A stretch of DNA of 64,000 nucleotides from Deuterostichococcus epilithicus (lineage: Eukaryota; Chlorophyta; Trebouxiophyceae; Prasiolales; Stichococcaceae): the NCBI GenBank assembly GCA_033439295.1, contig JAVTLE010000011.1, forward strand, positions 1,798,082 through 1,862,081, given 5' to 3'. This document shows positions 1 to 64,000 of the stretch, piece after piece; within the stretch, counting starts at the first letter, position 1; every line of letters begins with the position of its first letter. Below the pieces are notes generated by a model that made no database searches, was not told the origin of the DNA, and was given only the letters and a program-made list of their open reading frames with translations. The position numbers and the translations under genes were made by a program.

Positions 1-394
1 CCTCCACCTGGAGCAGAGAGAGCACTACTGGGCAGGGCACTTGCATGAACAACGGAGCAGGTCGGTCCACATCATGAGCATTTGCGAGGACATCAGCAGA
101 TAACATATCCGCCTGTCAGCGAACGTGTAGTAACGTTTTCAGACCGTCCAGAACAGCTTTGATCCGCCAACATGCCTCTGCAAGCGAGCGCTCCAGCTGC
201 TCGGGGGACACCTACGCCAGGAGCTCTGCCGACTCTTGCTCCAAACCAAACTGTCGAGATGTACCGAACAGACGGCAGGACCACGATGTGAGGCCGTGCA
301 CCTCAATAGGCGCGCCAGCTACCCGGGCGCCGCCTCCGCCAGGCGCCTCCGCGCCACTTGCATATGTTCAGGCTGTCTGGAATACACAAGTTCG
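1..394. other. No gene seen; 3' flank of DAC-like gene
   Basis: Downstream of the minus-strand DAC-like gene. No reading frame here has homology that I recognise. The only structured content is a decayed copy of the last DAC exon at about 177-230, listed separately. Confidence 0.5.
177..230 (-). repeat. Decayed copy of DAC last exon, downstream of the gene
   Basis: Bases 177-230 align without gaps to 411-464 inside the last DAC exon, at about three quarters identity by eye. Shared stretches include gcgctccagct and gccagg. The copy lies beyond the stop codon and has no open frame of its own. Confidence 0.6.
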
Positions 395-1589
395 TTAAAA
401 GAACCGCACCTCTGTGAGCAGGCGCTCCAGCTCCTCGGGCGGCATCTCTGCCAGGCGCTTGGCCATCACCGCCTCCTCATAGTCCTCCAGCTGCTTCACA
501 TACGTCATGTCCTGCGGTGGAGGAGAGTTCAGGCAGATGTGCACACAGGCTCTCTTCACGTTCCGACGAAATTGTGACCAGTGCTGGTATCGGCCTTCAT
601 GGTCCTCCAGCTGCTTCACAAACCGTCACGTCCTGTGCATGACCGAGTACGAGGTGTTGTAAGGCCGTCTGCATTCTGCTTCGCTCTCTTGGCAGACGTG
701 TGGTCAGGATTGCAGTCAGATATGTCGTTCTGCCCTGCCACGCGTGCCTTGACAGGCACGCTCCAACCGCCTTGCGAACCAGCCGCTTCATAAGGTCGCA
801 ACCTGCAGGCTCTTGAGTAGGAGTATCCCTTGCCCTTACCTACAACCCAAATTGTAGCACAGGTCCTCTCCGCTGGCTGCTCATCTTGATATACAATTAC
901 AGCATTGGCATTGACGAGAGGCACACCGTCAGTGAGTTTTACCTTGTTGGCGACACGAAAGATGTAGGTGGAGATGTAGCCGATGCAGATGCCGAAAAAC
1001 ACAATGAGCTGCACCGCATTGCCCGCCGTCCCCGGCTCCACGCCAGCTGCCTGTACACCTCACAGCGCACGCAATCAGCAACATGCCGAAAGGCCAGCTG
1101 TCTCACGTCTTCCATAGTCAGAGGGGTGTCCTAGTGTGCAGCTGCCGCTCCAAATGGGAGGTCATGCACTGCGAATCTTGCACTGCTGCTGCCTGCGGAA
1201 CATCATAATGTCTCAACCGACCTGCAGCCCGTAGTAGAGCGCGTAGCCGAACGCGATGAGGCCCACGCCCAGCAAGATGATGTCCTTCCGCGAGTAGCCA
1301 AACTCGGTGTTCTTCTGTGTGAAGCAAGCAAAACCATGTCAAACCTAGATACCCTGTTGGTGTTCTTCTGTGTGAAGCAACCAACAACATGTCAAGCGTC
1401 AGATCCTCTGGCATGCACGGCATATTTGCATGCGTCTTGACTCGTCGAGCTCAGCTCGGAAGTCATTAACACCACCTCCGCAGGTTTGTTGCCATCTGCT
1501 GACGCCCGCACGCCGAGCGAGCCGCGCTGCTGTCTGGCGCCACTGCAGCTGCTGAACCGCCCCAAGGAGCAGCCTTCTTGCGAAGCCAA
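395..1589 (-). CDS. DAC: DUF3007 / DAC-like chloroplast protein (cytochrome b6f accumulation)
   Basis: Four exons read on the minus strand: 1589-1476, 1314-1222, 1050-943 and 511-395. All junctions are phase 0, giving 142 residues. Residues 1-38 look like a plastid transit peptide, Ser/Arg/Gly-rich and ending near GVRASADG. Two membrane segments follow: DIILLGVGLIAFGYALYYGL and VQLIVFFGICIGYISTYIF. Then comes the family signature MTYVKQLEDYEEAVMAKRL. This matches the DUF3007 proteins of cyanobacteria and plastids; the Arabidopsis member DAC is needed to accumulate the cytochrome b6f complex in thylakoids. Order, spacing and length fit the family. It is divergent from PLGG1, with about 750 bases between starts. 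The start at 1589 was chosen because it opens the transit-peptide frame. An additional upstream exon cannot be excluded. Confidence 0.82.
601..637 (-). repeat. Decayed copy of DAC last-exon 5' end, in intron 3
   Basis: Bases 601-637 repeat 481-517, including gtcctccagctgcttcaca. They lie in the intron just before the real last exon. Read on the minus strand the copy keeps the exon start but is frameshifted. Confidence 0.75.
1305..1396. repeat. Tandem duplication of the DAC exon 2 acceptor region
   Basis: The stretch ggtgttcttctgtgtgaagc occurs at about 1306-1325 and again at about 1359-1378, each followed by a related AC-rich tail ending in catgtcaa. The duplicated unit covers the start of exon 2 (at 1314) and its acceptor, so a second acceptor-like site sits about 50 bases upstream in the intron. 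Confidence 0.7.
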
Positions 1590-2335
1590 TGGAGAACACG
1601 GTGAGTCAGTGCTGGCTGATGCCGCATTTGAATTGCCAGACTCATTGCCGCCACCGTGCAGCAGTTATATAGCAGAATGTCCTGGATATTGACTGTTCAC
1701 GTATGCGTGCGTGCGAAAACCAGTCAAGCATGACGTCCGCACCCTACCTGTGGGTGCGCTGAATGGCTGCGACGTCAATCGACAGCACACCAGACTTGGC
1801 CTGTTGCATGTTGCTGCCACAACTGCCCGCCTGTGGCCTGCGCTGCCTACAGCTGGTGCATAGGTGCAGCCTGTGACGCTTATTGAGCTCGAGAACAGAG
1901 CCTGCATGGCTGCAGCCTTGTGTACTGCGCAATACCAGAACAGCAGCTCGATCGGTGGTTTGCACGTATGCGTACGAGAGTCTGCAGTCAACGCCGGCGT
2001 CAAATAAGCGACCGGATCTGACTGGAAAACGTGCGAATGCTGTTAGAGTGCGAACGCGACAAGAGACCAGCGTATCAGGCAGGCACACGTGGCAACTGCT
2101 CGGATGCCACATGCAGCTATTGTGCAGGTTTCCCAGCCGCCTGCTTCTTCATCGACGTCCGAAAGAGTGCACAGGTTGCAGCGATCAATTTGCACCGATC
2201 ACTCTACACTCTTTGCATCCCACAAAGTTCAAGGTGGTGGCGACGCCGCACGCATCCCCTTGGCAACGAGCACCACTGCCCAGACCTTCGATATGTAGAA
2301 GCCACTCGCAGCAGCGCCAAGCGTAACATCCCCTG
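1590..2335. promoter_or_regulatory. Divergent intergenic region, DAC / PLGG1
   Basis: About 750 bases lie between the two outward-facing starts and must hold both promoters. It may also hold an unrecognised 5' exon for the PLGG1 transit peptide. The open frame on the plus strand at 1883-2326 has no recognisable similarity. Confidence 0.4.
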
Positions 2336-4559
2336 ATGCTGAGTGCATGGCGGTCGACGGCGAAGCCATGGGCGCAGCTCGCTGGGGGTATTACGGCACT
2401 GCTTGCGGCAGACTATGCATGCCAGCTTGTGTGTGGCGCAGCTGGCATACGCTTCCCGCCGGCTCTGATTGGTGAGCTGCCTGCATCTTGGTCCGGTCAC
2501 AGTTCATCTCGATGACCACGTTTGCGCCGGCTGTCTGCTGCGGGACAAGGGCACATGACGCAGGTTGCGTGGAACTCGCAGGCATGTTTCTGCTCGTCGC
2601 CGCGCTGTTGATTGATCAAGCGGCAGGCGAGAGGGTGCACGGCTGGTTTTCGCCAGCGCTCGACTGGGTGCAGCGCTGGATGGCGCTGTTCTACTCGCCC
2701 TTCCTGGTGGCGCTGCCCCTCAACGCCGCCGGCCTTCTAGGCAAGCTGCCCAGGTTGGATAACGTTAACAGCATGCCTTCCTGCAAGACGGGGTCAGCCC
2801 CCATGCATGCTGCGTGATGCAGACCTCGAGGAGTCGCACCAGGGGCCTCAAGGCACGCGCCATGATGAATGCCGCAGGCCCGCAGCTGCCGCAGCTGCTG
2901 CTGCTGCTTGTCGCGGGCGTGGTTGTCAACATGGCGGCGACGGGGCAGGTGGTCATGGCAATCCAGCGGCGGGCGGCGGCAGGCCAGCCGCAGCGCAAGG
3001 CGGACGACCCTGATGTGGAGGCACCCCCGGCGGCAAAAGCGGACACCGCCTCGGCTGCTGACGCGGCTGCGTTGCCCGCCGTGCCGAAGCCCGCTCTGGC
3101 AGCGGCGTGGGGTGAGTGCTGGCGGTGGAGGCTGTGTGCTCGCCCTCGTCAGCTGTGCCCTGAGAGAACTGCGCAGCAGGGCCAGCATCCGAAGGATGAT
3201 GCACTGGCGCGCCGCTGCGCCCGTGCAGGAGCGCTGGCGCTGGCCGCCTTTGCTGGGCTCCAGCTTCGGCCCGGCGGCCCGCACGCGGCGCACTGCGGCG
3301 CGGCGGCGCTGCTGGCCGCCACTGTCTTGGGCTACGTCGGCGGTGCCGCGCTGCCGCCGCGGGCGCAGGCCTACCTGCAGCCCGTGGCGGTGTGCCTAGC
3401 GGCCAACGCTGCGGCGGCGGCGGTGGGGTACGCGAGGCGGCAGAGCCACCTAGATGTGCTGCATGACTACATCAGCGAGGTGGAGACCTTTAGAACTCAG
3501 GTCTGTTGTCAACATCTTTGAGCAAAGGTTGAACCTTTCGAAACTGGGGTTGTGTTGTCACCTCCGCCTACTGCGTCTTTACTGAAGTCCTTATTTAACA
3601 AGCCTGCTGCTGGCAGGGCGGCGGCGGCAGCTGGTTGCTCAAATTCCTGGGCGTCATCATCCTCAGCTTCGGTTTCCGCCTGTTTGAGCGGCGGCGGCTC
3701 ATCGCGCGGCACGCAGCCGCGATCCTGGGCGGCGTGGCTTTCTCAGTCGCGATCTCGCTCTTTGGCACAGCCGCAGCCGGCAGGCTTCTGCGGCTGCCAC
3801 CAGGTCCATGCAGCACTGGAAACGCACCAGCTCACGCAACCAAGCCCACAATGAGCCGATGCTGTTCCTTCATCGCCAGTGCAGAGCCTGTCATCTGGTG
3901 ATCCTCGCAGCCTCTGCAGAGGTGGCCAGGTCGCTGGTGCTGCGTTCATTCCTGGCGTCGCTGTGTGCGCACCCTCATCGCATGTTGTTCCTGACAGCTC
4001 AACAGCCTTTTCAACCACCCTGCAGAGGTGGTCCGGGCGCTGGTGCCACGCTCAGTCACGGCAGCGCTGGCGCTGCCGATCGCGGAGGGCTTAGGGGCGC
4101 CGCTCGCAGTCACTGCCGCCGCCGTCGTGTGCACGGGTGCGGCATTGGGCGTGCTTACAACTGCTTGACCGCGAGTCACAGAACGACTGCTCTACACGGC
4201 CGTGCAGCGGCGGAGGCTCAGTTGCACCTGATGCTCGTGTGTCAGGAAGTCTTGTGCAGGCATACTCCGAGGCTGCTCGAGGCGACAGGACGCGATGTCT
4301 GACGGTGCAACACACTGCAGGTGTGCTGGGTGCCAGCATGGCGCGGCCGCTGCTGGACAGGACCGGGTGCACCGACCCGCTGGCGCGTGGCATCGCCGCC
4401 GCCGCCAGCGCGCACGGCATGGCGACGGCGGCGCTGGGCTCGGCCGAGCCTGAGGCACTGCCGTTTGCTGCGCTGGGATACGCCCTGGCGGGCATCACGG
4501 CAAGCCTCGTGTGCGCGGCGCCGCCGGTGCGGCAGCTGCTGCTGGCCATCACAGGGTGA
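2336..4559 (+). CDS. PLGG1: PLGG1-like plastidial glycolate/glycerate translocator (LrgA-LrgB fusion)
   Basis: Exons 2336-2471, 2582-2740, 2878-3111, 3229-3479 (or to 3500), 3617-3803, 4026-4136 and 4321-4559. All phases agree, giving about 438 residues. The N-terminal half is LrgA-like (GIRFPPALIG, then MFLLVAALLI and a WMALFYSPFLVALPL helix). The C-terminal half is LrgB-like, with conserved ARGIAAAASAHGMATAALGS, EPEALPFAALGYALAG and a final VRQLLLAITG at the stop, exactly where plant PLGG1 ends. The family exchanges glycolate and glycerate across the inner chloroplast envelope in photorespiration. Intron 2 uses a GC donor (ctag/gcaagc), the only choice that keeps phase. The start at 2336 follows an in-frame stop and gives almost no transit peptide, so a 5' exon is probably missing. 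Confidence 0.88.
3906..3965 (+). repeat. Decayed copy of PLGG1 exon 6
   Basis: The segment beginning cctctgcagaggtggccagg, read in the exon frame, gives EVARSLVLRSFLASL. The real exon 6 at 4026 gives EVVRALVPRSVTAALAL. The acceptor cag is preserved. The copy lies in the intron about 110 bases upstream of the true exon. Confidence 0.75.
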
Positions 4560-5317
4560 GTTTCTGTTGGATATCATCTGGGGGCGTGAAATGTTCTGGC
4601 AGGCGGCAGGGTGGGGCATGTTGCAACTGGCAGTGAATTTGTGCTCGTTGCCGTGTGCTTGCAACAAAATTTGGTGTTCGATTTTGTAAATTGGTGTCCA
4701 TCTTCTGTGAAGGTCGTGAGGCAAATTCTGGAGGGAAGCTAGATATATGCGGGGTCGGAGATAGTCCACAGCGAGACGTACCTTGATATTTAAAATACAA
4801 TGAAACCATTCTAAACGCGAGTAACGGATAGGTCTCACACATATACAGGCGCAGTGCCCGCCTTGATGTCCAAGCACCGTTTAGCAGCAAACTTTAGAAC
4901 TTCAGCGGCTGTCTTGCAGCATAAGCATCCAGAAGCCGCCATTGCCAACCCAGTAGAATCAGTAGTCGCTACAAGACGATGGGACACAGAAGAGAGGTCC
5001 AGATAAGACCCTGGCCTCTTGGCCACTCAGAATGCCTTCAAGAGTACAGGCCTGCCATAACTGCACCCTTCAAGCCAACTGTAGCAGAGCATCCACCCGC
5101 ACAAGGTGTCGAAGCCAAAGAAGACAGGCTTGTAGTGCTGCAGCCTGCCGCTGGGGCCTGCTGTGGCTTGACCTCCCCTTGTGGTAGCTGTCCACCGCCT
5201 GCAGCCTGGTACCGAGGCGTCATATGGCCGCCACATCCCGCTCCAGTCAGGCACTCACACTGCCGGCTTCCTGTTGGCCTGCAGAGCCGCCACAGCGGCT
5301 GTGAAGAAAGCTCTTGC
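4560..5317. other. Convergent intergenic region, PLGG1 / ISU1
   Basis: Both flanking genes end here. It includes a more AT-rich patch at about 4660-4830, which may hold PLGG1 polyadenylation signals. No coding potential that I recognise. Confidence 0.4.
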
Positions 5318-6184
5318 TCAGGCGGTGGCCGCCTGAGCCTCGGTCTCCTTAAGCTTGCCCGCGCTCTTGGCGCGCCAGTCCTTGACCGCTGCCTGCGATT
5401 GGGCACATCGTGTCAGACGAGCAGCACGTCTGATCCAGCGAGCATGTAATGCGGTGGGAGTGGAGGCTGTATCCTCATGCAAACAATGTTATGTGTTTTG
5501 CAGAGTTCGCGCACTTGTATGGCGTCCTGGGCCAACATTGAGCAATGGAGTTTCACGGGCGGCAGGTTGAGGTGCTTTGCGACGTCCCTGCGCAACATGG
5601 AAAATACGGCAATATGGAACATGTTAATGATTTAACAAAACACTTCGACACACGCATGGGAGTAGAAGGGTGAGACTGAGCCCCCAAGCGTGGCAAGCTA
5701 CTGAGGCGCCACATGCCAGGCTGCCAAGCGGCCGCACCCGTTAGTGATCTTCAGAGCTTCATCCACCGTCTTGCCCTTCACCCTGCACAGGTACACGTTG
5801 CATGAATATGTCAGCACCTCGTCCGCCCAGCTACCCTTCACCATGCATGCCGCACAGACATATTTGGGGTGCCGCAGCAGTCGAATGGTCGTCCGCTGAT
5901 TCACGCACTTGCTGCAAGCTATATTCATTGCACTGCCGCACAGCTTGCTTCTGATGCACTCCTCCTCCAGTGTCGATCTTGCAGGGTGGCCAGCTGGTGG
6001 ACAAGCACCGCACCACTCGGTGGCCACGCTGCTGCTGGCGATGGCGGATCCACAGCCAAAGGTCTTAAAGCACGACTCGATGATGCGTCCGTCATCATCC
6101 ACCTGCGTTGGACGGACAACAAAGCTGCTGGGACATGCCCAAGGTGGGTAAGCTGGTGCTATGTGCACTTCGGTCCAACAGGGC

Positions 6185-6229
<45 letters not shown>

Positions 6230-6859
6230 GATGCGCCAGGCTGGTGCACGCAATGCAGAACTTTGGTCAACAGGCTGCCCGCACGCAGGAGCAGAGCCTC
6301 ACCCGCAGCTGCAGCTTCATGACATCACCGCACGCCGGCGCGCCGACCAGCCCCGTGCCCACGTCCGCGTCGTTCTTGTTGAAAGATCCCACGTTGCGCG
6401 GGTTGTCGTAGTGGTCCACCACCTGCAGGAGTCAGCACCGTAAAGTGGACAGATGCTGTGCACGCAGGCATCAGAGACGGAGACTTGGCACAGTCCCAGC
6501 TTGCGTGCGAATCGGGGGCAACCCAATGTGAGAGCATTGCAACATGCCCCGCCTGGGACGCATGCATTCAGCAGCCACGCGAACTGAACACAGCAGCACA
6601 AACCAAGTGACGACATGCACAAGTGGGAACTTCTAAGTTCCGAGCTGACGTGCTTGCATGCTCCTGCCACACTCCTCCTCTGCCTATCATCGTCCCAAAT
6701 AAACACTAAGTTTCAGTCCAGAGCTGCTCAAGCAGAATGTTGAGTGCTCACGTTCTCGTGGTACCCGCGCTGGGCGACCGTGCTGGCGCTGGCGAGTGTC
6801 GCCCGCTGCGCCGTGGCGCTTGTGCGCACGAGAACGTTGCGCATCGCCGCAAGCGCCAT
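5318..6859 (-). CDS. ISU1: Mitochondrial iron-sulfur cluster assembly scaffold (ISCU/ISU1)
   Basis: Six exons on the minus strand: 6859-6752, 6422-6303, 6102-6014, 5782-5738, 5587-5515 and 5392-5318. Together they make 169 residues with all phases matching. Residues 1-30 are a mitochondrial presequence, Arg/Ala/Ser-rich with no acidic residues. The mature start RGYHENVVDHYDNPRNVG is canonical. The three cluster-binding cysteines are present in GAPACGDVMKL, FGCGSAIASSS and KLHCSMLAQDAI. The LPPVK motif that binds the mitochondrial Hsp70/J-protein pair is intact. The protein is the scaffold on which NFS1-derived sulfur and iron form [2Fe-2S] clusters in the matrix. The C-terminal tail after VKDWRAK is short and alanine-rich. 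Intron 2 carries a CAG repeat and intron 3 a degenerate copy of exon 4. Confidence 0.95.
5808..5852 (-). repeat. Decayed copy of ISU1 exon 4
   Basis: On the minus strand this intronic stretch reads VKGSWADEVLTYS beside the true exon's VKGKTVDEALKIT. It sits about 30 bases upstream of exon 4 and has lost the clean acceptor. Confidence 0.65.
6188..6226. repeat. (CAG)13 microsatellite in ISU1 intron 2
   Basis: Thirteen uninterrupted CAG units on the plus strand, which is CTG in the transcript. The tract is inside an intron, so it is not translated. Confidence 0.97.
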
Positions 6860-7450
6860 GACTCTCCGCGCCTCTGCTGCTACTGCTCCAGAAACTTAAG
6901 TCCCTGGCGATGAGCGAGTTGCACGTTGTTCTCCTGCTGCTTTGAGAACGCGCAAGTTGTTGCAGTGTTGTACAGCTGTGCGAAAGGTGATATTGCTGGT
7001 ATGTCTGAAGCTCTGAACAACTCGTGCGCGAGCGCGGGGCTCGCTACGCTGCAGTGCTCCTCACTTCGTCATGCCCCCTGAGCCCTGACCCCGTTTGTTT
7101 TGTAAAACCCCAAATGCCGATGTGGCTGGTTCCATGGTGATGAATTTGCAAGTTTCGGCACCGCTTACGTCGAGTGTAGCCCACGAGCCGATTGTCCAAG
7201 CATCTACAGCACCGCTCTAGCCGCCTGGTAGCCGCCTGTCAGGCGCTCGATTGGATCGAGAAGCTGAGTGTGTCACAGATCACAGCTTTCGCTTGGACCT
7301 GTTTCGTGTGAGTGCCAGCACGACACACACCAGCCTGCGGAGGGTCTGGCAGCACCCGCAGCCTCTGTACACTCTGCTTCAATCACGCTTGCCGACGCCA
7401 CATCAGTGACTGCAAGCACCGACGGCGCCGTACTGGGAGGACCAACATCA
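6860..7450. promoter_or_regulatory. Divergent intergenic region, ISU1 / ZNF830-like
   Basis: About 590 bases between two outward-facing start codons. It must contain both promoters and 5' UTRs. No core motif stands out. Confidence 0.4.
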
Positions 7451-10111
7451 TGTCAGACCTGAAGAGTATGTTCGCTGCCGCAAAGGCGCAGCGAGGATCC
7501 TCAGCCCCGGTGAGGCGAACTCCATATTCCCCCTGCATGCGTTGCTGGCTGGCAGGCGCCTGCTGATGTAAGGCGCTGCGCATGATTGTAGCATTTGTTG
7601 TCATGGATTACCTGACATGGTCTATGGCATGACAGCCCTGCGCCTCCAATAGACCGCCAGCTACCGAACTTGACCTGCCTCTCATACACGTGTTCGCAGA
7701 CAAGGGAGCAGCTGCGGGCCTTGCGGGCGCAGAAGGCAACGGCGGCGGCAGCAGCGCCAAAGCCAAGGCCAAAGCCTGCGGCATCAGAGGCGGCGCCCGT
7801 AGCAGCACAGCCCAAGCCCGTGGGATCGCCGGCCCCGCCAGACAAGCGGATGCCGCCGCCGCCGCCTCGCCCGCCGGGGGTGCGCTGTTGCTTGCAACTG
7901 ATCATTGATCTGGGCATCAGGAATGGGGGCGGTGTGCGTGCCAGAAAACACACCTGTGTGACACACCTGGCAGCAAGTCGCACGCGCAGACACACGCCAT
8001 GGCCGGCATGATACAGCTGGCCATCCTGCACCGATGGGGTTATTTGGCCTGATACAACCCCGTTCTTATCTCGGCGATATGTCTCTGTGCAGGGCATGTC
8101 CCCATCTCCCAGCAGCCCGCGTGTTGCACACCATGCGCACGAGAGCCACGGCCGCCACGCGCCCTCAGCCGCCACAACGAGGTGTCAAAGCTGCATACGA
8201 GTGACTGTCGATGAGGCTGCATGCCACTCGGCTTTGACGAAGTGATGCCGCCAGCAGTGTGCCTTTTTCAGGCTTTCTGCTGCGGCCCTGGCATGGAGCT
8301 CGCTGCCGCAAGTAGGAGGCGCTCTCGTCAACCACCTGAAGCTTGACGTCTATCGGCTTGTCTGCTGACGCAGCGCCAGCGGTCTGCCAGCAAGCTTCTT
8401 TGATGGCGCCCCGGGGTCACCAGGCGGCCCCAACAACATCCATGGCGCACGCGACATGCCCGTCAGCGAGGTGCCCAGCATGAGGACGCTTGACGCACCG
8501 AGCTGCTGCAAGGCATTGCGCTCCAAGCCGCGTCAGCCTGCGGCGCTGTGCTGACTGCAGCAGCTGCCGCATGCAGGACGTCGGCACAGCGCGATGCAGC
8601 CCCCGCCCCTGTGACTGATGCCTCCCCTCCCTGCAGGTGGACGTGGGTCCTGCGGCGGACCTGCCGGCGGGGTTCTTTGACGCGGTGCGGGCAGGCACGC
8701 CACCCCGCGCCTCCAGCAGCGGCGACAGCGGCGGAGGCGGCGTGCTCGGCGGTGAGGCACAACATCGCTTCCTGCTTGCTCGGGGCCCACGCGCCCAGCA
8801 TGCACTGTGGTGTCACTGCACGCCCTCGTTGGGGACAATGCCGCCATGGCACATGTGGAAGGTGCTGCAGCTGTCGCCAGGCGACGGCCTGCGACCTGTG
8901 CAGGCAGCTCCTCATTGTGACCAGCGAATCTCGGATGCAGGCGGGCGCAGCGGTTCAGGCGGCCGCGGCGGCAGCCTGCCCCTGGCGGGCATGCGTGACA
9001 CCGCTATGAGCCAGCAAAAGGCGGGATCTGGTGCCGCGCCTGGCCCTGCGCTGCCGCCCACAGCAGCTGTGTCGGCCACAGCGCCCACCGCAGCCGTGCC
9101 TCCAGCAGCCGCGGCAGAGGCTGCGCCCAGCGGAGCTGCCGAGCCGCCAGGCGCCCTGCCAAAGGTGCGCTGCCAGCATCAGGGTCCGGCAGAGATAAGC
9201 CCCTGATGTCGACGCGAGGCCCCGACTGTCCTGCTGGGAAGCGGGACACACGTAGCTGCAAGGCGTACGCGCCGCTACAGAGTTCCCGAAACAGCTCGGC
9301 GCACCACCTCCCCTGCCGCTGCCCGCCGCCCCTGCTGGCTTGTCGAGGCCCATCCTGGAGGCGCTCTGCATGTTCTGTCCCGCAGGACTTTTTCGCCAAC
9401 CAGGCGGACGGCGCCAAGGCGCGGGGGGAGCCGCCGCCAAAGAAGCCCAAAAACGCGGCGGAGCAGGTGCAGGACTTTATGAAGTCGGTCGCCGGGGACG
9501 TGCGGGCGGCGGAGGCGGCGGAGGAGGCGGAGGCGGACGCGTTCGCGCAGGAGCGCGCCGAGCGGGAGGCCTTCGAGCAGAGGTGTGATTTGGGTTCATG
9601 ACCAAACTGATGTAGGGCCAGGAATAAGGGGAGGATGCATGCGGTGCTGTCTGCATCCTGATATATGCGAGCACCACACATCAGGTGGATGAGCTATTGA
9701 CGAGCTGGCGCAAGCATGCATCTCAGACGCATGTAGCCAGTGGGCGGAACATGATGCAGCCTCCTCGGCCGCCCTTCAGTCCCGCGCGTACTAGCAGCAA
9801 CGTCCATTCGACTGGCTACCGACAGGCAGCGGCTGGCACGGGTGGGGGCGCTGCGGCAGCAGAAGGCAGCTGCGAAGGCCGCAGCCGCCGCCGCGCCGCC
9901 GAGCGCGACCACCCTGGAGGGAGCGTCGAGTTCGGCAGCCACCGGCGGCCCGGACCCGGCAGCANTGGAGGCGGCGGCGGCACTGCAGCTGCCGCCGGCC
10001 GCCAGGAAGCGGGGACATCCGCAGGACGTGCTGGACAGCGCCTCTGACGAGGATGACGAGTCTGAGGAGGAGGATGCGGCGGCGCTGGACTGGCGGGCGA
10101 AGGCATTCTGA
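7451..10111 (+). CDS. ZNF830/CCDC16-like nuclear protein
   Basis: Exons 7451-7510, 7700-7879, 8093-8181, 8374-8470, 8637-8751, 8941-9164, 9386-9582 and 9826-10111. All phases match, giving 415 residues with one undefined base in the last exon. The N-terminus (TREQLRALRAQK) and the C-terminal half resemble ZNF830/CCDC16. The C-terminal part has an FFD-box region (DFFANQADGAKARGEPPPKK), a Glu/Ala-rich coiled coil with EREAFEQRQRLARVGALRQQ, an acidic stretch and a final LDWRAKAF. Animal and plant members are nuclear proteins linked to pre-mRNA splicing and genome stability. Two things are odd. I find no C2H2 zinc finger in any exon. There are three FFD-type motifs (LPASFFDG, LPAGFFDAV, DFFANQ) where I expect one. 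The middle is low-complexity Ala/Pro/Gly, so exon choice there is less certain. Confidence 0.62.
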
Positions 10112-10541
10112 CAACCTTGTTTCGACTTCAGCTTTTTTCAGCTTCTGCGTCGAGCGATGTCGCTGCCAGCACATGGGCTAGTCAGGTCTCGTGGTCGTGC
10201 CATTACGCTTTGCTGACGGATGTGAAAACTTTATAGCCGAGTTGAGCTGAGTCACACGGCAGGAGACACTGAGTCCAACTATTTTGGACTTAGTATCCCC
10301 TGCACGCGGCAAGTCAGGGGAGCAGCCAGTACAACCCAGCTTTCTCGCCACGTCCGTCAAGGCACCCACGTTTGGTGTTGCTGCCAACACGAGCTCCGCC
10401 GCGGGCGAGGTGCGGGGTCGCCATTCTCGCCCGCGATGCTTTTGCCACTGCACCCACTCGCAGCACACTGTTGCTGCGGCGTGCTCGCGGAAGCCTCCCT
10501 ACTGACACACTGACTTGATGGTCTCGAGGCTGAAATCGATG
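10112..10541. other. Convergent intergenic region with palindromic element
   Basis: Separates the stop of the ZNF830-like gene from the stop of the Raf-like kinase. It holds the imperfect inverted repeat at 10262-10300, described separately, and nothing else recognisable. Confidence 0.5.
10262..10300. repeat. Palindromic element, copy 1
   Basis: The right arm TTGGACTTAGTATCCCC (10284-10300) pairs with 10262-10278 across a 5-base loop, with three mismatches. The right arm matches that of the element at 46819-46853 in 16 of 17 bases. Here it lies in the 3' flank shared by two convergent genes. Confidence 0.8.
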
Positions 10542-13500
10542 TCACACGCCGCCGCCGCCACCAACAGCGCTGTCGATGTCCTCTAGGCGGGAGAGGATGT
10601 CGGCGAATGACGGCCGTGAAGCCGGAGCGGGCGCCCAGCAGGTGCGGGTGAGGGCCGCCAGCGGCGACGGCGTTGCGCTGGGAATCTCAGGCCGCAGCCC
10701 CCGGTTCATGACCGCCAGCGCCGCCTGCAGGTTGACACGAGAGGGTAGTGGTCAAGTCCTGCTTCGTTCCAGGTTGCCGCCGGCAATGCTGGGACGTGAC
10801 AGCATCACGCTGTATGTCCATCACATGACCGCCAGCGCCGCCTATAGGCAGAATCGCCGCCCAATCACTTCGAAGGCTGATGCTGGTTTGCGGCAGCTCT
10901 GAAACCAGCTTGAAGGCCTCTTCAGGCAGCATTGGGCGATATGGAGCGAATGGGAAGGTCGTTGTCAAGGCAATCGTGCCTGCATGCCGGAGAGCCCCGG
11001 GTACGGCAGCGCCCGCGCACACATTTCCCACAAAACCACGCCAAAAGAGTACACGTCCGCCTGCAGCATAAAACTTTAGGGTTTGCAACACCTCCACGAG
11101 TTCCGCAAGGTCGTGCAGCCAGTGGCTTGCGCGGCACAGCGTCACCCCGCCCCGCAAACACAGGCCACGGCTCGGGCGTGGCTGTGACTCACTGCGCTGA
11201 CAAGCAGGCAGGCGACTGAACAGGTATCACGAGGACGCGTAGGCGTTGGCAATGAAACAATAAATAAATAAAAAATACATAAATAAAATGGCAAGCACAC
11301 CTTCTCGGAGTAGCGCTGGTGGCCCAACACCTCGGGCGCCATGTATTCGTAAGTCCCAAGGCCGCCCGTCTGCATCCACCAACACCAGACCTCAGCCCTC
11401 GAAACAACGTTTCGTTGGTCATCCAGGCTGCCCGTCGAGGCGGTCGAATACACCACGTGTCAGAGTGACCTTGGCGGCGCAGCACGAATGCTCGGAAACG
11501 TCGATCGATGCACACACACGAGGCATCGCAGGTGGCCGAGACACAGCACCGCGGCTTTCACAGAAAGGCAAGCTCGAGCAGCAAGGACTGCCGCACCATG
11601 GTGTTGAGGTCGGCCATGACGCGCGACAGCCCGAAGTCGGCGACGCGAACCGTCCAGTCCGCCTCCACCAGGAGGTTGCCTTCACGGCAGCGATCCTGGA
11701 TCGGTGACTTTGAACAGAAGAACGGAGCAGGCACCTCGGGCAGGATTAGAGGTGCGTGCCAAGCCGTTGGCGCACATGTGCACAACGGGCAGGACTGCGG
11801 CATGGGCGCAGCTGGGCACTCGAAAGGTGCCCCCGAGAGGGTGCACGAGTCCGAATGCTGCATGCGGACTGGAGACCACAGCGGCCGGTCTGTTGTCTAG
11901 TGGCAGAGACCCGGAGGTGAGCATCCCAAGTCTGGTGCAGGAACGGACTGTCAGTGTCGGAAGGCTGCCGCCAGAGGCGCTCCAAGGAGGCGCTTTCGGG
12001 GGGAGCCCTTGCTGGACGCGGGAGCAAGGGGGGGCGGGGCCGCTGGGGACGGCACCTGGCTTCAGGTCGCGGTGCAGGATGTGGCAGGCGTGCAGGTGGG
12101 CCATGCCACGGGCGGCGCCCAGTGCCAGGTGCACGATGTGGCGCCAGCTCAGCTGCAGCCCCGGCGAGTGCAGCAGCCCGTACAGCGAGCCTGCGGGTGC
12201 CAGGAGCCAGGGTCTGGGTTTCAGGCGAGCGGCACGAGCGTGCCAAGCGCGCCCCGGAAGGGTCGGGAACCAGGCGTCAGGTGCTTCCCAGAGGGAGTCG
12301 AGTGCTTGCCCTCCTCATGCAAGCTGTGGTGGGCGCAGGCCCGGTCAGCCACGCCGGGCGCAGTCTGGCAGGACCAGGCTCCGAAGGCCGCTGCCCAGCG
12401 GCGCTGCGCAGGCGGCCGGCGGCAGACATGCAGACAGGTTCCTGGGACACCAAGCTCTACAAATGCAGTCAAAGGGCAGGCAACACCTGCGCAACACACA
12501 CGGAGACGGGTACCGAAGGCTCCCTGGGCTGGGAGTGCGGCGCCGGCAGCCAGCGGAACCGCGGAAGCCATTTGCGTGCGATGGACGAACACACCCTTCA
12601 TGATGGCGCAGGAGAGTCGCGCCCCCGGCGCAGAAGGGGGAGACAAGGGCCAGACGCAGCGGCGCAGTGCGGGGGGCTGGCAACAGCTTGTAAAAAGAGT
12701 GATTGACTCGCACCCCGGGCACAGAAGGGGGTGATGAGCGCCAGCCGCGGCGGCGCGGTGCATGCCGCCAGCAGCGGCAGCACGTGCGGGTGCGGCGGCA
12801 GCGACGCCATCGTCGCGATCTCCCGCCGGAACTCTGCGATCAGCATACCGTCCAGCGGCGCATGCTGGCTGGCGATCTTGACGGCCACCGCCGCGCCGCG
12901 CCACTGCCCAGCGTACACCTGTAGAGGCGTCCAGCGAGGTTTCTAAGTGCTGAGGATGAATGAACCGATTCTCAGGAGGCCATAAACGGTCGCTGCTTTC
13001 CCATTACCATCTGGCTGCCAAAACCACCAGCGCACCACGGGCATGCTGCATCTCGTGTCGTGGCGCTGTTGCCTGCAGCTTGTTTACTGAATGCCAAATG
13101 AGCAGCGCGGCACTCGGGAGAGCAGGGACCTTGGGGGGCATCATTTCCCGGCAAGTGTTTCAGGCGGCTAGGTGGCAAAAGGCTTTTTGAGCGCGCCCAC
13201 CCGACCAAAGCCGCCCTCGCCGATCTGGCGTCCGAATGCCAGCTGCTGAAGGTCCACCTCGTCGATGCGGCGCGCCAGCGGCGGCAGCTTCCAGCTTCCG
13301 GCTTCCGGCTGCCGGCCCTCTTGTGGCTGCGCCAGCTGCGGCAGCCTTGCGTCCGCCTGCCGGCCCTGTTGCGGCTGCGCCTGCTGCGGCGGCGGCTGCG
13401 ACGGCGGCGCCGGCAGCGCCACCACCACATCCAGTGGCAGCGACACTACAGCCGGAGCTGCGCCTGCAAGCACCGGCAAGGCAGATGCAGGCAGATGTGG

Positions 13501-14582
13501 CATCATGAGGGCTGATCTGGTGCTGACAACTGCTGCACCCGTCCAGGTTTCGCTTTGGACGGCAGCATTGCTAGTAATAGCTACGTGGCGTACCATTTGC
13601 ATCATTGGCCGGATCTGCAAGCCTGAGGGTCGCCATGCGGCCATCCTTTTAGGGAACGAGAGCCAAAGCCACACCGCTTGCGGCAACCATCTCCGAGAAT
13701 GTTGCCACCGCCTCGCCAGCGGATGGTGGCAGCGGTGCGATGCCAGCCGCGGAACTCGTCGGTTCGCCCTCTAAGCTGCCGCTGCTGTCTCCGCCAATGC
13801 CAGGATCATCCACGTCGCCAGCGTCGGCAGTTGCCGCGGCCGCTGCCGCCGCCCTCGTGCTGCGGTGCTGGTCCCCAAATGAGCTGCTCAACTGCAGGTC
13901 TGCGGCAAGGGCCCTGGAGCCTAAATTCTGGAGACTGGCCCGCGGCTCTGCGCCCTCGCTGGCGCGCCGCATGACCGCCCAGCCAGGCTGCTGCGCCAGC
14001 CTGCCTGCTGCCGCCATCGCTGTCTCTGGGCTGGCGACAAACGGCGCAGACATCTGCTGCGATGAAGCATCCTCCCGCGTGGGCTGCTGCTGAACAGTGC
14101 CATGCTGGGCTGACGCTGCTGGTGGCAGCCCCTGCCTCGGCGGCAGGAAGCCAGTGTCTGGCCGCCGTCTAGAAGCGGTCGTGATGGCTTCTGGCGGCTG
14201 CGCTGGTGAAAAGTCGTCCCAGGACTGCTCCCGCCCAAGCTGCGCCGTGCTCGTCGACTGCAGCCGGCCACCGGCCCTGGCGCCTTGCGCCTGCGCCTTG
14301 CCCCCTGGTGACTCCTTCGGGGACCTGTCTGCTGCTGTCCTGTCCGATGCTAGCATCGCCGTTGGCGACCTGTCCGTGCGGCGCTGCTGGGTGGGCTGCA
14401 GCGGCGCTGTCGGTGCCGGTACCGGCGGCTGCACAGTCTGGCGCGGCACTGCCAGCCGGGGTTGCAGGTCGCTCCAGGCAGCAGCGGCAAATGCCAGCCC
14501 CTGCCGCGGTGGCGCCCACTGCGGAGGCCCCAACTGCGCCGGCACAGCACGCATATATCCTGGCGGCGGCTGCGGCTGGCAG

Positions 14583-14623
<41 letters not shown>

Positions 14624-15695
14624 CTGCTGCTGGTGCGCATGCTGCTGCTGGTGGTGGTGGTGGTGGTGATGATGATGATATGGCACCTGATGATACTGCT
14701 GGTAGGGCGCATGGGGGTGCTGTTGCTGTGCTGCTGCGTGCTGCGGCGGCGCCGCCAAAAGGTCCGAGACAGTCAGCACCACGTGCTGCGACTGCTGTGG
14801 CATGCTGCTCGGCTGCCCGCCGCCCTGGAATACCCATGAACAGTCTCCTCTTCGGTCGAGAACAGCAGCAGGTATGTTCTGGTGTCATGTCAGTGCGAGT
14901 TTGTTTGCAGGTCATGGTCGAAGGACACAGGACAAAGCTTGAGGCATCGCCCACCACAGGTTGCGTGCGGCCGAGCAGCGGCAGCTGGAAGCAGCTGCCG
15001 CCGGCCTCCATGCGCGCCAGCTGCTGCTCCTGCACGCGTGTTCAAGACGCTTGCAGAACCCTCGTGGAGGTCTCGAAAAAATCTACATGCATGTGCAAGG
15101 GCCTGCTTGAGCAGGAGGCGATCCCGAAATCCGGCTGCATCAACTATCTTCTGCGTGTGCACTGGCCGCGCGCTGCACGACCCAAAAAGGGCAATGCTTC
15201 CAAATCGATGGCCTTGGCCGGTCAGTCTCCAGACTCGGCGGCCAAGCTATGGTCACACCTGCTGCCAGTCCTCCCCGCCTGCGGCCTACCTGCAGGTAGG
15301 AGGCGGCTCCCGAGAGTGCCGCGGGGTGCTGCGCCAGCGTGCAGCGCCCCGGCGGGGGCAGTGCGTGCGTCGCGCCGCCCGCAAAGCCATAGCCGCCCGA
15401 TCCGTACCCGCCGCCATATGGGTACTTTGGGGAGAACATGTCATCGTCCTGCACACGGCCATCAGCTGATGGAGTTTCAGCCAGGTGCGAGGAATGCGAC
15501 CAGTGCACATCAGCATCGGCCGGGGTGGCCCACCTTCTTGGCGGCCTCGTACAGGTGCTGCGCAGCCCCCGGCGACAGCTGCAGGCAGCAGTCGAGCAGG
15601 CCGTGCAGGGCCTCATGCACGGCAGTGCCGCCCGCCTCCAGGACCTCTAATGCGCGCGCGGCCGTCGCGCGCTCCCACGGCTGCCAGCCGTCCAT
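10542..15695 (-). CDS. Raf-like (CTR1/EDR1-type) protein kinase with polyQ/polyH region
   Basis: Eleven exons on the minus strand: 15695-15534, 15448-15290, 15029-14934, 14824-13675, 13463-13201, 12918-12714, 12190-12056, 11679-11597, 11369-11301, 11060-10980 and 10724-10542. All are in phase, giving about 861 residues. The first ~585 residues are disordered, with a polyHis/polyGln tract encoded at about 14580-14690. The kinase domain is complete: glycine loop IGEGGFGRV, VAVKIA lysine, HRDLKPGNLL, DFG (VADFGLSRVM), TYEYMAPEV, ADVYSFGVVLWEM, and LTRTCWAPAPASRPSFADIL. These are tyrosine-kinase-like features of plant Raf-type MAPKKKs (ethylene, stress and sugar signalling). A true MAPKKK role is inference. 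The next-to-last intron has a GC donor (cag/gcacga). The donor at 14934 is weak. Confidence 0.88.
10822..10848 (-). repeat. Copy of the Raf-like kinase last-exon start
   Basis: The block catgaccgccagcgccgcct occurs at 10707-10726 (start of the true last exon, GCGGCGCTGGCGGTCATG on the minus strand) and again at 10824-10843 in the preceding intron, each beside an acceptor-like cag/tag. Confidence 0.8.
12604..12665 (-). repeat. Copy of the Raf-like kinase N-lobe exon 3' end
   Basis: On the minus strand this reads APRTAPLRLALVSPFCAGG, beside ACTAPPRLALITPFCARG at the end of the exon ending at 12714. It lies in the intron immediately downstream. A weaker third copy may lie at about 12360-12430. 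Confidence 0.75.
14580..14690 (-). repeat. Coding CTG/GTG repeat (polyGln and polyHis)
   Basis: A run of CTG units followed by GTG/GAT units on the plus strand. On the minus strand it is translated as 12 Gln plus nearby Gln runs and 9 consecutive His in the kinase's N-terminal region. Confidence 0.9.
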
Positions 15696-16601
15696 CGCGA
15701 GCGGCGCCCGCGCTGTGTCAGGTGTGCGCCTCAGGGTTGGCGGAACCAGCGGACTTGGTGAGTTTGCCGCCCTGCCTCGGCACGAGGCGTGGGTTCAACC
15801 TTAGCGGTGCATGATCCGTGGAGCCCGATCTTATATTCGATGGTCCACATCTTCACCGCGCCTCGACATCTGCCTGCCACTGCACCGTGGTGCGCAGCAC
15901 GGCGGTGGAGCACCTGTGGTGCCGTCAGCTCGAGTGCGCCTTGACCATGTCAACAGACCGCGAAAGCAAACATTTGAGGGACCGTGCAAGCAGATGCTGC
16001 AACAGGGGCAAAGCGGCTTGAGAACCCCAAAATGCAGTCGCACTGTTCGGAGTCAGACCAGTCAGACTCCTCGACGCACTGGCCGTGTGTGGTGAATTTA
16101 AACAAACGCCGCGCGTCACTGTATTCAGGACTTGCAAGTGATGTCACGCTGCTCATTTGAGAATGAGCAGCTTGTATCGATCAGGGTAAGGCAGACTGCA
16201 CGGCGTCGTTCGTTCTGGAGTTCCCCCAAACCCTGTCCGGACACATGCACGACTTTCCAGATTGCAGCGCAACGCCAGGCCAGATCGCGCCGTTGCAATC
16301 CTGCAAACTACTGTCTTGTCGCACGTCGGATCGTCTGTCGATTTCGGGGCACCCCTCCCTGAGCAACACATACTGCTTCCTGTAGCTTCGGTCAGATCGA
16401 GCGGGTGCTACAGTAGGCGACTACGACTTCGACTATGCCGTTGAGACGATTCGGCATGAGAAGCACCGATGCGATGCTGACTGTCACGCTGGTGCCCTGG
16501 CTCTGAACAGGACTTTCATTATGGTGGCCATCCTGGTCAGCTGACCCAGCGACCGTCTTGTGCAAGACATTGCCCGGCAGCAGCAACAACAGCAACTGCT
16601 C
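15696..16601. promoter_or_regulatory. Divergent intergenic region, Raf-like kinase / IRE1
   Basis: About 900 bases between outward-facing starts. It must contain the IRE1 promoter. I see no clear ER-stress element and no coding frame with homology. Confidence 0.4.
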
Positions 16602-19600
16602 ATGAGGCGCCTGTGGGGACTGTTTGTGATCACCGCTAGCCTGCTGAGCCTCTCGACGGCGCTGCCAGCGTCGACACAGCTGCATGTCGACGCCGGCAGA
16701 AGCGGCAATGCTGCTCAGGCGGGGCCCGATTTCCCCAGAAAGCTCAGCACGGCGTCAGATCAGGAGTACGAAAAGGCGCTGGCGCTGCGCGGGGATGATC
16801 ATATGGCCGAAGGGTGGGTACAAGACGCTATTCTGGGCGCGCACCGTCCCGGAAAGGGCTCCTGCACATCGCCATCCCAGTCTCTGTGCACGCCACGGCA
16901 GGCTTACTCCTCCAGCGCACAATCGGGAGAAATGAGCTCGGTGTTGTGCACCCCGCGCTGCGCCGCAGGATCGGCCTCCTGGTGCCGGCCCTGCTCGCCG
17001 TCCGCTTGTCGTCTCTGACGCGGCAAATCCCACGCAGGCTGCCGGCGCCGCTGCTGGTCAGCCTGCTGGACGGCAGCGTGGCGGCCGTGGACGAGGTCTC
17101 GGGCCGCAAGCTGTGGACATATGACACGGGCACCGCTCTGGTGTCCAACAAGGCAGGGCCTCTTTCGCCGCCTTTGGGTCGTGGACATGCTTGCAGCCGG
17201 GCATTGAAACACGGGAAGGTCTCTAGTCTGGGATCCGTTGAGCATGGCAGAGGCCCAAATCGTACCTTGCGCAGCGCGCATCATGGTCTGCAGCCCAGCG
17301 GCATGCATGCTGGCGAGGGCGGCCGTGGGCATGCGCTGCGCTGCATGGGCTGAGCATGACCGCAGCATGCTTGCGGCCTGCAGGGCGTGAGCGTGGCGCA
17401 GGACGGAGCGCAGTCCACCGTGCTGCCCGGCGCGGACGGCAGCCTGTATGCGTACCGCCACGAAGACCAGATGTACGAGGTGGGCCGCTGCTGTGCGTTT
17501 TCCTGCAGCACCAAGAGATAGCGCACAACAGCAGGAGAGTCCACAGCGAGGAGGTCTGGCCGCAGCCGGGAGCATGGCTGGAGGGTGCGGCGACGCACGG
17601 ACATGCATTGCTCCTGCTGACTGCGCCTCCACTGCATGATGCTGCGGGACTGTGGCAGCAGTGAGCAGCTTCGTGTTGCAACACATGCCATGCTGTGTGC
17701 CGCACATACCGGCGGAGGCTAACTGTTGTAGTTCGGTTGCCACAGATTCTGACGGAAGCAATAGAGGACCTGGTGGGTGGCAACCCCGGGCAGCCTGGCC
17801 TTTGGCTCCTCGCTGCTGTTGGGTGCTGTGGATACTGAACAGCTGGAACAACACTTTCTGTCTGGGCACTGCCGCAGATCCTGGCCGAGACAATAGAGGA
17901 CCTGGTGGACGGGTCACCGGGCAGTCTGGCCTTTGACGGCTCCCTGCTGCTGGGCGCCAAGGACACCACGCTGTTCGTGCTGGATGTGAGAAGCGGGAAG
18001 TTGGTGGAGGAGGTGGCGGCGATCGGGGGCCGGCTGCTGCAGGTCGCGGCCATTCTAGGTGCGTTTTGGGGCCGCCGGCGGCCGCGTGTACTGCAGGCGG
18101 GTATGCAGGCGGGTATGCCTTGCGAATTACGAGGTCACCTGTGGAAGCGATGAGAGAGGCTGGCTTTGGATGTCGCGACGGCCGGCAGAGTGTTCGTCTG
18201 CACTGACAGGCTGTGATGTTAGCCATGTCGGTGCTCGAGCAGTTGTGCCACCTCTGTCTATGCTTAACTTGGGACACGCAGCGATTGGCCGTGCATTGCC
18301 GGCATGGCTGAGTGGGCGGCCACGCTGCCTGGTCATCGTAATCGTCTTCAATATGGACGAGCCCAACGATGTAATGGCGGTGCAGCGACTAGGCTGCCTG
18401 CTCAAGGATGGCACACCCCGAAGCTGCAACATGCAGACATGCAGATCTTGCAAATGATGGAGCTGCGAACCTCGGGGAGGAGTCAGAGCCAGACATCACC
18501 AAGGCGGTGGAGGGACGGCTTACCGGCTTGCAATTAGGACGACATGATCTGACCAAGCACTGCTGTGCATGTGCAGACCCCGGGGAGGAGCCGGACCCGG
18601 ACAAGTCGCCGGGCGCGGCGGCGCTCGCGGCCGGCAGCGGCGTCCTGGTTGCGCGCTCAAACTGGCATGTGCACAGCCTCGGGCGCGGCGGCGGCGTGCG
18701 CTGGAACGTCACATTCGGCCGTGTGCAGCAGCTGTCGCTGCCGGCGCTGCGGGCGCTCGTCGATGACATGGACATGCCCTTCCCGCACTCGCGTGAGACA
18801 GCTTGACGATGACAAACCTGTCCGGATATACTGCTGGGGCATCTCCTGATGCGGCAACGACTTTGGGGCACTTTGGTGCTTTGCCGCCCGAGTTTGTGGG
18901 AGCCATCTTCGATTCGATGTTCCGCCCCGTCCGTTCTGCCTTACCTGCGTCGTGCATCTGACGCCGGACGCCTGCCCTGCCGCAGAGACGCCGGGCCTGC
19001 TGATCGGCCCCCAAAATTCGCTGCTGTGCTTTGACCCGCGCTCGGGGCTGCAGCGCTGGTCCACAGCCTTCGATGCCCCGCTGGTGTCCGCCTTCCCGGG
19101 CGGCAGCGCCGTCAACATGCTGCCTGGTGCGTCCACACGCCGAAAACCCTAAACCCTAAAACAAAGCTGGAAAATAGCCCTGACGGTTGCATGGCATCCT
19201 TTCCTGCAGGATGCCTCACCAACACCGTGCAGACGGCAGTTGGAGGTAGCAGAGTCGGCGCCTTGCGCGTCCGTTGTTGCCCAAGTCCACCTACAATGCT
19301 GAACCGTCCACAGCACAGCAGGCTTGCCACTCGCAACCCGTACACCTCCGTCCTCGATGAGCCGCAACCGTCCGGCATGCTGCAGGCCCAAACCACGAGC
19401 TGCCGGATGAAGACTTGGGGCGCATTTGGGTGGGGCAGCTGCCCGGCAGCGGCGCGCTGTACGCACTTCCAGCTTCTTACTACGGATTCGACTTCCCGGA
19501 CGCCTGCCCGACGGGCGTCGGCAAGGCCGAAGGCGGCGGCGGCGGCGGCAGTAAGGGCGGCGGCGAGTGCGCCGACAGAGCGCTGCCAGCCTCAGCATGG

Positions 19601-22600
19601 GACGCCAGCGGCAGGTGCGATGCCGCAGCAGGTGCAAGGGGCTCGATGGGTTGGGAGCTCCTAGTGGCGTGACACGCTGCCTGTGGTTGCTGCTGGAGGT
19701 TTTAGATTTTGGGTTCACGGGTATCTGTTCTGGTTGCTCCCCAGAGGCAGAGCAACTGCAGCGCTTCCTCTGGATCAGTGTCGCCCCCCAGAGGCAGAAC
19801 CGGATTCGCTGCTTGGTGGTGCCACCGAGCTCGCACCTGAGCACGCTGGCGTCCGGCTGCGTGCAGGCGCGTGGTCGGCAATGAAAGCTTTTTCGGTCCT
19901 GGCGTGCCGCTGGGAGTGCACGAGGTAAGCCTCTCCTTCGCTGTTTGATCCCACCCATTTTCCGACTGCACAGCACATGCGCCAGCACATCGCACGGTGT
20001 CGGTGCCCTCCTGTGATGCAACAAGACCAGGTCTTGCACGATGTGACCGCAGGTGAGCGCAGCGACACAGGCGGGCCTGGCGCTGCCCGTCGGCCGCGGC
20101 TCGCCTTATGGCTACCAGGTACACCTCAGCCTGACAGCTCCTCGTGTCGAGGAATTGCAAGTCCTCGTGGCTTCCTGGGCTCCTAGTCTGCACGGAACAA
20201 CACAGGGGCTCCTCGTGTACCCTGAAGGAATCAAGCAAGGTGTCACCCTTTCCTGAACCCGACCGGGCCACCACCCAGCCTTCACTCAAATGACGCTCAT
20301 TCCTGCGGCCAGTACCGGGAGGCGCCGCGGCTGCTGCCGCCGACAGACGAGGAGGCGGAGGCGTGGGCGGCGGCAGACGCCTACGGCGCCCTGCCCTTCG
20401 GTGGGCATCCGGCGCATGCCATATGCGTACAGCCTGATTTCGAAGTCGGACTCGTAGTCGAAGCTCGCTGTTGCACAGAATTTGTGAAGCCGCACTCGTG
20501 CTGCCGTGGACCCGCCATCTGTCCGCCGCTCATCACCAAGTCCATTGCGATCGAGGCCGGTCGTGACGCTGTGGGGGCATTGCCTCTGCTTGCCTGGAAG
20601 AGATGGCTGGAGCCACTGCTGCGACTGCATGGCTGGCAGGCATGTTGTCATGGTCCCTTGCTGGCTTCTGCACCAGAGCGCGCTTCACTTTTGCACAGGC
20701 TGGTCCTGGAAGAGCCTGGCGGGGGTGGTGCTGAGCATTGCCGCCGTGGCCGGCGTGCTGGCCGGCGTGGTTGCGGCGCTGACGGTGCTGCTCCTGGCGC
20801 GGCGGCGGGAGTCGGCGCAGGCGGTGGCGCGCCAGCCAGCCGCAGCAGTGCAGTTGCACCTGGCAGAATCAGTCTCGACGCAGGCGAGCGGCAAGGAACT
20901 GGTGCATCTGCACTCTGGCTGGCGAGGTGCTGAAATCACAGGCTGTTGGCTTTGAGCTTGGATTCAGATGATAAACCCTAGAGTGGGTTGGGAGCCCCAA
21001 CTGGAGAGCTTTGGTTGTGATGCAGGTCGGAAGGGAGACCGCAGAGCAGTTTGGCACTGCTGCGTCAGTGAATGGCGACGTGCCGAGGGTGGGTCCTCAC
21101 ATGGCAGTGCCTGTAGCTGGATCGCCTGCAATGCAACTGTTTGTAAGTCCATGCAGCTAGCAGTGTGGCCCTTGGTATTGTTCTGAGCCGCCAAAGTGCG
21201 GCATTGGTGTGTGCCCAATGTTTGCTTTCGTGCTGCATTCCGGAGTTCTTGTCTGCCATTCATGTCTGCGCCTACATCTGCAGAGGCGGCAGCGTCGGCG
21301 GAGGCAGCGGGGCAGCGGAAGAGGCGGCACGGCGGACGGCGCCTCGACCGAGCCCAGCCCCGGACCGTCCTCAGTCGCAGACAGCGATCCGTTCGGCTCA
21401 GACGAAGAGGTGCGTCCTGAGTGGCAAGACGTGGCACCGCCCGGTTCGGATGGGATTTTCACCTCACTGCGCATGCCGCTCAACCCTGGCCCCTGGCGGT
21501 AGAATCTCGGAGAAAGCATCGATGCGAGGCATTTCACTGAGCTCCACTGCCTGCCCCCGACTCGCAAGCAGGCAGAGGCAAATTCATTGGGGTCGCGCGT
21601 GTCAGAGCGCGGCTCGCTGTCAGGCTCGGCGCCGCGGCGCATCCGCACCAGCGACTCTGGCGGCGGCTCTGGCATTGACAGCTTCCGAGGCAGCAGGTGA
21701 TGATTCTGGGCAATCTGATTGGCAATGTGACGACAGGGTCTCCCGTTCCCGCCTTTCACCCAGAGCTGCTGACTCTACTCTCCACTCTGCTTGCTGCGGC
21801 ACTCGTTGCCACACACACGTCCAGCACTCAGCGGCATGCATCACGAGTAGCATGTCTCGGTTGCAAGTTGAAGGCCGACAGCCTCGTTGTTCGACATCAG
21901 GGGCGACGGCCACGACTCACGGCACAGCAGCTCCGGGCAGCGCAGCGGCGGCAGGGGCGGCAGCCAGGCAGGCGACGGCGGTCGCGACAGAGAAGGCGGC
22001 AGCCGCGGCGGCGCCGAGGCTGAGCCCCCGCCAGAGTCGCCGCGGACGCCGCTGCCGCCCGGCGTCACGCGCATTGGCCGCATGGAGGTGTGCTTGTCAG
22101 CACCCAGTGGTAATGTGTGGTGCCGGACTACATAAAGCTACATGAAGCTGCCCGTGTGGAGCTGTGACCCGGATGGGAATGCGACCATCAGGCCGCAGTC
22201 CCGTGTGCCTTACCTGCTATTGCTCTGACGACCCTCAGCGAATCACACCGGGCTCCAGCTCGGGGCAGCACTGCTGCAGGGCCACAGCCATGAGGGCTGG
22301 GGGACAAAGTCACTGGCTCCTCCCTGTGACGACTGCGCCCACTTCTAGGGCGACCGTACCGCAAGCCGGCACTCTAGCTTGCAGTTGCGGCTGTTCTCCT
22401 GCAGGCTTTGCACTGTCCGGTACTTGACATCATGCCAACAAACAGCGCGTTGCCCGCCCAGCTGGGCATGCACATGCTGGGCTTCGGTAGCGGCGCATCA
22501 TGGCGCTGGAGGGGGCAGCTAAACGGCCAGACGACTGCGCAATTGTTTGCACATATCACGTGATCTCTGTCAAGGTGGGCACGCGGGTGCTGGGCTATGG

Positions 22601-25600
22601 CAGCGGGGGAACCGTGGTGCTCGAAGGCCAGCTGGACGGCCGGCCCGTCGCCGTCAAGCGGCTGCTGGCGCGCTTTGCCGAGCTGGCCCGCACGGAAATC
22701 AACGCCCTCATCCACACCGACGACCATCCCAACGTGGTGGGTGCTGCTGCCGCCATAGAATGCAGTGAAGTATGAACGGGGGATTCTGACTTTGGCTTGC
22801 ACCCTGGCGGTGTTTCTCATCCATGCCGACGGCCACCCCGACATGGCGAGTGCTCCGCGGCCTTTACACGCGCTCGCAGGAGCTTCAGACTCCAGCAACC
22901 CTCAGCCCGGGGTGCTGCATCATGGTGCCGCGCGGATGCTGTGCATGCCAGACGGCCTGGCATCGCCAGCTGCGGCTGCCTTCACCTCCCAAACTCCAAG
23001 TGCATGTTCTTCTGCCACCTCTCATGCCGGGGATGTGCCGCTGCCCAGGTGCGGTGCTTCTCCATGGAGCGGGACGTGCAGTTTGTGTACCTGGCCCTGG
23101 AACGCTGCGTCGCCGCGCTGCACGATGTGGTCGAGTCGCCGCCGACGGCGCCGACGGCGGCCGTCACCGCCGCCAAGCGCATGCAGTTTGTCACGCCGCC
23201 AGCTGCCGACGGCCCTGCCGGCAAGGCGGACGGCACGGCGGACGGCAGGAGCGCGAGAGTCGGCGACGGCAGCGGCGGCGGTGAGCCGACGGCGCTGGCG
23301 TGGGCGGTCGCGCGGGACATCGGCGAGGGGCTTACCTTCCTGCACTCCCGTGGCTTCGTACACCGGGACCTCAAACCGCACAACGTCCTGCTGGCGGAGA
23401 GCGGCAGGTGGGTTTTGGGTGATGTTTTCGTGTCATCACACCATGCCTGGAGCGGCCACACTCACAGCGTCAAGGATCTCATACCATTCCTGAAGGCCGG
23501 ACCTGGGCCATGCTCTGCATGCCTGCGCATGCGTTAGGGTGCGGATGACAAGCCGCAATTGCAGACCTTGTCTGCGATGGCGATTGGTCCCCAATAACAT
23601 GTAGCTGTGTTTTGTGTGCTGCAGGGCAAAGGTCAGCGACATGGGGTTGTGCACACGGCTGCACAACGACGCGTCGTCCTTTGAGACGCCTGGCGCCGGT
23701 GCGCTCGTTGGTTTGTTGTAGCTGTGAAGAAGGTACTGATGGGCACGCTGCTGCCGCCGCTGCCTCCTCAGGGGCGGGCTTCTGGACGTGCTGTGACGCG
23801 ATGCTTTGATATGCAGAATGATGCAGCCCCTTGGTGGGTGTCACGCATGCCCTGTCCTTCTGATGCGTGCGGCACTGGCTATTCCATGCACAGAAGGACT
23901 GTTCAGACCATGTCAACAGCCTTCTTTATCAGCGCCTTTCATTCTGGAACTGTGTCCGCACCACAATATCGCATGCTTCGCGCAGGCGGCAGCCAGGGGT
24001 GGCAGGCGTATGAGCAGCTGGTCAGTCGCAGCGGCGGCGCGGCGCGGCAGTCGCGGGCGGTGGACGTCTTCTCCTACGGCCTGCTGCTGCACTACTGCCT
24101 GACCGGCGGGCGGCACCCCTTCGGAGCCCGCTACGAGCGTGACATGAACATCCTGCAGGTGCGGGCATGTGCCCACGACCAAAGTCCTGGCGATAAATTG
24201 TGCAACAGTACATGAGCGACGGCAGCATTGTGCAGCAGGAATCAGCCAGCTGATGTCCGAAGACGACACCTGTCCCGTTCCCCTCGGAGCCAACAACTCG
24301 TGTTTTGCAGTGATGCAGCTGCCCAATGGCGCATGACGCTTGAAATCCGCGTGCATTCGGTCGATGGAACTTGAACTTCTCGCTGTGAGTAAAACCAACC
24401 AAATTCGTGCCTGCTTCCTGCTTCCAGGGCCGCTTCTCGCTGGAGGGACTGCGCGCGGGGTGCGAGGCCGCCAACCTGGTGGGCGCGATGCTGCGGCGGG
24501 ATTCCGCGGCGCGGCCCCCCATGGCGGCCGTGCTGCAGCACCCCGCCTGGTGGCGCCCGGCCCGCAAGCTGGCGTTCCTGGTGGACCTGTCCAACGCCAT
24601 GGAGTTCCAGGACCGAGCGGTGCGCTCGGACCTGGCTCCTACCCATACCTCAAATATTGATCCCATGTCGCTCGGTTCCTGACGGACCTGTCCAACGACA
24701 CGGAGCTCCAGGACCGAGCGGTGCGCTCGGACCTGGTTCTACCCTTGATTCATTTTTGAACCCGTGGCGCTCAGTTCATACTCTGATGCCAACGCCATGG
24801 AGTTCCAGGACCGAGCGGTGCGCTCGGACCTAAATTTTCAGGAATCCACAGGATTCTAAGTGTCTTCAGGATTCCAACTCACTTTCGAATCCGTGTCGCT
24901 GGGTTTGGGCTGTGCTGCCGACGGCGGCAGCCCCTGGACTGCACGGCGCCGTCAGGGTGTTTGGACAGGTCCCAGAACCTGCTCGTGTTTCGGGCCGTGA
25001 ACGAGGCCCACTCCGGTCGGGCCTGCCCAGCGCCACAGCATTCCAGGATCGTGTGTTGCACCGCCCCACGCGGCCCTGTGCAGCGAATGCAGACATCATG
25101 CCTCGGCCCGGCTGCAGGTGAGAGTGCGCCGATGCGGCCGCTGCAGCCGGCCACCTGCTCAGCCTCCCCATGCATGGTCGGGAGCCACATGGGTTGATCA
25201 GGACATCCTGCTTCCGTGAGGAGCAGGCAGAATGACAGCTTGAGAGTCGGCGGAGTGCCACTGTCACCTCGCCATGAGTCATGGCCTCGCTGACTCAGGA
25301 GAGTCAATAACATCTATGTGCGTGCCCTGCCGGCAGGTGGACCAGAGCCTGCTGAATGACTTCGAGGCGTGCGGCCCAGCGGCGTTCGGCGGACAGGCCG
25401 GCTGGGGCGCCGCCCTCAGCAGCAGCCTCATGCACGACCTGGGCCGCTATCGGGACTACAGGTGGATTCTGAGCTGGCTCCCCCTCTGGTTGTGGGACTT
25501 CGAAGGGAGGCCACGGGAAGCTCCCCCCTCCCGCAAACGTTGGTGGGGCGGGCGTCGGCCCCTGTGCCGGCAGCAGGGCTTAGGGTTTAGGCCACTGCCA

Positions 25601-28600
25601 AGCGGCGCGCATGTCGCCGCAGCAGAAGGGCTCTGGTGCAGCCACCCTGTGTCAAATTAATCTCATCGCCTCGACGCCAAGAACGGTTCCTGAGCCGGCG
25701 ACGCGCGATGTGTATCCAACGCGCAGGTACTCCAGCCTGAGGGACCTGCTGCGGGTGGTGCGCAACAAGCGCACCCACTTCTACGAGATGCCGCCTGAGA
25801 CGCAGGCACAGATGGGCCCCCTGCCCGACGGCTTCCTGCGGTGCGCCTTCAGACCACCGGTTCTTTATGCAGGTGCTTGTTGTGTGTTTGGCATCCTGAT
25901 GTTGGCGCCGAATTGGCCAGCCGGCCCCTCCGCCGGCCTGCATGCGCTGCGCTTGGAGCTGTGCAGCAGCATCCGTCGCAAGCAAGTCCAGGGCTCTCGG
26001 GTGCCTGCCCGCTCAGCTCAGCATGCACTCGCACCGACCGTGCAGGAACTGCAGCACCCAGCGAAAGCTGTTTCTGGCTCGTGAGATCCGTGCGCTGACC
26101 TGTGCCTGATCCCGAGCTTCACTTTCGATGTCATCCTACCGCAGCTACTTCGAGAGGCGCTTCCCGCGGCTGTTCCTCACCTGCTACGCCTTTGCGCTGA
26201 CCCACCTGGCCGGGGAGGTGTCGCTGGGGGAGTACTTTCCGGCGGACGCCGCGGCTCTCCTGGCGCCCTTCCTTGCTGAGGAGCGCACCTCCCAGGTGAG
26301 ACGTCGACACGTGTGTTCCCGCTGGCGGTCGTGCCAAGCCTGCCATTGTATGGCACGTCGCTTGTATGGCACATGGCTGGCCCTTCTTGGCTCGGCACAT
26401 CTCTGGGCATGAGCACCCTTCACAGGAGTCTAAAAGCTCCGATTTGGCAGGAGCAGTTTCTGCGGCAGCTTGCTAGGATGTGCCCTGCTTGCTTTTGACA
26501 AACATCCTGCGATGTTCCGTCACAGCGGATTCATGCTCAAAGAATTGCAAAGCTGGAGCACTGACGGCTCCACACCCTGGCGACGTCACCAGGCCACAGC
26601 GGCGGCGGCGCCGGCGGCGCAGAAGGCCGTCGCGGTCGCGGCCTCCACGGCGGCTGCGGTGGCGGCCGCAACGCGGCCCCGCAGCGACGCACCCACTGGC
26701 AGCGTCCCGCAGCCCGCAGCGATGGCAGCCGCCAGCAGTGCCGCTGCCTCCGCATTACGGCCGCCGGCTGCTCCGGCAGCCAGCAGCGGCGGCCAGGGCA
26801 GCGCGCCCAAGCAGGGAGCGGACACAGCGGCCACCGCCGCGGCGGCGCAGCGGTCGTTGATGGCCAGGCACGAGCCCGCATTGCCTGCAGGAGGAGAGCA
26901 ACCGGCGACACCTGCCACGCTCGCAAGGGATTCGGCCAGCAGCACCGGCAGCGGCGGCGGCAGGCCGCTGAACCCAACGGCAAGCGCCTTCTCTGCAGCC
27001 CTCTCAGCGCCGGCCGCCGCTGGCGTGCATGCCGGCAAAAGCGGCTCTGGGGCTGCAGACGTGACGGCAGATCCCGGGCATCCGGAAGCAGAGCGGCCGC
27101 CGGGGCTACCGGCGCGAGCCGGCTGGGCCGCTGGCGACGGCACAGCTCCGAGCGGCAGCGGCGGCGGGCAGGCGGTGGACGCCAATNCCGCGGGCAACGG
27201 GCCAGCTGGTGCGGCGCCCGCGGAGGGCGTGCCTGCAACAGCAGCCGCCATCGTCGGCTCGCCCCCTCGGCAGGCGTGGGGCCNGCACTCGCAGCCGCAG
27301 CCCGCAGCCCGGCGGCCGGAGAGCGCGTTCGCCAGGGGCGGCGGCGGCGGCGGCGGCTCCCCGCAACAGTCTGGCGGCGGCGGCGGCCGGCTGCCGGGCG
27401 GCAGCCTCTTTGCCGGCCTGGGGCCGCCGCGGCAGTCAGGCTCGGAGACCGACCTTGACGACGAGTATCTGGTGCGTGTTGATCTATAGTGTTTGACCTT
27501 ATTGTCGGGGCACCGAAACGTTTCAGATCGAACCCTGCGCCCAAAGTGTAGATGATGCCTGCATTTTGGTTTGACTGGATTGTTGTCTGGCTCCTAGCAC
27601 ATGCAGCTGGGGGATGGTCCGTCCAGCAATGAGCGACCAGCGAATTGCGACTGACGTGCGGCTTCGAACTCCCGGACAGTCTTGTGCTGATCTTGACGCT
27701 CGAGAGCTGCGCATTTCGGCAGGCATCGCTGATACCCAACGACCTGGACATCGGCAGTCCAGGCGCGCGGCGGCCACGGATGCGGCCCACCTCCTCGCCT
27801 GTCGTGGCAAGCCAGGCGGCAAATGGCGGCGGCGGCGGCGGAGCGGCAGCGGCGCAATTGCAGCAGCAGCGGTACGGGTCCGGCCCGCTCACGATGCGGT
27901 CGCTGCAGGCGAATGGCAGCGGTGGGCACGGGCATGGCTCGCCCGCGATGCGGCCGCCGCACCAGAATGGTGGGGCCGGCGGCGGCGGCGGGGCGTACCT
28001 CCCGCAGCATTACGGCTTCCCGCCGATGCCCTACCAGCAGCAGCATGCAGCACAGCAGCATGCGGCGCACCAGGCCGCAGCGCAGCAGGCCGCGGCGCAG
28101 CAGCATGCGTTGCAGCAGGCGTTTGGGTCGGGGCAGCCGGCAGGGCCGCCAGGGATGCTCCGCCAGGCGGGCCTGCCAAACGGCGGGGGCAGCAGCGGCG
28201 GCGGCGGAGATGCGGAGTGCACCCTGCCAGTGTTCCCGTCACGCCCTGGGCACCCCATCTGCGACTTCTACCAGAAGACTGGCCACTGCAAGGTGAATGC
28301 GCAATCAACAGTTTCCGAACCCTTCTGTGAGTGACGACTCTGTGCCGCCGGTCCGCCCACTACCTCCTGCTGCGTGCCGCGCAGTGCTGCGTTGCCGACT
28401 TGCTGCTGCAGTCATCTGGCGCACGGCAGCCGGGGCGGCGGAAAAATTAGCTGGCACTGCACACTCAAGCCCTGCAAACTGCTGCGATCCCACCGTTTTC
28501 CGACAGCCAGGTCCAAATTTCCTGTCCCACTTTCTGCAGTATGGGGAAGCCTGCAAGTTCGACCACCCACAGCAGTTCGGCGTGCGGCTCAATGCCGCGG

Positions 28601-28701
28601 GTCTGCCGCTGCGGCCGGGCGAGCCAATGTGCAGCTTCTACGCCAAGAAGGGCGACTGCAAGTTCGGGCCTGCCTGTAAGTTCGACCACCCCGTCCGGTG
28701 A
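16602..28701 (+). CDS. IRE1: IRE1 ER-stress sensor kinase/endoribonuclease with C-terminal tandem CCCH zinc fingers
   Basis: A single long gene. A signal peptide (MRRLWGLFVITASLLSL) opens exon 16602-16813. Luminal beta-propeller exons are 17038-17152, 17384-17479, 17878-18042, 18577-18792, 18986-19126, 19386-~19620, ~20053 and 20313-20400, with PQQ-like repeats such as LDGSVAAVDEVSGRKLW. A membrane helix (VVLSIAAVAGVLAGVVAALT) is at 20699 onward. The linker exons are less sure. Kinase and KEN exons are 22575-22736, 23049-23407, 23625-23698, 23986-24158, 24428-24619, 25337-25461, 25727-25840 and 26145-26295. They carry VAVKRLL, HRDLKPHN, DMG (SDMGLCTRL), GWQAYEQL and the RNase motif RVVRNKRTHFYE with Asn and His in place. 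Phase-0 exons 26593-27471, 27723-28292 and 28540-28701 continue into a long disordered region and two CCCH fingers (C-x8-C-x5-C-x3-H). On ER stress the RNase excises an intron from a bZIP mRNA. Intron 2 has a GC donor. Two bases are undefined (27187, 27284). Confidence 0.9.
17747..17835 (+). repeat. Decayed copy of IRE1 luminal exon 17878-18042
   Basis: Begins with an acceptor (ccacag) and reads ILTEAIEDLVGGNPG beside ILAETIEDLVDGSPG in the true exon, then drifts out of frame. The copy precedes the true exon by about 130 bases. Confidence 0.85.
18465..18520 (+). repeat. Decayed copy of the start of IRE1 exon 18577-18792
   Basis: Reads NLGEESEPDITKA beside DPGEEPDPDKSPGA in the true exon, with shared core cggggaggag. 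It is located in the preceding intron. Confidence 0.65.
19144..19161. repeat. Interstitial telomere-like motif
   Basis: AAACCCTAAACCCTAAAA, two units of CCCTAAA, which is the plant-type telomere repeat. It lies in an IRE1 intron, 17 bases after the splice donor. Confidence 0.85.
22463..22534 (+). repeat. Decayed copy of the IRE1 glycine-loop exon
   Basis: Reads LGFGSGASWRWRGQLNGQ beside LGYGSGGTVVLEGQLDGR in the true exon at 22575. The copy is about 130 bases upstream. Confidence 0.82.
22818..22857 (+). repeat. Decayed copy of the 3' end of the IRE1 glycine-loop exon
   Basis: Reads LIHADGHPDMASA beside LIHTDDHPNVVGA, and includes the former donor region (gtggtgggtgct became atggcgagtgct). 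It lies in the intron just downstream of the exon. Confidence 0.8.
24682..24832 (+). repeat. Two tandem copies of the IRE1 kinase/KEN junction exon end
   Basis: The exon end gccatggagttccaggacc followed by gagcggtgcgctcggacct recurs twice downstream: about 24682-24735 (ending ggacctggttctaccctt) and about 24787-24832. Both are close to identical over about 45 bases and include the original splice donor gcg/gtgcgc. Confidence 0.95.
25015..25062 (+). repeat. More diverged fourth copy of the same IRE1 exon end
   Basis: Reads GLPSATAFQDRVLHR beside DLSNAMEFQDRAVRS in the exon and its donor. It is in the same intron as the two closer copies. Confidence 0.6.
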
Positions 28702-29402
28702 CCAAGGGAAGGTGTTCCTGATGCTGCTCAATGCACCAGCAGATGATGACGCGACGCGATTGACAAGCGTCGCCGCGAGGCATCTGGTACTTATTCGGAG
28801 GTCCTAAACAGCAGCTGGCATATGCAGGTGTGTTCGAAGTTGTAAGACTGTGGCTGACGGTTCGTATGTGGAGCCGTTGCCAGACCTTTGTGTATTTGCA
28901 CCACTGGGTGATCATAAGGCTAGCCGTTCCAGGGCATCAATTTGCATCAGGAATGTTGCAAGTGGCTCACCCCGTTCGGACGGTGGTCTTCGTGACACCC
29001 GCCTCGTAAGTGCCGAAATACGGGCACTTGGAAATCTGTGAAGTGTGAACGGGTAAACGGTGAAGTGCTGGATACAGCGGCACGTGAGGCCAGCATGTCA
29101 AGTCTAACATCAAGCAAGTGCTTTCAAAATCCTTGACGCAAAAAAGTTCTGAATCCTTGACAAGCATCTGCATCAAAAGGATCATATGCAGCCTGAAGCG
29201 GCCTCAACCATTCCCAGGCCTTGCTAGTCAGTCGCATTCAGTACTCCGTGCGTTTGGTCACCCCGTGTATCAGGAAGGCGAGCACCGACAGTGAATCACC
29301 CAAGTGCTTCACGATATGTTGGCTGCAAGCAATGAGGAATTCTGAGCATACAGTCCCGTCTGGTCCCCTTGCACCAGCAGCGTTTACGCGGGCGGCGCAT
29401 GC
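28702..29402. promoter_or_regulatory. Intergenic region between IRE1 and ALG10
   Basis: About 700 bases holding the 3' end of IRE1 and the promoter of the same-strand ALG10 gene. No coding frame with homology. Confidence 0.4.
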
Positions 29403-32400
29403 ATGCCGAGACATGCAGTCACGCTTACCCTCCTCGTCTGGGGCCTGCTCACGTCGGCTCTGGCGTGGCTGTTCCACGTCAGGGCACCCGAGCCTTACAT
29501 GGTGAGTGCGGCGCTCGCTCCCGTCTCGGGCGTGGAGACCATGTGGTCTGCAACAGCCATGGCCCAGAGACCTCAGGCCTGAACTCTGAAATCCCGCTTG
29601 CAGGACGAGCCCTTTCATGTGCCACAGACGCAGCGATACTGTCGCGGCGAAGTTGCAGCCTGGGATCCGAAGATCACGACATTCCCAGGGCTGTACATCG
29701 CGGGAACGGCGTGGGCGCATGCACTGCATGCCGGCAGCAGAGCGCTGACGTTCGCGACCGGCATGCACCCCGTCACCCTGGTAAGGCAGGCGTCGGTCGA
29801 GCTGTGCCAAGCCGCCCTGTACCAGCACAATGGTACCCTGATGGCATGGCATGTGGCTCATCCAATCAGCAAGGCGGCCTGTGACACCAAGCAGGAAGAA
29901 GGACTCTCACACCTGTGGTGGTGCGCCTGGTGCAGGACCAGACCTGCGGCACGACGGCGCTGCGCGCGGTGAATCTGCTGTCTGGTGCGGCCTGCCTGGC
30001 GCTGTTCTATGCGATGCACCGGCGGCTGCACCCCGACATCAGCTCCGCCAACAGCCTGGGCACAGTGAGCTGTCAGATGCGCAGGGTCCAACGCATCCGC
30101 AGGCATGACGAGTCTTAACGGCAGAGAGGGACGAGCCGGCGTGGCTGCTCGTAGATGGCCGTCCCGTGCATATAACATATAACCCGAGCGATGGCAGCCT
30201 CGAATGCCACGACTGCGCGGCCTGCTTGCAGTGGTTGCCTGGTCTCAGTTTGTTGCGCCAGGCTGCCGCATGCGTCTCCAGCCCGGCGCGCCAACCCTGG
30301 GGCGCATGCTCGTGGCCTGCTCATCTGCTCATGCCCGGTCGTTCGTTGTTAGCACAGCTCGTGCAGATACAAGAGTCGACTTGGCTGCAGGCGGTCGTGC
30401 TGGCTCTCTTCCCGCTGCACTTCTTCTTCCAGTTCCTGTACTACACTGACGTCGTCTCCGTCGCATTCGTCGTGGCAGCCCACCTGGTGCGTCCAGTCTC
30501 GTAGCCAGCATGAAATAATGACTCTCAGCATTATAACACGACTGAGCCTGGCATGCCCGCCTCTGTCTCGAGTCGTGTCGTTGCTCTGTGAGCAGGCGTG
30601 CCTGCAGCGGCGCTACATGCTGGCCGCGCTTGCGGCGGCTGCGGCCACCGGAGTGCGGCAGACAAACGCTGTCTGGGCCGCTTTCACACTCGGGGTGATG
30701 CCCTATGCCTCTCCTCTGACGAACGATCTGTCCTGGGTGCTGACTGAGGTGCTGTGCTGTTAGTGCTTCACAAACATGTGTGGGCCACTTGGGGAAAACG
30801 CAATGCTTGGTGCTCGTATGTCGAATCTCCCTGGCCACACCTGCACCACCAAAGGTCATTGATGTGGACGCAATGCAGGTGGCAGTGATGCAGGAGTGCG
30901 GCCTGGAAGGCCCGCAGCCTGGCGTCAGCCTGCTGCGCCACGCCGCCGCCGTGCTGCGGGCTGCCATCCTGGTGCATTACTCCGTCTCCAGATCCTGTGG
31001 ACGACGTGTCGCTAACACAGGCTTTCGGGGCCTGAAGTGATAGCAGCAGTAGCAAGTGAAATTGAGAGTATGCGCCCCCAGAAGATATTTGTGTGTTCAG
31101 CAGTGTGCAGCTGCCGCACGGTGCTCTGATGCACTGATCGCGCTCCCGGTGTGTGAAGCCTGGCACCACCTGCGACCAGCAGGCGCGGGGGCGGCTCGCG
31201 AGGCGATTGGCGCCGCTGGCGGCGGTGCCGGCGGCGTTTGCTGCCTTCGTGGCCGCAAACGGCGGCGTGGTCGTCGGCGATCGCGCGGCGCACGCGCCGG
31301 CTAGGCACCTTGTTCAGCCGCTGTACTTTGCGCTGTTCGCTGCCGCGGCGCTGGCGCCTGCGACACTGCGCCCTGACAGGTACGAAACCTACTCGGTGTA
31401 CACCTCTGAGGCCTGCACCGCTGTGATGGGTGTGCGACACTTGTGCATTTCTGCTGTCGACCGTCACCGGTCGGTGCCGCGGCGTGCTTCCAGCCGTGCT
31501 TGGATGAGCGTGCATGGGCGTCGCACTGGAAAGGGCCGCCTCGCTGCCACGTCTCCGCGTCTGTCAACCTCGACAGCATCGGTGGTCCCCGAGCAGATGG
31601 GGAGAGGCTGCGCGGTGGGTGGCGGCACGTCCGCTGGCGGCAGCCGTGTCGCTGCCGGCGGCTGCGGCGGCGCTTGCTGGCGTAGTCACCCGCTTCACCA
31701 TGGTGCACCCCTACCTCCTCGCAGACAACAGGTATGCAACTGTGGCGTCTGCAGCAAATTCTCAGAGTTGAAACGAGGCTCCGTCTTGCAGTCCTGCTAC
31801 AGGGCTTGGCGTGTGTGCAGAGCACGCTGTTGATGGTGACGTGCACTGGGATCATCCTGGGAACAGGGATATGGCCGTTGGTCAGAGACGCATGCCGTGT
31901 GAGGCTGCCTGCCGTTCACTGCGCAGGCATTACACGTTCTACGTGTGGAAGAACCTGCTAGGCCGGTCGGGGGCGATGCGGAGCGCGCTGGTGCCGGCAT
32001 ACCTAGCGGCGGCCTGGTCGCTGTGGCGCCTGGCGCGGTCGCGGCAGCCTGCACTGTGGTGTGCTGCCTGGGCCGCCTGCACCGCGACTGTCCTCGTGCC
32101 CGCGGCCCTCGTCGAGTTCAGGTGGGGCTCCCCTGTGCCAGACTACATACTTGACCAAGCCGTCCGCTCCTGCCCGAAGCAGCCATGTCCCGCGCTGTGA
32201 TGCAGTCGGTCTGTGCGTGAAGGCGCCGCTGGGGCAGTGTATCTGCCACCGAAATGGATCTCAAGCTCCGTAAAACAAATTGACACCTCCTACTGAGTCC
32301 GTATGACTGCGTGATGAGAGCCGCATCAAGCTCTATGAAGCCGGCCTGGATATCAAAATTCACAAATGCTGCAGGTACTTCACCACGCCCCTCCTGCTGC

Positions 32401-32546
32401 TGGCGCTGCACGTGCGACCGCTGACGCCGGGGCAGCTGGTAGTGACGGCGGGCGGCTACGCCGCCGTTGATGCCGCCACGGTGTACGTGTTCCTGTTTCG
32501 GCCCTTCGCCTGGCCGGATGGCAGCACGGCGCGCTTCATGTGGTGA
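29403..32546 (+). CDS. ALG10: ALG10 dolichyl-P-Glc alpha-1,2-glucosyltransferase
   Basis: Exons I can place: 29403-29501, 29604-29780, 29936-30064, 30358-30486, 30596-30694, about 30847-31000, about 31185-31380, about 31620-31730, 31926-32121 and about 32377-32546. A first membrane helix is followed by the catalytic loop [15 protein letters not shown] and [12 protein letters not shown]. Further family blocks are [54 protein letters not shown] and the C-terminal [16 protein letters not shown], directly before the stop. The enzyme adds the third, terminal glucose to the dolichol-linked oligosaccharide in the ER lumen, which oligosaccharyltransferase needs for efficient transfer. It is polytopic. 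The exon near 30847-31000 is the least certain. Confidence 0.92.
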
Positions 32547-33652
32547 CGGCGGCGGTGACTGGACAGAAGGACGCTGGGCGACACGGCACTGCTGCGGAGA
32601 GCCAGCATTCGGGGGTGCTACGATCACGAATCGACATCGGGCAACCAGCTGCATGGACCGCTGGAGTCGAATTGAGATGAGCGTAAGCAACAGAGAACGT
32701 CTCGAGGGTGGGGTGCGCATCAAGAGGCAGTGTCACTCAGCAGCGGAACTTATTGATGACAATGACCTTGCTTGCATTGCAGCAGCCCCTGATCCGCCTT
32801 GAATTTCAAACCCTATGATACAAACCACTGCAATGATGACGTCCGCTTGTGCTGGCCTGGCATATGCAACTGCCAAGTTTGCAGCGGGACTGGTGGGATG
32901 CGTTTCCAAATTGCTGCCACATTGCAGCATCACTGAAACTCCTGCAGGACCCCTGCTACTGCTTGAAATGCCTCAAGACTAGGAAAGGGCATCTGAGCAG
33001 CATCGCTCGTGCCAGAACAAGAAGAAGAGGAGGAAGAAGAAGACGATTGACCGCACGCAGCGGTTGCCACCTAGAGAGCCAATCCAAATTTGCCCAGCTG
33101 CTCTACGCTTATGGGTGGCTACTGCTACGTGTTTCTTGGCGAAGGGTGACAACAAAAGTCTGAAGTCTGCGATCCTCTGCTACGAAACGTCCCCGGCCGC
33201 GCAGCTTCAACAGCGCTCTGCGCAGCGGCACTCCTGCGGCCCCCACCCCCCTTCCTTGGTCGTCAGTCCCACAGCTTGTGGACGTGGATGCGTGGGTGGT
33301 GCACGAAGGACCGAAGCCCCCGTAGCTGCCGTCGCAGAGACGATGTTGTCGTCTTTGGGACAGTAGCGCCAACCTCCACGCCTGCGAGTCCGGCACCAAT
33401 GCAGTCAGACGAGTGCAACCAACCTGCACAGACTCGGGCACCAGTCGTCACTGCTGAAGGACTCGCCCTGCAATCCCTGAGAAGGACCTTGCACCTTACT
33501 ACTGTGCAACAAGTGAATCGCCTGCTGCAGCAGCGCGGCACTCCACGGCCCGAGCACGAATGGCAGACCCGGCTGAGCAGATGTCAACCTCTCGCGGCGC
33601 TGTGCACAGATTAGGTTCTGGGTCAATGGCTCCATGGCGTCATGTGAAACGG
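32547..33652. other. Convergent intergenic region, ALG10 / secreted protein
   Basis: About 1.1 kb between two stop codons. It includes a purine-rich GAA/GGA tract at about 33010-33050. No recognisable gene. Confidence 0.4.
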
Positions 33653-36281
33653 CTAGTCACCTGGGATGACTGTGAGGGCACGCAGGCTGGATGGCACGTT
33701 GAATGTGAGACCCGGCGTGATGGCCTCGCCAGTGGAGGTGTTGACCTTTGTCAGCGTCGCCGCTCCAGTAACGCTTTTTGGGGAGTACGCCCACACATAG
33801 GTGGCATTCACCTGCGGAAAGCATCAGCATCCAGTGACATCAAGTCCACTGCCCTGTCAGAGACGGCGTGAAGGGAGCCAGGATCTGCGACATGTGCGAT
33901 TATCTTCGTCTGCCGAACCTACATGCAATGCAATTGAAGGGCCGCACTCGCACGCCTGCACGCGCAAGAGCCGGCAGCAGGTGCCACGAAGTAAGGCAGT
34001 CTCAGCACTTATAGCACCTGTATGTTCGTGGCCAGGCGTGTGGCGGTGGCGACGGCTTCTGATTGGCGGCTCTTTACTGCCCGCGCCAGGCTGCCCTCTG
34101 GAATTGCAGCTGGCTTTGTGTCCTGCGTACACGCAGCCCTCGCTGGCTCAGGCTACTGACGTGTCGGATATCATGTTATGAGCCACTACGATGTATATGT
34201 CCATGCCGTCCCCTGCACACGCTGGGGATAGTGTGCAGGCCGGCGGGCCGATGTATAGCAACGGACAGGACGCAAAGAAGCGCCTGAGGGTTGGAGGTTT
34301 CGGTAGGGGCTCTCACGATAGGATGCTGAGCGCCGTGGCAGGCCACGATGGGGCCCTGCGGCCCGCCAGCAGCGAGCGCGCTGCAGCTGGAGTCGCTCCT
34401 GACCACAAATGCCGGCAGCGGCACCATGGTCGTCAGGTTTAGCTGCCTGCGGCCGGCCAGCACCCGGAGGTCGGACAGTGATGTCACCAAACGAGCGTTG
34501 CAGTCAGTATCTGCTGAGATACACTTGCAACAGGCTGAAAGCAGGTTCCCGCTGTATCAACACTGCAGCAGCTTAGATTCGCAATTGCACTGCAGAATGC
34601 TCAGGCGGCCCGGCTCGCGAACACCCAGAAGGCTGCGACCATACCGGCAAACGACGAGCAGCGGGGGCGCTGCCCAGGGCGCAGTAATGAGTCTCGAGAC
34701 GAGAACGATTGCACACCTGATGGCCCTGGCGCCGCCGGACAGCATGGGGTCGTCCAAGCCGTATAGGATGGAGCCGTCCTGGCTCATCGCTAGGTCGTGC
34801 GTCACGAATGGGAACGCGTCCTGCGCACATTTTCAAAGGGTTTAGGGTTTTAGGGTAGGGTGAATCCCTTGCAGATTCTCAAGCGACTGAGGCGGCGCAT
34901 CGTTTGCTGGGAAAGAAGCCTTGTATCACCAGCCCACGGACGCCATCCATAGCCGCTTTCTAGGCTGAGGTGCATGCGCGGGCTTGCTCTGAAAGCTCAA
35001 AATCACTCTTGCCGACAGAGATGATGCTGCAGGCGGCTGACGCACCACTTTAATGGGCCGCAGGGAGCCGTCGGTCGCCTTCAGCTCGTAGCGCACGACG
35101 TAGTTGGCGATGCAATTGTGCGGGCTGTTGTCCAGGCATCCCTGCGGCAGTAAAGGAGCGCCAGACCTCAGTCCTGCAGTCTCGCGTCTGGCGTGGCAGC
35201 AGCGGGCAGGACGGCGGCGGCGGAGCTCCCGCGAGTCGACCCCGGCGCAGCGTGCGGGAGGATGTTGCAATTCCCCTGGGTGGCTGACCGGTACAGGTAC
35301 ACCCAGATCGACCTGCTCACCGTTGAGACGCCGGCGAAAAGCCGGCTACCAGGGTCCACTGCCAAGCTGTTCACGTCGTTGATCACCACCCCCTTAATGT
35401 CCTTGGGCAGAGTCGTGATGTAGGTGACCTGTGTGCAGTAGGGCTGCAGTCTTCAAACACTGCTGGAAGGCAGTCACTCTCAGAGCCCGAGGTATCTCCA
35501 AGCCCAAGCGATGACAGCAAGCACAGCGCAGCACAGCGCTGCGGCAGGCACAGTGAGGGCCGCGCCCCCAGAGCAGCGTTTGCGATTGCCCATTATGGGG
35601 CACATGTTGGCTGCCCAAAACGGGGCCAGCACATAGAGCCAGGAGCAATGGGAGACTCTACAACCTTGTGGGGGCCCTGAACGTCCACGCTGTAGATGCT
35701 GTGCGAGTCTGTGGTCACGAAGAAGACGCTGCGGGCGTCATACGCGGCGACGCACCACCCGATGTGGTCCTCTGTTGTCCATTTGTCACCGCCCGTGATG
35801 GCCACGTCCTCCACAAGCGTGCCGTCGGCGTCAAGGACCTGCATGAGGGAGAGCATTGTGACTCATGCATGGTGGTGTGCACGGTGCGTGCTGCCCGGCG
35901 CCTGTAGACCGCATTCCCATGGCATAATGAAGCGCCCATGAATGCAGAGTTTTTCCGATGCTATGAATCTGCATCGCATGCATCATTCGGCAGCGTAGAC
36001 GTGGGAGTTGCTGGCAGCAGTGGGTACAAGACTTTGATGGAAAGTGCTGCCACGTGGCACAACGAACAAGGCCTCACCCTCAGGAAGTCTGTGCCGTTGC
36101 TGCTCTCGAAGTTTGTGAGCAGATAGCCAGCCTCCCATTGAGCAGCCGCTGCTCGCCCCGCTGAAGCTGCCAACACTGTGAAAGTCAGCACGACTGCCGC
36201 CAAGAGAGAGCGTGATCTGCCACCATCGCCGTCGCTGCGGCTGCGGCTGCTGCAATGCCGCTGTTTGAGACGTTCTGCCAT
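33653..36281 (-). CDS. Predicted secreted protein, beta-propeller-like, unknown function
   Basis: Seven exons on the minus strand: 36281-36078, 35838-35665, 35428-35321, 35141-35046, 34820-34717, 34446-34317 and 33811-33653. All are in phase, giving 324 residues. A signal-anchor or signal peptide follows a basic N-terminus (SRSLLAAVVLTFTVLAASAG), with likely cleavage after GRAAAA. The mature part has repeated strand-turn units with Asp/Gly pairs: DSHSIYSVDVQG, VNSLAVDPGSRLF, THDLAMSQDGSILYGLDDP, YVWAYS. These resemble a WD/NHL-type propeller. There are two cysteine pairs and several N-glycosylation sequons (FESSNGT, LNLTT, NATY). I do not recognise the family. An extracellular or ER-lumen location is inference from the signal peptide and sequons. 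Confidence 0.72.
34838..34860. repeat. Interstitial telomere-like motif
   Basis: Contains GGGTTTAGGGTTTTAGGGTA, plant-type TTTAGGG units with one extra T, in an intron of the secreted-protein gene. Confidence 0.8.
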
Positions 36282-37291
36282 GCCACGCTTGCGCCTAAGT
36301 GAAGGCGCTTCCGCCGCGTGGACCTCCGGCTGTACCGCGCCGCGCGCTGACGTCGTATGTCGCGGCGGCTCTCCGGTTTGAGCGCGCGAGTGGCGACTGC
36401 GCCGCAGTATCTCCTGCATATGCAATAATGAAGTTGTTTATGTCACAGCATCTGACGAAAGGAGGGCCTGCAAGCGTCTTATCGACGGCCGACAGCGATC
36501 GTAAGCGGCCGCTACGCTGTACAACAGCGCGGCACGTGCGATGAAACTCAACCAGCTGGACGACACTCGCAACAGCAAGATGGCATTGCTGCCGTGATAC
36601 GATGACGTGAGACGAGTGAAGGCATATTGTGGAGGGCATGGCGCGGCGGCGGCGGCGGAAGTGTTTTCAAGTTCGGGGAGTTCAGCAGTACAGATGGGTG
36701 GGAGCTGCCCGCGTGCGCGGCGCTCACCGGCTGTCTGGTCGATGTAAGGACTTGAGACCTTATAGCTCTTGATCCTGCTCCTACAGCCAATCTCGCTGCT
36801 GGTCCGGGCTGCGCTGCGTCCGAGCAGAACACCGGGCGGATGACACGGAGCAGCAACAGCAACGACGCCAGGAGACGAGGCTGGCGCAGCAGCAAGAGCA
36901 GGCTTTCCGATAGCGTCAGGATCACACGTGTATCCGGCTTGGAGTTGACCCAATTCGAGGTGATGGAATGAGGATGTCACCGCGGGTTGTGGTACCGCGG
37001 GCAGGACATCACCTGCTACGTCAGCAAAATTGCGGGTGTAGCGGAACTTGCAATTTGGCCCACTGCTTTCACAACTCAAAATCGTGCTCGTGCTCGTCGC
37101 CATCTGGCATACACTGTTTGTTGGCGACTGAGAGCAAGGTAGGGGCGCCAAGCCCTCTCTGCTAGGTGCATGGCACTCCCTTCAGATCGTCGTCCGCTGA
37201 CTGGACGCGGGTACCCGCCAGTCTTCCCCCTCTGGACCCTGCCTAGGGAACCAGAACACATCACAGTGCACTATGCAGCAACATTGCAGCT
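36282..37291. other. Intergenic region between secreted-protein gene and TAF9
   Basis: About 1 kb between two minus-strand genes. It must hold the promoter of the secreted-protein gene and the TAF9 3' UTR. Open frames exist on the minus strand (for example 36438-37151), but none has homology, a clear ATG or splice support. Confidence 0.4.
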
Positions 37292-38866
37292 CTAGTCATC
37301 CGGCGCCTCGCCGGGGTTCAAGTCCAGCGGTGGCCGGCCGCCGCCGCCGCCGCCGCCGCCATTTTGCGCCCGTGCCCGCCACGGGTAGCTGCCGCCGTCC
37401 ACTTCCATGTCGGACGGGCCGTTGCCGCTGCCGCCGCCGCCGCCGCCGCTGCCGGTTCCTGCTGACGTTCCGCCAGCGGAGGGCGCCGGCGCTTGTGCTG
37501 GCCGCGGCAGGCGCCAGGTGGGCGCGGTCAGGCAGGCGTCCTCGGGGGGCAGCCGCAGCCCGTGCGCCTTGCCCAGCTCCGGCAGCGGCTGCGCGTTGCG
37601 CTTCTCCGCGAGCGCGGTGAGGACCTGTGATGGAAGAGCAAAGAACTTGTGCGATTTTTCAGATGAAAATGCACTGACAACAAGCGGGCGCTGCTGCGCA
37701 TGCATCACGCCTGCCCAGGGAATCGGGCTCGCTGCAAATGTCGAATCAGGAATGCTGTTCGCACCACCAATCCCGGCAGTGGCAAGCGCAACCGGCGCCG
37801 CTCCAGGCGCATCGGCCAAACACCACTTCTCAGCCCCCTTGCGCCTCCTTGACTTCTCACAAGAGTTGTCAACACCCGCCAGAGGTGCGGCCAGGTGCCA
37901 TTGCGAAAGCGGCACGGCTCACGTCCTGGGACGGCGGCTGCGCGAAGGAGAAGGCCGCGTGCGCCTGGATGGCGGTCAGCACGTCCTCCACCTCCACAAC
38001 GCCCTTTGCCGTCCCCGCGCGCTCGCCGTACGCCTGCGCATGCGTGCAAGATGCCCTGAGTTTCAGGTGGATTCAGGGTGCACGTGCCTGGCGGGACCAG
38101 GCGATCGTTGCTGGAACGATGGCGGCATGCCAGCTGCAGAGGACGGCGCCCAGTGCCCTCGTCACCGCGCCCAGCGGCGCATGCAAACAATCCTGCTGGC
38201 CGGCTGCTGGAACACAGCCAGGCAGCAACCGTGTGCGACGCATTGCAAAGCAGCCTGCCCTGCAAGGACACCAGAAGAGGACCAGGCAGAGCAGAGCCTG
38301 ACACACTGGCACGGGAAGGGACACCTCGACATCCTGCCGCGTGCGGTGCCAAGCCCCCCCTTGACACAACATGCATGTTGGCGCTGGCGTGAATGTGACA
38401 TGAAGGGTCCCACCTCTGAGTCCTGAAGCACGCCGGAAACGTAGCCGTACATGAAGTCCAGCAGCTGGTGCACGACCCGGGGCTCGTACTCCTCCACGCC
38501 CTGCGGCCACGCAGGCGGATGGTCTCCGGCCGCATCTCCATGCGACCCCGGCAAGGAGTAGGCATGCGGCCGCAGGCCGCCGCATGAGCCCGGAGCAGCA
38601 TGTGCTGTTCGCAGACGTGAACGCAGAGCAGCTTCGTGCAGCGTCACAAGGGTCGTGGTCATGAGTGCTCGTGCACATGCGCGCAGCCCGCTGAAGGCTC
38701 GCTGCATGACGCCGCTTCTGACCGCACTCCCATGATGCCAACCCACTTCGATTACGAGGGATGTACATGTGCGTCTGGCTTTGGTATGCAGAGCTGCACG
38801 CACCATGCTGTCCAAGAGCTGCCGTATCCTGATGGCGTCATCCGGCTCATTGCTGCTGTTGGCCAT
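37292..38866 (-). CDS. TAF9: TFIID subunit TAF9 (histone-fold)
   Basis: Four exons on the minus strand: 38866-38804, 38500-38414, 38033-37923 and 37624-37292. All are phase 0, giving 197 residues. The N-terminus is short (MANSSNEPDDAIRIRQLLDS). The histone fold follows: GVEEYEPRVVHQLLDFMY, GYVSGVLQDSEAYGERAG, VVEVEDVLTAIQAHAAFSF, then AQPPSQDVLTALAEKRN and LPELGKAHGLRLPPEDACLT. These blocks are in the order found in plant and animal TAF9, which pairs with TAF6 in TFIID and SAGA. The C-terminal ~60 residues are Gly/Pro-rich, with glycine runs encoded by GCC/GCG repeats, and are not conserved. The gene is divergent from the carboxypeptidase gene, with about 400 bases between starts. Confidence 0.93.
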
Positions 38867-39273
38867 AATTGTGAGCCGTGGCGGGCCTGCAAGCATGCGC
38901 TGCTACCCCCGACCGCCTCGACTGTTGTCGCGACAGCGATCTTCAAGCCTCTGAGATTCACATTTCTTCACCAAGTCCCTGAGTTTTCAGGCCTTAACAC
39001 GCAAGGTAGCACGATTTCAGACTGTTGCAGCCGCGAAATGGTCGGTTTGCGACGGTTGCAAGCGGCTATTTCTGCGGGTTTCAAATCAAGCAGCCAGGAA
39101 GGCTATTAGAGGCAGCAAGCAATGCCAAGCATACAGGCTTGTCTGCTCAAATTCTGGCTCGACTCGCCAGTTGTCAAAAACCTATAGATCACGTGTTCAT
39201 GACGTATGATCATCAGTCATAGCTGCACCCCTTGCACGTTTTTGCCGGAACCAGCCTCATCACCGTTTGCAGG
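38867..39273. promoter_or_regulatory. Divergent intergenic region, TAF9 / serine carboxypeptidase
   Basis: About 400 bases between two outward-facing ATGs. Both promoters must lie here. No core motif identified. Confidence 0.4.
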
Positions 39274-44068
<4,795 letters not shown>

Positions 44069-45433
44069 GGCGCCTTTCCAGGCCCGATCGAGGTTGAAGC
44101 TGCACGCTTTCGTACCAGGATCACTTCTTTGCTTTCGGCATCTGCGGCCAATACCTTCCCAATCCCACCACCTAGCCGGCATCCTTCTGTTGCCCGCAGG
44201 CTGTGACCGCGCCTCGAAGCCCCTCCCGCGGCGGCAACGACCCAGCTGCAACATTATACTTTTGGGCAGACCAGGCGGTACTCACAGTCACTGAACTTCA
44301 ACCTGGCCCAGCCAGTCACGGTCCCCAGCTGCCTATTGCCGCCGGTGACGTCGGCATATTGGTGATGGCAACTGGTTGCTGCCGCTGAAGCTGAGTCACC
44401 GCTGGACCGTGTTGCTGCCGCAGCATGGCCGCAATCTGCCAACTGGATAGCTGCAGCTCTCCGTATCATGGGCTATGTACATGTCGAAGGATCGGTATCC
44501 CTATTTGCTTGGCAGTAAATGGGCCCTGCCACTATCACCTGGCAGGCAGATGACGAGCTCATAGGTAGTGGCTTGCTAGAGGGTTTACAGGTTACAGTTG
44601 CCTGTCAGGCGAGGTGTGGGATGACCAGAGACGACCCAATCAAGTCGGGCTGGTCCAGTACGAGTCAGACGACCCCGTCTAAAAATGTTAGGGAGCACAA
44701 TTACCCAAGCTACCCACTGCACGCGGCGTACACCTGCCACACTGCAGCACCAGCTAGCGCCCTAGCAAAATCAATCTCAAAGATGAACTGTGACATTGTT
44801 CGCCGTCGCAGATGGCCCTGCGACATATCTGAGCTGTGCATCTCCCTCCGCCCCTCCTTCCCGGGGCGTGCGCACGAATGAACCAAACCAAGTGCTGAAC
44901 GGGCGGCACCCTGCTCACAACAGATAACCTCCTGCAGACTGAAGCTGCTCTGAATGCAGCCTTTGGACTCGCCGGCTACCTATCTTGCTGCAGCAAAGGA
45001 CACCGCTGCAAGCCTGCTCCCAGCTATGAAGTCTGTCCTGTCGAGTCAGGCGCCGCCGAGGGCATGCCGGCGGGTCTTCAAGTCATCTTGCCACATCACC
45101 TGTCCCTCGCGTGCCCAACATGCCGGAGTGCGACACTGCCCCACAGTCGTGTGGCCAGCGCTCCTCTACAGAATCCATGGCATGCTGCCGCGCCCGCGCC
45201 AGCAGCAGCAACGCGGGACTTCACTGCGCAATAACGCGTCACTGCCACATCTCGACGCAGACACATCCAAACGCGGTCGAGAGGATGCCTCCCTCATGCC
45301 AGCTTGCGCTCGTCGACTGCGATGCCGTAGCGGCGTGCGTCCGCAGCCCCAGCCGCCATGAGCCTCGCCGCCGCCACACCATGGGCAATGGGTCGCAGCA
45401 GGCCGCCCGCCATCCCTGCCGCAGGCCCGGCAC
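44069..45433. other. Convergent intergenic region, carboxypeptidase / SnRK2-like kinase
   Basis: About 1.4 kb. A 120-residue open frame at 44519-44881 has no homology that I recognise. A long open minus-strand frame runs to 45294 and could be an alternative 3' end of the kinase gene. Confidence 0.4.
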
Positions 45434-48400
45434 TCAGGACCGCCCCACCGCCGTGGTTTCCTGCGTCCCCTGCACATGAACAGGGCGGCCGTAAAGGGGC
45501 AACGCTGCTGCCTTGATTGTCGACGCCGAAGGCGTTGGGAGGCGGCACAAAACGCGCACGTGTATGGGTTGCAACAGGTCGCGCCGAGCGGCGGTCGCCG
45601 CCGCTGCCATGCACCAGTCACGACATGGCGGGCACCGATGCACCAAGCGAGGGCTGTTCCAGCAGCCTGCCACGACAGCGGGGTGGCACCTGCAGGGGTT
45701 CCGGTGAGGTGCGGGTGAGCAGTTGGGAGGGGCTGCCAGGCGGCGAGGGGCTGCGGCGGCCGCCACTGGTCGCGCAGCGCACCGGCGCCGGCCCGATGTG
45801 CGTCATGGGCGAGGAGCCGCCATTCGGGGCGTCCATCACCTGCGAACAGCGGGTAAATGAGATGATGAGCAGGCATGAGGCACGCACGGGCGCGGTCACT
45901 GCACCGGCAAGCCAACGCCGGCAGGAGGTCCGGATGTGGCGAGCTCAAGCAGGCACCGTGTGTGTGTGATCGAGCACTTTAGGAGTGCCGACAGCACCCA
46001 GCATCCTGGCATAATCCCAATTCCTACAAGGAGACCTAGTCCAGAAGATCCTCACAGACCAGGATTATGTCGCTGGCCTACAACTGTGTTGAGAGATGTC
46101 CGGGACACCCTGGCACCCACCATTCAGCTGTGATGCTTGGCACCCAACACCCTGCCGGGTCCACCAGGCCCAGGATGCTATCGCTGGTCTGCAAGTTTGA
46201 CGACTGAGGTGCACCCAGCCTTTGGCATTGCGACACCAAAGACCACACCTGGTCTACCAGATCCACCAGGCCCAGGATGCTCTCGCTGGTCTGCATGATG
46301 TCGCCGCTGCCCGTCGCCGAGTGCTGCAGCGGCGGCCGGCCCCCGCCGCCCGCCTTCGCCTGCGGTGTGCGGGCATGGGATGCGTGTGTGCACGATGCCA
46401 CACGACAGCTTGTCGCTGCTGCCAGGCGGCATCAAGAGTGGGATGCGGAGGCGGAACGTGGAGATGGGACGTCCAAGATGCCGCAGAAGGCAGTCACCGA
46501 CCACAGCCTGCTCTGCAGGCAATCACTGTTCTGCACAGTGTTTGGCACGTTTCGGTCACTCAATCATGCTTCTGAAGCAAAGGGGAGGCAGGTCGCCTGA
46601 GGGGCAGGACCGGGCAGCCAGGGCAGCGTGCCTCGCGGCGCAATTGGGGCAGCGGCAAGGCCGAGCCGAGCAGCGCCCTGCAGGGTTTTTGCCAGGAGTG
46701 AAGCCTCTCGCTGTTGCGTACAGGCAGCAGAGGCAGTGCCAGTCGGGTTGCGTCCGTGTGCTTCAGAACTGGAGCCTCTTGCAGCCCCAACGATACAGTC
46801 GGTGCATGGCCGGCCCAAGGGGATACTAAGTCCAAGTTGGACTCAGTATCCCCTACCGGCCCGCCGCCGCTCCCAGCACGCATGGCATGGCCAGAAAGAG
46901 CACCAGAGCAGCAGGAGCTTGTCGTTCGCACCGGCGGTGGCGTGGAGGGCAGCGCCGCGCCGCTGCCGCCACCGCCGCCGCGCTGCGAGGCCGCGTCGAC
47001 CGCCGCCACGGCGCCGGCGGCGGCGGCGCCGGCCCCAGCGCTGCTGCCGGCGCTGGAACCCACGGACGGCCCGGCGCGAGGTCCGGCGCCGCCGCGGTGC
47101 GGCGCGCCCGCCGGGTTGGTGCCGCTGTTAGAACGCGTCGATGGCTGCGAGCCGCTGTTGGATCGGGTGGAGGTGACGCGCGCGCCGGCGGCGATGTGGA
47201 TGATGTCCCGGATCGCGGCCTCGCTCTGCGGGCACTGGATGCGCTTCTGCGGGCCAAGCAAAAGCGGGGGGGATCAGTGGGCGTTGCTGAATCGGGCAGC
47301 GGAGGACGAGCGTACAAGGTGCTGGCTGGTGGCTGATCGCCATATGCGAGCTCATTCCTCCGCCGCCGCCAGCAGTATTCAGCCCTTCGCTGGCCCCTGG
47401 GTGGCGCCTGTGCATTTGCGCAGATGGTGCGAGGCCGGTGCCTTGCAGCCACACACAGAGGGAGGCTCGAAGCAAAGCTCTGCCTCCCAGGTTTTGTTAG
47501 TTTTGGTTCTGCGACGCGCACCGCAGTGGGCAGGTCCAGCAGGTCGTGGTTGAGGGACAGCAGGCTGGGCGCGAGCTCCGTGCGGAACCAGGGGTGCCGC
47601 AGGATGCCCGCGACTGACAATCTGCGCAGGAAGGTGGTCAGAGGCAGGGTCGTGACCGAGGGTTACTTGCCGCACAGGTTTCAGGTGTGCCAAAGCGCGC
47701 AAGGCGGAGGCATGCATGCAGGCGGCTGCTGACATGACGGTCCATGCAGACCGCTTGACGGCAGACAAGTGGCTGACCCAGCGTGCAGGCATGATGGTCT
47801 CCGGCAGCGGCGGTGACAGGGTGAAATGATGATGACAACATCAATAGTAGATGCGCACCTGGCCCCAGACCTCGTCCGTCAGTGGACGAGCAGGTCGCAC
47901 AGAGCGCAAGGTCGACAACCAGAGCAAGCAGCTGCGGTCAGAATACACCCCAAGACCCTATAGTGTGCGCACCGGCGCTTGGTGTCGACGGACAGCATGC
48001 GGGCCAGCAGGTCGCGGCAGGGCTGGCTGACGTGCGCCGGCAGCTCGTACTCGGCCTTGACGATGCGGGGGAACATGCGGTTCAGGCGCGTCATGCTGCG
48101 GCGGCAGGGGGGGCAAGCGGGGAGTCAGACGTCACAGCATCCTTCAGCCTTCAGGGTCCAGCCCTCGAGGTGCCCACCCCTACATGACAAGCAGATGGCA
48201 TGAAGACTGCAAGGTCACGCCGCCACAACCAGGCGGGGGGCGCTGGCAGCGGGCAGCGCCCTTGTTGGTTCGTCGACATCTGCCGTCCTGACATGCAGGC
48301 AGACTGCAATGCGCGCATGCGGGCCTGCCTGGCAGGCGCTCCCCTCGGAGCAGCAGTCGAACTTCCGTCTCGGTGCTTACAGCCCCTGCTCAGGTCAGCG

Positions 48401-51400
48401 CAACCAGCCCCTGCCCATGCGTTACCCATCGATTTGAGCCCTGGTATCACAAGCAGTCACTGCCCACCTGTCGAGTTTTTCGTCCTCCTTGCGCCAGAAG
48501 GGGAAGACGCCGGAGAGCAGCACGTACAGCAGCACGCCGGCCGACCAGATGTCGGAGATCTTGCCCTGGTACCGGTTGTCGATCAGAACCTCCGGCGCGA
48601 TGTACTCGGGCGTGCCGCACAGCGTCTTGCACAGGCTCTCGCTCTGCGCACACGGCAGGAAGGGACCCTAAATTTGACCGCTGCTCCCAAACGTCCACGC
48701 AGACGTCCACCGCTGCGCAGGAGCGCAGATGCGAAGGCGCCGGGAGGTCGGCTCCCTACTGCAGGCAGGCAGGCAAGCTGCAGCGCAAGAGTCTTGTAGG
48801 GAGGCAGCTCATCCCATCACACAAGCAACAGCAGAGCAGTTCCGGAGCCTCAGGCCCCTGTTCCTGCCTCCCCCTTCGCTTGAACCCAGGAGCAGCCCAG
48901 CAGCAGTCAGCCTGTAACAAGAGTCGGCATTTCAGTCTTTCCAAAGGAAAGAAAAGAAGAACCCACCAGCTCGTCCTTGGAGTAGCCGAAGTCGCACAGC
49001 TTGAGCGCCACGCCCGGCGAGTCGGGGTCCCCCGCCAGCAGCGCATTCTCCAGCTGCGGCGGAAGCGGAGCAGGGATTCCGTCAGGTTTTGGCGCAAAAG
49101 GGCAATGCAGCCCTTTTGCGCCAAAAGGGTTTATGGCCAGGTGGGGCCATCGAAACAGAGCAGTGCACAGGCTGTGTGTGGGCGGCGGGCGAGCAGGCAG
49201 TGCCTGATGCCGCAACCGGCGATCCCAAGGCGGTGGCAGAAGACCCTCAAGAAGCCTCCACAGGCAGTGCGGCCGATGCTGGCGCTGCATCGATGGGATC
49301 AAGGAAACCGCACCTTGATGTCGCGGTTGGCGATACCCAGGTGGTGCAGGAAGTCCACAGCCACCATGAGCTGCTGGAACAGGCGCCGAGCGTGTGCCTC
49401 CGGCAGGCACCTGCGCAGGGGCATGCACGTCTCTTGAAGCAGGGCATGCTGCATTGCACGCTGGCTGCATGTGTGAGCAGGCTGCACCAGTCCGTGATCA
49501 GCGCTGAGAGCGCGTGTCAGCGCATGCTTGCTGCAGCGCCAGACCCCAAGGCCAGCTCAGATGGACCCGGTACTTGCTGCGCTGCAGCTGCCTGCATGTG
49601 CCCCCGCGCACGGGGGAAACCTACATGAGTCTCGCCTGCGGCTGCAGCGCCAAGGACGGTGCAGCCAGGCGCCAGTGGGGGGAAGGCTCACGGGTTGCCG
49701 ACCCGGTGGGCAGCGTGCCGTGCGGCGGCTGGCGGCGGGGCATGGACACGTGCCAAACAGGAGGAGGGATCCGTAGGAGTGCTCACTGGGTGGCGGGGGC
49801 CGGCGTGCCGGGCGGCGGCCGGCGGCGCCGGTTGCGCGAGTTCCAGGTGTCCACCAGGTCCGCCATGTCGCCGCCGGCAACGTACTCCATCGCAATGCCC
49901 AGGTAGGCGTCCGTCAGGAACACCTGAGTGACATTTGCATTTCGACATGTTGGTATTTTAAGGTTTCTGTCTGCCGCATCACCGCCAGCAAAGCACTCCA
50001 TGGCGATGCCCAGGCCAGGCTTCCATCAGGAACACCTGCAGCGGAGGAGTCCAGCCGCGCATGTCAGCGTCTTTGGTACTATCAGCTGGGGTGGTTATAC
50101 GTGGCAGATGACGCACGATGTCGGGAGGCCACCCCTGCCTTTGAAGCCGCTGCTACCCTTCGAAGCCGTTGCCGCGCTTCAGATGCCTCCAAACCTTTGA
50201 AAAGCGAGTCGCACCTCGCGGAATTGCACGATGTGGGCGTGCCCGGCAAGCAGTCGGTGGTTCAGGATCTCGCGCTCCGCGGCGCGGTGCAGGTAGGGGC
50301 TGCCGCGCGGCACGAACTTGATGGCCACCTCCTCGCCCGTCTGCCCATCACGCGCCAGCTGCACAAAACCTGAGGCGCCTGCGTGTGCGGTGTCAGGGAA
50401 TCCATGAAGGGGCTCTCCTACAACGTGTTTGTAGGATCTCTTCACGGTTCTGAGCAATAACAGAGGAACCCTGTGGACACTTTCGTGGGTGGTTGCTGAA
50501 GAGGCGGCGATACGATGCGGCGATTCGGCGGTGGCTTGCGGTGCATGCAAGCAAGGCTGCAAACGCCGCCAGAAGCATGCAAGAGAGCATGTTAGTGCAC
50601 AGTTGCGGGAGGCGCATGCAACTGTGCTGTGACTTGAGTGAGAGCACTGCATGCAGCATGCATATGCAACTGCGGTCTGCCAGCGGCGGTGCCGATAATC
50701 GACATCGGTGGCACAAATGTCATGAAACACCACATGCAGCAGGCCGCCGCACCTGAGTTGATCTCGCGAATCTTGGTGTATCGCGGGTGCCCTTCCAGCG
50801 GCTCGGAGCCCAGTGGCCGCACCACGTAGCCATTGTTCTTCTCCGGCCCGGACTTGTCTGCCGGCGGCGGCGGCGGCGGCGGCCCAGCGGCCTGCCGCCC
50901 GTTGCCGCCGCCGTGCTTGCTGCCCGAGCCGTGCGGCTTCTGCAAAGCAGATGTGCTGAGGATGAGAGCGACAGGCAGAGACTCGAGACTGGCTGATGCA
51001 CCATCTGCAGGAGTGCAGTGTCGACTACTGCCCTGGCTGTTCGAAGCTGACGTCGACTGTCAACACAAAGCAGAAAGCATGACGGGTCGCACCTCTGGAG
51101 TCGAAGGCTTCGTGCTGCTGGACGCAGACGCCTGCACTGCTGCTGCTTTTGCGCCGCTGCTAGGTGCTGCCAGAGCCAGCGACGGCGCCGCCTTAGCGGG
51201 CGTCACTGGGGTTGGGAGAGTGGCCGACAACTTGGTGGTCGGCGCTGCCGAGGAGGACTGCCTGTCTGCTGCAGGAGCATCCTGCGTCGCCTTTGCCTGC
51301 TGCGTTGCTGTTGGCCTGCGGTCAAATCGAGAAGCAGGATCGAAGCCAAGCACAGCATGCTGAGACAGAGGTGACGCGAGCTGCCAACATTTGGCCGAGC

Positions 51401-51440
51401 ATGTGCACTGCAATGTTGGCATAGCTGCTCTGTGCATCAT
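45434..51440 (-). CDS. SnRK2-like protein kinase with long C-terminal extension
   Basis: Exons on the minus strand: 51440-51093, 50939-50753, 50378-50215, 49923-49787, 49410-49314, 49053-48967, 48643-48468, 48095-47973, 47621-47522, 47246-46857, 46359-46249, 45839-45690 and a short last one ending at 45434. All are in phase. A low-complexity N-terminus precedes [29 protein letters not shown], the catalytic loop IANRDIKLENALL (Asn in place of the usual His), [40 protein letters not shown] and ILRHPWF. A helix then reads [17 protein letters not shown], as in SnRK2 kinases. The remaining ~150 residues are Gly/Ala/Ser-rich. SnRK2s respond to osmotic stress, ABA or sulfur starvation. The start is approximate. 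An alternative frame would extend the C-terminus to 45294 but breaks phase. Confidence 0.85.
46028..46199 (-). repeat. Two decayed copies of the SnRK2-like kinase exon end
   Basis: The true exon end at 46249 onward reads [15 protein letters not shown] on the minus strand. About 46154-46199 repeats it almost exactly ([14 protein letters not shown]). About 46028-46082 is a poorer copy. Both lie downstream in the next intron. Confidence 0.85.
46819..46853. repeat. Palindromic element, copy 2, at a splice donor
   Basis: Arms GGGGATACTAAGTCCAA (46819-46835) and TTGGACTCAGTATCCCC (46837-46853), one-base loop, one mismatch. On the minus strand the intron begins gtaggggatactgagtcc, so the element starts three bases after the donor. 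Confidence 0.9.
49087..49126. repeat. Perfect 16-bp inverted repeat in a kinase intron
   Basis: Arms ttttggcgcaaaaggg (49087-49102) and cccttttgcgccaaaa (49111-49126) around an 8-base loop, caatgcag. It would form a strong hairpin in DNA or pre-mRNA. It lies in the intron after the catalytic-loop exon. Confidence 0.95.
49968..50039 (-). repeat. Copy of the SnRK2-like kinase exon 49923-49787 start
   Basis: On the minus strand both begin cag/GTGTTCCTGA and share GGGCATCGCCATGGAGT-like and GGCGGTGA-like blocks over about 65 bases. The copy has a one-base shift that breaks the frame. It sits in the preceding intron, with its acceptor kept. Confidence 0.9.
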
Positions 51441-52527
51441 CTCCAATGCAGGACAAGAGCTGATGCTGTACTGTGACTGTGCTCAACCCGGCGCAGGGAT
51501 GCCGGCTGATGATGAACAGCTGCCGGGCAGGCGTGAGTGTGCAGCAGCTATGGCTCACAACCGTACCTAGAGGACCTTTCGTGCGTCAGCGACGTTTGTT
51601 GCTGAGTCGGTGGGCTGCCAGCAACCGCTGGCTTGCTGGTGCTGCACCCCATGGAGGGCCAACCGTGGCCCTCCCTCAGTGGCTGGCTGCCGAGCGTCGA
51701 CCGCCGTCTCAGATACACTGGTGCTGCACTGCGCTGTCTGCTGAGCTGCAGTCGTCGGCAGTGGGCGCCAGGCACAGATAGAGCGTGCAAGGCCAAGAGG
51801 TTGAATTGAGTCTGCTAGTCAGGCCAGTCGGCGCCTGCTTCAGAGGGCCCTATGTCACTGCAAGCTGATGGAGCATTTATCAAAGCTACAGTGACGGCCG
51901 CAGGCAAGCAGCGCGCGAGCTGGGGACGCACAGCAGGCTGATGCCCTCTGACAAATGAACGCGTGCCGAGCGCCGCTCAATGCCTGAAGCCCCTCGCGTC
52001 AAAGCCAAAGCGAAACTTGCTGTTCCTACTGAGAGGTTTCAGGCATGCAGCCCGAATTGCCACGCGAGATGGGTGAGGAGAACCCACGGATTCAGACCAC
52101 CGCGCAGCGCGGTCGCGCGACACCTCAACCGCAGCCGTGTCCTCAGAGACTAGACTAGGACTTTTCGTCATCAAAACGAGACGGAACAAGTTTCACTGCA
52201 ACTGTACGTGGCAGCGCTTGACGTCATGATGTGCAGCAGCAACTCCAGTTCGTCAACTCTGCTCCTGGGCGGTTAACCAGAACACTGGCCGCCAAGCCCG
52301 CCGCCACCAATCAGTCGTGGTTGCCAACTCCCAACACGAAGTTTGTGCAATTTTAGCACCCAATGCCCTCAAAAGGCCCACTGTGCAGCTGCGCAGACGC
52401 CATTGGGACGTCTCTACAAGGAGCTGTCAGCGTCATGAGATCTGCACTGCACGCTGCTGCCGTCAGGCCCAAAGGAACAGTTGCCCCAGACGGGCGGCAG
52501 CATGAAGATGCACAGCCGTTCCCCGCC
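51441..52527. promoter_or_regulatory. Intergenic region upstream of SnRK2-like kinase
   Basis: About 1.1 kb between the kinase start and the stop of the PLP enzyme gene, both on the minus strand. It should hold the kinase promoter. No gene recognised. Confidence 0.4.
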
Positions 52528-55500
52528 TCAGTCCTCTGCCATAGCGAGCGCCGGCAGCGCAGCCTCCAGCGCCAGCGCCCAGTGTGTCCAATGGGTGCCG
52601 CCCTGGCAGTAGACCGCAAAGGGAGGCCGCAGCGGGCCGTCCGCCGACAGCTCCGCCGTGGAGCCGTCAATGAAGGTGCCATCGGCGAATACCACCTCGT
52701 CGCCGTACCCTGGCGTCGCGCCTGTGGCACATCCCTCGACATCGTTTCGGATCACTATCGTGCCGTGGTTCGTGCACGTGAACCTCAAACGATAGGTGTC
52801 TAATACCATGAAATTTCAATAGAATAGGAATATAGCGCAGGAATGGCCAGGGGCTAGCCCAACCGCTTTTATTGCGGACCTGGCGTGGGCATAATGTAGG
52901 AGCCCACGGGCGACGCGCGTTGCACAGCGGCACAGAACGCCAGCATGCGCGCGCGGCTGCCTAGCTGCAGCGAGGTTATGGCGGACGGCGGCGCCGGCAG
53001 GCCGTCCAGGCTGTGCGGCGGCGACGCCGGGAGGCCGCACCGCGCCGCCGCGGCCGCCAGCAGGCGGCCCCCCTTGAGCGATTCGCCCACCGTCTGCGGC
53101 GCCAGGAACAGGCCTGCGAAGTAGATTGGGAGGTAAGTGAGCGACCTATCTACAGCTGGCTCTCAGGCATGCGCCTGCAGTTTGCTCCCGGCTGGAGCCC
53201 AACGCCTGCAGTGCCAGGACGAGCCTGTGCGAAGATGGTGGAGTCAAGGCTTGCGGCACGAGGGGTTCGTGGCAGCCGGAGCCTGCATTGCTTCGGCTGC
53301 TCATGAGAAGAATAGAGACAATCCACTCCTGGCTCCGCCGGCGCCCACACGCGCTGCCAGACCAGCCGGTGCTCCGGGAGCTGCGGCCGACACAGAAGAG
53401 CGGCGGCAGCACCCACATCTCTGTCAGGCATCCTGAGACCCAATGCAGCAGACGGCCAACGGCAGGGCTCACCCTGGAACATGAGGCGCAGCTGCTCCGC
53501 CGGCACCGCGCCGGCGTCCAGGCCGACGCCGGGCGCGGTGAGCCGCGCGCCGGCGGCCGCCACCAGGTCGGCGCGCCCCGCAATGTAGCCGCCAGTCGGC
53601 GCGAGCGTGCCGCCGGGGCTTTTGATCAGGCTGCCCATGCACAGGTCCGCCCCCACCTGCTCGGGAAGGACACCACCAGCAATCAGCAGCTGGCGCCCTG
53701 ACGCTCAGACTGGCTTCAAGCGAGGTGGAAGTTTGTGGGGGACTCAAAGAGCGCTTAATAGCCGCAACGAGCGTGCAACAACGCTCACAAGCCACCGTCA
53801 ACCCTCTGCATGCTGAGCTCCCGTTTCGCAGCAGGGTGCGAGGGGGCCAGCTCCTCGTCCTCGCCCAAGACACGCACCGAGCAGGGCTCTGCGGGCTCTG
53901 TGAACTCGCCATAGCAGTTGTCGACCAGCACCAGGCAGTTCGGCGACGCCTCCCGCACGATGCGGACAGCCCGCTGGATGTCCGCGATCGCCAGTGTCGG
54001 GCGGTCTGCATAGCCGCACGAGCGCTGCACCAGCGCAACCTTCGTCTCTGCGGCATAAAGGGACGGGGAACCGAGTGAGCGGCGGCATTCCTGCAGGTCA
54101 CTGTGCGCCGGCTGAGGCAGCAGAAATTGAGATGGCTGAGGCCGGCGCGGGGACTGGAGACTGAGCAAGACGGGGTTAGCCGCGGGATTGCGGGATTGCG
54201 TTCCTGTCGCCACAGCCGGGGGTGCAGCATGCCCGCTGTGCAGAGCCGGCAATGAGATGCGCGGCGGCGCGGCGGCGCTGCGGCGGCAAAGCAGCACCTG
54301 GCGTGACGGCGGCGGGAAGCGCCTCGAAGTCGATGGCGCCGCCGCCGGCCGGCGGCCGCGACAGCTCGTCGTAGGCAACGCCCCACTCAGCCAGACTGCC
54401 GTGCCCGGGCGTGCCGCGCAGCCCAATCACCTCCTCCAGAGTGTCGTACGGCCTGCAGGGCAGGTCATGCACCCGCATGGTGCAGGCTGTTCGATAGACA
54501 AACCCCAAACAAAACCCAAGAAGGGGACCCAGGCACACGGGGGTCCACCCCAGGGGGCCGCACAGCAGCAGGCGAGAACAGAGCTGCTCGGAGCCGAGCT
54601 CAGCTGAGGTGGCTGAGCTCAAATCGAGCTGAAACCCAAAGACTGACGCGCTGTCCTGTCGCAGAAGGAGCACAAACCTGCGGAACTCGCGACAACACTC
54701 AAACCTGGCCGGCACGGCAGCTCAGCGCACCTGCCGGCGACGGCGAGCATGCGATCCCCCGGGCGCAGGCACGCGAACAGTGCTGTGGATATCGCGTGTG
54801 TGCCGCTGACCAGCTGGCAGCGCACCAGCGCGGCCTCAGCACCCATGACCTCCGCCATAACCTGCGCAGCATTCGAGCATGGGCTGCATGAAAGGTCTCA
54901 CAGCGCCAGTACCAACGGCCTCCGCCATGACCCGCGCAGCAGTCAATCATGGGCTGGATGGCCGCCCTCCGCAGCCTGAAACTCCGCGGCCTGAATATCT
55001 CTGGCGGAGCACTTTTTGGGGTTCGCAAAGCAGGAGCTGTTGATGACCTGCGTGCAATTGCACAGCTGTCGCGGCCAAACGATGCATTGGATGCGGCGTC
55101 GAGCAGGCAGTTGGCTGAAGAGCTGAATTGATGGCTGATGCACCTTGTCAAGCGCAGCCCGTCCGAGGTCGCCGTGGCCATACCCCGTGGAGCCCGCAAA
55201 GTGGTGTGGCCCGATCTGTGCGTTCCGGAATGCGGCCTGCGGGACGCCACCTCCAAGTCTGCCGACCGTGCCGTGCCGTGCAAGGGCGTCTGTAGGGTCA
55301 TGTTTCCAGCTCCGGAGCATGCCGGCGGGGACACCCTGCGGCGGCCCTCGTCAAGCAGGCCAGTGCAGGGGTTCAGAGGTCACGAGCATGCAGGCAACTG
55401 CTGGCGAAGCACTGCTGTTGGAGGCAAAGGCAGCACCTGCACGCGCCGCAGGTTGGCCGCCACCAGCCGGTCGATTGCCGCAAACTGCGCCGACACCGCC

Positions 55501-56063
55501 GACGCCGCGCCCCACACCTTCGAGTGGACGCTGCTCGCATTAGTGTTGGAACGCAGGGACCACGGTGGGCCTGGAGGCCGACGTAAGTGAGCAACAGCGG
55601 GGCCGGCTTGCGGCAAACATATGCACAGATACCTCACCAGGGCCGCCGCATCTTGCCTTGTCGCCGGGATGTTCTCGGCGGGCAAACCGTTGCCGCTTGC
55701 GACTGGCAGCAGCATGGGCGTCGACGACAACGGCGTCTGACTCAGCGGATCGCGCTGCGCTTTGGCAGCGCGCTGTTGCTGCTGCAGTGGCTCAGCCAGC
55801 CGAGATGGCGGCAGGCCAGTGAGGCCGGATGCAGGCGGCTGCTGCGGCGCATGCGAGACAGCTGATGGGTGGTTTGCCACGGCCGTATCGCCATTATCAC
55901 CTCCTGTCCAGCGTGTCCGGTTTGCGGATCGCGCCTCCCCGCATGGTGGCGCTGTGAGCAGCCGGCCGCCGCCGCTGCTGCGCCGCTGGCTGGCGCCGGA
56001 AGCATGGCTACGACTTCGGCTCAGAAGGCAGCACCGGGGCAGATGCCCAACGGTCAGATGCAT
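52528..56063 (-). CDS. PLP-dependent aluminium-resistance / methionine gamma-lyase-like enzyme
   Basis: Nine exons on the minus strand: 56063-55633, 55530-55437, 55236-55144, 54861-54731, 54452-54298, 54047-53878, 53656-53473, 53113-52880 and 52721-52528. All are in phase, giving 561 residues. Residues 1-140 are Arg/Ser/Ala-rich, probably an organelle transit peptide plus a spacer. The core matches the 'aluminium resistance protein' family of fold-type I PLP enzymes: FAGSTGYGHGDLGRAALDK, LVSGTHAISTALFACLRPGD, RPYDTLEEVIGLRGTPGHGS, VALVQRSCGYADRPTL, LVDNCYGEFTEP, the likely PLP lysine in GSLIKSPGGTLAPTGGYIAG, and a C-terminal CQGGTHWTHW. Related bacterial proteins are annotated as cystathionine beta-lyase or methionine gamma-lyase-like. 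The true substrate is not known to me. The start at 56063 is the first ATG of the long open frame. Confidence 0.88.
54900..54945 (-). repeat. Copy of the PLP enzyme exon 54861-54731 start
   Basis: On the minus strand it reads VMAEAVGTGAVR beside VMAEVMGAEAALVR. The block catggcggagg is shared with the true exon. It lies about 50 bases upstream, in the preceding intron. Confidence 0.75.
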
Positions 56064-57225
56064 GCCCAGTGTCGGTCTTGCTGTCCTGCGTGAGCCGGGG
56101 TTCGCTGCAACTTTCCAACCTTGCAGAGGCACAGGCTGCAGGTGGCTGAAACGGGAGTCGGTGCGTGGGACTTCCAGGAACTGACGCAAATGGCTTGGCT
56201 CGTCGATTGATCGCCCAATTGCCAAGTCTCAGACTCACATGCTGCTGAAAGCTGGAGGCTGCAAGCGAGGAGGTATTTAGCCGCCCTGCAGTGAGAGGTG
56301 ACGTCACCTCCGTACTGTAAGATATTGTGCAATTATTTTCGTCCAGTTTGAGAAGCGCGTGCCGTCCCTGCAGCCATTCAAACCATTGCCGGGTCCACCA
56401 AGATCGCTGACACAGCGAGCTTGGTGCAGCCTGCTGTGACACCAGCGTGCCTGAGCGATTTTTTCTTTCCGTCACCACATAAAGGTTTTTTCTCGCGGCG
56501 TGGGGGCCCTGAAGCGAAGTTGGCCCCCGACTGGGCCACCATATGGCGGACACACTGGCTCGTGGGCAGGGCCCAGAAGGGCTCCGGCTGCTAGACGGGA
56601 CCGTGCCCGGGTGGCTGGAATACAGTGGTGTCGTCCGTCAGCCTGCCGCTGACAGCGGCGGACGCAAATCCATTTCGCGAATGTCTGCGCCCGTCGGTAT
56701 GCCCAAGCAGAGCCTCCAGCCTCAGCCTAGGCTCAACAGCAATCGCGTCGGCGGCCGGCAGGAAGCCACCTGCGAAACCCAGGCACGTGTCCAACCATAC
56801 TTCGTCGACCACTTGTCAAGGCTCTCCCGCTTGCGCATTGCACGCATGTCGGATCTCGTGTATCGTTCCTGGCAGCTTGTGGCGAGTCCCGTCCCGCCAG
56901 CCGTCTTGACATTCTTGTTGATAGGTGTGTTTGCCGTACGCACCTCGCGCAAGCTGACAGACGTTTTCACAGACAGCCGGCGCTGTTCGGGCAACCGTGC
57001 GGTCATCGCACGTGTTTTCGTCTTATCAATCAAGCGTACCAAAGCCGAACGCGCCGTCGTGCCCGTCAAGCATAGGTTCAGTACCACTCGCTTGTACCGT
57101 ATCATCTCACAGGACAACCAAGCGCCGACCAACACAGGGGCGTCTGTGCCCGGGCAGAAGCTTGCTGTCCTCTGAGTTGGCCTCAACAGCTCCCTCTGTG
57201 GCTGCAGGACCGGACGTCGGTGCGA
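56064..57225. promoter_or_regulatory. Divergent intergenic region; contains a 210-codon open frame
   Basis: Lies between the PLP enzyme start and the next plus-strand gene. An ATG-initiated open frame runs 56543-57175 on the plus strand (210 residues). It shows no motif or family that I recognise and its composition looks like 5' UTR, so I do not call it a gene. Confidence 0.35.
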
Positions 57226-60200
57226 ATGGACTCCGCTGGCGAGATGAGCGGCGGCGGCGGTGGCAGCCCCTACAGGAGCCGCTGCAACATGATGGACTAC
57301 GCCCGGAAGCTGGCGGCAGCGCAGGGCAAGGCCGTTGTTGCGTCGCCCGGATCCACGCACGGCGAGAAGGTGCAATGTCCTGCAGCTCCTGGTGCAAAAC
57401 TGGCCCGCCGGTCAGCACGCAACGACGCCCCCCGGGGCATCCAATGCCTGTGAACTGGGGAGAAGTTCTTTTCTAGTCACTTCGGTGCTATGGTGGTCTG
57501 CTCACCTTTCTTCAGGCGAATGCAGCTTCCTGCGCTCATTCCGACACCAGCAGCCTGCTCCATGCCATGCAGGTCGCACAATCAGTTGACCTACGCAGCG
57601 CACGGCCTGCCACCTCGATGCAGCGGCTTTCCGAAGGCTCGGCCCCACCCAGCATCCGGCGTATGTCTGCCGCCAGCGGCGGCAGCGTGCCGCGTCCCAG
57701 CATCCGCCGTGCGTCTGCTGCGCCGTTGGTCAGCGGCGGCAGCGGCAGTCAACAGCGCGCCTCCACTCGGCGAGGGTAGGCCTGCTGCTCGGATTCACGG
57801 GCGATATCCCGGGATTAGACGCCCACCTGTCTTCAAGACGCCCACCTGTCACTTCATCCAAGCACACCGCCCAAGTTGACCACCCCAGTCCATGACTAAC
57901 AACTCGCTGACTCAGACTGCCAGACTGCCTCTGCTGACTCACGGACCAATGTTCACATTTGTGAGCAAGTTTCTGCAGATGCAATGTCTCACTTTCTCAC
58001 ATCATGAGCCGAAGCACACACAGCCACGAGATACTCTCCTGCGCACATTCACAACACGATCACGATCGTGGCTGCAGGTCGATGGGTTCGGGCGCCACGC
58101 TCGCGGGCACCTACTCGTCAATCTCGCGCCTGTCGGCATCCAGCGGGCCGCAGCAGCCCCAGCAGCCAGTGACGGCGGACCAGGAGGAAGACCAGCCGCG
58201 GCTGCGGTGGCGGCGCGTCTCTGCCAGTGTCCTTGGCGCTGGCGGCCAGCACACCGCCGCCGGCGCCGACAGCGGCGGCCAGGTGTGTCAGACGAGCCAA
58301 CTACGGCCGCTGCTCTGATCCGACTTCTGCATCAGCCTCCCACTGGCTGTTCTACTCTGTGTCCAACAAGCTCATCAGCAGCCCGCCTCCATGCCCCCGT
58401 CTACATCCGCTGCCCATGGCAGTGCCCTGCCGATGGCACCGCAGCCGCCAACGGCGCCCGCACAGCTGCGCCTGGGCGTAACCTCCTGGCTGCGCCTATG
58501 GCTGCAGGACGTTGCGCCGGTGGCGTCAGTGAGCGAGGACCGCATCGCGCTCATGCGCCGCATCGCGGCGCTGGCCGTGGCAGAAGACGCCGCCGCTCCG
58601 CCGCCGGTAAAGCTGCAGCGGCCGGAGCCACACCAGACGGCGGACGACGCAGCGCCGGAGGTGCAACTTATCCAGCAGGTGAAGCGTCTGTCAGTGAAGT
58701 GCATCTCCTGGGGCCCTGCCTTTGAGACCCTTGCTGCAACCCTCCCCGTGTCCACTGTCGGGGCTGTTGTCTCAGAATGAGTGTTGGATGGTGCAGAAGC
58801 TTGGGAGCGTCCGCAGCGACTCGGCCAGCAGCCGTGATGACGGCCTGGAGCTGCTCAAGGTGTATGAGCCGGTGCGCTTGTTGGCTTTCTGCGCTCACAA
58901 CATGTGTACACGGTGACGTCTTTTCAGTGTTCCAGTCGTCAAGTGCACCGGCCAAGTACATATGCAGGCCTGCTGCAGGCCACCGAGTCGGTGTCCTGGC
59001 CGCCTGCAGCACAGAATAGTCGCCGAGCGTCCTTACTCGGCTGCTGCTTGCCACTTGAGCACGCTCATGCGACGCAGCTGTCTGTCGATGCGCCCTTTCA
59101 GAAAGACATACCTGGGTCCTGCTGCAGAACGCGGAGGACAGTCCCGGCAGATCCCGGCAGCAGGTGGACTGGGAGCCGGTTCTGGATGCCATGGCGCTCA
59201 CCCCGCAGCAGATGCGCGCCACTGCCGACGCCCGTGCAGCTCTGGGTGAGCCTCCTGTGCAGCAATCGCCACAGCCTGCGTCCTGCGTGCTCAAGCAGCT
59301 ATATAGCATCAGCAATTTCTCACCACCACCAAGTTCCATGGCAGCAGTGCGGTGTCATTGACTGCGCTGCACTCCGCTCACAGCGAGCGCTTTGCTGCAA
59401 GGACGAACACGTTCCAGCCTGCGAGCTGCGGGGTCAGCATCAGACCTCGTGACAGCGGTTACCACCTCTCTCCGCTGCATGACCCCTTTCTCCGACCTAT
59501 TTCGTGGCCATCCGAAACATTGTTCACACCCCTGCTGCCGCAGAGGATGCGCTGCGGGAGCTGCACGTGCGGCGCGCAGCGCTGTACAAGACGCTCTGCA
59601 GCTTTGCGACGACGGAGGCCGACGACGGGATGGAGACTGCCATCTTCGACTGCAAGCAGGTGGGCCGAACAGACGTTAGTTTCTGTGTCGAGTGGCTTCT
59701 CGCGAGTGGCCACTTCGGCGTCGAATCCGTCATCGTTGGACTTTGTGCAGGCTTCGGGCACGATACGATCCTGGACCTCCTTTGCCGGAGTGGTCAGGCG
59801 CTGGGAAGTGGTCGTTTAGCCACTTGCTTTATGAAAGCCTGCTTGTGCCACAGGCTCACTCAGCTGCGCTGCCTCCAACTTTCTGCTGAACGCTCTGCTT
59901 CCGGAACCCTGATTCGCGAAAGTGCTGCGCCCCACAGGAGCTGATGACGAATGAGGGCGCGGAAGCGGAGGAGCTGCGGGCGTTCCGCTACCACGTCCGC
60001 TCCGCGCTGGCGGTGCCGCTGCTGCGGGCGCGGCCCGCCATCAGCGCTGCAGCGCCCGGCGCCGCGGTCGACTTCCTGGCGCTCGCCGACGCGGTGGTGG
60101 CGGAGCTGGCGGCCGGCGGCGGCGGCAGCGGCGGCACAGACGCCCTCGCGCCGCCGCTGCCGATGCGCCGCCGCAGCCGTGGCGCCGCTGTGGCCGCCGA

Positions 60201-60240
60201 TGTCATCGCAGAGGATGAGGAAGGGGAGGCAGAGTCGTGA
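57226..60240 (+). CDS. Uncharacterised algal protein (Ser/Ala-rich, helical C-terminus)
   Basis: Eight exons: 57226-57369, 57573-57775, 58078-58282, 58382-58678, 58797-58859, 59164-59245, 59544-59659 and 59938-60240. Every phase agrees, giving about 470 residues. The N-terminal third is Ser/Arg-rich with two related units, APPSIRRMSAASGGSV and RPSIRRASAAPLVSGG, which look like basophilic kinase sites. The middle has a hydrophobic/Trp helix (LGVTSWLRLWLQDVAPV). The C-terminal half is helical: DWEPVLDAMALTPQQMRAT, then ALRELHVRRAALYKTLCSF, and an acidic tail before the stop. The 'W-x-LD-L-PQQ then charged helix' pattern recalls the region after the zipper in some chlorophyte bZIP factors, but I find no basic region here. 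No function is assigned. Additional 5' exons are possible because an acceptor lies just upstream, at 57207. Confidence 0.7.
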
Positions 60241-61593
60241 GGTTTAAACTCCCCAGTAGCAGCACGTCCATCATGGCGTACAGCGTGAACTCCTCCTTCA
60301 TCCGATGCCATCGCTCCTTGCCACGAGACGCTCGCGCCCGCCACAGAGTGCTCTATAGGCGCCTGCAGTGGCGCGCGAGCGCCAGCTTGTTTTGTGGCGC
60401 AGCCGGCACGGTGGTAACAGGATCTCGAAGGAGGATCTCGTGCTTCAGAGCAGTGGCATGTATGGCTTGGGGACTAGGTCAGTCTCTAGTCAGCACGAGG
60501 TGGTCCGACCTTGAATTTGTCACGACTACAAGCAACTCAGCGATGGAATGTGTTTGTGGGGATACCTCGGCGTATGATATTTGTTTGCTGGTGGCGTTTG
60601 CTGCAGGCTTCAGTCAGATGCAATAGTTTGGTAGTAATAAGGCACCAGATCTACAATCACGTACAACCGCCACCTCGCTGCCACTTTGAGCTTGTCGCCA
60701 TCACTTCCTACCTCTCGATGTCTGTGGTAAGCTATAAGCGGTTGCACATCCGTGGCCTTATCGTTTAGAAGGGATTTAGGGATATGGCCGGGCATCCACC
60801 CTCAAACTGTTGTACTACTAGATGACTTCATTACAGCTTTTGAAAGACAGTGTTCTGACAAAACCGTTCGTCTATAGAGGCACCCACCCCGAAGAACGAA
60901 ACAAAAACAACAATTTCACAAGTAAATTGCAGTGCCGCCATAATAAAGAGCCGCCACAACGAAGAAACGTAAAAGAGCCCCAACACGGCGCCACGACAAT
61001 GGAATACGTACACGGACGGTGGTTCGATGTCGATCCTGCCCGCTGATCACTCAAATTCGTCCCTTTAAAGGAGAGAACGTATCAACTGGGCGCCATTTAC
61101 GGTCGCAAAGTGCATGAAAGTCGGCCTTGCTGCTGGCCAGCGCCGGATGTCTAGCCTCTAGCGCTAGGATCCTCCGTCTTGCCTTGCGGCTCCCGCAACT
61201 TTGCAGAAGCGGCCGCACAGGTGCATGGTGAGAATTATGCTAATCCGAAAAAACCACGTCAGGTTGCAAAACCGCAGCGGGCGCCGTCACGTGCCAGCCG
61301 GCCGCAGTTAAGATGCGCCACAACATGTGTCACCATGCGCGGCAGCAGTAGCTGGCAGCATCATGCGGCGCGCTGGCTGGCGGGCTTGCATCGTGGTGTG
61401 TCGCGTGGTCGTGTCTGCACCACCGGTGGAATCTGGGCTGAGGGCAGCACATCCGCCCATTCGAGGCTGCCTCGTGGGCGCTGCGACCATATCGCTGGGC
61501 TGCGGTGCTGTTCTGCCACGCGGTCCGGTCTGCTGACGGAGGGACGTAGCCCGCCATATGATACCAGGACCGTCGCGCCTTCATGTATCCCAG
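60241..61593. other. Convergent intergenic region with an AT-richer island
   Basis: About 1.35 kb between two stop codons. Bases about 60600-61100 are clearly poorer in GC than the rest of the window (runs such as acaaaaacaacaatttcac). A 74-codon open frame at 60822-61046 has no recognisable family. No terminal repeats or target-site duplications found. Confidence 0.45.
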
Positions 61594-64000
61594 TCACAGC
61601 GTCATGCTGAAGAAGCGCGCCGCCGGGCCTGACACTGGGTCGACATGGAGGTGACCGTCGTCGTAGCTGCTGGCGCCGAACCGGCTGCCAGCCCGAGACT
61701 GGCCGCTGTCCCCAAAGTCGCCGAGCGTGTGCCGGGCCAGCTCCACCGAGTCTGCTGAGCGGTACGCCGGCAGCAGCGGCGACGCATTGCCTGCCGTGTG
61801 AGAGCGCAGCTGTGAAGGCCCCTGCTGCTGCCACGCCGGCGGCGGCGCCGTAGTGGCCGACGCCTGCCACCGCGGCGGCGACCGCTGTTCAGGCAGCCGC
61901 GGCTCCGCCTCGTGCTGCGGGCGCCAGCGCTGCTGGCCTGCCTGCGCCTTGCCGCAGGTCGGCGGCTGACTCTGTTGCTGCTGCGCGAACGGCTGCGCCT
62001 CCGGCATCGGCGGCCGGGCGCCGGGTGGGCCGCGAGGGAGCAGCGGCCCCGGGGCCACAGCACGCTGCCCTGGCTGCGCGAGCGCAGGTCACGGCGGCGG
62101 CGCACCGAGCCCGCCACGCGCGCTTCGGCGCAGGCGGCCACCAGCTGGATGATCTGTGCGGCGGACTGGCGGCAGACACCACGGTCCGTTGCCGCAAATC
62201 GGTCCATGGCCGCCACCTGCACGTCAGGCGGGCCCGTGCTGAGTGGAGGCATGCGCTTCATCTTTCAGGCCCTGCTGGCCTCATCCAAGCGCAGCAGGGT
62301 CAGACTAGTAGAGGAAAGCCTGGTGGATGTGGCGAGCTCTGGCAATGCATTGTGGATGTGACAGGCGCCTGACACGCCGTCCAGATCTGTCCGCTGTACA
62401 GCGGAGGAGCAGGCAGGAGACCCACCAGCCGGTCGTTGACGACGCGCGGCGGCAGGCAGGGTCGCGCTCGCGCGAGCCAGGGGTGCTCCGCCACCTCCAG
62501 CAGCGAGGCCCGCTCGTGTGGCATCGGCCGCAGCATGCGCATCAGGAGGTCCTGGCAGTCGGGCGACAGCTGCACGGCAGGGAGATGGGACGGCGTCAGG
62601 TGCGGGAGCCTGCCGCAGCCGCAAGACTCGGGCAGGTAGTCTGCCTGTCGGGCAGGTGGTTCAGCCGGCCCAGCGGCTCGCTGACATGCGCCGCTTTGCT
62701 GGAAAGATATTGTCTGCATGCAACTACTGCATGGGTTGGAGTCCGAGGCTGTGCTCTGGAGGAGGAGACACTGATCACAAATGGATGGAAGGAAGCACAT
62801 GAAGCAGAGGATCGGCAGAACGTACATGGGGCACAGGCTGCACGTCACCCTTGACGATACGCGCAAACATGCGCTGCATGCGCACAACGTTGCACGCCTG
62901 CGCATCCGCCGGCCGTGCGAAGGGGAAGTCGCCTGCAAAGCACGGTGGGGACCAGCTGCCTGAGTCTACAGGCGCCGGAAACTCGGCTGCTGGCAGGCGC
63001 AGCGCGGCGCAGCAAGGCCGGGAGGAGGCCCCGCCGTTTGCGGATGTGCTGCATGCAGCGGTGCCGCAGCGCACTTCATTTGCTATCAGACGCCGGCCCG
63101 GCGCAGCTGTCAGACGCAGAGATTCCTGGCGTCGATTGGCTTGCGAAGAAGGCCGTGCGGCTGGGGAGAAAGCAGATGGCAAAAAGAGAAACACACCTGT
63201 CAGCAGGAGGTATAGGCTGACGCCGCAGGACCACACGTCCGCCTTCTTGCCATCATACTTGTCCTCAAACAGCACCTGCGCAAAAGGATGCCAGAGGTGG
63301 GGCTTCACGTGGGCGAATCGTGGGGTCGTCACTGAGGCCAGGAGCAACCAGGCTGGGCCGTGGCGGGCAGCACACCCTCCACAAATTGAACCTTCAGGAC
63401 ATCGTGTTGACGACAGTGATGGGTGAGTGATCGGGAAGCAGGGCGGCTGCAGCCCAAAGGACACGGACAGATGGACAGGTCTGGGCTGCGGCGCACAGCG
63501 CAGACTCTGCAAAGCGCAGCCTCCGGGCGCGCACCTCAGGCGCCATATATTCGGGGGTGCCGCAGGTGGACTTGGAGACGCTCTGCCCCAGTTCGTCCTT
63601 GGAGTAGCCGAAGTCGCAGATGCGGAGGATGGGCCGCGTGCCCCGCCCATGCAGCAGCATGTTGTCCAGCTGCGGCGGCGCAGCGAAGAAGCGGGGGTCA
63701 GGGAAGGACCGGCCGGGGGGTTGGGTGGGGGCAACCAGGACGGAGCCCCCGGGAGACAACTGCATGGTGTGCTTTCCTGCTGCTCCCTGTGGCAAATCTA
63801 GCAAGCAGCAAGCCAGGCTGAGCTAGGAGGCAAGCTGCACGAAGCTGCGCTTGATTGCAGCCGTCGGAAGCTGGCGCACTGAGCCGCCATGCCGCAACCG
63901 GGAGCTGGGGCCCTCAAATCGTCAGTCATCCTCGAATTGCCAAGCATGGGCGCAAGCCAAGCCTCACCTTGATGTCGCGGTTGGCGACGCCCAGGCGGTG
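61594..64000 (-). CDS. SnRK2-like protein kinase, 5' part beyond the window
   Basis: Partial gene. Exons on the minus strand: 64000-63968 (continues outside), 63669-63535, 63275-63197, 62932-62849, 62640 to about 62387, about 62217-62106 and 62073-61594. The visible part starts at the catalytic loop ([16 protein letters not shown]), then [70 protein letters not shown] and [11 protein letters not shown]. After the kinase domain a helix ([20 protein letters not shown]) matches the equivalent helix of the kinase at 45434-51440. A 160-residue Gln/Pro/Ser-rich tail follows. The glycine loop and N-lobe are not in the window. It is a paralogue of that gene, about 10 kb away on the same strand, sharing the Asn-for-His change in the catalytic loop. 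Confidence 0.85.

Follow-up and report, generated by a model that had tools for sequence, protein, structure and literature searches.

Genes and exon-edge copies in the window

The window, that is, the whole 64-kb stretch of DNA that was analysed, carries 13 gene models with 132 introns. Five of these models were submitted to Pfam, and all five (5/5) scored above the curated cut-off, with the domains NifU_N, LrgB, Peptidase_S10, Met_gamma_lyase, and DUF3007; the names Raf-like, IRE1, SnRK2-like, and DAC come from a preliminary description made from the letters alone, and the Pfam support covers the five models with the domains above. That description had counted about 16 degenerate copies of exon edges in the adjoining introns of eight genes. 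The present count is 18 at a match score of at least 15 and a copy-to-parent offset of 50-200 bases (17 at a score of at least 16; an array near 24.6 kb is counted twice), and all of them lie within the same eight genes, the ISU1 copy being at noise level.

175..635, minus strand: DUF3007 gene (the former DAC); acceptor edge 477-514, copy 597-635, offset 121, 92% identity; on the same exon's other side, 409-464, with similar stretches at 308-346 (offset 112) and 175-230 (offset 234)
1306..1395, minus strand: DUF3007 gene; acceptor edge 1306-1327, copy 1359-1380, offset 53; intron half similar too (p 0.005)
3914..4069, plus strand: LrgB/PLGG1-like gene; acceptor edge 4020-4069, copy 3914-3963, offset 106, 78%
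5751..5847, minus strand: ISU1-like gene; acceptor edge 5751-5787, possible copy 5811-5847, offset 60, 70%, score 15
10707..10848, minus strand: Raf-like kinase; acceptor edge 10707-10731, copy 10824-10848, offset 117, 92% over 25 bases
12614..12778, minus strand: Raf-like kinase; donor edge 12705-12778, copy 12614-12687, offset 91, 74% over 74 bases
17738..17966, plus strand: IRE1; tandem duplication, offset 131-132, including the exon start, with the exon modelled in both copies
18464..18603, plus strand: IRE1; acceptor edge 18572-18603, copy 18464-18495, offset 108, 78%; intron half similar (p 0.005)
22460..22633, plus strand: IRE1; acceptor edge 22573-22633, copy 22460-22520, offset 113, 73%
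22707..22854, plus strand: IRE1; donor edge 22707-22745, copy 22816-22854, offset 109, 79%
24574..24836, plus strand: IRE1; tandem array of 2.5 copies with donor edge 24574-24638, offsets 101 and 97
42759..42872, plus strand: serine carboxypeptidase; acceptor edge 42845-42872, copy 42759-42785, offset 86, 93%; intron half similar (p 0.005)
46152..46295, minus strand: SnRK2-like kinase; exon end 46254-46295, copy 46152-46193, offset 102, 90%; splice site outside the match
49205..49356, minus strand: SnRK2-like kinase; donor-side exon 49316-49356, copy 49205-49245, offset 111, 71%; splice site outside the match
49868..50038, minus strand: SnRK2-like kinase; acceptor edge 49868-49926, copy 49979-50038, offset 112, 85%; no intron-half similarity
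53085..53234, minus strand: PLP enzyme (Met_gamma_lyase); acceptor edge 53085-53121, copy 53197-53234, offset 112, 78%
54837..54960, minus strand: PLP enzyme; acceptor edge 54837-54890, copy 54907-54960, offset 70, 81%; intron half similar (p 0.01)

The stretches 175-230 and 308-346 are two extra copies lying to the left of the end of the DUF3007 gene model. In the 24.6-kb array of IRE1, the exon and intron halves are both repeated, and the array was found at one genomic place.

Exon edges match their own introns

Gene models rebuilt with a self-trained gene finder gave 60 genes with 520 introns in 254 kb, where the window was joined by 19 stretches elsewhere (388 introns) on several contigs; four additional stretches were held out and kept apart for a repeat of the edge test. 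In this test, exon edges were compared with their own introns and, as controls, with length-matched foreign introns. Introns of 68-828 bases were probed (509/520), and the probes carried 14 intron bases, a match that starts deeper in the intron being undetectable. At a score of at least 16, 33/509 acceptor edges matched their own introns versus 17/9910 for foreign introns, and the corresponding values for donor edges were 13/509 and 20/9910. The rate in own introns also exceeded those of two more controls, the reverse-complemented own intron and those introns of the gene that do not adjoin the exon. When the intron on the opposite side of the exon was probed at the same score, 2/455 acceptor edges matched, as did 6/452 donor edges, the latter rate being above that of foreign introns, and short exons with overlapping edges may be the source of this donor-edge excess. 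Self-match segments with scores of at least 20 numbered 52 per 100 offsets at offsets of 100-150, but 0.5-0.7 per 100 offsets at 800-1000, 2000-2200, and 3000-3300.

The exon-edge copies in introns are genuine, far above chance, and present outside the window as well. The check proposed in the preliminary description, a comparison of match rates between own and unrelated introns, came out well in favour of own introns, including those of the held-out DNA (5/166 edges versus 6/~3270 controls). Although a few matches at scores of 15-16 are close to the chance level, the probability that chance similarity or assembly error accounts for the copies is very low, given that 26/509 acceptor edges matched at a score of at least 18 versus 2/9910 controls, that the copies are 70-100% identical to their parents (median 81% in the 46 events defined below), unlike duplicated reads or haplotypes, and that they are present in stretches of several contigs.

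Size, splice-site content, and decay of the copies

Removal of five matches (offsets 27, 260, 261, 264, and 285) from the 51 with scores of at least 15 left 46 events in 43 introns, and the 37/46 events whose match includes the splice site were used for the frame, codon, and intron-half tests. The median offset is 110 bases, with 38/46 events at 80-145 and 4/5 held-out matches at 100-134, and the matched length is 18-68 bases, with a median of 40. The preliminary description had given copies of 25-90 bases, within about 200 bases of the parent, usually frameshifted, and of ages from near-identical to barely detectable. The many ages are upheld here; the copy size has to be replaced by the matched lengths above, and a frameshift was present in only 15/37 copies. 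The splice site is within the match in 30/36 acceptor and 9/15 donor matches, and in register events, AG is kept in 22/28 pseudo-acceptors and GT in 6/9 pseudo-donors. The match starts no more than 7 bases from the splice site in 16/28 acceptor events, and the pseudo-acceptors of those 16 events are acceptor-like at −15 to −4, a stretch partly inside the match itself (mean score 0.57, versus −0.97 for intron CAG sites, p 0.0014, and 1.46 for true sites). Subtracting the offset from the intron length gives 56-598 in 50/51 rows and −26 in the remaining one, which is a duplication of a whole exon start.

The mismatch rates at codon positions 1, 2, and 3 (0.175, 0.196, and 0.222) are nearly equal, and the copies therefore decay without constraint. 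In tandem exon duplication, an exon is copied beside its parent to give alternative exons. The present copies resemble that situation in that exon sequence is doubled beside its parent, but they are mostly partial exon edges and lack the codon constraint. It is very improbable that they are alternative or tandem-duplicated coding exons still in use: in a few duplications an exon start or a whole small exon is included and exon is called in both copies (17738-17966; L009:7118-7345), but change is almost even across codon positions, frameshifts occur in 15/37 copies and stops in 4/37, albeit with neither in 20/37, and six homologous proteins have no insertion at the two copy-adjoining junctions of the PLP enzyme.

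Length gained by host introns

Introns that host a copy have a median length of 330 (43 hosts) versus 221 for the 466 others, and the value for hosts is also above that of a length-biased, room-conditioned null (257, with a 99.9th percentile of 300). Recognisable copies were found in 29/131 introns of the longest length quartile versus 2/129 of the shortest. Subtraction of the offset brings the hosts to 225, against 221 for the other introns (p 0.83), whereas subtraction of only the copied length leaves 305 (p 2.5e-5 against 221; p 0.019 against the length-biased 246); without two odd hosts, the respective values are 229 (p 0.46) and 322 (p 1.4e-6). Since the excess is close to one offset, the event adds about the whole unit, and the length test argues against insertion of the copy only as the sole cause. 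For the held-out stretches, where four of the five matches were used and one (score 16, offset 325) was omitted, the 4 hosts had a median of 333, or 215 after subtraction of the offset, against 196 for 79 others (p 0.81). The 30 hosts at scores of at least 18, however, keep 270 after subtraction of the offset, slightly above other introns (p 0.048).

Homology in the intron half of the unit

With a transition-weighted test, intron-half homology at p<0.05 was observed for part of the events, 11/37 (combined p 1e-8), or 9/35 without the two entries from the 24.6-kb array (combined p 9e-7). In simulations of pure tandem duplication, where the exon change rate was kept low to match the observed codon-position mismatch, detectable intron-half homology was expected in 58-64% of events, and the test matching the simulation found it in 8/28 acceptor events. 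Match starts no more than 7 bases inside the intron were expected in 13-29%, as compared with the 16/28 reported above. Some young copies, such as 49979-50038 (85%), are without intron-half homology.

Spliced mRNA, joining exon to exon, was considered as a source and found no support, as the flank of the copy matched the neighbouring exon at p<0.05 in 3/35 cases (combined p 0.16). One of these three is the 24.6-kb array, and another is the L008 donor copy with an offset of 169 (p 0.02). When the spacer was compared with a continuation of the exon, there was no clear excess for acceptors (8.7 vs 7.9) or donors (9.6 vs 8.5); the mean score of acceptor spacers against the flanks of other events, 8.1, was taken as background.

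Discussion

Most likely, the copies arose when splice junctions were tandemly duplicated, which is tolerated since an intact splice site stays in place; we give this reading a probability of about 0.65. Genes of this alga would often undergo short tandem duplication, the units being mostly 80-145 bases and the median offset 110. When an acceptor is duplicated, an intact acceptor would still stand directly before the exon, and when a donor is duplicated, the original donor would be unmoved; these intact sites are presumably the ones used in RNA. The extra unit would fall within the intron, making it longer by one unit, and the exon edge left behind there, together with its splice-site motif, would then decay free of constraint. 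Fading is expected to be faster in the intron half, where neither copy is constrained, than in the exon half, which has one conserved partner. This model is supported by the local direct copies, the size of the offset, the unconstrained decay, the added length, and the occurrence on several contigs. Every event might be a tandem duplication of this kind, and repair of a break or nick, rather than slippage, may be its source. Our confidence in tandem duplication is lowered by the small length excess that the strongest 30 hosts keep, and a plain neutral model with uniform placement does not fit all the data. The short, intron-lengthening duplications and decoy splice sites proposed in the preliminary description are upheld on several contigs, with the amendment that the unit is about 110 bases and usually spans the junction; mainly its exon half had been seen before.

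The absence of significant homology between spacer and far flank in 26/37 events would also be expected if end joining had inserted the copied exon edge, with a median of 40 matched bases, into the intron without its intron flank, or if a staggered break had doubled a junction segment with unrelated filler between the copies. Such a templated insertion would also accord with the many matches that start close to the acceptor, but it is unlikely, because host introns are too long after subtraction of the copied length, the full offset being what fits, and because the splice sites inside most acceptor and donor matches are left unexplained. Duplication with filler is consistent with the added length; it is nonetheless rather improbable, as the new acceptor would presumably need a branch point in random filler, and the intron half is homologous in 11/37 events.

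Tandem duplication across junctions leaves the question of where the duplications fall. Uniform placement predicts 19.5-23.0 intron-intron matches per 394 probes at a score of at least 18, and only 1 was observed; junctions may therefore be favoured. Among 48 segment rows at offsets 60-199 with scores of at least 18, 34 pair exon with intron and 6 exon with exon, 5 involve intergenic sequence, and the other 3, of which two belong to the 24.6-kb array, join intron to mostly intron; moreover, 11/15 purely intronic rows instead have abutting periods of 15-38 bases. These counts would suit duplications of about 110 bases targeted to exon edges, for instance through a step in base composition, nucleosome placement, or nicking or pausing linked to transcription, but we regard such targeting as doubtful. 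The intron halves of the exon-edge events are themselves unrecognisable in most cases (26/37), and hence intron-intron pairs are perhaps invisible, and intronic copies do exist, as intron probes at a score of at least 16 match in 5/394 cases versus 6/3890 controls. That junctions are hot spots of duplication and a main route of intron growth in this alga is put forward only tentatively.

Introner elements are sequences that have been inserted at intron positions throughout a genome. The copies described here are alike in being sequence added at intron positions genome-wide, but they differ in that their source is the neighbouring exon edge and that the one duplicated segment searched had a single genomic place. 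Another parallel is the potato RdRp gene (PMC4974935), where the unit of a short tandem duplication extends across an intron-exon junction and takes the branch site, pyrimidine tract, and acceptor along with it. In contrast with that case, the models here have no new intron position; the copy sits within an intron that was already present, the offset differs from the intron length, and the intron is one unit longer. Small tandem duplications can also result from fill-in at break ends (PMC8355091). The passages of that paper considered here concern neither splice junctions nor introns. In this alga, most units measure 80-145 bases, and a repair route of this kind is hypothetical. Among open-licence titles and the opening lines of abstracts, a scope outside which the Chlorella variabilis genome paper lies, there was no account of copied exon edges occurring genome-wide in green algae.

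Stepwise lengthening of introns is rarely visible, and in this alga single steps can be seen: each has a unit of known size and a conserved parent, which makes the copy recognisable and roughly datable, with a gain in length that can be measured. Should the junction bias be true, exon-intron structure would be tied to a local mutational process, which would supply decoy splice sites as possible future alternative sites or new introns. Gene GC3 does not distinguish host introns from the others (p 0.71). The window is richer in copies than the DNA elsewhere, with 17/132 introns versus 26/388 in the 19 stretches (Fisher p 0.04).

Gene models and DNA sampled

The assembly (46.8 Mb, 21 contigs) was sampled outside the window, which lies in contig C10, by taking 19 10-kb stretches spread over six contigs (C1 and C3–C7). 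A purpose-written gene finder, trained on the same 254 kb (window plus samples), predicted 60 genes with 520 introns, a median intron of 228 and a median exon of 118 bases, and the splice consensus CAG/GTGCG (donor) and YGCAG/G (acceptor). All five models submitted, from the 13 in the window, contained a Pfam domain above cut-off. The top match of the PLP enzyme, a window gene with a Met_gamma_lyase domain, has 80% identity, and green algae are among its best named relatives (Coccomyxa, 73%; Myrmecia bisecta, 70%; Trebouxia, 66%). The long model at 16602–32546 is probably IRE1 fused with the next gene, which starts near 29381 and presumably resembles an ALG10-type glucosyltransferase.

Copies of exon edges in their own introns

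Direct repeats spaced about 50–130 bases were already picked up by a repeat search. When the sequence was compared with itself at fixed offsets, segments scoring at least 20 numbered 52 per 100 offsets at 100–150 and 8 at 150–200, and only 0.5–0.7 at 800–1000, 2000–2200, and 3000–3300. Edge probes, comprising at most 60 exonic and 14 intronic bases, were then aligned to their own intron and to up to 20 length-matched introns of other genes. The preliminary description had held that introns carry decayed copies of the adjoining exon's edge, and this comparison bears it out: at a score of at least 16, own-intron matches were found for 33/509 acceptor edges versus 17/9910 in foreign introns, and for 13/509 donor edges versus 20/9910. 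At the same score, the reverse-complemented own intron gave 0/509 and 2/509 matches (acceptor and donor, respectively), an intron elsewhere in the same gene, not adjacent to the exon, 0/501 and 0/501, and the intron across the exon 2/455 and 6/452. Four held-out stretches with 83 introns gave 4/83 acceptors versus 3/1637 controls and 1/83 donors versus 3 of about 1637.

Forty-six of the 51 matches scoring at least 15 lie 50–200 bases from their parent edge (median offset 110, interquartile range 92–126), without preference for multiples of three. These 46 events have matched lengths of 18–68 (median 40) and identities of 0.70–1.00 (median 0.81). Among all 51 matches, the splice site falls inside the match in 30/36 acceptor and 9/15 donor cases. 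Parent and copy differ almost equally at codon positions 1, 2, and 3 (0.175, 0.196, and 0.222 of sites), and 15/37 copies are frameshifted and 4/37 contain a stop, so the copies decay freely. Across the whole sample, the difference at fourfold sites (0.235) hardly exceeds that at positions 1 and 2 (0.191). The parent exons therefore probably change little even at fourfold sites; the small gap suggests that their synonymous sites are constrained or that the copies have undergone extra change.

Added length and extent of the proposed duplicated unit

Copy-bearing introns are concentrated among long ones (2/129, 5/132, 7/128, and 29/131 from the shortest to the longest quartile), with a median length of 330 in 43 hosts versus 221 in 466 others; a null combining length bias with room for a copy predicts 257, with a 99.9th percentile of 300. 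Subtracting the offset brings the hosts to 225 (p = 0.83), while subtracting the copied length alone leaves 305 (p = 2.5e-5). Without two odd hosts the values are 229 (p = 0.46) and 322 (p = 1.4e-6), and for the 30 hosts scoring at least 18 they are 270 (p = 0.048) and 344 (p = 3e-7), so a small length excess persists for the strongest. The held-out test agrees, with four hosts.

If the whole unit were duplicated, the stretch between the copies would resemble that on the far side of the intronic copy. With a lower penalty for transitions, such resemblance was detected in 11 of the 37 events with the splice site inside the match (p < 0.05 each; combined p = 1e-8), in 9/35 (combined p = 9e-7) without the 2.5-copy tandem array at 24574–24836, which supplies two of the 11, and in 10/37 (combined p = 5e-5) by a stricter anchored test. 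Simulated pure duplication, run with a power check, nevertheless predicts resemblance in 58–64% of events and a deeper intronic reach of the matches than observed; some events may have been made in another way, or introns may decay faster than modelled.

That duplications are targeted to exon–intron junctions seems rather unlikely. Uniform duplication, when simulated, yields 19.5–23.0 intron–intron matches in 394 probes at a score of at least 18, where one was observed, as targeting would have it, but this shortfall is suggestive only, because in known events, too, the intron half can mostly no longer be recognised. At a score of at least 16, 5/394 intron–intron probes matched versus 6/3890 controls.

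Purely intronic repeats scoring at least 18 form 15 rows, 11 of which have short abutting periods of 15–38 bases, unlike the exon-edge class of about 110 bases. Such rows occur in introns of eight sampled stretches (L003, L005, L008, L011, L012, L015, L016, and L019); the other four have offsets of 129 and 335 (array region near 24.6 kb) and 501 and 506 (stretch L018).

Origin and possible consequences

A tandem duplication spanning a junction would in principle be readily tolerated, since the spliceosome could still use the exon-adjacent acceptor or the first donor. Repair of breaks with overhangs is known to yield small tandem duplications (PMC8355091), and this route might operate in the alga. 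The nearest known system is intron gain by tandem duplication; in potato (PMC4974935), a duplicated intron–exon junction brings its splice signals along, whereas here an existing intron is lengthened and none is newly created. Judging from sequence, the pseudo-sites could act as splicing decoys: AG is kept in 22/28 pseudo-acceptors, with six equalling or outscoring the true site, and GT in 6/9 pseudo-donors, with three scoring as high. A literature search covering few subscription papers found no account of exon-edge copies as a genome-wide feature of green algae.

Distribution and unusual duplications

Events are spread unevenly over 23 of 58 intron-bearing genes. Outside the window, hosts make up 26/388 introns in 190 kb, which would scale, if the sample is typical, to an estimated (not counted) several thousand in the genome. 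Four stretches, L017–L020 on C5, C6, and C7, had exon-edge copies in 0/92 introns, where about eight were expected from the rate in the other 15 (26/296). C6 and C7 do carry some copies, in held-out stretches.

Unusual duplications (L, sampled 10-kb stretches)
Window 17738–17966: tandem duplication including exon start(s) or a small exon; offset 131–132; exon called in both copies by the gene finder
L009:7118–7345: tandem duplication including exon start(s) or a small exon; offset 120; exon called in both copies by the gene finder
L016:6118–6432: near-complete tandem duplication of about 158 bases, not in a predicted gene; 135 bases at 79% identity followed by 23 at 96%
L008:5053–5254: donor-edge copy; 94% identity, offset 169; then a few bases similar to the beginning of the next exon

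A spliced source would leave a flank of the kind seen in the last of these (p = 0.02, one of 35 tests).
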